A stretch of 64,000 nt of DNA from Neelides folsomi (taxonomy: Eukaryota; Arthropoda; Collembola; Neelipleona; Neelidae). The stretch lies in contig JAQGBZ010000244.1 in NCBI GenBank assembly GCA_034687125.1, positions 32,706 to 96,705 on the forward strand, in the 5' to 3' direction. Below, piece by piece: positions 1 to 64,000 of this stretch. Below the pieces are notes generated by a model. That model did no database searches and was not told the DNA's origin. It worked only from the letters and a program-made list of their open reading frames with translations. Each line of letters starts with the position of its first letter. Position 1 is the stretch's first letter. A program made the position numbers and the translations under genes.

Positions 1-1680
1 TATATTTAATCTCCTCAACAAGTGAATTATACAATTTCCCATGTTTCGAGATATTTCAAGTTTATGAGCCGATTGGGTTTAAGAACAAGTTTAAAATTAT
101 ATATTAAAAGGTATTTCCAGTTCTTCGATTACTTCAATGCTTTACCTTAATTCTCGGATCTTGCAACTCCTAAGTGAAAAAGGGCGTTTGAATGTCATTT
201 CTCTTTCACTTGATTCACTTCACTTATAATCTACAAACCCTCTTTGTATTACATCGTCATATAACTTACTATCAAATATTTAATCTATTGAAATTGAGAT
301 TGAGTAATAGCTATACTAAAAGTAAGATGCACGTAATTAGTTTCAAAGATGTAAAATGCAAGTATAAAGAAATTCTATTTTTAGATTGTCATGCAATATA
401 AAATTATAAACACTTTGAATAGCAATAATTTACAATTTATAATTAACGTTTAGTTCAAGCAATTGTCGAAAATATTCCAAGTTATTTGGAACATCTGCGT
501 CATTCAATGTAATTAGTTTAATTTAATAACTTTACATTGCGAATATTAATGCAATTTTAATATCTATATTTCTTTGCTATTTGCATTAATATAATCTACG
601 TAGGTATATACATATTGTAGACGTCACATGAAGGAGAAGGATGGTATAACTATAAATGAGGATTAGGATATATATATATATATATATATATGCTATAAAT
701 AAGTATGTTTCAATGGTTTAGTGTATTTAAGAATGTTAAAAAGCATGTGATGATGTGATCCATTTAAAATGAAGATATTGAAGAGGAGAAAGTCGAATAG
801 CCTTTGAAATGAACTTGATTTCTTTCTTCCGGACCAACCCAGTAACTTCATCCCACACATATGCGAACGATAAATGTAATTCAATAATTCAATTCAACTG
901 CGGATGAATAAGGATTTATTTAAAATCTTTTCCTATTAAATACAAAAGATTAACTTAAACCAGACCAGGAATTATCTTCGACCTCCAAATTATTATTTTT
1001 AATTATTTCAAAAATCCCAAATTCAAAATTTTTAACCAGAATATAAAAAATAACCATCGTAAGAGTTTATACAAATAAGAAAAATTCTTTAAATAAGAAT
1101 CTGTTAAAGTAGGCGTGTATTTATTTACATGTACAAAATCAATCATTGTTGGTTTTAAAAGTCACTTTATCCATTTTGGAAATACCACAAATGTACTCAG
1201 AAAAAACATGATATTTTATTTATTCTTCGTATTACTAATTCCTTAATCTCCATCTCCGCCCCTGGGAGTAAAAATAACCAACTATTCAATTTCCTCTCAA
1301 TTCCATATATTTAGCTTATCATCATTGACTTTACTTTAAACAATTTCTTTGCTTTTGTTTCCTCAAGAAATACGTGCCTAAAGATGCGTAACATTCGATA
1401 AAATAATACATTAACAGAACGACAATTAGATTAAAGATAAATGTACCAATCATAAAGAATGGAATGTATCCAAAGATTGCATTTAAAGATCCCAATGAAT
1501 AGATGTAGTATTATAATAATACAGTGATTACTCAAATGCATAATTAATAATTAACAAGTGCTCAAATTTCCAAATCTCCCACAAAGGTCGAGCGAATACG
1601 CAATGGCAATTGATATATTATTAATTATTAATTATGTGACGATGATCTTAATAAGTAGTAAATTTCCTAATTTAATGCTA
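1..1680. other. AT-rich intergenic DNA, no gene seen
   Basis: Open frames here are short, lack family motifs and fit chance expectation in AT-rich DNA. Apart from the TA microsatellite, no structured element was recognised. Confidence 0.6.
668..691. repeat. (AT)n microsatellite
   Basis: Uninterrupted AT dinucleotide run of 24 bases, in intergenic DNA upstream of the first gene. Confidence 0.95.
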
Positions 1681-1684
1681 TTGA

Positions 1685-1800
1685 TGGCAAAGATCTTCCC
1701 TACCCTAATTGTAGGCGGAGAGGGCATTTGGTCGGGGTTGTGGTGAGGGGGCCATGGTGTCATCACGTGGACATTGGGTCCATCCTCATCATCCCCATGG
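1685..1800 (+). promoter_or_regulatory. GC-rich upstream island next to a TATA promoter
   Basis: A locally GC-rich block in AT-rich surroundings, ending just before a TATA box. Its left half is G-rich (GGCGGAGAGGGC, GGTCGGGG, GTGAGGGGGCC). Its right half is C-rich (CATCCTCATCATCCCC). It contains CACGTG-like (TCACGTGG) and GTCATCAC words that could bind transcription factors. That it is a proximal promoter or enhancer is inferred from position. Its G-then-C layout matches the islands of the giant intron. Confidence 0.45.
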
Positions 1801-1807
1801 TAAATAA

Positions 1808-1850
1808 TATATAAAAGGAGGGAGGTTGGCGTGTGGAAGCTCAAAAGCAG
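1808..1850 (+). promoter_or_regulatory. TATA-box core promoter of the 111-aa gene
   Basis: TATATAAAAG lies at 1808-1817. About 30 bases downstream, TCAAAAG at 1841-1847 fits an initiator, which puts the transcription start near 1842. The first in-frame ATG of the spliced reading frame is at 2012. TATA boxes this clear usually mark strongly regulated or tissue-restricted arthropod genes. Confidence 0.6.
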
Positions 1851-2011
1851 CTCGTCTCCCTCGCCCTACAAACGCCTCTCTCTTCCTCCTCTCCGACATC
1901 GCAAAAGACGACCGACCCTGTTGCCTGGACTAAGGGGCCAACACGCTGCTGCAGCTTCCACCCAGGAGATCTCCAATACCCACAAGGACAGAAGAAGAAG
2001 CTTTTAATTTT

Positions 2012-4200
2012 ATGAGAGATAAGCCTGTTCAACTGGATTACGATTCTAGTCAGCCTAGACAAACAACAAGGAGCAAGATTCTACCAAGTAAGACTTCATA
2101 TGCCCCAATGTCCACTCTCGCTTATATAGCTATATACCAATATAGCATCACTATAAATTAAAATTCACTACCTTATAAATACATTTTCAGAGTTTATACA
2201 CATCTCTATTTAATACATTGAATATATAGCTGTATAACATTGTTATATTAAACTATAGCTTATACTTGTAATAAGTAAGTTCCGATACGTACCATATACT
2301 TATAGCTATACGTTTATAATCTTTATCAAAGAAGATATTATCTATATAGGAAGTTTAAACACTCAAAATGTATTTTTATATCATTTGATATTGAACTGCA
2401 TTGAGTACATAAAATTAAATATATGAGGATTAATGGGGGCCTTTGAAGTAACAGGAGAAGGGAAAGTTCATATATTGAACATTAAGCTGAAATGGAGAAG
2501 AGGTTAAATGTATTTAACCAAGTTTTATAGGGATGGAAAGAAGAGATAAGAAACAGAGTGTCCTTTATGTCCCCTCACGATCCACCCGTAAAGAAATAGG
2601 TTGATTTCCTCATGGACCAATAACCACAAAGATCTCACAAGGATCTTCACTAACTTCTTTAAAATCACAACCAACTTGAACAATTTCTTAATAGCTATTA
2701 GTTAACAGGAGGATTTGGTAGTGGTCGTATAGACCCAGTACTTACGATATTAGTGTTAGTTTGACTCTTGATTTTTAATCTAATTGGAAGTTAAAATGGG
2801 AATTACGCCGAACTTTGATACTTTTTCTTAATATACTAACTAAGTACATGGGTGTGGAATCTGGCTATTAAATTTGAGAATAACAATTGACCAACTTTTT
2901 ATTAACATATTGAGAGTAATTTAGGGAAAGTTCGGGGAATTGTGTTTTAAAAACCATGAATTTAAAAGTTATTGTTTAATGAGTGTCCTTAAAAGTTTGT
3001 TTATCTCACTCGGCTATGAAACCTTAGCCATATCAACATCATATGAACTCTTATGGGTTTTAAAACAATTTGCTGGTGTCGTTCATGTTTTAATATGAGT
3101 AGATACTTTTTTGATATCTCTCATATGCTCTCGAAAGTTCTCATATTTATGCTATGTGAAACCGTGGAACATTAACGTTTTCTTGTGTAATGCGTCTTAA
3201 GGAGAGATATGAGAGTTCCTAATGTGTTTTTCTTCTTTAGTTGTGTAATTGGGCAAACAAAGGAGTTGTGTTGGTTTGAAGAAGAAAAGGAAACTCAATT
3301 TATTAAGTCTAATAATTGGATTACTCAAACTCCTCCTTACTTTGCCGATCAATATTTAATTTATTCCATCCACATATTTACATATAGAGACAAACATCTT
3401 GTATTTATTTCCCCTAAACTTCCACTTAGAGATCTCATAAATGACTTAAATCATTAAATCATTTTTAGTATTTAAGCCTTGTCTCTGTCAATCCTTTACC
3501 TAATCCAATAACCAGGAAATTGTATGATTTTGAATTAGCATATAATCAAACTAGACCAATTTATAATCGCGAATAATACACATGAAGATTACATAATAAT
3601 TATAATCATAATTAATATTATTAATGATAGTGACTTAACTAGGAAAAAAGAGTTTAATGTTAAATTGTTTAATGTTAAATTAGTTTAATTAATTATAGAA
3701 TTAAATGTAGGTTGAGTTCAATTCAGCATTTTTACAATGAATTTATTATTTTGTTTTAGACGTGACAAACGATATGTCTTCAGTGAACATGGGGGCCCAT
3801 GCGGCCTTTAAAGTCCGCGACCACATCAATGGTGGTTACTCACAGAGCAAAGATCAACAATCTTCCTTTGCGAGTTCTGCAAAGATGAATGCAAGCGGTA
3901 AGCTTCAATATAATTAAATTGGTTAAATTCTAAATTCTTTTGGCTTCCCATATGAAATAACCATTCACTTCTCCAATTAATTAAAGTATATAATTAATTC
4001 GAATTTTATCAATCAATGGGGGCAAATTATAGCAATTTATAATCATTTGTGATAATGATAAATTTTTTTCTTTTCCAGATAACATGGACGGAAGTCTCCC
4101 CAAATACAATGGGAAGATGATGAACTCCATTTGGGGAATGTACAATCGGTTCTCCGTCCACAACATCAAGTCTCATATCGCGTATGGGAACAAGGCCTGA
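2012..4200 (+). CDS. uncharacterised 111-aa protein, three exons
   Basis: Coding exons are 2012-2087, 3760-3897 and 4079-4200, with stop TGA at 4198-4200. Both introns are phase 1 with good sites (GTAAGA/TTTTAG and GTAAGC/TTTTCCAG), and the three pieces join into one open frame of 111 codons plus stop. The protein starts MRDKPVQLDYDSS and is hydrophilic, without a signal peptide or membrane segment. The middle is rich in Ser, Gln and Lys (SQSKDQQSSFASSAK). The C-terminus is more ordered, with SIWGMYNRFSVHNIKSHIAY. I do not recognise the family. Splice phases, a TATA promoter about 200 bases upstream and higher GC in the exons support a real gene. An additional 5' exon or a different start is possible. 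Confidence 0.65.
3653..3682 (+). repeat. 15-bp tandem duplication in intron 1
   Basis: TTTAATGTTAAATT is repeated back to back at 3653-3667 and 3668-3682, differing only in the last base. It lies in the first intron of the 111-aa gene, about 80 bases upstream of exon 2. Confidence 0.8.
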
Positions 4201-5728
4201 GCGGCCTTTTATTTCAATCAGATTTATTAACCTTTTTATTACTCATTAGTTGTTAGGGTTTAGCCATAGAAGCCTTTAAGCTTTAGCCATTGTCAGAAGT
4301 GTTACAAAGGAATGATATTGTATTATAATGTTAAATCCCTATATTTCTTTCGGACTCCCAATGAGATGATTTATTTCTCAACCATTGTGACCCGTATCTC
4401 GTCCAAGGTATTTCAAGCGTCGTGAAGGAAGTTACAGGAGAGGGAAGTGTACGAAAATGTTCAACTCATGTACCTTAACTTAACTTGGTTCATTCTTACT
4501 TTTATTTGTCTGTTATTACTGATATTCCGCTAATTGGTTTAGAATTTGAAGTTTTTTGAAAATTTGCAAAGTTTGCTTTAAAGATTCTCGAAGACGTTTA
4601 AAATATTTATAATTTTCATAATTAGATGCAAGGAATTAATCATGAAACAAGATTACTGATATTATTATAACTTTATCTCTATTATAATTGTTACTTAATA
4701 ATAATATAAAATACTTACTTAATATTACTCTTTTGAAATAGAAATGTGCAATATAACAAATGTGTTAATTAATATTTAAATGTGTGAATTCTGCGTGATT
4801 GAGATGAAATTTTTATAATTTTACTAGATATAATTTGGATTGTGGTTTCTCTGTTAAAATAAGAGCTAGCGTCTAATGCTCCTTTCGTTTATTCTTATTG
4901 TGATTTTAAAAATATAATTTCTTGTCAATCAAAAATTGAAACGGGCGGATGAATAAGTGAATGCATTTGCTATACATGTGAGTTTAAATAAATCTGATTG
5001 AAAATAAAGAAAATCTTAAAATATTTAAGTTTGTATTTTGAGTTATTCATTTTACTTTGTGCAATTTCAAACCTTAATAGTTCATTTTATGCTTATGCAT
5101 GTATTTCACGTACGTATTCGTACATTATATTTTTATGGATAAATGAGAGATATGATTACCAATAGGCCATATTTATGAATTTATGAAATGACTTTTTACG
5201 GGTCTAGGGAGTATTGTATTTTGATTGATAATGATAACTCACATTCAGAAGACTTTTTCATGTGTTCAAAAAACTTGAAATATAATTAAGATTTTAGAAA
5301 AAATTTCCAGGAACTATTTACAACTATAAAATTATGTTTAATATAAAAATAACAATTAATTGCAGATATATTACTTAGCCTTGAAAAAACTTGTTTTTCC
5401 TCCTAAATAATCTTTTAGATTCTATCAATCTCATCTCATCAATTCATCATGAGTACATTCATCTGATCTCCTGATCTCAAATTATAATTTGCATAATTTG
5501 CATCGTTTTTGATCTATATTATGCATGTACCTACATATTATGTTTTCTACATTCCTACTTTCCTCTACTCAACCAGTAGACAAAGTCGAGCAATTGTTAT
5601 AAGGACCCCGGATTTGTAGTACGTTTTAATTCTTATAATAAAATCATTTATATTTTTAAACTGATTTGCGAATAAATATTTTTAAATTCAAGTTAGAAGT
5701 TGTTAGTTTATTTTCTGATTATAAAAAT
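4201..5728. other. intergenic DNA, nothing recognised
   Basis: Very AT-rich sequence between the 111-aa gene and the GPCR. It should hold the 3' UTR of the former and the 5' UTR and promoter of the latter, but no convincing poly(A) signal or core promoter was identified. Confidence 0.5.
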
Positions 5729-7099
5729 ATGTCCGATATTAAGATATTTAATAACGAATCCTTAACAATTTTTGAGTATAAAACAGAAAATTCTTCAAAT
5801 TTAACAACAATGAATTTTAACAGAACATTAAATTTGAATACATCAATCGAAGAGGGAAATGTTAATATTGTTGATCCTTACATTTGTACTTATATTCCTT
5901 TGCCTTTTATGCCACTCGGTTTAATTTTTCTTATCATTACAATTTTGGGTTTAATTGGAAATGCCTTAAGTTTCTTTGTTCTCATTCGACCAAGAATGAA
6001 ATCAACATTTAGAATCATTTCAATTGGCTTGACACTTTCGGATTTTATTTACTTATCCAATAAATTTCTTCGTTATGGACTTCCATCATTTTTCGAATAT
6101 CTCCAAATTGCTCCAAACTACACTAACTATTATTTGCCACTTGTTGGACCTCAACTTTGTGCATTTAATTTTATATGTAAGAATTCGTTTATTTTTTGTT
6201 TAATTCCGATTAATTTACATATTTCCATTTATTGTTTTATTTCAGCTCATTCTCTATCAATTTATTTTACTATTGGAGTTTCGATCGATCGATTCGTAGC
6301 AATTAAATGGCCGTTGCAAGTAAAAAGACTTTGGAATCAGCGACAAGCCCTAATATTGTCAATAATCCTTGCCTCGTTTTGTTTAATTTACAACGCTTCA
6401 AGATGGCTGGAATTTGAAAGATTCACAATCTACAACGAAGATGGAGAATTTGTTAAATATGACATGAGAACAACGGAGTTAAGAGGGAATGACAAATATA
6501 AAATATATTATCTTTTTGGTGGCTATTTAATATTCATGGACTTGATTCCATTTTGTACAATTATTGCTTTGAACCACTTCATCTGGAAAACGGTAATTTA
6601 TTAATTTAATAAACAATATTTACCATTTTTTAAAAATTAGTTAAGTGTGTGCTGCTAATATAAAAAATAAATTGATTATTTTAAGATAAATGTTGCGAGC
6701 AAACAAAGAAGACAATTAAGCTCATCAGAAAAACGGGAAAATTCGTTTACGTTTATGTTATTCTCTGTAGTTGTTGTTTTTCTTATATGCAATTTTCCCT
6801 GGTTTGTTATGGATTTAATTGAATTGCTTAACGTGATTTTTAATGCTAATTGGAACTTAAACTTTGGTCAAAATTTCAATTATTTTGCTAATTTTCTTTT
6901 GACAATTAACTCTTCAGTTAACTTTTTCCTTTATTGCATCTGCGGGGCAAGATTTAGAAATGAGCTATATGCAATGTTCAGATATATTGCTATGCATATT
7001 CCATTGCTAAATATTTATATTAAACAATTCAAAAATCCTTCAAATCATTTTTCAACGAAATCAACAACTTCAAATATTTCAACAATTTCGAGTGTTTAA
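5729..7099 (+). CDS. FMRFamide-receptor-like class A GPCR
   Basis: Exons 5729-6176, 6246-6592 and 6686-7099 (phase 1, then phase 0) give a 402-aa seven-helix receptor. The N-terminus carries N-glycosylation sites at about N21, N24, N31 and N37. TM1 is near 60-84 (GLIGNALSFFVL) and TM2 has the conserved Asp (LTLSD, D105). TM3 ends in a DRF variant of the DRY motif (SIDRFVAIKWPL, 164-166). TM6 contains FLICNFPWF (about 297-305). TM7 ends NSSVNFFLYCICGARFR, the form typical of FMRFamide and related neuropeptide receptors. By family it is expected at the plasma membrane, responding to RFamide-type peptides through G proteins. C144 at the top of TM3 is present, but the long loop before TM5 has no Cys, so the usual TM3-ECL2 disulfide seems absent. 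Intron 1 is 69 bases, a multiple of three without a stop, so retention would insert 23 residues. A longer open frame begins upstream with TTG; the ATG at 5729 is chosen. Confidence 0.92.
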
Positions 7100-7246
7100 A
7101 ATGTGTCAAGACTGATAATGTCTCATCAGCATTAAAGAAAGCACTGTAAAAACAACGATATTCGATAATCTTTAAGTTAATGAGGAGACATAATTAACAT
7201 AATGAATAATTTAACATTTCATTCAATTCATTCAAATTATGTATTT

Positions 7247-7252
7247 AATAAA
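7247..7252 (+). terminator. poly(A) signal of the GPCR gene
   Basis: AATAAA about 150 bases after the GPCR stop, the first canonical hexamer downstream in sense. Confidence 0.5.
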
Positions 7253-7670
7253 TAATTCAGTATATTTTAGTTTTAGCTCCAGATGTTAATATACTACTAG
7301 ATACTATGTACATAAATATAAAGTACTATATAAAATATTAAAATCCATTGTTTTATCTTTTATATATTTTATATCCATTATAATTGTTTAGCCTATTCAT
7401 TGCTTATGATTATCTAACTAAATATTAAAGGTTATGGGGTGATAAATGAATAATTTTAAACTTTAAATTCCAATTTATTTAAATTAATGAAGACGCCATG
7501 TAGTAATAAAATAGTTATTTAATATTTCAATTTAATGCCATATAAAACAGTACATATAGAGTAGAAAAAAAATTTTTTGATTTAATATTGTGGCATATAT
7601 ATATTATATAGTATATTAAAATTAAAAATTGAGCTAAATTTAGATTTAGTATATTTTCTTAAAATTGCAA
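7253..7670. other. intergenic DNA, nothing recognised
   Basis: Very AT-rich spacer between the GPCR and the IR-like pseudogene. No motif or repeat seen. Confidence 0.5.
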
Positions 7671-9140
7671 ATGAATAAATTTATAGATATTTTTATCGTT
7701 TTAAATATTTTATTTTTAGCAAATATAAAATGTTCATTAAGTTTAATTTATCCTGATAAATTAAATAAAAAAAGATTTTAGAGGGGTTTCTAAAAATTTT
7801 GGTATTTTTCATTCATGTCTAAATATGTTAGTTGGCCAATGGAAAAAGAAGGTTCGACCCTTTCAAATTCATATAGATCGTATTTTAATTATTTTGGAAC
7901 TCCACTTGTAATTCAACCTATTATCGATAATTTATTTGGAAAAGACAATGAAATTCAGAATGTGACGATTAATTTGCCTTTATTATTTGGCCCACGTGCA
8001 TTTTATCAATTAAAATATTTACATTGTCAAGCAATATTCTTTAAATATCCTTTTGCAAACGAAGTTTCTAAAAAAATTGAAGTTCTATCTTACAATATGT
8101 TAACTGGAGCTAGAGATAAACTTTTATATTTAAACATAAATCCGACTTACACGATCTTCTGTATTAAAAAATTGATAAAACCCCCACAATATTTTTTATC
8201 CTCATATGACTATAATAATAGTTTTGAGACAACTTCAATTATTCTTATTTGTGAATCGAATGATTTGCCTTCAATTATAAACGTTTTTTGTGTATCTTGT
8301 TCCAATAAAATTTCAGTAATTAAAGCAGATTATCTTCAGACTTCTTTACCTTTGCCCAATGATTTAAGTAATAAAAAATTAAAATTATTTGTTAAAAATA
8401 TAAATCAAAATTTTAAACTAACACCAATATATAATACAGATGTCGACTTTAGGGCATCTTGTAATAAATTCTTCACAAATTCTGCAAATAAGTGTGGATT
8501 ATTCGAAATAATTCAGAGATATAATTTAAGTTTATATAAACCAGAATATGACTATGAATTCATTGGGGCAATTCGATGGTTTTTTTACAATCCTCAAAAT
8601 TTTCAATTTCTTTCTAGTGAAAATCAAGATGATCAAATGTTCTTTTTGCCCAGTTGGAGTAACAATTTCATATTTTAGCTTTATTGTGATAGTGAACAAA
8701 ATCCTACAGATAGTATTCAAAATTTGAGTTTTAGTAGCAATATAATTTATTTACTGTTAGATTTTAGATCTAAAGAACAACACTATTATGATGTTGTCTT
8801 TCCACCAAATTTTATAATAATCAATTCAAAAGAATCGTCAATTTTAGCTGAAATGATTTTAAAACTATTTTCAGATATTTTCGTTATTAGACTTAAAGGC
8901 GAGGACATGAATTTTTTTATAAAAGAATATTGGTCTATTAGGAGAAATTTCATATCCGATATTATAACAAGAAACATTTATTCAATGAGTGAATCGGGGC
9001 TTTTTGAAATTTGGAGTGATGATGGATTAACTTACAACAAAGCATTTGTGTATAAAAAATACAAGAGAATCATCAAATATACCAATTTCACTGCTCCAAA
9101 TGTGGCAAATACAAAAGAAAATAGTTTACCTTTTCATTAA
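7671..9140 (+). pseudogene. divergent ionotropic-receptor-like (IR) pseudogene
   Basis: One reading frame from ATG 7671 to TAA 9138-9140 is interrupted by in-frame stops at 7779-7781, 7791-7793 and 8676-8678. It opens with a signal-peptide-like segment (MNKFIDIFIVLNILFLANI). It continues through a soluble region that fits an IR amino-terminal and S1 ligand-binding domain (KLTPIYNTDVDFRASCNKF, then GLFEIIQRYNLSLY). After the third stop comes an S2-like end (LLLDFRSKEQ, DIFVIR, NIYSMSESGLFEIW), matching the 'Y..SE.GL...W' ending of arthropod IRs. The membrane and pore region between S1 and S2 is missing, so the gene is deleted as well as stopped. IRs are chemosensory cation channels of the iGluR superfamily. 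The assignment rests on pattern and on the related copy next door. A multi-exon gene with short introns over the stops is less likely. Confidence 0.6.
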
Positions 9141-9286
9141 TTATGATTTTTTTATTTTGACAACAGATCGTGCACATACGACTCTCTTGGTCAGGGTTTA
9201 CAATCTGGGAACTAAAAGAAGCACATATGATCGACATTTTTTAACACCAAACTTTGTTCAAAAACATTATTGATAATTTCCCATCC

Positions 9287-9625
9287 CGCTCAGTAGAAAT
9301 AATAAGTTTAAACAATAAAACAATGCATTTGGATATTCCGAGCATTGACAAAATAGCGTATCTTGGGTTAGATTTTAAATCTAAACAAAATAATTTCTAT
9401 AATATTGTGATTCCTTGAGATTTTGTTTACATGGGCTTGGAAAGTACGATCCTTTTATTTGAGCAAATTTTTAAATCATTTCAAGATATTTTTGTAATTA
9501 GAAACAAACCTATGGATGTAAAGTTTGTTGTAAAACGACATTGGACTTTTAAGAAAAGTATTATGTCAGATATTTTTTCAAGAAATATTTATTCAATGAG
9601 TGAATTGGGAATTTCAGATTTTTGA
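9287..9625 (+). pseudogene. second, truncated copy of the IR 3' end
   Basis: The frame translates to a close relative of the last part of the preceding pseudogene: LDFKSKQNNFYNIVIP against LDFRSKEQHYYDVVFP, then DIFVIR in both, and SRNIYSMSELG against TRNIYSMSESG. It is broken by TGA at 9416-9418 and ends at TGA 9623-9625. The stretch 9141-9286 also gives short relics in other frames. It looks like a tandem duplication that decayed after copying. Confidence 0.65.
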
Positions 9626-10385
9626 AGGAATAATTATTTGGATTATATCAAAAGATATGTGTATAATGATTACAAAATAAAAGTAAACTTATCTCATTCA
9701 CTTCTCCAAAAGAGTTGAGTTTAAATGTAAAAAGTTTGCCTTTGCAACCCTTAAGTACCATTTTTATATTTTTCTCCATAATGTTATTTTTTCAATACTT
9801 GTTTTTGTCATTGAATAACTCAAATACAAAACAAAGATGGTACGGTATGGTATGTAATGTAACATATTAAATTTAGAGATAATAATAATTTGTATATTTT
9901 ACATTTTTTTGTTTTTTCACTCCATGTTGAAGGTTGTAAATTCACCATATACCAAGTGAATGGATCTCAATTGAATTCACCAATAACATAGTTCCTTCAT
10001 AATTATGACATTATATTTATATAATTTGACGTATATGCATTATATAACTACACTATTGCACAATAATTCATTAATTAGATAAGATCTTAACTATTACCCA
10101 ACAAATCATTCGAGGAAACAAGAAACATTAAAATAAGTAATATTTTAAAATTTATTACTGCTTTTGCTTCTTAAAGAATAATGCTTATGGTTAAAGATTT
10201 GCTATTTAAAAAAGATTACATCATATTTAATAATAAATTATTAAAAACCTGTTTAAAATTTAAAATCCATATTCGCATATCTCTTAAAAAACATCAGAAT
10301 TAGGTGAAAGATGACTATATAAATATTATATCTTGTGGCCTTTAAAGTTTGGTCGCCGAAGGATTGAACTTGTGAAGATAAATTG
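9626..10385. other. intergenic DNA; likely 3' UTR of the minus-strand giant gene
   Basis: AT-rich. On the minus strand AATAAA occurs at 10156-10151, about 230 bases beyond the stop of the pseudouridine enzyme gene, and is a candidate poly(A) signal. Nothing else recognised. Confidence 0.4.
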
Positions 10386-12461
10386 TTATCTCTCTGAGAA
10401 TTTTGGTGGGACGTTTAGGAAGGATTGAAGTGAGTCCTTTGCAGCTCCAATGCCCCTACGGACACTTTCACTCAAACTCTTCTTCTCCAACATCCCAGAG
10501 ATGAATCCACTGTTGAGGCAATCTCCTCCGCCAGATACACTCGAAATTCCTCTTTCCATTTTCGGAGCCCCGAAATCCCTCCACTCAAATTCCCCTCCTT
10601 CCTCTCTCCAAAGGACCTCAAAAATAATTCAATTAGTAATACAAAATCCATTAAAATAACAACCACCATGGGAGATTCAATTAAAACTCTGAAATTTGGA
10701 AAAATTAAAATTATTGAATTCATTTGTTGTTTGAGTTGGGAAAATGCTAACTGTACAACATTGGAAATTCTAAAACTTGGATGTTTACAGTCGATGAATT
10801 CTGATAATTTGAAGAGAAATTTAAATGCCGCGGGGAATTTTAAATTTAAAAAGATTATCGCTGTGGGAAATTTGAAATATTGATTGAAGAGAAAATTAAA
10901 ATTGTAGAAATTACTTAAGGACGGACTTACAGAAATGCCCGCAGATCCCCTCGTCAGTAAAATGATTTGGAGGTGCGGGAAGAGCGCGGCTGCTTTTGGA
11001 CCCAAAACCTCGAGGGACCAATTTCCTTGCTCATATTTTCCCTCTTCTTTCCCTCCAGCGAGAATGGAAATGAGTTCACTCAAATTCGGAGATATGAATT
11101 TAATGCAGGAGAAATTCTCCCTGGGAATTTCAAGAATTTTACTCGCTTTTCTTTTCTCGGTCGGCTCGAACCAAACTGTCAATTTTCATTTCAAATTATA
11201 CAAAAAATTATATAAAATATTATATGTATCTACTAAAGTGAAAGTCTATATCTGTATTAAATATCTCATATGTATGATTTCCCTATTTTCGTATTTCTCT
11301 AACCCACCAATTATGTAAACATGCAGTGAATTCATACTTATATGTAAACACAACTACTACATTATTTCACGTGCTTATATTGTATTAAAATACTATATAT
11401 ATATGGGATATGTATATGGAGTGTATCATATGTATGTATGGGTGTATAATCTCGTTACAGTTATATTAGTCATTTAATAGTTATAGGCGTGTTTTAATAT
11501 TTTGAAAATAAGACATCCGGCAAGAAATAAGGTGATACATATTTGTAAATTCTCCTACTTGAGAATGTGAGAATGTTGTACAATGCTAAAGGTGGAATAA
11601 GGTGGATTAAAGATTAAAATATTGATTTTAGGGAGGATAAATGAGTTCATTTGTCGGTTGAGCGAATGTTGAGATCTCCTAACCTGGTACGGACTCATTA
11701 GTGCAGATCTCCATGAGGATCCTCATGGTCTCAATGGGGAGATTCCCATCCATGATGACGACAGACGCTTGGGCAATGTCACTCCGATGGTTCTCGATTA
11801 CACTACCCCCAATGGCCCCGTGGCATTTCATGGCCCCTAATCCAATCACGCACTCGCCGTCGGAATTCAAAATCCCGCCGTACACCGCCGTTCCTTCTTC
11901 ACATCTCACGATCCCACGCTCGTCCTTTAAATGTCAAATACCAAAAAATATAAAGGTCATTTCGGGAAATATGAATTGCCAAATTTAATTACATCTAATT
12001 ACAGTAATTACATAGATGATTAAAGTTTAATAATACATTGAGTAACAAAAGATTAAAGTATTAATGCATTAAATTAATAATAAAAAAATTAGTATAATCA
12101 AGTTGGGAAGTAAAGTTCAAAAAAATTGTAAAAAGTTCAAATTTAAAAATAAAAAGTGGTGGGTGGAAAAGTGAAAGGAGAAAATTAAAATTTTATAAGC
12201 GTCCGTTCATGTGGGAGGTTTTGATTCTTTTGATTGAAAGGTGGAGGAGTTTAATTCTTAGCCTGGAGGAGAAGAGAAACTTCTTGATTTTACCATCTGG
12301 GCCTCTTGGAAGCATGAAGAGAGATTGTGGCCGAAAAGGTCATTTCCAATAGCGGAAATTAACAGAGGATTTTGGCCGTGTTTCCTCAAGGCTTCGGACA
12401 TGTTGCGACCGACGCCTCCTGGAACACTCCGCACTCCGCAGTTGTGCGTCCGACCGTCATT
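10386..12461 (-). CDS. kinase-half exons 8-11 of the pseudouridine enzyme
   Basis: Exon 8 (12461-12294) carries NDGRTHNCG then [15 protein letters not shown], the glycine-rich substrate-binding part of PfkB kinases. Exon 9 (11924-11684) carries [14 protein letters not shown] and VVIMDGNLP. Exon 10 (11175-10931) carries [13 protein letters not shown] and [13 protein letters not shown]. Exon 11 (10616-10386) carries [16 protein letters not shown] and ends NVPPKFSER followed by TAA. Introns 8-10 are 369, 508 and 314 bases with clear GT/AG ends. The short plus-strand open frames here are antisense shadows. A 236-codon minus-strand frame at 10472-11182 is exon 10 read on through intron 10, not a separate gene. 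Confidence 0.92.
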
Positions 12462-15400
12462 CTGAACAAATACCCCATTTACTATTTATACTACCAGTAT
12501 AATATATAATATCTTACAGCCACAATAACTAAATAAACAGAATACAAACTAATAAAATATAATTAATGATGTATATTATATACAGGTATGTACTATATCT
12601 AGGATATATATCTTCTGTTAGACTAAATAATGCGAATAAAACATTTTATATGTATACTTTTCATTATTTATTAATATAAATAAAAACAGCACATTACGAG
12701 AAAGAAAGAGAAATAGAGCATAAATATCATTTGCATATAAAGATAAGAGAGAACCAATAAAATAGTTTTTTCATCTATCACGCATGGAAAATTGCGTAAA
12801 GGAATTTCATATTATTCATAATGATTGAAAACTTTCTTCATTTGTGTCCACGCCTTTTCTCATTACCTATGTATAGATAAGTCATTAGGGAAGTTTATAA
12901 CTGTGAGGGGAATGTTTGAATTCGATAAGGAAGGAAATTCTGTTTAATTTCCTCATTCCTAATGAGGACTTTATGTTAATTTTCCATTACTTTCCATATT
13001 TTCTAGTCCAAATATGAAAAGAAGCCTTTTCAATTCCTTTCTCCTTTCAAAAACTTTTTCTCTCAAGTTTGGAAAAATATTCAAGAACTGATTTCAACAT
13101 TTATAAAGTTTGGGGCTTTTTTTCATAAATCCATATTGGCATGTTTCTATTCATAAAATTCATAAATATCCACTTAGGCATTTGCTATGTAAAATAATTC
13201 GAATGGATTGAACAATAAATTAATTTGTTTGTAAATACTCATGAAATGACGTAAATTGAATTGATAAATATTTTCATGAATTATGGATGAGAACTACTTA
13301 CTGCTTACCTATACATATCTGACATGCATATCTAGATAATATACTACATATCATTTCGTACATACATACCTAGGATATATGAATGCATTCATACTTCATA
13401 TACGCTGATACAAATACCTATTTACAAAACATAACTCAATATTTATTTTTATTCATTATTTAATCTACCTATTATATTCGTAATGTTGTCAAATTAGTGG
13501 AAATAATATAACAATAAATTTAATTTATAATTTCATATTTTATCCATTTCCCTAATACTTATATTTGTATTTCTTACTCTTGTTCTATGGACAATTAATG
13601 GGTTTTGTTCAAGCAATAAAAAGTAAAGATAAGTTTATATCTTAATGCAGGTAATAGAGTTATAAGTGTGTGGGATATATAATTTAACTAGGAAGTTTAG
13701 TGTTTTGTGGATGAGCGTGTGAAGGCACGTGTAGAATAATTCTCCCATAAGTATTTGTATTTTGAAATTGAAGCGTCGCGGGTACGTGCAGGGTATAAGA
13801 AGTACACCAAATCCCGGAATTTCCCCTCCAAATTCCCGGAGAATAAAAGGGAGAGAGGAAATCCATTGAACTCTTGAATGACTCAACTGCTTGGAGATCT
13901 CAAGTTGAAGTTATGCAGAAGCTAAGAATATCCCCCGGCCGCCCTGCCAATTCCCGTTAGACTCCAAGGTAACGTCCAAATTACCAGGCGGCTCCAAACA
14001 GAGGAATTTCACAATTAAATAACTATTATTTTTTATTAACTCCCCGTATTTAAATACAATGAAAATACCCACAAAACACTCCAGACCTAATCTTACTGCA
14101 TGGTTAAACTACTCAAATGCTAATTCAGCCCATTCATACAAAAACTAACTATTTAATTAAATGTTAATTTAAACATTATTATTTCAATGTTTTTGTAACG
14201 AATTAATGTTTTTATAACGAAATTGCAATTAAAATATATAATGAGCATATTTTAAATGGCGGTAAATTTGAAAATTGACCAATAAATACATACAATCTGT
14301 ATTTATCCTTTCATTCTTATATTCGCTTCATTTAAAATACAAACAAGTATACCTATTGTTATACTATTATTTTATACAAAGTACAGATAGTAGACTTATT
14401 TGTATGTACTAATACCTATATTAATGTAATGTACCATACAAAGATAAGCTTACCATACCTATAAATATTATACATATTGAGTTTACCAAAAATCCTTTCT
14501 TTCATCTTACTTCTTGCATAAATTTTTTCTTAGAAAGTCACGGTTGGGTAATTTTAAAGATCAGATGATCATTCGACCCTTTTCTCATTTTATTAAGAAC
14601 CTCTAGGGGAAAAAATTCAAATTTTTTCCTCCGAATTCAAAACCCCTAAAAACATAAAACGATCTTTGATCAAAATGCAACACATTTAAAGTTTTATATT
14701 ATAACATTATTTGGTGAATTTGAATAATGCTTATATTTGAGAATTTTAGAAAATGGGAAATATTGCAAAACAAGTTAAATCCACTTAACGGTTATATAAT
14801 TAAAGAGACAAATGAGGCGGGAAAGTGTGAAATAATACATGGCTCCAGTTGAATGGATCCATTTAATAAAATGATTAATAGTTCCTTTCTCCATACGTCC
14901 CTTGTAGTACAAATCGGGGAGTGAATATTCATTGCGTGTAGCCATGAGGTTGCCCAGAGATTTCCCCAATGTGTTGGGAAAATTCATCAATCTTTCGCCC
15001 TTTGAATTCGCACTGCCATAAATTACATTGGCGGGCGACCCGTTGCATGGCCGGGATTTTTAAATTCCGAGTTTAAAAGTTTCCTAAGATGGGAAATAAC
15101 AGCAGCGGACAATTATTAATTAAAGGGTATTAGGTATGGGAGGTTTATTGGGTGGGGTGGAGATGGGAGTTGATGGATAGCGCATGGTGTGGTCGGTGAA
15201 GGCCTCCATCGGCTTCCACTTCCACCGCTCCATTCCCAAACCAACCACGGGAAGAAAAACGGAGTTGACGACGCTCCGGCACAAATACAAAGAAATCCGA
15301 GAAGACTTTGAACAAGTGTCAACCCATATATCCCTTTTCCCCATTTTCGTTTACAATTATTCTAAACTTTCCCGCGGATTCCAAACCCTTAATAAAACAC

Positions 15401-18400
15401 AATCAGAACATATAATACATACAAAGATGCTAATTTAGCATTGTTAATAAAGTTAACAAGGGTATACAATTATATAAGTATTTATAAGTGCTGAATTGAT
15501 AATATTATTAGAGTTTTTGAAAACAGAATAAAGTGTAATAATAAAATTATAGTTAGTGAAAGAGTAAAAGTTTAATGTTTTGAGAATGTTCTGCTTTATT
15601 GTAAAAACGCTGGAATAAACCAAGTGGAATAAACCGAGATGAAATCGGAGTGGACAAGTTCTCCGGTTTCCCTACATTGTAATTAATCAAGATTTCAAGA
15701 TCCAACAAAAAGTTTATTTGTTAACAAATTGGAGAAGTTTATTTGTATTTTAAGGACTTTGAAAGATTTGGAGGATTTGAGGATTTTAAGAGAAAAAAGA
15801 TAAAAAATGCATCTTGTTTGAAATTCTTATAAAGTCGAAAAAGCTGTGACTTTTCAAGATTTTCAAATGATGACTTGAAAAAGACGAAACTTCCCACTCT
15901 GCACGTACATTCCGAATAAAGTACTTTTAGTAGTGAAAATCAATAAATAAAGTGAATCCAGAAGTTGCAGGTTGAAAAAATAAAAGTTTGAAAAGGTAAG
16001 AACAATTTTCATTTCATTTCAATAAATAAATACTTAACTTTTTATAAATCATTTTAAAGTAATCTTGACCAGAAATTTGTAAAAAATATTTACAAAATTC
16101 CTATAAATATACATATGAATAATAGCAAATACATTTAGTCTGCTGTAAGTACATAGCATTAGTACAAGCTGTTTAAAAAATCAAAGTTGATTTAAAATAT
16201 AAATATGTAAATGTAAAAATTAATCTGAAATTAATCCAAATTGAATTGTACGAACGGAATAATTTATGGGTTTTTGTATGAGATTTAAATTAAATGCTTT
16301 CCGGTCCGTGAATGTTTAGCGATAAGGAGAGATTTACATGGAAGAAAAGGAAGAAAGAAAGCACCGTTGTTTTTTCCCTCTTGGGATGAGAATGGGAGTT
16401 TTTCATTACTGACAGTCTGACGGGCCAAGGGAGAAGGAGGAAATTTGAAAGTTGGCCCTGTAGAAGGAAATTTCCTTGTTTTTGGAGAGAAATGGGCGGA
16501 GGTTCCCTGAAGGACTCCTCAACCTGTCCGTCCCTCACACAACTTTCAAAATACCCGTCACTCCCACAATCGCATAAACAACTCCCGGACAAAATGGACT
16601 TCGATTTACAGGTCAAAATCCTTATCCACCCAATTTAGCACTCAATAAATAATCGGATAATTTGACAACCAAATGGCCACCGTCAGTTCATATTCAATTA
16701 TTCCCACCATTTATTTTTCTGAATTGATTTTAAATTCATCGTTTAAACCAATTTCGTGCCGAAAATCTCAATTCATTAAATTATGAAGAATTTAACTGTA
16801 AATGTAATTCAACAATCTAAAGTAATCTAATAATTTTGTAGAATTTAAACAAATTGTATAATGTTAGTAGATATTTAAAGATTTAAGTTTTATTATGTTA
16901 AATGTTTAAGTAATATTCAATTAAAACAAGTTTCAATTTCATTATTCTAAATTAATTGAAAAGCTCTGAATAGAAGGTGAAAGGATTCTTAAGAACGTCA
17001 ATTGCCATTAAAATAATTAAAATTACATAAATGGTTCAATGGAGATTATATGTTCGTTAATTAAAATTTAATTCAATTAATCTTCTCGGCCATTCCTCAA
17101 TTGATACAATTTGATTGAATTCAACGCCATTCCTCTATTGGGAGATTTCTCCCAATTGACGTAAGAATTCTCGATCGACTCCCAACGGCTTTTATTCCAT
17201 TTAGGAATCCAGAGCTGTGTGCATAGAGAAATTATGCACGTTTATGAGGAGTTAATGTTATTAAATGGAGAATTTTAGAACGAGTCACTTCAACTTCTCT
17301 CCACCACAATATTATAATTTATATGATTGATTTATATAAAAGCATTAGTAATACATACATAAGTTGTATATCCATTTTACAATTTCATTTCTAGTTACAA
17401 CACGATGATAAGTATGGAAGTTTCAAGTATGTTATTTGTGAGTTGGTTGTGTATTAAACCTTTCACAGCCCCTTTGATATCTTTGTAAGACCTTTGCCCT
17501 TCTCAAAATTTGTATTTATGGGATTTGACGCATCTTTCCCACTCAATATTTCAAAAGATTTCCAAATATTCAAATTCGGCATACGCATCCAAATACTCAT
17601 AATATATTCAAGGATATGAAACGTATGTATAAGTCACATATTTAATGTTAGAAAGGAAATTGGAAAAAGAAGGTGTAGCAAATAGGAATATGAAAAAAGT
17701 GGAGTTATATTTAAAAAGTTTATTTTATGGTCATGGAAGAGATGTTGTTTTATAGGTCGTCTTATTTCACCCACCCTCCATTCATTTTAAATATAAAGGG
17801 AGCGTAAATCCCGGGTTTGGCCATTTGAGGGGCTTGAGGAAGAGAAAGTGACAGAGTTCATTGGGGCCGTCTTGTAACTTACATTTTTATTCCCCCATTA
17901 TGTGGAGGCAAAGAGGGGCAGAGATTCCTTTTTAATGGCAAAAGGCCCTCGTATGTCACCCCATTCACGAACTACTTTTGATCCTGTGAATTGTGGAGGT
18001 GAAACGAGGACACATTGAACACAATACTCCACTATACAATATTCATATATATCGTCCCATTATACATACATTCTTTTACCTTCCATTTTATTTCTCCTTC
18101 CAACGACCCATGTATGTATAAATATAATTTGTTACCTACTTTAACCCTACACATATAAATAAAGAGACTATATCCTGCCATAAAACGTCTTTTATAACTA
18201 CAAGAGACCTGACGCTGATTCTATCCGTAAGGAGCTCTATTCTGCTAAAATGCGCTGTTTCTCGATACAAGTGGTTATATTCGGACAAAGGTGCTATATC
18301 TTGCCTTGTTATATCTTGAGGCTAAGATAAGCTATAACCTGCCAGACGTTATATCCTGCGATGGTATAAGTTTATAAGGTGAAAGGTTTTTCTTCTTGAA

Positions 18401-21400
18401 CAGCGGAATGTAAAGAATGTAGAAAGAAGTTTAGAAAGTAGTGGAACTTTTGGTGGCTGGAGACGCGTCGATGTGAGACAACCTTTTCACTTGTAACCTT
18501 CACTCACTCAGGGAAAAGAGGAAAAAATTCGTTCAATCCCCCCACAACACATAAAATGGATTTGGGGTAATGGGATGGTTAGACAAATCTATTCTTAAAG
18601 GATTTCTCTCCTCTTCCTCCTCGTAAACAAGGAAAGGAGAATTTTCTATTAAACCTCCATTTTCACTCTGGTGGAAAATAAAAGGAATTTTTAAGAGCGT
18701 GAAAACTCCTTTTACGACTCCAAATGGGCCAATTAAATTAAAAAACTTTTATTCCCTGTGGCGCCAAAGTTCAAACAATATAAAATAAATAAAAGCGACT
18801 TGCACAGGATTTAGTTTCACAATTTCAAACTTTATCATTTGAAAATTAAATTCGAGAAATAAAATTACTAAAAAAATAAAATGGAACGTTTTTTAAATAC
18901 AAAGTGGAACAAAGGTATAAGGAGGGAACTTTTAAATCATGCTCCAAGAGCTGGGCGGAATTTCCTATTGGATCTTCCTTATAAATATAAAAGATGAAAA
19001 GGGCGTTTCGGAGCTTAACGGCGTTTTTGAATTCCTCCTCATCTTCCGCCTTGTAAATGAAATTTGAATAGAGACGTTGGAGGTATTTGATAAAAATTCG
19101 AACATCCCTACCATACATTTTCCCTGGGAAAGTTTATAGGATTGACAGAGGGAGGGAAAGTTGAAAGATTCAAGAAGGTCGTTGGATCAATTCTTTCAAA
19201 GGTCTTTTTTTTATTAAAAGCGTTTTGAAGGGACGGATGTTCACCAGAGGCGTCCGTCCTGCTAATATCAATTCCCCCATCTAATAATCTGAGTGGACAA
19301 CCATATGCAATCCAATTTCATTTTTTATTATTTTATTTGCTTTCAAAAACCCATCAAATCTATAATTTTCATCGTCTTTTTTCTTATACTTATTTCCAAT
19401 ATTTTTAGGACTAAAATTTGCTAAGAATATTATTAGTCTCTAATACACTTAATATGCTCTAGAATATGTAATACAACGAAAATATAGCATAAAACATAGT
19501 ACATATTCTTAAGTACATTATTTTCAGGTTTACATATGCTATTATAAATACTACTACAGAGTTAAAGTATAAACTATGTAAAAATAAGTATGATAGATGA
19601 TAAGATGATAGAAATATGTGAATTATATGTAGAGACATAAAGTGTCAAATGCCATCCTAAATGTCTGTATGCGAAGATAATAAACGGTGAGAAAAAGACA
19701 ATGAGAAATGAAGAGAACGTTATATAAAGAAAAATGACAAATATTCGGGCCAACTCTGGGCGAAAAATCCTTCGCGCACTCCCATACCCTTCACTTATTC
19801 ACACATAAATGTCTTACAATTTTGATTATCCCGATTGATTTTCCCGCATGTGGACAAAATCCCCTCATATATTAAAATATAATTCCACTACCAATATGTT
19901 CCTAACAAAGTCCCACCAACACTGTTAAGTCGTCCAAGGACTCTTATAAGAAATCAAACAGCATTAGGTAACGGAAAAAGTAATATTTTACCTCAAATGT
20001 GTCCATAGACTTTCCCATCTTAATTCTTTATCTATTGATGTTATTTATCACACCTTCATTTCCAAAATTGAATTTTCCCAGTCTTTATATAATCTACTAG
20101 AAAATAGACTATATAGCGTACCATATGCAATAATGTTATGTTAATATGGCTATTGACTACCATATATAAACTAAAATACTACTAAATATATGGTACACTT
20201 ATAATATACAATTGAAGTACAATGATATTAAAGGTGCAGATATTTGGTTAAATAAAGTCACGCAGCATTTAGGAATGGACTTGGCATATTTCTAAATACT
20301 TCATGTATGGTTAAATTGTTATCTATGCAAGTAATGTGAAAGCGGTAATTTTTGAAATATTGAAACGTCTCTGACTTATCTCATTTTGTGTTTATAACTC
20401 TTCTAAAGAATTTAATAGTTAATTATATTTCTGAAGGATCCCTTGACTTGAGCCGCTTATCTCATCCCCCCATTTTCTCCCATTGCGGAAGGGAAAAGTG
20501 AGTGAAAGTAGGGAAAATCGTGTTTGATTGATGGAATTTATTTATGAATCCCTTGCGTGTTTCTCAGCCCACATTCCTCACACACAACACACGTCCCACA
20601 CACTCAATCCCAAACTACACTCACAGGGACTCGGAAAAGACATTCTTTATCTCTTGTACATTATTATCAAACTTATGTTAACACAAGTGACTATATCGAG
20701 CCCGTATGACCAAGAGACTATAGTCTGCGCAAATAGCTTTTTGAAGAGACTACATGTTGCCCTATCTTCGATCTTGACATCATCATTAGAATTTCTATTC
20801 CTTTTTTCTCCAATCCATATTATATTTACAAATGAGAGATAAGAGGGAAATAAAAGGCAAACGAATCGAATAAGCTGGAGGTGGGGAAATAATTCGTATA
20901 TTTATTTATTAAGTGCCGGAAAATGAAAATAAAAATAATTCCCAGACATCTTTTTATGCCCTTTTTATGACGCAGTTTCATCGTTGGGTTAATTGAGAAA
21001 ATTATGACTCATATTCAATTAATGAGATGGTGAAAGAGACAAACAACGTATTTGCATTCCACCAAGGCCGTAAAATGAAATTCCTTCACGTTTCACCGCC
21101 GTCATTTCTCATCCCCTATTTATGATTATCTTTTATATGCCCATCTGGCTCTATAAATTACATCAATATTAACGTTGTGCACAACTTCAGATTCAGGAGA
21201 TAAAGAGAATAAAATGCTTTTAATCTTTAATGGACAAAGGTGAATCTGACTTTGAAAGTTTATTCATCTCTGGATGATACAATTTAGTATTTCGCTGGTC
21301 TAAATATAGCGATTTTATATATACAACAAACAGATATATCCGGCGATTTTATGTGCACCAACTATAAACTACGATTTAATATTTACAACTAAATACGAGT

Positions 21401-24400
21401 ACTAAAACCTTGTCATTTATGTACGATTTATAGATTCTGCAGTTTATTACAGATGTATTTATTTAAGTGCAATGTCTAAATACTGGGATTTAATATTTAT
21501 AGTATCTAAATTGTAGTATTTAAGGTGAAGGATTTCCCTTAAGACTCATAGGGAGAGATATGATAATGTCGTAATTATGGTTCATAAAATTTAATGTTTT
21601 GAGGAGCGTAAAATGAAGTATTTGGTTTGGGTTTGAGGGGTTTATCTCCTTCTCGGGATTTATTTTCTCCATTTAATATTCCTCTGAATTGTTTATCTCT
21701 CTTTTACTAAAGGGGGCTTGGGGTTTATATAGCATTGTAATTAATTATAAAAATATTTCTCCGGCCCAGGGAATGGAATCTTAATTATCTCTGTGAGTGA
21801 AATGGGGAAATCTCCCACAACTTTCTCTTTCTCTCAATTCCCTGCTGGGAATCCGCCAGTCACGTCAAGGAACAAATTCCCCCTTTAATCCGCCTCTGTA
21901 TTTGGAAGAAATAATTGAAAAGGGCTTATCCGTTATCTAACTTTTATCTTTATACAATGGACTAATGTAGAAAAATTTGCATTATTTACTATTACGTATA
22001 AACCTATACTATTACGTATACTATTACGTATAAACCTAAACATATACCATATAATTTCATTCTAATTATAAATGTAAGTCCAATCTAAGGATATACAGAA
22101 TATACACATAACTACGTAAATATTATTAATCTAAAAGGAGAAAATCTTGGTTTATAAAAAAACTTTACATGGAATGAAACCCGGATTGTGAATTTTTAAA
22201 AAATAATTTAATTAGAGGTTTTTGTCTGTGCATGGGCCCGTATTATTAAAAAATAGTTTTTAGAATTAATTTATTCTTCAATACGGGCGGAATTTAACTC
22301 AAAGGTTTGGTCCACATTTACCTTGATGAATGGGATTTTAATTAAGAGGTAATTACACTCCTGATGACCCAATTCATTAAAAGTTAAAAGAAATGTCTCA
22401 GAATTAATTTGACTCTTCAAGTTACGATCTTTCTTTGCTTATATCTTAATGAATTGTCCTATTCTTTTAATATATAACTTCCCAATGAACCAATTTCAAC
22501 ATTTCAAGAATAAATTGCTTTGAACAGATTGAACTTACGTTTGCCTTTGCTCTTTGCTTGTGTACTATTATAATAAATTTGCTTTATTGAATACAAATAA
22601 AATCATAGATCTGATATTAACTATAAAATTAATACTGATTTAACATAGTAGAGTATTATCTGCATAATCGAAATAATAAAGGGCAAATGTGTATCATGTA
22701 GAATAAGGGCCGACCAGTTTGGCTTTGAGGGAGAGATAGTGTTCACGAGTTGCCTTGTTAAGCAGATTTTGATTCTGAGATTGCCTGGATGGGTGAACGG
22801 GGTGGCCCGTTACACCCATCAGGAAGAGCCGGGGTTCGAAGTTGGCGGTGAGGGGTTCACCTTGGTGAAAGGACCAGAGCTCACCTAGAGGTCAAGCCGG
22901 GTCGGCCAGTGGCCCCTACCAGGTCAGTTGAGGACTAAATGCAAAAGGTCTTCCCATTTCTCTCCCTCGGAGCACATAGGTAGCGGCCGCGACCATTGCA
23001 CACGGTCATAATTAAGTATCCCCCATGGAAGCATACAAATTAGTCTAATACCAATAGCGTATACAACACGGGGGTAAATTTCTCTCCACTGGAAACACAC
23101 ATATTAATCTAATGTTGATAATGTGTGCCATACGGAGTAAAGAAATGCTTGTAAATAGGCTGAGACAGATTGCAATGGGCCTCTAGGCCTACGCGGCTGT
23201 GATGGTAACATCACAATCTCCCAATATACATACAATGCAATTAATTGAATATGCATTAAATTTTGAATTCTCCTTGAAACTATTTTTTAATTAATTTTTT
23301 GTAGGTAAGCATAAAAGCTGACAGTTTTAATTTTGATCTCGAGATGAATCTTTAAGGGCATAATTCATTTAACAAGATGAAAGAAGAACAAATTAAATTT
23401 GAAGGGGATGCATTAGAAAACATAAGCTCATAATTCTCCTTAATAACCATTTTCAACTTTGATAACGTGAAATTAAATAGGATTTATCAAAATTTGAGCA
23501 TAAATATATTTCATGCTAAGAATTAATACTAAATTACCGATACAAATACTCAGCTAATACACGAACGCTAACGCTCATTAATATTACCTTTTCCATAGTA
23601 AAAAAACATTATTATTATAACATAATGTTGATTTTAAATATGACTTATAAAATGAAAATATTATTTTATCCATTGCCAATTTCATGCGTATGAATCGAAT
23701 TGCGTAGGGGCCTCGAAATTGAAATTGAGTTAAATAATGGGAAATTGAATGAACGAATGAATCATACGCACGCTGCTCATTCACATGCCATTGTAATTAA
23801 ATTGAACTTGGATATTGTTCAAAGTTATAGGAAAATATTATAATTATCTAAATTATGAGTTTTATGTTTTCCTTTCATGTCATGATGACTTCCATTTAAA
23901 TATTTAAACAACATGGTTGTAAAAATTAATTTTTTTACTATTGCATAACATATTTTAATTCATTTTGATAAAATTCAAAATGGAAGCAATAACAGTTGGA
24001 TAAGAGAGTAGTAAATGTAAATATTGTTTGTATCATATTAAAAATTAAACATTGGAGTATATTCCTATACAGGAAGAGTTTCTTCTGTTACTCCTATTTT
24101 TTACGGTGATATTTACAATATTTTACGATTTCAAATATTGAATAAAAAGTTGAAAGAATTTTGTTTGTAAAGAAGGTAAAGAGTATAAAATAAAATCGAG
24201 GGTTGAATTTGAGGTGAATCAATAGAGATATGAAGGTGAAAGGACATTGATGGTCGTCAATCGGCTTTTCCATTCCTCCCCTGCAATTAGAGAGATGTCT
24301 CGATGGGCAGAGTAAATAGAAATAAGAAGCTTTGGAAATTCCTTTATGAATACTTAAGTAATACGTAGTTAGACATACAACCTAACATACTTATTTTATA

Positions 24401-27400
24401 TAGCCTATAACCACCCTATTGATTCACATTGGTAAATCGTTAAGACCCCTAGCAGCTTTCCATTGACTTAATGAATTCTTAAATCCTTTCGAACCTTTAA
24501 ACTCCAAATACTGTTATTACAAATATATTGGAATATAAACTTTAAGCACTATTATTTTTTTAAAATACTCTATAGTTTACTATCTATTAAAGTCGATTCA
24601 CAAAATCTTTACCCGTGAGTTTGAACAAACCGCCAAGTTATTTCCAGAAATACGAATTTAGTTAATTGTTACTATTGATTGTAGTATAACATATTTAATT
24701 AGATTTAAAGCATATTTATATTTAATTAGATTTAAAGCACATTTATATTTATTTCATTTGTAAAACAAATAAGGATCATATCATTTCTTTATTATAATAT
24801 GTTAATTTACCTGTTTACTTTTTATCTGTTAGATATAAAAAATAAATAACTTCAATATTAAAGTAAATTATAGAATTGTCAATTCGAGTTAAGAAATTCT
24901 TCTGTAATTTTGAGACCGTTCCAATTTAAAAAAACATGTTTTTTAAACCCAAATAAGGGATTTAATTTTAAAAATTATAATTTTTTTCACGTGTTTTCAA
25001 AAAATAAAAAAAATGTCAAGCTATGATAAATATTTAAAAAACGAGAAATATTGTATTTTGTTTTTATATTGAAAAGGCTTAAGCTTCCTTTGCTTGTATG
25101 GGTTCAAAATTGTGAATCCGATCATTGAGAAAGAAGGATGGGCATTATCCATACAAAAAGTTGATCTTTAGTGTCCTACGCCATTTGGCGTATCTCCCCA
25201 GTTGTTTCATAATGCTCGAGAGGGTCTTTCTCTATAACCAATTCCAATAACGTCTCAAGTTAGTAAAGAATATATAGAGAGAAGTTCCGGGGAAAATTTA
25301 TCAATTTTCTCCAGGATCACGTTCTCCCGGCAGAGGAAATTGGAGATGATACGAGAAAGGAAATTCCGAATAAATGAAATTTGTTCCATCATGCAAAAAT
25401 CAAAAGTCCACATATAAAATCATAAAATTTGCACGTTCGCTCTAATTTTTATAATTTTAAACCCAACCTTCCCCAACCTCATGAATAACTCAAATTAATC
25501 CAAATTCGTGAATGGATGTCTTATGAAGGTTGGACGAACTTTTAAGATTTTAAATTTCCAGGCGGTTGCCAATTTTACAAGATGGGATAATGAAAAAATG
25601 AGGTTTTTATGTTAATATAATGATTTTTATACGAGGTTTGGAAAAAAGGATTATGTCGTTGTAAGTCGAGATGTGGGAAATGGTGGAGCAGCATATTGGT
25701 GAACATGAGTTCCCAACAACCCAGAAAATTCGAAAAGTTCAAATGGGTGAGAAATGGGAATTTTATACGGAACTTTCAGCTTCATACAAAACAAAACTCA
25801 TCGATTTTCTCCATCATTCCTTAAAACCCTCAACGGCCGACTTCTAAACCCCCGCCAAACAACACAACAACAACTCAATTACAATAATATATTAACATCA
25901 TTAAACTCCTTCAGAACAAATTTTATATTATACCAAAATTGAAAAAAAACTCACATAATACATAATATACACTTAATGTTAGATAATATATCAAATTACT
26001 ATAAGATCATATTTCAAATATAAGATTTTTAATATTTTGTTATAAAAAATAAAAAGGAACTTTTGTATCAAAATAGCTTGAGTTTTTGAATATTAAGGGT
26101 TAAATGAATTTTCTTCAATTTATCGCTCCTTTTCATTTTGAGAAGACCAAATTTTGCATTTTTTTTTGAAGGATTTTAGAAGTTGACAAATGAGATTTTG
26201 TATATAAAATGAAACGTCGGCTGATGATATGAGGGATTGGGAGAAAGGAAATAACTCCTCGACCAGTTGGGATGAAAGGACCAGAAAATTCGGAATCTTT
26301 CTTCCGGGAAGAACCCGGAAAAAAGTTGGATAAAGTACAGAGAATTGTGGGGAGATTTGTATTACACTTGAGAGCATTTCCCACCACTCCCCTCACTCGG
26401 AAATTCCTCCAAGAGAACATAATACTATATCCTGCGCACTTTAACTCATACTTACTCCTAAATGCCATTTATAACTATATTAAATACAAATGTATATATC
26501 GAGTAAACATTCTCAAATAATAGAATACACATATCAAATACACTAAATTCCATCTAAAGAAAATACTGATATATTTATTTACTGTAACTTATACAGTTAA
26601 TATAAACAGAGAGATTTAGCAAATATTTAAAAAAAATATATTCTTATATCTCTAGTACATCAGTAGGTTTATAAAAATAAATATATATTTATATGGCACA
26701 TAAATATGGATTTAAGTATTAAATATTATATTGAACAATAGTTTTAATGTTGTTAAATTTCTTGGATATAAGATTACATCATTTTCTATCAAGGGAGGCG
26801 AAAGTGGTTTTGTTCCTAAAAGTGAGTAATAATAACACGATTAGTTGGTCTGGAGGAGAACCGAACATTTGGACTTATTTGGTCATAAATACTGTTCAAT
26901 CCGCAGCATTTAGCCCTCCGTTGAGCAAGGCCGGGAGGATGGGATTAAATAACACAAAGGGAGATAGACGTCAACTTATACTTTCTCTCCTATAATGACA
27001 ATGACCATAAGGTTCCCTTTACTTCCAATGAGCCAGGGATCTTTTTACACAAGGTGATCCAATTTCACGTCCCTTTAATCTTTTCCTTCTTTACTTATAC
27101 AATTTATCCCTCTTGTGTATACGGACATTTAAACCTATCGCTTTCTCTTCTCTGCTTTCATATAATCTCACAATGTTTGTACATTGCACATTACATTGTT
27201 CTGATATCTCCTGATATGAATTTGGTTGTGTATAAAGAATAATGATGAATATAAGCATATGGTCGTATCTTTTTATTATAGATTTTAGATTATAGATTAC
27301 ATTTTCCCTTTGTTCAATGGATCCATTATATGCATTTACAAGTGAAAATATATATCCTTTGAAGATTTTGAAAATGTGTTGTAGTATTATTTAACTAATA

Positions 27401-30400
27401 TATATAAGGTGCTGTATAAAATACATTTAGGAGCCGGACTCCGGTTTCACCATTAGGACACCGAGTGGGAAAATTAAATTTGAACAACTGTATTATTAAA
27501 GGTAAATAGATAATAGGATTTTACCTGTCGGAATTTTGAGAATAAGTGGATTATTGGCAAATTGACGTCTGGTGGGAGTGGGAAAGAAGTCAAATGACCT
27601 ATAATAAACTAGGTCTAGTGATAGAAGATTTCATGTCATTTAATAAAGGGCCTATTGGAAAGTCTTGATTGAACTGATGGGAAATGAAATCTGCTCGGTT
27701 CTCACATTTCCTTCGTTAGTCACCCGGGAAAATTATTTCTTGGGTTTAATGAGGAGGAGAACCGGAGGAGTGGCGACAAGTTTCAATCAAATTGACTTCC
27801 ACCGCGACAATCAACCAATCATTCGGAGGTCAAGTTGGAAGATCCACTCAATTGACCACATCCATTTCCATCCCCACAACACTCAACGTTCTCCACCATT
27901 AGATCCTTTTTATAAATATCTAATTTATAATTCCCCACGTCCCGTGATATTCTTCATTCTTAACTTTTAATCTTATAATTTAGTCCAAACAACATTATTT
28001 ATTAAAAACGTGCATGTCGTATGAATTATATTTCTGCAAAAGTTGACACAAGATCGGTTAAGATCCCAAACAATTACTTCTTTTTCGTATCTACATAAAA
28101 TAGATCATTTTGGAATTTCGACAACTCGCTCCAGTTTTATAGTAGTTATTAATTATTAATTTTAATTAACTCTAACTTATAATGCATTCACACTGCGAAT
28201 ATCCTTGAGTTTAAAGTGCATTATTAAAAATGCCAGGCTGGTCCTTATAAGGAAAATAGCACAAGCGTTTCCTGGACCCCACATGCATTTTCAATAATGA
28301 GTTTTAAACTCTCAGGTATTGGCAGCGCAAATGCATTATAATAACTAGGTATACACTTTTAAAGAAACTATAAACTGTTTATTTATACTATTTAAATATT
28401 ATATATATTTTTGTCATTTTGTGTTTTGTAAGAACTTATACTTATAGTATTTTTAATTCTTCAAATTTAGGCAAGGTTTATTAATTACAAGACTATACAA
28501 GTATAGAATATTGCCATTAAACATATTTTTGTTCAAATATGGCAAAAGTTTTCTTTTGATATACAAGTATTAGTAAATTGCAAGATAAATACGGAGCTCA
28601 TTAGCATAAAGAGAAAGTGGGTTAATTAACTTTTTTCAAAATTCCCTCGTCCCTAATTCAAGACATCATCCAAAATGTATGGCAGAATATTTGAGCATCA
28701 TTTTGGAGATGAAGCCTTTACTTTTTTATAAGCCCCGCAAAAGTGTAATAATGAGAAATGGTGTGTGTTTGGAGTGACGTCAATGTGATAAAAAGTTTGC
28801 CATTGGATTTTCCCACAATTCACTCTGATTGATTATCCACACTAAAATGTTCATTTAATCAATTTTAAATCCAAAAGGCTCATTTAATATTTCCCAATTA
28901 ATTCAAATTCCAATTCCCCCTGCCGTCGCCCCAGTGGAAAATTCCCAGGAAATAGGAGTTAATTAGGTCGAAGTGAACTAGGCCTCAACTTGTATTTAAA
29001 CAAGTTCATTATGGAGGGGTTCCCTTTGAAAGTCCGACCACTCTGCCACATCGGCATTTCCATCACAATTGGACAACTTGTACACAAAGTTTCATTTGCA
29101 CATCAAAGATCAAAGGAACTCATTTCATTCGACCATTAAGCCACAACAAGCGGATTTGAATTTGAACGCAATGTATTCATTAAGGTTCATTTGAAGTAAA
29201 ACTAAAGGTAAAGCCATTTGCCCAAATGTGATTATTCAACTAATGGCGCAAATCATAAATTGGATAAAAATTTAAAAAAACTCATTTTTGCCATCTGTTT
29301 AAACATCTGCTAAATTATTCCTCGGTGGCTATATAGGAATAATATATTGTATAATTGTATTTTTATGGCCGATATCGAGATAAGAAAGACTGGAAAAAGG
29401 AGTTGTATTGGGATATACGGGGTTTATAAATATATTATGTAGGGTTTATCAAAATCGCATGTTGTAGTGAGAAAGAGTAATGGTATGAATAAAGAGCACA
29501 TTGGGCGATAGGAGATGAGTTGCGAAGAGTCTTGCAAATGCAAATGGGCCATTAGAGACTTTCCCGGGCAGAGGGTGAAAAATGATAAAGGGATTAAATA
29601 GTAATGGAGAACTTCTCTTACGTACAAATTGGCCAACCAGTCAAAATATTTCCCATTTTCCCGCTCCTAATTTAAGAAAAGAAGGGCAATTTGGCAAATG
29701 GGCAAAGGAGATTTTTGAAATATCTCCTTGGGTTCAAGTGGAAGTTGATGAATCTCGCGAAGGAGGAAATCGGAGGAGAAAAGATTTAAATTGCCTCTTA
29801 TTTAAATTCTTCATCGAATTTACCTTTCCCTCTCCTTCCATTCACATCCCAAATTCACATCTTTCCTAAGGGGAACTAATACTCTTATGTTCGTCATTGT
29901 AAATTGTATTCACAATAGAAAACCTTTAGAAAATAAGTAAATCTAATATACTACATACACATACACGCTTAACTTTACTTATTCAGATATACGAACAGGA
30001 TTACAGGACCAATAACATGAAAATATCATAATAAAGTAGAAATTATAAAATATTTAAGCTTATAGAGCACAACATTTATCCAAGATCCATATAATATATA
30101 GGATATATACTATAGGTAAGCAATCTTTTCGACTCTTTGAAAAATCCGAATGTACAAACTTAAATTTTTACATATTTATTGTATTGGTAAACTCTACATA
30201 CTATTGACGTAAAATATGCCAGATTTCTCTTTGCAAATATTTGAACTTTACTCAAACAGAGTTTTCAGAAAACATGGAAATTATATCCATATACGAATGT
30301 ATAATACATTGTAATATTATACATACATTGTACTATTGTAATATTTATTACTTTAAATACATGTCAATAATCGATGCTATTTACTTTATTGCTTATTATT

Positions 30401-33400
30401 TATTTACTTTTAATTTAATTAGTGTAAGAATGCAAGCTAAATACCCAGATGGAAAAATTTGGGTTAAGTCAATATAATCTTAATAAAGTTGCATTTTGCA
30501 AGAAATAATGCAAAGTTCAATGTAGGAATAAATGGGCCAATATGTTTGGCACAGATATGGGGAATTGGAGTTGTAGTCAAATTCCATACACCCTGTTCAG
30601 AGAGAGATAAAGTGAAAGAATTCGCAATAAAAAAACTTATTATCCAGTTCTTGTTACTTACAGCCCCAAGACAGGGGAGGTTTGTCTATTAATGTATGCT
30701 CATGCTGAATAAAGAAGGGATTTGGGAGGAGCAAATGCTTTGAATTTCTCACTCTCCACTTCACGGAACGGATAATGAAATTCTGTAGAAAGTAAAATAC
30801 TTCCGGAATTCCCTCCGCTGCTCCTTCCGGGCACAAAAAAGTCGCTTTACATAACAAAAGACCCACTTTCACATCCTCTTCACTCCCTTCTTATTTACAC
30901 ATATCCTCATTAAAACACGAGACAAAAATGCTCAGACTTACAACCCAAAAACACAAGGAATAAATGCACTTTTGGAAATTAAAAAATGTCCCTTGTCCAA
31001 TTTTAGTTTAAACCTTCTGAGACAATTAAAAATCTATTATTTACTACTACCACTTATATAGCTCTACCTATACATACTATTGTTAAGTTTATTTAAAATT
31101 TCTAAACATGCGATTAACTAAAAGAATTTTTATGACCTCCACCTTTAGCTTAAGTTCAACTGAACACTGAACCTTAACGGATGAACCTATGATAATGATG
31201 AGAAAATCTAATGAGTTGTTGTCTAGTCTCGTCGAGATTTAATCACTGGATTTAGTCTTTAAAGTATATGGATTTAGATCCTGAAATGCTTAAGAGAGCT
31301 TGAGTAAAGATTGAGTCAACGAGAGGGAATTTTAAATTGAAGACGGGGGGTTATATGACAATTGGGATTAACTTGAGTCTCCATTTGCATAAAGAGAATT
31401 GGTGATTTGGCTGAAGAAAAAAAGGTTTAACTTAATGGTTATTGTGATGAGGATGTGATGGGCGACGTTGGGAATCCTCCTTAAGACTTCTTCCTTCGTC
31501 TTCATATAAAATAAACGGAGGGATTTCTCCACCACCTCATTCAACATCTTTCCCAAATTAAAGAAGATGAAGAAAGCTGAAGTTTCAAAGCTCTTCCTTT
31601 CCAGGCTTCTCCTCCTTTGGAGAACAAAAGGATTTCCACAATCAACTTTAATTCCCTTTCCAAATTGAAATTGAAATCAAAGAACAGAATTGAAAACAAC
31701 ATTGGACAAAATTAACAATTAAACATTACATTAAGTAAGAGTTCTATTAAGAATTAAGTTATTGTAATTACATAAAAAACAATTACAAATACATAAACAT
31801 CAAACTAATGCTTTAAATATTAAATATTATACTTTGGATATTAAATTATCTGGAAATTAGAATATTTAACCTCATTGAAACAATTTTGCTTTTATTGTTC
31901 TTTATTATCCTCAGAGCCAATGTTTTAGAATTTGTTGTTGTAAATGTTATATTAAATGTTAAATGTTCAAAGGAGTTTTAATTCCTTGTTGAGTTATTAA
32001 TGATGTTGAAATTAAGCTCCTGAGCTTTCTCTCAACTCCCTTTTGTTCGTAATGAACAGTTCGCTCAACATGTTTGTGAAGGCGAAAAGGGTTTAAGTAA
32101 CAAGGTGAATTTTGTAAGAGATCATATGGGAGGGAATTAATGAAAGATATTGTTGTTTACATAATGGAATAATGATGGAAGATTTGGTTCATGGGGAATT
32201 GGAGTTCTCTCGCTAATTGCTCCCATTCTCCTCACATTCCTTCCCCAATGGATGGATGAAGAAGGAAGAGAGTGAAGGAGATCATTCACTCCAATGGAAT
32301 CCAATTGGTCCCTGCGTAATGAAAACCTCCTAGTTTCATTCCTAACCCATTTATACTAACTTTGCGTATAAAATTTCATAAATAAATAAACCCTCCATAT
32401 AAAATAGTTTGAACTCTTATATCAGTACATATGAATCCATTAAATTGTATTAGTAATGTAATAAGTAATATGTACGGTATACATATTATTGTTTACTATC
32501 AAAAAATTTCAATGATACAATAACGAAAAATTAAATGAAAATATAAACGCAATGGAATAGATAACATAATATGAAAATAAAATTGAAATGATATGAAATT
32601 GATACAGGGAGATTTTATAAACTTTTTAAGAATCTTCCAAGGTATGGAGAATAATATAAAATAGGTAATGTAAGAGGTTGGAGCTAAATGCTTTTAGAAA
32701 AGCCATAAGGCATTTTTGGAAATCCTTTGGAACAACGTGTGTAATATATTCAGCTACACGTTTCCTTGACGTCATCATAAATCCGACATCCGTCTCTCAT
32801 GACATGGAAAGTAATCAAAGAGACGAGGAAAGATCTTCAATTTACTTTCCCCTTCTCCACTCTCCCATTTACTTATTTAATCTCACATAATATTCCTCCT
32901 CGCATTTCTCACTGCATTTTCACCTATGCATATATTCCTATTAATACCTTACATGTACCATACAAATTCTGTCTGGGATTGGTCTTTTATGTTAAAATAA
33001 CCAGTGGCAGTTAAACTAGAATTTGGTCATATAACAAATAATATAAGATATATTTGTGGTCTTGGGAAATAGTAAGTTATAGCAAGATCTAGTTTGTTAT
33101 AAAGATCTTGTTTTATAGCAAAGTTCTAGACATCAAAACGATTCTTAAACCATCTCGACTGTGATCCTTTGAAGTTTTATTCAGATGCGTGTATTTGAAT
33201 AGGGAAAGTTAATAAGAATTAGAATAAGTGAAAGGGACGATTTTGCTCATTTTATTCCTCCATTTCGCCCACTTTGAAATTCCCTGTCGTTTTATATAAA
33301 AAGAATTGTAATTTGAAGATTACTTTCTCTGTCCCAGCCGAGTTTGGGGACGAGATTAAATTTCCATTAATGTTGAAATACAATAGATATTTCCTAAGAC

Positions 33401-36400
33401 TTCTTCCATTATTAGGAGGAAGAAACCTGAAAAGACGGGGGAATAATAATCCCCATTTTCTCTCGACATACGTCGCATTTATTCATATTCTTTTACATAT
33501 GCTCGGAGGGATATGGCTGGAGATGGAGCGACGTTTAGATCCTTTACCTTAAGGAATAATTAAAAGGCTGGGAGATGGAAAGGATTAATTTCAGTATTCT
33601 CCTCCTCGCTCGGAGAGAGCAAATAAAAGAATTTCTTCCATGATGAACAACGAGATCACGTCACGGAGATTTCCAAAATCCAACCACAACACACGGAATA
33701 CCAAAAAAGATTCATTTCTAACTTTCCCGGCTATTTATCACTTACTTTAATACTAAACTTAGAACTTGCCCCTTTCACGAGTCAAATTCGAAAATCCCAC
33801 GTTAATCTTCCTTATAAATAATTTATGTTAAATGCGCAGCCTTTATACTTACATTTATCAATGTGTGTCTTACTATGATAAATAAATACTATACATTAAA
33901 AATGTAAGAATCCAACTTCAGTAAATGAATTATACCTAGGTACATACATATACAGTATGTACATTATGTATGTTACTTCAGGCTATAGTGAATGTTTGAT
34001 AATTTCTATTAAAAGATTGTATTGGAGTAAATATGGATGAGTGGCTATGTCCAGCGAAGGATTAAATGCACGATAAATATCGCGTGTCAATTCATTGTAC
34101 ATAAGCGGGATATGAGATGAATCGTTGAATAGATTCTTTGGGTTTTATCTTAGAGCTTGGTTTTGTAATAGAGATGGATTGAATGAATTAAGGAGTTTCT
34201 TCACTCCATCGTGGAATTGACGGCAAGGTCTGTTGGATCGGAAAGAATAAATTGATGAGAAACCTCGCTACTTATATTTATCTTTCCCTTTGATCACATT
34301 CAATCCCGCCGAGGGAACTTCGACGGAAGGGAGAGATGAGTTTTGGCAAACGTCGACAAGGTTTTTGGCATCGTCACCTCCTCCTCAGGCAAAAGAGAAA
34401 TGTGCCAAACCCTCAGACCCCACAACCTCCATTTTCGAACAATTTTCTTATAATAACTTCATCCCACGAGGAAAATTGACGATTGGAAAATAATTTGAGA
34501 TAATATTGATCTTTTCAAAATTTAATATTTCCCCTTTAAATTCCATCCTGAAAAAATTCCCATTTTTCGTAAAAACTTTCATACATTGAACCAACTCCTA
34601 CACTTTTACTTACTTAAACAGCTATAACGAAAAATATCTGTAGAACAATCCATTACAAACTTTGAATCTTACAAAGTAAAGTGAGTTTATTTTATAATTT
34701 AATATTAACCCATATGGATGTAAAACTAATTGAACTTGAATGTTGAATATAAAAGCGTAAAAGTGGTTATTAATATTCATTGAGAATTAAAGAAAGTGAA
34801 TGGAAGAGAATTTAATTCATGGGTGAAGTGAGTGAGTTTATGAGTTGTTAAATGCGCCAAGTGTCTTTGTATGTCTGGTCCAACTTCCAAATTCACGTGG
34901 GAATAAAAGGAGTAAAAGGGAAAAGGTTGTGTGTGCCGACGGAGGTGGAAATTATTGTCCTTTCCTGTCACCATTCATTTACTTACTGTCCAAATCTCCC
35001 ACTCAAATCCCACAGCATCCCCACTTTATATCTTTAAAACATTTCTCGGCCCACCCCATATATATATTTATTTGCGGTATATACAAGTAAGTATGCCATA
35101 TATATACCTTTAGAAATAATGTATATTTAGGTAGATATGTTAGTAAATTCAAAATTCAAGTATATTTCCCACTTTCATATATTAAATACAAATATTATTT
35201 ATTATCAAATGTTTAGGATTTTCTATTGTTTTAGGAATATAATGGTAGAATTTGAAACAGTTCATATTTCCCGATTTTATTGTGTAATAATACAAAGAGC
35301 AAAATTATGTTCGAGACTAAGAGTTCTATAATTTTATATGAATTGAAGTTTTCGAGTTTAATAAAATGGATTTGAGGTTCTATAGTTAGTACCTACAGTA
35401 TATATCAAAGATATATTTTTAGCAGAGTTGGAGGAATTTAATGGTATAAAAGAGACTCAATTGATAAGTTCTCTTCCAATTAAGGTGAATTTGAGAGTTG
35501 ATAAAAGGGCCCTTTGACCATCTTGGCCTTCATTGTGTGTATGGTTGGGAGTGATGGATGGACGGAGGTTCTTCTTCCTTCCTCAAAGAAGGAATTGGAT
35601 GGAATTGGGGCGGATGAAGATCCCAAATCGACTTTTCATCACTCACTCCCCCGATAGGAACAAAACAATAGCGGAATTAAACCAAGATCTTTCTCCACAA
35701 AGACTCCATAGACCTTAATTCTTAATGGTTATATTTTATATGCCTAGCTTCACATAAAATAAGAAACTTGTCCACTTCATTCATCCGAACCAAGTTAAAT
35801 AATATTGGGACATAAACTTACCTATTGGTATATTCTTTAAATTGTTATAATTATATTTGTTATAACAATATTTCAAATCCTTTAATTTCTTCAATGTGGT
35901 TTATTGGAAGATGATGGGAATCCGCAAATGAGATATTGTAAGTGGGGAGTTGTAGATAACTCCGAAGGTTGTCCTTGTCCCGAGAGAGAAGATAAGGCGA
36001 ATAAATTTATTATCCCTCCAAAAATACATTTTGTGAAAGGTCGAAGTTGGTGGGTGAAATAATTTATTTAGCATTATTATTATTGAAAAAAGTGGAGTAG
36101 GGAGAAAGCGCAAATAATGCAAATCTCGGAGTCGTTAAGAGGTGAAGTGCGGAGGAGATAAATCATTTCCTTAAACTCTTCTGAAACTAATCGTGAGAAA
36201 AGGAAGTGCCACTTTCAAAAACATATAAACTTCCTATGCAACTCTTCCATCATTTAACTAGCTCTATAACCACCAATGCATAATATTTCTTCCAATATAA
36301 GCCAATATACTACATGCAGATAGTTATACTCCTCTAGATCAATTTATTTTATTGAATATTGCCCATTCTATATATATTTATATGTATCTAGTAATTCCTA

Positions 36401-39400
36401 TAAATGTATAGATATAGTTTCTGCATATAAATTGAACCCAATGAACCATTGGTATATAAATTTAAAGGCGGTGAAATTTAAATCCAAAATTGAGTCTTCA
36501 CTCAATTTCCATTTCTCGGGAAATGGGAATTGAATGAAGAAATTCCATATCAATTCGTGCCTACTTAAAATCTACTTAATTTAAATCATGTCAATATTCA
36601 ATTTATTGCCACTTTTGAACCACTGCGTTTTATATATTTTATATACTACTTTTATATCCAATTTACACTTTATATAAATAAAATTTGTTATTATCCATTT
36701 TTATTATTTCTAAAAAATAGTTATTTAATGTTGTTAGGTTATTTACATCGTGGTTTCTATAATTAATGTCTCCTTGTACAAACAAACGTTGAGGCTGAAA
36801 GTTGAAATTAAATGTTATAACAGGCGTTAAATAGGGGCCGTGCATTGGATCCAGTATGTGCCAATAAGCTAAGGAAAAATCCTAGGCCTTTAAACCTAAT
36901 AAAAAATGGGGCTTATTTTTAAACCAACGGCGCAAAACTGTGGGAAAACACATTTAAGAAAACTAACCTTGTTAAAAGCTTAGCGAAGAAAATATACATT
37001 TTCATATACACGCAAAAGAACATGAAGGGATTTGGAGATGGAGAAATGAGGTAATTTCTCTTATACGGAGAAATTGTATTCCTCAACGGCCTTCTTCTCA
37101 ATTTCCTTTGACAATTTACAATTCTCTGACTATAACCCCACTTCAAACGATTCTTTAATTCCCTCATTTTTGACTAGTGATAAAGTAGGTTACAGTTTCG
37201 GACTATTCATATATAAATGCTACACTATTGATTTATCCCTTATTAAAAATCAACAAATTGATCAAGACGTTCTTAAATAGACAAATGCCCCAGAGACAAA
37301 AAATCAATAATAATGACCAAAATCCCAAAGAACTGTTCAATTGACTATTTTTTATACATTGACATTATTTTTGGTCGAATAAATAGAGGAGAGAAATTCA
37401 AAAAATCGATATTTTTATATTAAAAATTTTATACCGTATAACTGTAATAACTGGACACAGGCAGATGAAATTTTATATAAAAATGTTCAATCTATGTATA
37501 CTATACAAACATACAGTTTTTAGAATATGCGGCAGTATGTTTGCATATGCAGTATGCAGTATGTGAATAGAAATAACACACAGAGCAACTTAAATATTTT
37601 TGAACGTATGCCACAACTATAAAACTTTTTGAATAGAATTGGATTTTTAGGCTTGGAATATTGCAAGGATTATGTTGGACATTGGGAGAAATCAGCGTAA
37701 TAAAATAAGGGTCAGGAATGCGTGAAGATTTTTCGCGGATGTCGTTTCCAGGCTGTTGTCGTTTGGGTGGAGTGGAAGGGGCGGAGTAAACTGTTGAATG
37801 AGCGAAACCTTCACCGTCAGGAGATCGGGAAAGGCGGAGATGGCTCAAAAATGGAGATCTCATGCTGAGACCACTCAAAAATGACATATCACCCTCATCC
37901 ATACGCAAACCAGAAAGGAAAAATCATCCTGAAATATTTTCAAAACCCTCTTGCAAATTCTAAGCTCCAACGTCACGTCGACGCGTATTGTAATACAATA
38001 CACCTTAAGAGCCTCTTTCAAAAAATTTGAATAAAATATGGGTCATGTTCTTTTCCCGCGTGCTCCTTTAAAATATCTTTACAACCCATCAAACTCCAAG
38101 TTTAAAATTTAACCATGATATAACAAGAATCTTAATCCGAATTCACAACATCACATTAATAAAATACTATACTATAAATAAATATTGAACAATTTTTTTA
38201 AATTGGTTAAGAATTTAATTTACTTTAAACAACGATTCATGTTATTATTTAGTGTTATTCTTAATATTATTTAGTATTATTCTTAATGTTAGTATTATTA
38301 TTTAGCGTAAATTATAGAATTTAAAAAAATTTCCGCAGAATATAGAATCCTTAATTTTTAGTGGGAAAGTTAATTTAATATACATAAATTAATGATTTTA
38401 ATTTTTTTAATTTCAGGATGGTTGCAGAGTCTGATGGGCTGAATTATACTTTTCGGAGGTCGGGGATGAGGGGCAGATTGAGGCGGCGAGTGCGAGGAGG
38501 GTCCTCTGAGGAGGCCTAATGGAGAAGTCGAGCTTCCTCTCCGAATCTCCCAGTTTGCTCGATCTGTGCACACTGCACCAGCATGCAATGAGATATTACA
38601 GGTTGTGGATCTACGCCTGTAACACCGTGTTGGCCCTCGCCACACTCGTCTTCACCGTCTTTGCCCTCTCGGTCCTCGTCGACCCAAGGATCTCATTGCT
38701 CAGGTTCAGTTTAATACCAAATTCACAAATATTGTTCAATAAATGCTATTTAACACGTGGTGAGACAAGCAGAGAGCTTTTGACTTTAAATCTTTAAAAA
38801 ATAAACACTGTGCTCAAGGTGGATATAATTAAATTCGATACGCGGGTGTTTCGGATTAAATTTAGCTTCAAAGGGCAAAAATAGATCATCCCTCCAATCT
38901 CGAGTGTTAGACCGAAGGAAAAAAAGAAGGTCGGATTTTTAAATAAAAATCTCGCTCTGGCAGATTAATCGCTGATTCTTAATTTATTCAAACTACCTTC
39001 TTGGCCTTCTTCTTTTAAATAGAATGATTTAATAAGTTAATTGATATAAATGATGTCATTTAATTAGACACTCGAATAATAGCGGAAATGAAAATTTTTA
39101 ATTTTACCGGCGAGACATTTTAATATATACCAGCGGGGAATTTCGAACTTCTTAGAAAAGTTTTAGAATTTTTTTTATATTAAAGATGGAATATTGAAAT
39201 TTTAATTTTTTAAGTGGAGATTTTAATTAAAATGTATTTAATTTTTTTAAAAATTTAGCGGAGTAAAGTTGTACCAACCTACGTTTTTATACGCGTACGT
39301 GGCGCTTCTTCTCCAATGCGGCGTGCTCCAAGCGATCGGATGCCTTGGGGCCCTTCGGCTCAACCAGCGTCTCCTCAACACATATTGGACGATCCTGTTC

Positions 39401-42400
39401 GTACTCATGATTGGTGATATCATCGTAGGAGTAGTTTGGGTCTTTCGGCTCAGCCAAATCAAAGCGAACCTCCGACCCTCCCTCAAGCAACGACTGAGTG
39501 AAAGCTACGGATCTGACCCCGACTTCACACAAGCTTGGGACTGGCTCCAAGCCCATGAAATGTGCTGCGGACTCGATGGACCCATCGACTTTGACAAAAT
39601 AATGGGTAAACACAAAACTCCCAAACTTGATATTAAACTTTACCGGGAAATTGTCTAAATACAAAATTTGCATAAATCTCCATTTTAATAACAACATTAA
39701 TAAAATGTAAGTTTAGCAAAGAGAATTCATTTTAATTGAACCCTAAATTCCAATTGGGTAATAGGAATTTAGGATTAAACCCAGGTTGGTTAATTAGTTT
39801 AAGTTAGTTAAATATTATGTTGGTCAATTAGGAAGATTGGAAGTAGAGATAATAGCGGAAGGTTGAAAAGAGTTTATATGTAAAAATGTTTAAATCTTGT
39901 ATTAGGCGAAGTGGGTGATAAACAGGCCAGATAAGTTAGATGTGAAGGTTACATAAAAAGGAACTCTAACCGAACTTCCTCTCAAGTGGAGTTGAAAGAA
40001 AGGGGAGTTTCGCCTGGGAAACTTTCCCAATTTCCCTTATGATCACTTCATCCTTTCGGCATCTTTTAATAGACTTCTTTTCCTCAATCCCCACCCAATC
40101 TCACAAATCCAAGACTTTTTTTACAAATCGACATTGAACTTCGTCCTATTAATACAACTATCAATCTCCCTTCGTTTACTCTCCCTCTTTTCTAAATTCA
40201 AATTACCCGCAGTTTCAAATTCACAAAACTTTAACTTTATTTAATTAACTACGAACTTACATTTTCTATCTATACACATCTACATATTTAGGTACATACT
40301 TACATAATGTATAACATACTGGTATGTCAGTTGTTAGTATGTTATATCTCCCATTAAATAACGCGTTACATTTCATTAGATGAAACTAAATCACGTCATG
40401 CATTCGAGATATATGTATGCAAATAAGATTTCTGAATCGTTGGTTGTCTCTGGTTTTAGCCAATCAATCAAAAGAAATGAAATGTAATATTTGAGCTTTG
40501 GGCCTTTTGAAGAGGTTAAAGTGGTTTTGATTGAACGGCGGGACTTTATTGAATTAGTTTTAAAAGTAGGAAAGGCTGAGAATTATGCCGAGTTTGTTGA
40601 AGGTTTGTAGTGAGAGGGGAAATTCTTTCTCCTCATTGATCTCCCATTAAATATGCAAATGCACGTCAGTTCCTCCCTCGACTCTCCTCTTCGCTCCCCA
40701 CAACCCACGAATGTCAATTCCCCGCCATTCAATCCCAATACCGCTAATGCATATATTTAGATCCTCTCACACGCTAGACATCTTCATCACCTATATATTG
40801 TGTTCAATACCCTCTCATGGACACAAATACAGATGTATAGTTTACCTACAGAATTGTATTATTAATTAATCCGAATTCGTACACATTTATTCTGAATGAT
40901 GATGTTACATCAATTTGACCTATATAGAGATATTTTATCTTTAGTTGTTAGATTGTATAACAATATAATATTTTCTAAGAATTCAATATGCTATATTTAG
41001 TTATTTAGTATGAAAAATACAGAAGTAGTTTTAGTATTGATCAAATATAAAAGATAATTTTAGAAAGGATATAAAGTTATATTGAGCGAAAAATAGTATG
41101 GGAATTGGCGCGAAGGTTGAACGATTTTTGATATCCCACCGCGTAGTTTGGCGTAAAAGTTAGGAATGATTTTTGTATTTTGTGCTGTTGGTTGTTAATT
41201 CTTAATAAATTCTTTTATCTCGGACACAACAGCTGCTCCGCCCAACTATTTTTACTCCAAGTGGTGGCGGAGTTATTATTAGGACAAATCAATACAAATG
41301 AAACTTCACACTCGGCCCTTAAAACATTTTGCTTCTTCCTAATGGCTTTAACAATAAGTAAATACCGAATAATTTATCCATTACGGGATCTTAAATATAA
41401 ATTTTAAATAAATAGCTAACATTATCTACAATTTATATTAGTTAATAATGTCCACCCTTCAACAATTAATTTTAAACTTTCCTGGATAAATAAAATAATC
41501 ATATTGACCTTTTGACAAATGCAAAATGTTTTAGAAGTATAAATAGGTCCATATACATTACTAATAATACTAATAAAGTGTATTTTATTTGGCTGAGAAA
41601 CTCGAAGAGTTTCGTACGGTGAGGATGAGACGATTTGGATCCTCCGCCTCATTAAAAATGCATGAAAAAGGATAAAGGAAGGGAAAATGGGAGAAACTCC
41701 TTCAAAATTAATTCCTTTACATTCACCCGCGCTGCTTCAAAAATATCTCCCAAAATTCACACTCTTAAAAAACCTTGACAAGAACACAATGGAAGTAGTC
41801 GACATTCGACTATATCCTGCTTCCTGTCACATTACACTCCTTCCGGAACATTTTTTTTTGCTAAAGACACCATATCCCACGTTTGGTCAATAATACTATA
41901 TCAGCATTTAGCTTAATGTTATGGTGTCTGCCTTTTCCAACCAATCTGATTGTAAATCGTTCTTTATTATGACATCATGTCTCGGTATTTTCATTTTCAA
42001 AGTCAGACTATATCCTGCGGTGAAATAGCCACTAACGATAAAAAGCACTTTATAACATGATATTTAAAATAGGCTATAATACTAGTTTCACGATGAGTAT
42101 AATATGTTAAATATATCTTATACCTACTATAAGTATTTTTACTAAATTGAGTACTCGTATATTCATATACCATAGATATTCCATACATGAAAATATGTGT
42201 ATCTGATTTAAATTATAATTTTTGATGGAATAGGAGACAAATTACAAATTGTAATAGAAGTAGTGGGAAAGGGGTCTCATAATTTAGGTTTAATGTAAAC
42301 AGAGAAGTCTGTCATCAAAATTCAGGAGGGATTTTGGTGTGTCGCGACTTTGAGTTCCGCACGGACTGAGAGATCTCTCCGCCGAAATCTCACTTCCACT

Positions 42401-45400
42401 CACCCACCCGGAATATTAATTCCGCTCCCTTGCAAATCTCTCTTCATTACTGCAAGGCGACATCCAAATACAATCATAGGAAATTATATAGAAAACTCTC
42501 CTTTTTCATTCATACACTTACCCATATAACAAATATATCTAGTATATTTCTAAAGGTCCTTTTAGCAACTTTAACCAGATACCTTACATATTTATATGCA
42601 CTATACATATTTATATATTCTGTAAGGATTTTCCGTACTCTTCAGCTTTCCTTGGAGTGCTCTTATTCTCCTTCTTATACCTTTCTTTACATATATCCTT
42701 CCTTATATTCTTAAATTTAGCCCGAGATTCCTCGGCGTTTGAAGAAGTGGCTGAGCAAAGAAGCGACTCATTTTATTCACAATTTCCTAACAAGATTATC
42801 CCTAAAACTGGAGTGAGTAATGAATAATAAAATATACTTTCACTATTTGACGCTCCGTTGAAGAATAACTTAAAACCCATCAAAAGGTCGTCTACCATTA
42901 GAGAGAAAAAATTCCAAGGCCCAAGAGCTAAGTTTACTAAAATTCATGTCTTAAAGCTTGATGTAAAATTATAAAATTCAAGACGCTCATATTAACATAT
43001 TTACCCATTCTTATATTCTTATAGACATATTTAAGTTAGTTCATCTATTCTTTAAAATAAACTATGAAGTTCCCAGTGAACATTCTGTACATATAAGATA
43101 AAGTCAAAAATGAATACATTATAAAATATTCATCCAACTCTCAGGAAACTTTTAACATCAAAGTCTCGGAAGCGGTCGGAAGTTTTAATGTTTACCTAAA
43201 ATGCATATTAAGTATGGTAGCAGTATGTAAGTGTTGAAATATATTGAAAAATTGAAATACCAGAAGTCAAAAGTCAGAAGCCTTAAAAAGGCCAAAGGGT
43301 TAAACTCAGATCCATTAAAATGCCATTTTATATTTAAACAATTTCCCGTATTTGAAAACATTAAAATTTCAAATATTCATAGCATAGTCAAAACATTTTT
43401 TCCAAATTTAAAAATTCAAAGAGCTGAAAAAGTATTTTAAATGATTTCAGTGTCTCCAACTTCTGACAGCATTTTGAGCTACGGCGGCGGAGATTCCGAC
43501 GGCTCCACAATCCCACCCATTCCCTTCAAGCTCCCTGAAACGTGTTGCACATTCACACGGCGGAATGTCTCAGCTCTCCCGGACCTCATCGAGATCGATC
43601 CCGGACCTTCCCGGAAGCCAACAGAGCCCCCGAAAAAACCCGCCCTCTTCCCTCTCCAAACTGCCCCCCATCATCTCCAACAATATCCTAACAATGCCAT
43701 CAACCATCCCGGGCCCCGCGTTCCTCCCATCCCTCCCCTCATTGGGAATCCTGAAACGAACGTGATCAATCTCCAGCACACCCCCCGGAGGAACAAGTTC
43801 GGGAAAGAAAAGCAATTCCGCCCCTCCCAGACAGAAACCTATTCCCAGCGGGTAATTCAAGTGACCACGGAGGCGTCCTCCTCCACCTACTCCGTCTGCG
43901 AGCTTCCTTCCCAATACCTCCACCATCCCCCGGGAGAAAACGGGGCCTCGCTGCTCATCTCCATCCACGTGACCCAACACCGGGAGGGGTGCGAGCGGAA
44001 AATGGTCGCTTGGATTGACCACGTGACCGAAGTGTTCTTCGTCATCGGCTTCTGCATCATTGTCTTCTCCAAGGCTTGTTTCCTCGCCATTCTCCGATAC
44101 GAAATAAAGGAAATGATCCAAAAGATTCGGCTGCTCAACGGCGAAGATCAGGGCAGAACGGCGGCCATGAACGAACTCATCGGTCTCACAGCACTTTACA
44201 ATTCAGAGGGCGGGGACGAGGAAGCGGGGAATTCAAACGTAGACGGGGATCCCAATGGAGCTAAAACCGGCGACCCTCCACTCCCGCCCCAAACGAAGCT
44301 GAGCATTGTGAGTGCCGGGGGCGGGGTGAGCGTGGTGGGGGGAAATGTCTATGCGAACCATGTGGGGAATAACAAGGCAAAGACGAGAGTTGAGATTGAC
44401 GACGATGACGATTCGAGCTCGGCTCTTTTAAGGCGACCGAGTAGGAAAAAGAAAAACGAGCCGAAGAATGGAAATAATAATTCGACTCCGCCGCCAGGGC
44501 CGAATGTCCCGCCAATTTCTTCTAATTCTCCAACCAACATTTAACATCATCTTTCCTCAATTTCCTCTTTTAGCATTAAAGACTCGGACACTGAGGTTCT
44601 CTTGTGAACTTCCCGCCAATCCAAGCAATCGTATAAAACTAAACAAGCAATTATGTTCAAGTTGTATAGTGAAGGTTCAAAAGTGCGAGCAAGACAAAAA
44701 AGTGGTAATAAAAAGACATTTAAAATTTAATGTGTGGAAAAGGAAATATCTTTAAATGTTAACAAGACAATCGTAAAATAGAATTAGTGTTAGTTAAAAT
44801 CCAAAGTGGGGTTTTTGTGTACCTTTTCCCCTAAATAGGCTGATAAAGCTTTCAAGCCCTGATAGGATTTAAACCCTGCGATATTGAAACCTTGCGATAT
44901 TTAAACTCAACGATAATCAGTGCCGTGTTTAATTACGATTAACAGAGTAATTAAGTTATTAAATCTGTTGGTGTACGAAAAAAAGTGTTAATGGAATAAG
45001 TTTGACCGTCCATCTGAACGAAAAGTTCTTTAAACGAAGAAAGGTACCTTTAAATATATAAAATTCCTACGGCGCAAATTTTAAATTATTTTGTCTCTTC
45101 AATCATTGAAAAGTTGAGTGATTGAACTTCAATGCGAAAGAGCTTCAGTTCCATTCCTCTGTTTTGATAACATTACGTAATTTAAGCTGATTTGACACGA
45201 GTTTTAATGTACCTTTAGAGCATGAGAAATGTGTTGATTTAAATTACAACCCTACTAGTACTACAAGATAGAACTGTGATGAATTGTTAGATTTGGGATT
45301 TGTGTGATAAGCCCCCATAAGGGTTTACACGATAAAAGTCGTAATTGATGAAAAGTAAAGGTCGATTTGTATAAAATCATATATCCATTATTTGAATAAT

Positions 45401-48400
45401 TCCCTATAGCTTTCCTTCACTCACTTCTGGTCGACAATGTGAGATAAAATTTAATTGGAATATGATAAGAGAAATCAATAATCTAATAGTGGAATTAAAT
45501 ATTATTACACACATATGCAATGTGTTTAGTATATGCAATGCAAAGTGCAATCTTTGAAATAAAGCTAGAAATCATGATTTAAAGAAACATTTAAGAGTCA
45601 TTAACAGGCGCTAATTATAAAATTGAGTTTGAGTTTAATTTTAATCATATCGTGAAAGTGAGTTGGTTTTGAGTATTTTGATTAATAAAGTCGGATATTT
45701 AGTGCGATGGAGGCGCTAGTGTGAAGGACTTTTTGGTGGGAATTAATTGAATTTTGAAATATTCCTGGTTATTCAACCATATTATGATTTCATTAAAAGG
45801 AGAAGGAGGAAATTGAGAATGACGCAAAAGAGGGAAAGTTATTAAGGTGGAAGCGGAATTTCCTCTTAGGGATTTCTCAAGTGGGACATATGAAACTTTG
45901 ATCGAAAATGAACCCTTGGCCTTTTTAAGCCCCTCAGAAAAATCTTTACGATCTTCCCATAAAGTTCCCCATCATCATCCGCTCTCGGCATATCATTCCC
46001 CCCATAAGAGGAAGAATAAAAGGGAAATGTCCAATTCCCTCCCACTCATTCCCCCTTTCATATTCCTTATGATCTCCCAGGTCGAATGGGAGATCAATTG
46101 AGAGATTTCACATTATTTATCAACTCAAATTCCCCAATCTGATCAACTTCCATCTCTTCCATTTCCAGGATGATTTCACTTAATGGCCTTTAGCCCTGAA
46201 ATATGCAGCTGAACAAAAAAATGCGCCAAAGAGTGAATGAATGATCGTATCAGATTTGGATGCATTTTTATTTAAAAGGTTTGATAATTTCAAATATGCG
46301 CGCGTAAATCAGTCGATCACTGCCTCTCCTGTACATAATATAAAATGGTCAATACTATTTTTTAGATTGACTTATAAATAATAACATTATAATACATTTA
46401 TTTACTAATGTAATAATCCTTATAATTATCTTATTTAAATACGCACGTCTAGTTAACTGAATATTTCAAATAATTAATAATTAAATATGAGAAAATTGTT
46501 AGTCTCAAATGGCAATCATGAATCTCTAAATGGAGCGAAAAAGAATTTTCTAAATAAAAAAGTACAGATATTTTCAATGACAAAACCCAATTAAATATTT
46601 CATGAATAAATATTAGTTATAAATACTTGTAGATAATAAATAAATCAATATTAAATAGCTTACAGTTAGTAACTATAATATACGGTTAAATAGCTAAAAG
46701 AGGAAATTGAGGAAATGATACAACATGAGGAATCGAGTTTAAATAGTTAAAATCCTATTATTTATAAAACCCACCATTTAAAGGTTTATTTAAACAGCGA
46801 ATTGGCGGGTTTTTAAATACCATTTATTTAGTGGATTGTAAATATAGAGAATATGAAACACATCGTTCTTCTGAAAATATACAAATCTCTTTCCAATCAA
46901 CAGCCAATGCTTCTTCATTCAACCAAACTTCCAAAAAGTATGTCTTTTTTAAAATCAAAATCGATTATTTGTCTACTAAATATTACGTGTATTATCAACA
47001 ACCATATGTGAATGCAGCGGCAATCTTCTCCCGTTGTTAATAAAACTAATATTTACATACATTAAAAACATTTAGGTAAATCTTCAAAAAACCGGGAGTT
47101 TTTAAAGTACCTAAAAGTAATAGAATCTTATTTAGACCCACTAAACCCACGTTAATGTTGTAATTTAACTATCTGTAACATTTACAGTGTAAATAGCAAT
47201 TACCTATAAGTAAAATAAATAAAACACTTTTTTAACTAAATTAATGAATTTCAGTCTAAACAATCCCAGTTATAATATTATCAAGACTTGAATCATCTCG
47301 AATACCTTCATTTAGCTAATAAATCCCCGCCAGAATTTAAAATAAAAATATTGTAAAAATAAGCTAAATAATGAATATACGAAAATCTCTCAATTGTTGT
47401 TGTAATTTAAGCGTTGGTGGTTAATTTTAAATGTTATTGTGTCGTGAGTGTCAATTACATTAAATAGTTATTTATACGTTAACTATCTGTATTAATTAAA
47501 TTATAGTATACACATATGTCTATGTAATATTAAGCATAATGTTATAAATGTTATCGTTAGAGTTATCCCCGTGATGTGAACTTATTGTAAAATGAGAGTC
47601 TATACACTGCGTCTATCCTGATATCTAATAAGAGTTTACGTTTTTAAGTTATAAGGCTATAACGATATTTAAAGTTATAATGTATGTATATGACCATAAA
47701 AGAACATTTCATTATGTCCTTATAATTACATAAATTACAAAATATCCCGCGGTTCTATTGTGGACGTATTATTCAGTTTCAATGCGTAGGGATGAGTTTT
47801 AATTATATATGGGATTTGTCAGCGAGGGAGAATTTAAAGTTGAATGAATACGTGATGGAGATATAAAAGATATTTATAGGAAGCGTTTAACCTTTAAATT
47901 CTATCTATAGTTCTCTCCAATATATAAATGTATATTTAAATGTCTTGTATGTTTAATAAATGTTGATCTTTTAATTAACTTTCACTTCCTGAGAATTTCA
48001 TCACATGGACTATATTTTACATTTACAAACTATTTCTCATATAATTTACATCCATACTTCATATATGTATTAACGCAATTAAGAAACGTAAATTTTGCGC
48101 TAGGATTATATTATTAGCTTCTTAGTTGTGGGTCTTGTGGGCTTAAATTACCCAGTAAAACCTGCGATGCGTATGATTTTATTGGAATTTAACTTAAGTT
48201 GTAAATTTAATCCTTAGCCGTATTAAGGATTATTCTTAGAATATTTCTTTAAATTGGTTAGTTTGGTTAGTTTTCCTAGACGGCTTTTGTTTCAAATCAT
48301 CCAATGTGTTTTGTTCTATATGTAGAGATTATTCAAGAGATTAGAATCAGAATTGTATCGTTTCGTATGGTGGCATATTTTCCGTTTTAAAGGCCGTTTA

Positions 48401-51400
48401 TATAAAGATAATTCGTTTCTATGAAGGGCAAACGGAGGGGAATTCTCTCGAGAGCAGTTGGAGAAAGCTACTTCCAACTCACATTCCCACTAAACCCCAC
48501 ATTCATGTGGAATTGCATGGGGAGTCTTCCATTATTGAGACTTTACCTTTTTCGAATCCTCTAGTAGATAAAATTGGATAATATTCCATTAAACCCGACA
48601 AACGAGAGATGTGTATTTTCTCAATGAATTCCAACTTAATGAGCAGTTGACATGTGACACAGGGAAAATTTAATTAGGAAAATTGGATTATTCATTTTAT
48701 ATAATATGGAAACACAATTTCGAAGTATTTTTTTCCATTTTGAGAAAAAGGTTTTTCAAAACTATGAAGCAAAGTTTGAATTTATCAGATCTTTGGTTTA
48801 AATATATTAAGGTAATTAAGAGTTTTGTTAAGTTAATTATTTTACAATTAATAAAAATTTTTAATTTATGGAGATTGAAACAAAATTGGATGAAATTGAA
48901 ATTTGGAGCCATTTGATTTCCAATGACAACCGGATATTAAAGTTTATATTGTTCTTTGAGAAAATCAAAGTTTTGCACACAATCAATATTATTCTAAGAT
49001 TGAGTTGAAAAGGATATTGATGAAGGCCGAATGAAATGAATTCGAATTGGTGAGTTTTAGCGTATTTTGGGTATCTCTTTTAAACTCATCCTCCTCATGA
49101 ATAATGAAAGCGAGGGAAAATGAGGGAATTTCCTTTCGGAACTCGCCAAGTTGGATTTAAGGAGAATTGAGAAGCCGTTGGAGAAGCTAAATGAAACTCC
49201 TTGGATAATTCAGTTACCAACCGAAAACTCAAACTTTTCAGCTTCCAATTTCACAACTGAAAAATTAATTAAGCACTTACGACTCCCCCTGGAACACGGG
49301 GAAAACTCGGAAAGAAATAAAAGTTGAAAAATCTCAACGACCTCCGCTTTCAATCACATAAACGAACAAGTTCTCAATCACTTCCTCCATTTCCTCCTCC
49401 ACTCCAAATTCCCGTCAAAAGTTAACTTCAAAATTAAAAATTAATTCCCGACAAATGCACAAACAACTTTTACCATATTGTTAGAAATCTATTAAATTGA
49501 ATATCATTAAAATTTAATTAACAATCTCTGGCCTATGAGTTATGACCCATAAAGTCATATCTTATGACCTTATGTATATAAGTTATCAAATTATTAAAAT
49601 TCAGCACCTGGGTGAGATGGACTTTATCAACGCGGATATTAGGATCCTTATAACTAGGCGCGAAATTCAAAAAATCCAATTTCCACATCCATTCCTCCAT
49701 TTGTAATCCAGTCTTCTGGAGGTGAAAAGAGGGTGTGGAAATTGAGGAAACGTGTGTAGTAAATAAAAAAGTTCTTTTCCCTCTCTTTCTCCATTTGAGC
49801 CTCTAAGAGAAGAGGAGATGAAAGGAGAAAAGTTTACAAAGAAACTTCCAACATTAATAAAATGAAGAGTCGTTCGTATCATTTGGGTTCATTGGGAACG
49901 GAATTGGTGACGTCCATTGGAAAGCCTTTGAAAAAGAGATTAAAAGAACTCAACTGTCTTTTCCCATCTTACACAAAAAACTCATTTTCAAAAGGGTTAA
50001 TGAGAAACAATATCCTACTTTTTTTATCTAAATTAAAGTAGAGAAAAAAAAATGAAAAGCGAACGAAATTCCAATCCCAAATGAAGTACTTAAATTACTC
50101 GTAAATAAAATTGTAAACAAATTTCAGAAAACCCATTTTTGAAACCCATTGGGAAAATTTGAGGTTACATTGAAAGCTAAAATTAAAAGTTGATATCTAT
50201 TTTACATAGTTTTAGTTGTAAGAATGGGAATTGTAGTAAAAGGATGAGTTTCTGCGTAGGGCGTGGTGAAGGGCAATCTGTCCACATCTCTTATATAATA
50301 TGAGGCTTAATATGCGGATGAAATAGGGGAAAGTTAAGTTGAAGTAATGTGGGCTGAGAGACATTTTGAACATTTCCTCACGTGGAGAGGGAACCGAATG
50401 GGGCGGAATCACGAAAAGGTCAATTCCATTCCCAATAATAACTACATATTTCATCTGCCCCTTTCCCCCAATCGCAAATTAAAGAAATTTACAACCCAAT
50501 CACACAAAGTCAACTAATAAACCCAAATCTCATCTCATACTCACTAAATAAATATTATATAGACAAAATATCTATACTCATACATTTCTAAACTCTACAT
50601 GTATTTAATATATCCACTTTACTATTCTTTATATTCATATGGTCGCATAAAGTGTGAGCATATTTGTTCATATATGTAAGTGCATAGATCGATAAACATT
50701 GATATTACATCCTTAACGGTACAAATAAAAAATATTTTTATATTTACTCATATGCTTTAAATATAATATCGATATATTTAAAAAATAAAATATATGGTAA
50801 AGATATATCAATACTATATAAAGGCATACTAGTTCTCTACGCATACGTTCGATAATAATTAGAGATTGACGTATTTGCCAATCAAAGTTTACAACTTATT
50901 TTATTACACCTTGATTGTACGCGATAGGTTTTGGCGGCAATTGGGAATTCAACTTTGTTTACGCAGTATTTAGTGGGTTAGTGATAGTTTTAATTATTTT
51001 AGTGCCTAAAAGAACCCACGTCGGAAATGATGATGGAAGACGCAGATTGAGTTTTGCCTTCCAGCAATCAACTCCAATTCCCTCAATGCGTAAGTAATAA
51101 TGGGGTAAAAAAAGAAGGTCCCATTAGTGTACATTTGGGAGAAAGTGGCTTGCGGGGTTTATGTGGGATTTTTATGGGCAATTACTCCTCGGCGGAGCTG
51201 GTGGAGAAAAACCGTACATTTTCTCCCACCCGCGGAGATTCCACTGAATTTGCCCGGAAAGACACTGCAGGCCTTCTGTTATGAGGATTTCCCCTTTCAA
51301 TCCTCAGTCCTACGCCAAAATTCACACATCCTTACTTTGGATCTTCATTGTATCTTCATCTCACATCTCAAACAATTCAATATATTACACAGAATGGGAA

Positions 51401-54400
51401 ATTCAAAAACAAGTTACATATAACAACCTATATCCTGCCTTCCTGTCCAAATACATAAAAATCCTATATACGAAACTTATTTTAAACACTATATCATGCC
51501 CAAGCATAGTAAATACAATGTCTTCAACATTGTGACCTTAATATCCATATTTCCACATGGCAGCTCTAAAAATATATGACTAAATCCTGGGATATATTGA
51601 ATACGATTGAAAGGATTCAAAACCAGGTCATTGTAGCGTGGAAATAAAATAATAGAGTAACTGTATAGAAACGATGCATTTAGAATGGAAATAAGAAGTG
51701 TGAACAAAGGTCGTGGAAAAAAGTGGTGGGATTCTCCGTTGTTTCAAATCTCTCTTCCACACTTTTCTCCATTTTTACAAATGAGAATTCCGGAAGTTTG
51801 AGAATCCTCTCTAGTGGGTTGGAAGTTTTGGGGATTGAGTTGGTGAGAAGGTGGGGAAGTTTTGAAGTTCTTGGTTATTACTTATTACGCCTCCTTGAAT
51901 ATGGATTAACTTCCTAACACCAGTTCATACACCAACCACCCCCATCAAGTGGAGATGGAAAACCACGGTCGATTTAATATAAAACCAACGACCATTTAAT
52001 GACACTTTGTCCAAACTTTCACCTCAACTTCCCTTTAATAGATCCATTTAATAGTGAAATAATAAATAAAAGTGATGTTAAATAAAGAAGAGAATTAAGT
52101 ATAAAATCAATTATAATAATAAATGGGAGATGAAATGTAGGTCAATTAAAACGTCATTTGCATTGCTCCATAAAGTATTATATTATAAAATAATACTTTA
52201 TAGCTACTTTCCATATATATCCAAAGATTATGTTCTATCCCATATAAAATTTATTCTAGTAACATTATATCTTGTAAATGTTCCTATATTATATATTTAT
52301 ATAGAGAGAAATCAAAGAAAGTCGGCTTGGGGCGAAAGGAATAATTAAGAAATCCGAATGGCGATGATAAAAGGAAATTAAAAATGTCAAAAATGAAGTT
52401 TCATTAAATCACCAATTTCCGTTTGTTATTTTTAGACATATAGAACAAGGAATTTAAAATTTCTTCAACATGAGTAACAATCGATGAAAATATGGAGTCA
52501 ATACATGAAAGGATATTCAACTCCCTTCAAATATTCTAAGTCTCAATAAGTTTAAAAAATACATATATAAAACATGAAACCATATGAAAATATTTTATAA
52601 TGCATACATATTATGCATACATACATACATATTATGCATACATACATACATATTATCCCTTAATGCACATATTACACTATGTAAGTATATGCATTTTATA
52701 TAAATACAATAAACGAATAAATACCATAGTATATATAGGTATTATACTAGGGCTTTTTAAGGAAGCCATATAAAACATAAAAGTATAAATAAAATAAAAA
52801 AAGCTGCATAAAAATTGAATTTTGTTATTTGAAGAAAATATTGTGAATAAGTGAAAAGCAAAGTGAAATAATGCTCGTTTCCTCACAATGATCTCTTCAG
52901 TGACAGAAAAGATGAGGTCGAGGGAAGTCCCGCCAACGACAACCTTTGAAATCCCCGGGAAAAGAAGGAAATTAAATTGAAATTCGAGGAAACGTTGGTT
53001 GAATTGAAAGATGTTGAAAGTATTGAAAGAGATGGGAAAGAGGTTTATAAATTATTCTCTCACCGGCCGCCCTGCCTTGAGTCTCAAAGTGGATGGGAAT
53101 TGAATGGGGATTTCAATCCCAGGAACGCCTTTACAACTTTCCTCTCCAATTCCCCGCTTTCTGCCCGCAATGGGAGATGACAACTGTCGACCAAACTCCT
53201 CTTCATTACACCTTTCCAATTGACGAACTTTGACGGCGATTCCGGCCCCGACCCTTGCATTGTTCTCAATAAGAGCAACATTAGTGGCCAATGAACCTCC
53301 GCCGCTCAATCGATTGATTTCTTGAAGGATAAACGGTGTTGTGTCTTTGCCACGAATATTCAACTTTTTCGTACGTTCTAGTGCTTCATGGACCAAAGCT
53401 TCTATTTCCGCTCCTGAAGCTTCTGCTTCCTGTTTCAATATTTAGTCAATTACAATTTATTAGTAATAGCTAAAATTTATTGATTTGGGATATATATTAT
53501 TGTAGTAGGTGTAATGATTTAATGCGGTATTTAATCGTGCAATTTACATTTTAAATAAAATTAAAAAATGCATTGGTACGTTGATTTTTCGAGTTTGGAG
53601 AATTTGCATTTTTGTAAATTGGAGAATTAATCAGAGTTTGGGAATGGATTTCATTAGGGGAGAAAATAATGGAAAGAGAAGGAACCTTTGGAATTGGGAC
53701 GGCAATGAGAATTCCTGAATTGAAACGGAATCGGTTGGCCGATTCAATCAACTCCGCCGCCTCGTGTTCGTTCCGAAGGACATAAGGAGCTTCGAATGAA
53801 CTCTCTGATGTGAAAAATGAAGGGAATTTGATTGGAACGCTCAAATCCCCTTCCTTAAGAACGCACACACAGACGCCTTCTGTCTCCTAAAAGATGGGAA
53901 AGAAAAAGATTTGTCATTTCCCTTCACAAAACTCTTTCAAATGAAGTCAATAACCTTCCCTAACCAAATTATCCTTCAGTCCTGACCTCAAAAAATTCAA
54001 CAAAAGTAATAAATTATTATTAAAACTAAAAGACCAAAAGACCGAAATTACTCAATAAAAATGTTCATTTTATAAAAGAAATAATAAATTATAGGATTAC
54101 AATATGTACCGATGTATTTAACTATCTGCATATGAAATATTTACAAATAGATAAAACAAAAAATAATTTTAAAATAACGCATTTAATTTTTACTCAAAAT
54201 TGCTTAATTAAAGTAAGAAGCTTGAAGCAAAATTATGATTGAAAATTCACTTTTATTCACATTTACACCATGCGTGTATCATATCACATAATGAATTAAT
54301 TTCATTCAAAGTTATATTTAGTAGTTGGTTAGATTGATTATTAAATTGATTATTAAAATTGAGAGTGCATTAGATCTGAAATTAAGAATTGGCTGTAAAT

Positions 54401-57400
54401 TTAGCACCATCCGCATAATTTCTTTCTTTTCCTCTCTGGCCGTTGCAATCTGGCGAAAGCCAAGAAAGCTTCTTCAAGCGTGTTTTCCACTATCGAATAT
54501 TCTTCGATCAAATCCTCCAATTCCACCTTCACAGTCTCCATCTTCTAGTAGAGTTATTCCCAACGAGTGAATCCACATTTCAAAGCATAGACCAAGTAAT
54601 TCTATTAAAAAACACCGTTTTTAAATCAAAACACCGTTTTCTTTAAATCATATCACTTCATAATCTAAACGCATGTTGCTATTTATTTTGTAATTTAATA
54701 TTAGTTTACTTGATGCCGATCTCTTAAAACAGAAGGGTGGAATTTATCATTTATGGCTTTTGTGAGTTCGTCCAACTTTGTCATCTCCTCTTTGTCTTCT
54801 TCCTTGGGAATGAATTTGAGTTTCAAGTTCAATGTATAGCCCTGGACGTATTTCGTCTTCAAATGTTCGATTCCTCCGTACCCTTGTAATTGACGGTTGA
54901 CCATAATTCCCAAACTCTCACAGAGAGCTTCGCATTCGTCCATGCTAATAAACAAGTTTGAATATTCTCGGGTTAATAAAGTAATACAGTTATAATTTAT
55001 CAATCATTATTTCATTATCAATAATCATAATTTAATTTAGCATTTAATTCAAAAGTGCTTTCTACCTGTGAGATGTTAAAATACACGATTGACCTCCATG
55101 TAATGTTCCGCTTAACGTTTTCCAAAATTTCCTCCTTGAAATTGGATCCTAAATTATAATTAACAAAAAATTTATTTATTTGTTAGAAGTTTGGTATTGG
55201 ACCACATAACGTTAAATAATCTGTAATTAAATATAAATAATAACAATTAAGTGACTCACAACTCCAGATGTTGGTTCATCTAAAAGAATAATTGGAAGAT
55301 CCCCAATAAGAGCAATGGCAACAGAAAGTCTTCGCTTTTGACCTCCACTGTAAGTTTCACTTAGCATATCCGCTTTCTCAGTCAAACCTTATTAAACAAA
55401 ACATCCCAACTTGAAATCAAAACTTGATTTAATAATCTTAAAATCTATGTATTATTAACAATTTGACAGTTGGAGTATCGAAGAACTCACCAACTTTTTG
55501 AAGCCAATAATCTGCTTGATCATCATGAACCCCACGGAGGCTCGCATAAAGAATTAAAACTTCCTTGCCAGTCAAAAGCATTAAGTTGTGGACAATAGCC
55601 CAACATCGCAAAGTACTTTTTCCGATTATCCAAAAGTGAATATTTCCAAGAAAAAATCGTCCCCTTCGTCGGGGTAATTTCTCCAGTTAAGCATTTGAAA
55701 GTCGTCGTTTTCCCCGCTCCGTTGATACCCAACAAACCAAAACACTGCCCTTTATGTAAAGAAAAGCTCAGGCCCTTGACCTCAATGAAATTTCCAAAAT
55801 ACTTGAATAAATTTTGAATATTAATAAACAATTTAAAAAATTACCATTCCAAAGAATATTAAATGGTCCCAAACGCTGAGTTTATCAAATAGAAGATTTT
55901 CTTGGAGACAGAGACTCACAGAACGTCCTTTTGTCCATATCCTTTGTAATTTCAAAACCATTCACAAAAGCTGTACCACTTGTTGGGCCGAAATTTCCTG
56001 AAAAAATATTTGCATATGAATCTTTGTCTTTATATTTAAAGCTCAAAATTGATTATTTGTTTTAATATTTAAATAAGAATAAAAAATTATTGAAAGATTT
56101 ACCAGTCAGCATTGAAATGGTTGTCGATTTCCCAGCTCCATTTTGACCAAGAAACGCGATGATTTGTCCCTCAAACATCTTGAGATTCAAGCCAGCAACG
56201 GCCGATTTTTTATTGAATTCTTTCCTTAAGTTTTGGATGTCGATTCCGGCTTTAAGCCCTGACGAATCATTTTCAAATCCATGTGGAATTTTTTGCAGTA
56301 ATTGGAGTCATTTGCCTATTTTTCCGAAAATCCTTAAAAATGCAAAATACACATTATCAATAATAAATATCAAAGTTGAAGTTATCAAATGAAAATTTTA
56401 AAGCATTTAAATTGAGGTATCAGTAGTTCGTTAAATCTTACAAAACATTGTAAAGGATAATAAAAAGGCTTCTTGAGCCCATACTTTGATGGAAGAACAT
56501 TTTCAAGATAAATGGCCAAAAGGAATAAGAAAATGGTGTCGAACACTAAGTACAAATGATATGTAACAAACATAATCCATCGATTGGTCTCGTTAAGTTG
56601 AACAAATGGATTCTGTCATCTAAATGAAAAAAGAATACATGTGCATTGCTTTATATTATATTAATATATCATATTATATATTCGGCATTTAAAAAAATGA
56701 TGCCATTATAAAAATATAATTTTCAATTCACCGTAAACTTCCATTTTCATCATGATCTTAATGGCGAATGACAGAGCGACGTTTGGCAAAAGGCAAGTGA
56801 CGATTTTTTGAGAAAAATGAAAATCAAAGGTGTTTAAGCCGAAACAAATTGTGAATGTGAAGACTGACATGAGCCAAATGAGAATTGCGACAATTGTCGC
56901 CTAAACAGCTATAGAATTAAAATACAGTAATTGAATTCATAATTTTAAATTGAACTTTTTAAAAATTTAAATGTTATCTAAATTATCATAAAAATCTTAC
57001 GTTTGGGAATAATGACCGCTATGACGAAACAAAAAGTGTTGGCCACCATCATCCAAAGCATGAGCGTTAAGAACCAAATTGGTCCACTTCCATAATTCAC
57101 CAATGCTCCCTTTTTATCAAACTCGTGGAACATGACCTGGACGATGACGATGAGGTCAATAATGAGATGAACCATGACATTGATGAGCCAACAAAGCCAA
57201 TTCATCCAATTCGAAAGTCCCATCATCTTCATTAGTTTCTAAAACCATTCAAATTTAATTAATTTAATAAAATATAGTATTCTGATCAAAACATATTCAA
57301 AATTCAACGAATGAAGATTATCAAAAGAAATCGATTAACTGTTAACTATACATATTAACGCAACCTTGATGCCGTTGACTTCTATTGATGTTGTTTGAAG

Positions 57401-60400
57401 GTTTACTGGTAGCAGGATAATAATCGTTAAAATCATCATAATTGCTGTCACCCACAGCCTTCCAGTTTAGATCTTAAACAAAAGTCACTTTAGAACAATA
57501 ATTTGAAAAAAAGCATTAATTTAGTAAAATCCATACTTCTTCGGTGATTTCTTGGAAAACTTTTTTAGGGAAGTTGATTGTGTAATCTTCCTTTTTAAAT
57601 TCTGGTTGTGATCCATATCCATACTCTGATGCATAGTCTGAAGGGTTGACATCGCGGATGTTTTTGTACACCCTTTTCCGAAGATTAAGCAGAAAAGTGT
57701 AAAGAGAATAATTTCAAATGCTGTCAACAGCCAATGAGCCCGACAAAACAAAAAGCAGTTTTTGTAAAGAAGCAATCCCAATTCCCTCAACATTCCAATT
57801 GTTCACAATATTAAAAACCTTCACAAATAAAAAATTCCAGGCCTTTGCACTTGCACTTTTTTTTAATATTGCTACGTTTTTTTATTTTTAATATTTTCCT
57901 TAAATTCTATGCATTAAACTAACAATATAATAATAACTAAAATGTTATATATTTTAAATATTGTTAAATATTATATATGATATTTCCATTTGGAAATTAC
58001 CTAATATTTACGAAAACGCGATTTAATAATTTCATTTTTCGTTCCTATTTCAAACATCAATAATCCCATGTTAATAACAATACTAACATTTTCATATATT
58101 CGCATGTAATAGTTTCACATCAGTAATTAAAGTAAGTATTTACGCTATGTTTATTAATTTGGAAGTTTTAAACACTTATTGCTGGTACGTATGCATGTAA
58201 AAAATATAATATGTATACCATACTATATATAAAACTGTTATGCATATTTAAATATATAAGACTGTTATATATTTAATAACAATCTTCATTCTATTTATAT
58301 TATTACCTAAATACCATTCCTATTGAATAATACTGATATATACAACTACCTACATATAACTTGTACGTTTGATGTATAAATGATCAATTAGAAGCGATTA
58401 AATGTTGACATTTTTGTAATCAATTAATTGACCAAATAGAATCAATTTTTGTAGTTTTGTCCGAAGTTTGGGTTTACCAGGTATTCGAGAGATTTCCCAA
58501 TATCCAGAATCGATTTGACCCCAGCTGAGACGACGGTGATTGAATTCCGTCCCAGTTCCCTCAAATCTCCGCTGATGTCAAAGGTCTCTGAGGCTCCCCG
58601 GTGAACTCCCCCAATTCCTCCTGTCAATCAATCAATTGAACAAAACAGTGTAATTGTACAGTATGTTACATACTTACTTGAAATAAAGAAATACTGCATT
58701 GCCCAGTATTATAGTCTAAATGTCAGTTTTATAAAATAATATATTACAAATTACATTGCACTACAAGTATGTATTAACAATAAAATAAAGGGCTGGAGTT
58801 CGGAAACCCAGCAAACTCCATGGTGATTATTTGTATTAGTATATGAGTACAAGTTATCCTAACCTAACATAATACAATTGAAATACCTCACCATGGTGCA
58901 CCATGGTTAAAGTACCGTAATGCTGGCTTTCCGAATTCCGAATTCAAATAAAGTATAGTATAATAGGTATGTATGTACAATTCTAAATACAAAATACATT
59001 CAATAAAAATGAAAAATAACAAAATCTCTCAATTTTTTTACAAGCATCTAATCTTGTGTAAAGATGTCAAGGGTAAAAATCGTGTATAAAAGGAAATAGT
59101 CCAATAGCCTAAAATTACAAAAGATTTTTGGCAACAAAAAATGGAATTTCTCTACGCGACAAAACATAACTTTTATCAAAAAGTATCACATTGCATTACA
59201 CAATGGATACACATTTTGTATTGAACTTCGACCTTTCTATTCAATAAAATGAAAAATAAATTGAGAATATCAAGAATTCCAAGTAAAGTAATAAAACGAA
59301 ACATGATAAAGAAGTTAAGAATATAAATTCAACTTGTATAATGCTTATAACTCCTATAATAGAATACATAAAATTCGTAACATAATATATTATAAGTGTA
59401 CATATGTATTATATAAATCCTAAAATTATATCACTATTAAAATTATTACTATCTAAAAGATGTTCTAAAAGCGGAAACTCAAGAGCTGACTTTATAACCA
59501 GAGTTATGTACCTACCATGTAGCGTAAATTACGTAAAAATATGTGAAATTAAGCTACCTGTAACAAATATTTGAATTTTCGCATTGACAGCTCCTATGAT
59601 TGTCCCTGCAACTGTTGTCCCTCCATTAAGTTTCTAAAATAATCATCAAAATCTTTTCTCCACCATTAATAATTAGATTATATTTGTTATAATATACTGT
59701 AAAATATTACCAATTACCACATATATACATAATGGTACAGATTATAGATATTGTGTATCATATTACTACTAAATATTAAAAATTATAAACTATATTAAGA
59801 TGTAGTATAAAGATGTATGCAAAATCCATATTATATTAGAAATTTAACATTTACTAAGACTGTCATTTCCAAGATATATTAAAAATTGACATTTTCTCTT
59901 ATTCAAAGTTTGAGAGGGAAAATTAGTTCTTATTAAAGTTGATTCGAATTCAATGAAGCGAGAAGGTGAAAGTGTCGGAAATGAGGGTTAATTTAAACAA
60001 AGTTCTCATACATTTGCTAAGACGAACGGGAAATCTCTTCTTGAAACTTTCACCGACTTCGTCGATGGATCTCCCAAAATTTCAATTTGTCTGTCTCTGA
60101 GGCCAACTGTCAATTTCCCTTGGAGAACTCCAACTGTCGCGGGAATGGCGCCCTTAATAAATTAAATCACGTTCTTTTAAAATTGATAAATCTTAACATT
60201 TGATTTTACATCTCAAGAGATCTATTAAATCTAATAATCTCATCTATTCATACATATTATAGCTAGTAAAGATGTATAGTAGGTATTATATGTATATGTA
60301 GTCTTACCAATATGTACATAATACACAGAATATTTGTATAAATATACAATTTATAAATTCTAAATTAAGTTTCAGTAAATATAAAAATGATCAATGTAAT

Positions 60401-60630
60401 TTAACTTATATATTTTTTACCATTTGCCTTATTATTTTCTGAACAGAAAATGCTGTTTGAATATTGTGGGGAAAGGGCATGCCATGAGTTAAAATGGCGG
60501 ACTCGAGAGCGACGACGGGAAGTCCGTTGGCAATTCCATCTTTCACTTCTTCGGATATTTCGAAGGAAGATGAAAGGGAAGAAAATGAACAAAAACGAGG
60601 AAAGGAAGGCCTTTTCAATATCCTGAGCAT
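10386..60630 (-). CDS. bifunctional pseudouridine-5'-phosphate glycosidase / pseudouridine kinase, 11 exons over 50 kb
   Basis: Exons in order are 60630-60421, 60152-60012, 59633-59558, 58620-58478, 53886-53686, 53429-53064, 52943-52887, 12461-12294, 11924-11684, 11175-10931 and 10616-10386. All phases match, giving 2,079 bases and 692 aa with no stop or frameshift. Residues 24-330 are the glycosidase (PsuG/IndA), which splits pseudouridine 5'-phosphate to uracil and ribose 5-phosphate. Visible equivalents of PsuG active-site residues are E43 ([14 protein letters not shown]), K105 (VKVSRRD), D157 (TFDIS), K178 (SAGVKSILD, the Schiff-base lysine) and N307 (SLATN). Residues 380-692 are a PfkB kinase that phosphorylates pseudouridine: [33 protein letters not shown] and the anion-hole motif SGGGD (catalytic D648; family usually GAGD). 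A linker of about 50 aa separates the domains. The N-terminus [16 protein letters not shown] resembles a mitochondrial presequence. The ABCA relic lies in intron 4 and the tetraspanin in intron 7. Confidence 0.93.
18166..18359 (+). repeat. decayed array of CTATATCCTGC-type words
   Basis: Related words follow one another: GACTATATCCTGC (18166), CTCTATTCTGC (near 18235), GCTATATCTTGC (18293), GTTATATCTTGAG (18308), GCTATAACCTGCC (18331) and GTTATATCCTGCG (18348). Spacing is irregular, about 15-60 bases. It looks like an old, degenerated minisatellite or binding-site cluster built from the word that also occurs singly elsewhere in the intron. Confidence 0.6.
21300..21540 (+). repeat. degenerate tandem array with CGATTTWATA units
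   Basis: Units beginning GCGATTTTATATATACAAC, GCGATTTTATGTGCACCAAC, ACGATTTAATATTTACAAC, ACGATTTATAGATTCTGC and GGGATTTAATATTTATAG recur about every 40-60 bases. Divergence is high; the boundaries are approximate. Confidence 0.5.
21988..22037 (+). repeat. 13-bp tandem repeat
   Basis: ACTATTACGTATA occurs three times (21988, 22008 and 22020). The first and third copies are followed by AACCTA. Confidence 0.85.
22707..23215 (+). mobile_element. SINE-like element with a 5S rRNA-like head
   Basis: An isolated GC-rich island. Its first 120 bases align in register with metazoan 5S rRNA. CGACCA sits near position 5, as in 5S. TTAAGCAG (22758-22765) starts 51 bases in, and GATGGGTGAACGG (22788-22800) follows after exactly 22 bases, matching the box A and box C layout of the 5S internal promoter. 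The remaining 5S positions are poorly conserved, so this is not a functional 5S gene. The 3' body (GGGGTTCGAAGTTGG onwards, about 180 bases) is unrelated to 5S. It is followed by two imperfect ~60-base repeats with GGTAAATTTCTCTCC/GGAGTAAAG-type ends, and then by a hairpin. This is the build of SINE3-type, 5S-derived SINEs. The ends and target duplication could not be fixed. Confidence 0.6.
23194..23217 (+). other. short perfect hairpin at the end of the SINE-like element
   Basis: TGTGATG, a GTAA loop, then CATCACA form a 7-bp perfect stem. It lies at the right end of the 5S-like element and may belong to it. No U-run follows, so it is not an evident Pol III terminator. Position is approximate to a few bases. 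Confidence 0.5.
24694..24747 (+). repeat. 27-bp tandem duplication
   Basis: Two adjacent copies, 24694-24720 and 24721-24747, of a 27-base unit containing TTTAATTAGATTTAAAGCA. They differ at one base, so the duplication is recent. Confidence 0.9.
28178..28340. mobile_element. MITE-like foldback element, about 55-bp inverted arms
   Basis: The left arm (28178-28233) begins TATAATGCATTCACACTGCG. The reverse complement of the right arm (28285-28340) begins TATAATGCATTTGCGCTGCC. The arms stay alignable for about 55 bases at roughly 80 percent identity through GAGTTTAAA and CATTATT to AAAATGC. The 50-base middle has a further GGTCC/GGACC pairing. The flanks could be a TA duplication or a 5-bp TAACT one. 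There is no coding capacity, as expected for a non-autonomous DNA transposon. Confidence 0.75.
36496..36539 (+). other. 44-base near-perfect hairpin
   Basis: CTTCACTCAATTTCCATTTC pairs with GAAATGGGAATTGAATGAAG around a CTCGGG turn. As RNA there is one C-A mismatch and two G-U pairs in a stem of about 20 bp. It is shorter than a typical arthropod pre-miRNA and lacks flanking stem. A UCGG-type loop would be stable. It lies in a GC-richer island of intron 7, and its function is unknown. Confidence 0.5.
37690..37905 (-). other. possible unplaced coding exon, doubtful
   Basis: A minus-strand frame opening [20 protein letters not shown] and continuing [18 protein letters not shown] and TPPKRQQPG looks more protein-like than other frames in the intron, with a disordered Ser/Pro-rich character. 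No convincing acceptor lies directly upstream and no partner exon was found. It coincides with one of the G-to-C islands, so it may be chance. Confidence 0.2.
38244..38305 (+). repeat. 22-bp tandem repeat upstream of the tetraspanin
   Basis: ATTATTTAGTGTTATTCTTA (38244) and ATTATTTAGTATTATTCTTA (38266) are adjacent 22-base units. A partial third copy extends to about 38305. It lies about 110 bases before the tetraspanin coding exon's acceptor, in its presumed 5' intron. Confidence 0.8.
38418..38519 (+). promoter_or_regulatory. 33-codon upstream ORF overlapping the tetraspanin start
   Basis: An acceptor (AATTTCAG at 38409-38416) opens the exon. The first ATG after it, 38418, starts a 33-codon frame ([16 protein letters not shown], then an Arg-rich stretch) ending in TAA at 38517-38519. 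The stop shares its last A with the tetraspanin ATG (TAATG). Such an arrangement would make tetraspanin translation depend on leaky scanning or termination-reinitiation. Evidence is only the sequence; the true cap site and upstream exon are unknown. Confidence 0.5.
38519..44544 (+). CDS. tetraspanin with extended second extracellular loop
   Basis: Exons 38519-38703, 39259-39605 and 43451-44544 (phases 2 and 1) join to 541 aa, much longer than the usual 200-350. TM1 is about residues 30-53 ([17 protein letters not shown]), TM2 72-92 and TM3 104-125. The family CCG motif is at 164-166 ([13 protein letters not shown]) and the matching ETCC at 207-210. TM4 is about 370-394 ([19 protein letters not shown]), followed by a basic [10 protein letters not shown]. 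Between ETCC and the last loop Cys (EGCERK, 358) lies an insertion of about 148 residues rich in Pro, Asn and His. The cytosolic tail of about 147 residues has DDDDDSSS, a Lys/Arg cluster and a Pro-rich end. Tetraspanins organise membrane microdomains with partner proteins; the partner here is unknown. It lies inside intron 7 of the minus-strand pseudouridine enzyme gene. An untranslated 5' exon is implied by the acceptor at 38416. Confidence 0.9.
41808..42018 (+). repeat. two exact GACTATATCCTGC words
   Basis: Identical 13-mers at 41808-41820 and 42006-42018, in the tetraspanin's second intron on its sense strand. The first is followed by TTCCTGTC, as is the copy near 51428. Confidence 0.9.
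44707..44712 (+). terminator. poly(A) signal of the tetraspanin gene
   Basis: AATAAA about 160 bases beyond the tetraspanin stop, the first canonical hexamer downstream. Confidence 0.5.
50928..51089 (+). other. possible exon with one membrane segment, doubtful
   Basis: An open plus-strand stretch reads [19 protein letters not shown] then [13 protein letters not shown] and ends in front of a perfect donor (ATGC|GTAAGTAAT). It would encode one membrane helix followed by a basic stop-transfer segment. The acceptor GCGATAG at 50927 is weak, there is no ATG, and no neighbouring exon was found. It could be a fragment of another nested gene or chance. Confidence 0.25.
52598..52652 (+). repeat. 21-bp tandem repeat
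   Basis: Two perfect 21-base copies starting TTATGCATACATACATACAT (52611 and 52632) follow a partial copy at 52598. Confidence 0.95.
52887..60630 (-). CDS. glycosidase-half exons 1-6 and kinase-opening exon 7
   Basis: Exon 1 (60630-60421) starts at the only upstream ATG before [12 protein letters not shown]. Exon 2 begins [18 protein letters not shown]. Exon 3 carries [10 protein letters not shown]. Exon 4 carries [19 protein letters not shown]. Exon 5 (53886-53686) includes [13 protein letters not shown]. Exon 6 (53429-53064) carries [19 protein letters not shown] and the interdomain linker, ending at CCG|GTGAGA. Exon 7 (52943-52887) is only 57 bases. It is preceded by a pyrimidine tract and acceptor CAAAG, and encodes [19 protein letters not shown], the first strand of the PfkB fold. 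Introns 1-6 are 268, 378, 937, 4,591, 256 and 120 bases. The weakest site is the exon 5 donor (AAG|GTTCCT). Family alignment still supports the join. Confidence 0.9.
53887..58477 (-). other. intron 4 of the pseudouridine enzyme gene, hosting an ABCA relic
   Basis: A 4,591-base intron lies between exon 4 (donor CTG|GTAAAC) and exon 5 (acceptor CTTTTAG). Nearly three quarters of it is occupied by a same-strand ABCA gene with its own introns. That gene therefore cannot be a retrocopy and must be transcribed separately or as part of the host pre-mRNA. The rest, mainly 57.8-58.4 kb, is AT-rich and unremarkable. Confidence 0.85.
54401..57793 (-). pseudogene. ABCA-family lipid transporter, shortened and frameshifted
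   Basis: Recognisable exons are 57793-57537 (N-terminus [10 protein letters not shown], first helix), 57458-57365, 57238-57001 ([16 protein letters not shown]), 56900-56732, about 56610-56442 ([13 protein letters not shown]), 56332-56103 (NBD1 Walker [10 protein letters not shown]), 55997-55845, 55801-55491 (NBD2 Walker [11 protein letters not shown]), 55387-55260 (signature [10 protein letters not shown], Walker [11 protein letters not shown]), 55148-55066 (H-loop TSH), 54944-54710 and 54544-54401 (C-terminal [10 protein letters not shown]). ABCA proteins normally run TMD1-NBD1-TMD2-NBD2 and move lipids at membranes. Here most of the first extracellular domain, NBD1's signature and Walker B, and all of TMD2 are missing, with NBD1 joined to NBD2 across a 43-base gap. 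At least four single-base shifts occur, near 57678, 56295, 55920 and 55577, all in A or T runs. A damaged gene is most likely. A reduced transporter with sequencing errors is the alternative. Confidence 0.8.
58791..58945. mobile_element. MITE with 8-bp target duplication (hAT-like)
   Basis: Inverted ends GGAGTTCGGAAACCCAGCA (58795-58813) and, read on the other strand, GGAATTCGGAAAGCCAGCA (58921-58939) match at 17 of 19 bases. CCATGGTG words lie inside both arms. AAATAAAG flanks the element on both sides (58783-58790 and 58946-58953), an 8-bp duplication as left by hAT transposases. It lies in intron 3 of the pseudouridine enzyme gene. The AT-rich flanks make a chance match possible. Confidence 0.65.
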
Positions 60631-61551
60631 TTTTAAGTCAATAAAAATTGAAATGAATAGTATATCATAAAATATCTTAACACTTTAATTATTTAATCCT
60701 TCTTAGAATAACACGAGAAATAACTTTTGAAATTTTAGACAATCAGGGGAAATGGTAAAATAATAGTTAACAATGATTAAATATTAATTTTATAGTATAA
60801 AATAGAGCGAAAATCAAAAAGTAAGTAAAACTCCAAATCACATGTGTGCACTTAAGTAATATAATTGATACTAGTTAATAGTTAAACCGTGGCTGTGAAA
60901 CATGAAACCATTTATGATTTAATTATAAAGTTTATTTAAGATACATATTATATTAGTGATTCAACTCTAACATTCATAGTCAAATATTTTAACTTACTTA
61001 TATCTTATCATATCCTTCATGAATTTCTTTTAAGTTGAATATAAGTTCTATTACATGCATATATCTGTATTATACCTACATTATTATTTATTATATGCAT
61101 GCATCTTATAGTATAAAAGAAGTATAAACACTAATACCAAGATAAATAATTATTTTGTTCATATAAATACAATATATATTATACATACATGTATGTATGT
61201 AGTAATATGTGTATGATATAATGAATACATGTACTATACATAAGAAATGGAATATTTTGTTTATTCAGGATCATAATTTTAATTTTAAGCATAATATAGA
61301 TAGATATGCGTAAATAAGCTAAGTGATTAATATTATAATATTATCAAATGTCATATTTATAACAAATATGTATATAAAATGTAGAATTGATAATAACTTT
61401 ACTTGTGAATACAAAGGTTACGACTATCAGCTAGCATTTTTTATCCTATAAAATTGAGTTAAGAACAAATAACATATATTAAAAAATGTGTTTTCGTTTT
61501 CAAACTTTAGGCATCGATTTTATTTTGATAAAAACTTAATTTTAAATAATG
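60631..61551. other. intergenic DNA; presumed promoter region of the giant gene
   Basis: Very AT-rich, upstream (minus strand) of the pseudouridine enzyme start. No TATA box at a convincing distance and no GC island were seen. It contains a short ATACATACATGTATGTAT palindromic run near 61183. Confidence 0.4.
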
Positions 61552-62970
61552 TCAGAAGAAATTTTTTTTAATATCTGAAAAAGATTGTTCCAAAAGTATT
61601 GAGTAAATTGTAAGTGAATTATTAAATAAAGATAAGTTTTTGATATCAATAAAGTGCAATTGTGTGAACTTTATACCTTTGAGCGTTAAATAGATAATTG
61701 AAATTGGTATAAAAATTAAAATCCAAACATAATTGTCAAATGGTAGATAAAATAATTTATAATTTGTAATTCGATCTTTTTCTATGAATTTTGCAAAAGT
61801 ATATTGTTCATTAGAGGCCGGAATTACTGAGTAAAATTGCCTAAGGGAAATTCTTGATTTGTTTCCGTTATTTTCTATTTTTGTAATTATTTTTAGCACA
61901 GTTTCCCCATTTGCCCCCCAACTATCAATTATATCATTTTCGTTTAATTCATGTCTTGCCAAAGAAAAATTCAAATTCATCGCAGCCAAAATAAACATGC
62001 AATGATTTCCATCTAATATATGAGGAAATATTTTCTTCATTTGACATTAACTAAGATATTAATATTCATTTATAACATTTTTATCGAATTCAATGTTATC
62101 GTTTGCCTCCTCCTTCAAAGTCTTTCAAAACATTTTCGAAATCGTGAAAAGGTCTTTAATTGACATTTTATTTTTAGGTTCTGGGGCGAATTTTAGGTTT
62201 CTTAAAAAATTCCGAAATTTATTTCCACTATCTTGAATTTTTACATTTAAATATTTAATAAAACTTTTTAATATCATAATTCTTGGAGGAATATTAGTTT
62301 TTGTTGAAATTGCATAGATTAAATTTGAAACAGTAGGGTAATTAAAAGTATTAAAAGCATTATAATCCGAAAAGGGCCGTTTTTTTAAACGGTTTAAAAC
62401 ATCTTGCCGTTGATCTGTTTCTATAATTTTATTTATATTTCCTTTGAAAGCTAAAACGAAATAATTGTTTATTGAAAATAAAACTAGTTTTTTAATTCCA
62501 ATTATCATGTTGAAAATTTAAAATATGAACATCATGAGTTACCATTCTGTCATCAATTATGATTAATGCTTTACAATTCAAATATCTATTAAAAATGGTC
62601 GCACAGCTTTTAATTCTATACAAATACTCATGAATTGGATTAAATTCGGTCTTTATGGTTGTGAATAAAAGTTCACATAATTTGAAAATAATCCAGTTTC
62701 GTCGCCTAACTTATTTTGCATTAGTTTTATTAAATGTATATCACAATTATTTAATAATTTTAAATACAAAGAAGCTTCTTTATATTCATCGTACTTCGAA
62801 CCATAATCCGAATTAAAAAGAATAAACGAATCTGCTACGTTATTAATATTTAAAGTAAAATATATCAGATATAAAACGTGCGTATTAATTAACAAATATA
62901 ATTTGATTCCTATCATTTTTATCGAAAATATTAAATATACTTTTAATGAATTTATACCCTTTATATACAA
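61552..62970 (-). pseudogene. divergent ionotropic receptor (IR) pseudogene
   Basis: Successive minus-strand pieces form one IR. The N-terminal domain (62970-62653) has a hydrophobic start (LYLLINTHVLYLIYFTLNI). A shifted piece (about 62650-62510) reads KALIIIDDRMVTHDVHIL. The next (62508-62125) ends in MSIKDLFTI. A last piece (62040-61552) reads NGNKSRISLRQFYSVIPA, SNEQYTFAKFIEK, then FYLPFDNYVWILIFIP, the iGluR/IR entry into the first membrane helix. Frameshifts near 62655 and 62515, and stops between 62125 and 62040, break it. Pore, third helix and S2 are not found downstream. IRs are chemosensory channels. The IR relics at 7.7-9.7 kb on the other side of the giant gene belong to the same broad class, but no close sequence identity between the two sites was seen. 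Confidence 0.75.
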
Positions 62971-63590
62971 ATACTTAAAAATATTATTTTAAAAATTTTC
63001 CGTTTACAAAATTTTATTCTTGTCGGACTAAATTTTTAATAAATTTAACAATTATATCTAATTTAACAAAACTAGTTAAATATTTTATAAATATTTCTCT
63101 TTTAATGATGATTATTATTTTAATTATTTTAGTTCTTTAATTATTTAAGATCTTAAATTTCTTACAATAACTTCAATGTATTTTCCAATATTCTATTTTT
63201 GTTAATTCCTTGAATAAAGTGAATCAGTTGGCGCTTGGTTAATCATTTTTATTTAATCGAACAAAAATATAAACCAAATAAATTATTTTAATATTTAAAT
63301 ATACCAATATAAAATTTCAATGATTCATAAACCATATAAAATTATTTATTTAATAATTAAATCATATTATGAAGAAATTACTTAACTTAGCGAAAGTGAG
63401 TATCTTTTTAAGTAGAACTGTACGAATACCCAAATACAATGTCGGCAATAAGAACTAATATTTATATACTTTTAATTTTTTGTAATAGAGTTTCTTTATT
63501 CATCATAGTTTTAAATTTAATATATTTTTTACAACTTGGGCGGCCTAATTTCATATTGAGGAGTGAGGTTAAATAGTGAATATTAAGGTA

Positions 63591-63604
63591 TTAGGTTAGG
63601 TTAG
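63591..63604 (+). repeat. short interstitial TTAGG run
   Basis: TTAGGTTAGGTTAG, almost three units of the ancestral arthropod telomere repeat. It is too short to mark a chromosome end. Confidence 0.6.
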
Positions 63605-63678
63605 ATATAAGTGTAATTGACATAAAAGTATTAGTGATGATAAAATAGTATAGTACAATCTTCGTCCTTTGAATCCTC

Positions 63679-63700
63679 CCTTGTTACATATGTAACAAGG
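63679..63700. other. perfect 22-base palindrome
   Basis: CCTTGTTACAT is followed directly by its reverse complement ATGTAACAAGG, without a spacer. It could be a dimeric protein-binding site or the end of an unrecognised element. Confidence 0.7.
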
Positions 63701-63768
63701 TTAATAAATTAAATTTGATTATTTGAGGCACATTTTGTGTTACATTTATTTGGTCACTTTGCACAACT

Positions 63769-63796
63769 CACTTCACAAGTCATTCACTTCACAAGT
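63769..63796 (+). repeat. 12-bp direct repeat
   Basis: CACTTCACAAGT at 63769-63780 and 63785-63796, separated by four bases. Confidence 0.85.
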
Positions 63797-64000
63797 AATT
63801 GAAATTGTATCATTATTTTTTTACACAAAGAATTGGTGAGATTTGAATTCTCGTTCATTTCACTCGATCAAACCAATACTTCTACTCAATATTTTATTTC
63901 ACTTTAGATAATTCGATTTCTCGCTTAAATTAACTTTAATGGATATAAAAATTAGGCAAATTTTGTTAAATAAAATTAACTCTAATCGTAAAAGTATACT

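Follow-up and report, generated by a model that had tools for sequence, protein, structure and literature searches.

Our sequence analyses indicated that the GC-rich islands of the collembolan Neelides folsomi tend to share one polarity, G/T-rich on the left and C/A-rich on the right, which could record lasting, repeatedly repaired germline break sites, most likely meiotic breaks made by SPO11. This reading is drawn from base composition, and we give it a probability of about 45%. The polarity was first seen in one 64,000-nucleotide stretch (the window; positions 32,706 to 96,705 of contig JAQGBZ010000244.1) and is not confined to it, recurring in a large part of the genome sample.

GC content was the sole criterion for an island (at least 0.40 in 200 bp), and polarity was measured as (G+T)-(A+C) in the 200 bp left of the island centre minus that in the 200 bp right of it (L-R). 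The window contained 57 islands, about one per 1.1 kb. An earlier note on this DNA had described some three dozen islands between 13.6 and 52.1 kb, all turning from G/T-rich to C/A-rich; the left arm was indeed G/T-richer in 36 of the 40 islands of this interval, with a mean L-R of 0.212. None of 5,000 sets of random centres matched this mean, and among 1,041 circular shifts the unshifted position alone attained the observed polarity. The pattern survived the test that had been named as able to overturn it, a lack of sign change in mean skew at island centres or a skew equal to that of shuffled windows of the same composition. Seven islands singled out as clear cases all gave L>R when halved, although the right side was weak (-0.04) at 34.8-35.05 kb and showed no sign change at the best local switch at 45.6-46.1 kb (Table 1). 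The switch placed beside a TATA promoter at 1.81 kb was recovered from the two halves of 1.7-2.0 kb (L>R). The supposed near-absence of polarity from the GPCR and IR regions did not hold, because polarity at 0-8 and 56-64 kb was weaker, not absent: an island-free polarity statistic was 2.3 and 1.9 there, compared with 6.3-9.8 in five of the six intervening segments and 3.2 (standard error, 3.5) at 40-48 kb.

Table 1. Polar GC islands and gene features of the window (strand "." for islands; L-R, left-minus-right polarity)
Feature	Coordinates	Strand	Remarks
Polar GC island beside proposed promoter	1700..2000	.	switch ~1835
PfkB exon	12258-12485	-	profile match
Probable giant intron of pseudouridine glycosidase/kinase-like gene	12486..53051	-	contains the 13.6-52.1 kb interval
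Polar GC island	15025..15425	.	centre ~15225, L-R 0.50
Polar GC island	16274..16674	.	centre ~16474, L-R 0.35
Polar GC island (earlier note's case)	20335..20735	.	switch ~20565
Polar GC island (earlier note's case)	25557..25957	.	switch ~25770, L-R 0.44
Weaker polar island (earlier note's case)	34770..35170	.	switch ~34970, L-R 0.16
Polar GC island	35407..35807	.	centre ~35607, L-R 0.36
Polar GC island	37607..38007	.	centre ~37807, L-R 0.43
Tetraspanin gene	38510..44544	+	opposite strand, nested inside giant minus-strand intron
Polar GC island (earlier note's case)	40440..40840	.	switch ~40640, L-R 0.38
Polar GC island (earlier note's case)	42160..42560	.	switch ~42345, L-R 0.31
Weak island (earlier note's "clear" case)	45600..46100	.	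centre 45996, L-R 0.06
Polar GC island	49010..49410	.	centre ~49210, L-R 0.39
Polar GC island (earlier note's case)	50205..50605	.	switch ~50405, L-R 0.27
Polar GC island	51669..52069	.	centre ~51869, L-R 0.36
Indigoidine_A exons	60406-60684, 53052-53441	-	Pfam

We infer that the Indigoidine_A and PfkB exons belong to one gene; the top NCBIfam match of the PfkB exon was a pseudouridine kinase, at a score far under the model cut-off. In the nested gene, the Pfam tetraspanin match lay on the exon at 39251-39658; those at 38.5 and 43.4-44.5 kb were deduced from ORFs and gave no Pfam match. Island polarity was gone within the large last exon of this gene (-0.20 at 43918 and -0.08 at 44324). Searches of the window for RNA families at gathering cut-offs and for tRNAs returned none. 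A search for SL1 RNA also gave no match, its control being silent as well. Stop-free runs longer than those of shuffled sequence (p<0.05) were found in 12 of the 57 window islands against about 3 expected, so some islands may be exons. Positive polarity was nevertheless alike in islands with such an ORF (10/12) and without one (41/45); the corresponding fractions outside the window were 48/72 and 75/98.

Beyond the window, 198 kb of the genome was sampled as 21 pieces, each 2-10 kb long; two of them border the window. The mitochondrial gene order ND2-COX1-COX2 and the reading of TGA as W are suggestive of an arthropod or a related animal. The same G-to-C polarity was present in 116 of 161 sample islands, about 8 standard deviations past the circular-shift null. 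The island-free statistic was positive in 26 of 28 segments of window and sample together (one 2.2-kb piece omitted), and its t value reached 2.0 in 11 of the 20 sample segments. The other nine (L004, L006, L010, L012, L014, L017, L020, L021, and L022) had no clear polarity (t<1.5), and polarity was also weaker upstream in C244, as at both window ends.

The switch had been described as G/T to C/A, and it is real as a polarity but chiefly sets G against C, the T/A part being a quarter of the size. In the window, the antisymmetric part amounted to 0.050 (G/C) and 0.012 (T/A); the sample values were 0.019 and 0.004, the latter with an interval that spans zero. Mostly G/C exchange with little T/A is what would be expected if C>G mutation dominates. 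The skew was distributed across G-containing words rather than one motif, with G+T words more asymmetric than G+A words (TGT/ACA versus AGA/TCT). In the window (54 islands), GC skew was 0.06 up to 20 bp off the centre, already 0.21 at 20-40 bp, 0.34 at about 130 bp, and near zero by about 330 bp. The 168 islands of the sample had a GC skew of 0.03-0.07 within 60 bp, 0.15 at about 90 bp, and near zero by 270 bp, the width of this low-skew core being readable only as far as the imprecise placement of island centres allows. The reach was about 300 bp even where the neighbouring island was more than 1 kb off, and the zero crossing shifted with island spacing across 450-1000 bp. Arms with the next island at 250-450 bp (210 of 616 arms) had almost no polarity and are perhaps coding clusters. 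Raised central GC is built into the island definition; an independent measure was the correlation of GC height with polarity over window and sample (rho 0.23, p 3e-5, n=317).

It is doubtful, though conceivable, that the AT-rich valleys are the source, with divergent replication or transcription starting there and sending G/T-rich leading or coding strands into the islands on either side. The sign would be correct with the valley as the centre, and the C-to-G switches did sit in DNA of lower GC content than the G-to-C switches (0.307 versus 0.382 in the window; 0.318 versus 0.375 in the sample). However, the skew fell at island cores more steeply than it recovered between them (derivative skewness, -0.465 in the window, bootstrap -0.615 to -0.333; -0.291 in the sample, -0.402 to -0.184), and it is anchored on the island, dying out where an isolated island leaves a long valley. 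Transcription, moreover, contributed little: noncoding flanks of 33 long ORFs had sense skews of 0.023 (GC) and 0.001 (T/A). In the giant intron, GC skew was -0.004 and -0.017 and T/A skew was 0.025 and 0.048; the GC skew of one tetraspanin intron, -0.087, had the wrong sign for a transcription source. These small sense skews indicate that transcription imparts little asymmetry of the sign that the valley model needs.

The spacing of the islands had been put at about a kilobase; the spectral scale was about 650 bp. At 600-750 bp, GC content and GC skew kept a fixed phase relation, offset by a quarter wave. In the summed GC and G-C power of both the whole window and 13.6-52.1 kb, a line at 652-655 bp was rare against block shuffles (0/300 with blocks of 200, 400, or 700 bp; with 1000-bp blocks, 4/300 for the whole window and 1/300 for the shorter interval). 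The line at about 653 bp was missing at 43.4-64 kb (122-159 of 300 shuffles) and from 16 sample segments, and its phase-only coherence was ambiguous. Switch-point spacings had no extra order over shuffled spacings in three intervals (p 0.23, 0.44, and 0.55). Switch points were also close to those of block-shuffled sequence in count (83 versus 89-94), median spacing (687 versus 592-615), and coefficient of variation of spacing (0.47 versus about 0.51); switch counts alone are thus no evidence of density. The spacing is best described as a characteristic scale, and a strict 653-bp lattice is unproven.

Germline breakage could account for the sign as follows. Breaks would form at or near the island centre, and resection of the 5' ends would leave 3'-ended single strands, the plus strand on the left and the minus strand on the right. 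These strands, while exposed or during error-prone refilling, would have C, and to some extent A, replaced mainly by G, as reported in humans. The plus strand would then be depleted of C and enriched in G to the left of the break, with the reverse to the right, an effect declining with distance. Such mutation of the resected strands predicts G/T-rich left and C/A-rich right arms, the sign seen at the islands. Repair from the homologue would favour G and C through GC-biased gene conversion and raise GC content in the central 100-200 bp. The genome encodes a SPO11 gene (TP6A_N and TOP6A-Spo11_Toprim exons, C122); a search for SSXRD (PRDM9) gave no match, although the control likewise matched nowhere. 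Break and resection, which predict the observed sign, were missing from the options weighed in the earlier note. Several observations count against the break reading: pure C>T deamination would give more T/A skew than observed; the islands are very dense and, unlike the hotspots of yeast, Arabidopsis, and tomato, GC-rich; their skew has a much shorter reach than the human flanks and, in the window, is already marked at a distance where human hotspots are still symmetric; and polarity is not clear in nine of the 20 sample segments and near zero in closely spaced arms. An extension of the break reading, which we regard as improbable, is a self-organised array of permanent break sites in which GC-biased conversion makes GC-rich cores, the cores attract breaks, and interference spaces the sites at about 650 bp. 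Break, resection, and repair would then have given the GC content and skew of introns and intergenic sequence a quasi-periodic sawtooth course, legible in a single reference genome.

A less likely account than breakage, but one to be taken seriously, takes the islands for regulatory elements in accessible DNA, or for places where the sequence favours a nucleosome, and traces their skew to some other damage or repair process, or to selection, in open chromatin. Island size and spacing would suit regulatory elements, one switch adjoins the proposed promoter, and the weaker effect at both window ends and upstream in C244 would fit as well. The skew, however, extends 300 bp to either side, beyond one nucleosome, and has no single motif at its base, the excess asymmetry of G+T words aside. 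Divergent transcription or bidirectional replication starting from an element is expected to leave C/A-rich DNA on its left and G/T-rich DNA on its right, such that the coding strand is G/T-rich outward from a divergent promoter or enhancer. The islands have the opposite sign, as the earlier note had pointed out.

The same sign weighs on the idea that the islands are replication origins with central breaks or error-prone synthesis, which we consider very unlikely. Human constitutive origins do combine raised GC content, skews, and central breaks, with error-prone synthesis beside the centre (PMC9645720). Nevertheless, one origin per kilobase or so would be implausibly dense, and the G-rich elements on which an origin reading of the earlier note relied found no backing, as GG and GGG were less asymmetric in the window than composition alone predicts and the island arms held only one G3 quadruplex motif in the window (110 arms) and two in the sample (322 arms). 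Quadruplexes oriented to an initiation site were not a consistent feature: in the window, G2 motifs numbered 90 on one strand and 25 on the opposite one, whereas the sample had 103 and 108, which exceeded shuffles (46.5) and were balanced between strands. The near lack of G3 motifs and the low GG/GGG asymmetry also led us to reject G-quadruplexes as a cause of the skew.

Hardly anything speaks for the islands being decayed foldback copies or tandem units of about 650 bp, an idea that our data largely refute. Their composition is symmetric under reverse complement, as a foldback would be, and the spectral scale is near the unit length. All-against-all blastn of 240 islands nonetheless gave short matches only, overlapping excerpts aside, homology decayed past the reach of blastn being outside this comparison. 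Across 59 window islands, an island's arms were no more complementary to each other than to the right arms of other islands (12.00 versus 12.13), which speaks against the dispersed foldback family suggested earlier. Tandem Repeats Finder (TRF; longest period, 500) identified no tandem array, and lag identity at 640-670 bp (0.2814) was close to the mean (0.2792; standard deviation, 0.0028), leaving tandem units unsupported. The lack of detectable shared homology points to a process rather than an element.

If the break reading is true, a bare assembly would suffice, in a species that has no recombination map, to locate enduring germline break sites and to gauge how far resection extends. It would also suggest that local strand asymmetry here arises mainly from break repair rather than from transcription or replication. 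Even if the mechanism is wrong, the quarter-wave offset between GC content and skew at 600-750 bp still has to be explained, and any small genome would allow a test of it.

Among known systems, the islands resemble mouse meiotic hotspots, where Smagulova and colleagues reportedly observed in 2011, at sites mapped by DMC1 single-strand DNA, that nucleotide skew changes polarity at the hotspot centre. Origins show an upward jump, from C/A on the left to G/T on the right; the islands run the opposite way and have nearly no G3 motifs. A shared trait is a GC-rich centre with flanking skew from local mutagenesis, the human origins being accompanied by breaks and error-prone synthesis (Murat et al. 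2022, PMC9645720). No invertebrate precedent for the pattern appeared among the matches listed, as judged by titles and abstract openings. According to PMC6237102, budding yeast has one hotspot per about 3 kb, and the double-strand break hotspots of yeast, Arabidopsis, and tomato are AT-rich; the islands are denser and GC-rich. As in yeast and plants, sites not set by PRDM9 could persist and gather a compositional scar, and SPO11 is present here. A further parallel is with human PRDM9 hotspots (Hinch et al. 2023, PMC7615360), 25,440 autosomal hotspots defined by PRDM9 sites and DMC1 signal. Mutation asymmetry flips at their centres: the forward strand mutates at C and A, the reverse strand at G and T. 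Types with off-centre peaks include C>G and A>G, and the central ±100 bp is symmetric. The human asymmetry is one of mutations, with 2-kb flanks and resection of 1-2 kb, whereas that of the islands is one of standing base composition and reaches about 300 bp, with about one island per 1.1 kb; the flip at the centre and its sign are the same in both.

The earlier note had claimed that GC-rich islands between 13.6 and 52.1 kb switch from G/T-rich on the left to C/A-rich on the right, and our measurements bore this out. Islands were chosen on GC content alone (at least 0.40 in 200-bp windows for this interval), with skew playing no role in the choice, and base skew was then measured on either side; their number varies between analyses, which used different thresholds and minimum distances. 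The left-minus-right difference in (G+T)-(A+C) was positive in 36 of 40 islands, with a mean of 0.212 that was matched by none of 5000 random-centre sets and, among 1041 circular shifts, by the unshifted one only. Under the same settings, 4/6 islands to the left of the interval and 8/9 to its right leaned the same way, and the seven islands named beforehand, together with a promoter case at 1.7-2.0 kb, were all higher on the left, those at 34.8 and 45.6 kb weakly.

Island polarity extends well beyond the window, with variable strength. The window (32706-96705 of contig C244, 96705 bases; 31% GC) belongs to a genome of 75.1 Mb in 840 contigs, and since it is the stretch that drew attention, its larger effect carries selection bias and the sample figure is safer. 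This sample totalled 198 kb: 17 stretches (158 kb) from every 40th contig by length order (20 requested, three contigs too short), two from contig C1 and two directly upstream of the window. G-C polarity was positive in 116 of its 161 islands (mean 0.072), against a circular-shift null with a mean of 0.000, a standard deviation of 0.009 and a maximum of 0.024 in 1000. An island-free statistic, the antisymmetric cross-correlation of GC with G-C, exceeded zero in 26 of 28 segments from window and sample (L018, 2.2 kb, excluded). Its t value was at least 2.0 in 11 of 20 sample segments (e.g., L002, 8.2; L015, 6.4; L016, 4.6) and below 1.5 in nine (L004, L006, L010, L012, L014, L017, L020, L021, and L022; two negative).

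The switch is mainly one from G to C, as the antisymmetric part was larger for G/C (window, 0.050 [0.041-0.059]; sample, 0.019 [0.014-0.024]) than for T/A (0.012 [0.005-0.020] and 0.004 [-0.001 to 0.010]), leaving the proposed T-to-A component a minor share. On the core-ward strand, 60-200 bp out, window arms contained A 0.307, C 0.131, G 0.231, and T 0.331. Many G-containing words shared the asymmetry and no single motif carried it; the asymmetry of GG and GGG fell below the composition-based prediction, and G+T words were asymmetric to a greater degree than G+A words.

The cross-correlation of GC with G-C was nearly antisymmetric: its extremes flanked the GC peak at about 130 bp, and the window also showed a lobe of opposite sign around 450 bp. 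Window coherence reached 0.88 and 0.83 at periods of 600 and 750 bp (noise, about 0.2) with a quarter-wave phase of 94 degrees; at a noise level of about 0.14, 19 sample pieces gave 0.54 with phases of 89 and 95 degrees, and the two upstream pieces gave 0.39 and 0.62, close to their noise level of 0.41. Skew was low at the exact centre, peaked at 90-150 bp and vanished by about 270-330 bp, dropping more steeply at islands than it recovered between them in both window and sample. Where the next island lay 450-1000 bp off, the zero crossing shifted outward as the gap widened; arms with more than 1 kb to the next island still reached about 300-350 bp, and those with 250-450 bp had almost no polarity. 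Collectively, these features identify the GC core as the organising point. A regular 653-bp lattice seemed strong in the spectrum, yet it failed a spacing shuffle and was absent from the window's right end and the sample; 650 bp is therefore taken as a typical scale.

The 13.6-52.1 kb interval most likely represents a giant intron, belonging to what we infer to be a single gene on the minus strand; a tetraspanin gene is nested in the intron on the opposite strand. A stop-free test flagged 12 of 57 window islands, and some islands may be unrecognised exons. Transcription contributes little skew in this genome: noncoding DNA adjoining 33 long ORFs, with sense strands crudely assigned from those ORFs, had a sense-strand skew of only 0.023 (G vs C) and 0.001 (T vs A), in a direction other than a transcription model needs. 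GC skew was -0.004 and -0.017 in the giant intron and -0.087 in one tetraspanin intron.

Features located in the window and in sample segments (L numbers)
Feature	Position	Strand	Remark
Indigoidine_A-like exons	window 60.4-60.7 and 53.05-53.44 kb	-	
PfkB exon	window 12.26-12.49 kb	-	best NCBIfam match, pseudouridine kinase
Probable pseudouridine-5'-phosphate glycosidase/kinase gene	window 12258-60684	-	spans about 48 kb; intron about 40 kb
ABC-transporter exons	window 55.5-56.3 kb	-	between two exons of the glycosidase/kinase gene
Diverged direct copies	window 8856-9158 and 9467-9772		69% identity over 307 bp; overlap or adjoin an ORF without Pfam match
Near-palindrome, possible foldback element	L021 6178-6642		79% self-complementary
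Near-palindrome, possible foldback element	L012 6332-6869		68% self-complementary
Near-palindrome, possible foldback element	L023 3993-4120		91% self-complementary
Mitochondrial fragment	L019 (contig C742)		order ND2-COX1-COX2; TGA read as Trp

With regard to a repeat origin, island-versus-island alignment gave short matches only (about 85 bp at most, overlapping excerpts aside), arm complementarity in 59 window islands did not rise above control, and there was no sign of a tandem array at a period of about 650 bp. G3 quadruplex motifs were nearly absent. Two-tier, quadruplex-like GG-cluster (G2) motifs in window arms, 60-260 bp from the centre, showed a threefold excess (90 vs 30 in shuffles) and were strand-biased, the opposite strand having 25. 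Sample arms had 103 such motifs vs 46.5 in shuffles, and with 108 on the other strand there was no bias.

We tentatively favour, at a probability of about 0.45, long-lived germline break sites at the islands, probably formed in meiosis by SPO11, whose gene was found in the genome. The pattern, its sign, its anchoring on the core, its spread and the SPO11 gene are observed; the breaks and their meiotic nature, the resection, the mutation spectrum and the conversion bias are inferred. If the core breaks and the 5' ends are then resected, the plus strand would be left single on the left and the minus strand on the right, and mutation of these single strands predicts the observed sign and the weakly skewed centre. 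A spectrum dominated by C>G would exchange G for C with little effect on T/A, and GC-biased gene conversion could have added the GC core.

Mouse break centres show strand asymmetry with a polarity switch. The same is described for human break centres, with C and A mutated on the forward strand and G and T on the reverse (PMC7615360). A widespread, densely spaced and standing polarity in a small, probably arthropod-like genome appears to be new, and it can be read without functional data; the literature search returned no recognised report of this pattern among the matches listed, with most subscription journals outside its scope. Several points weigh against the break-site model. Island density exceeds that of known hotspot maps, with 57 islands in 64 kb compared with one hotspot per about 3 kb described for budding yeast (PMC6237102). 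The skew of mammals has a longer reach than that of the islands, and break sites in yeast and plants are AT-rich, whereas the putative break sites of N. folsomi are GC-rich.
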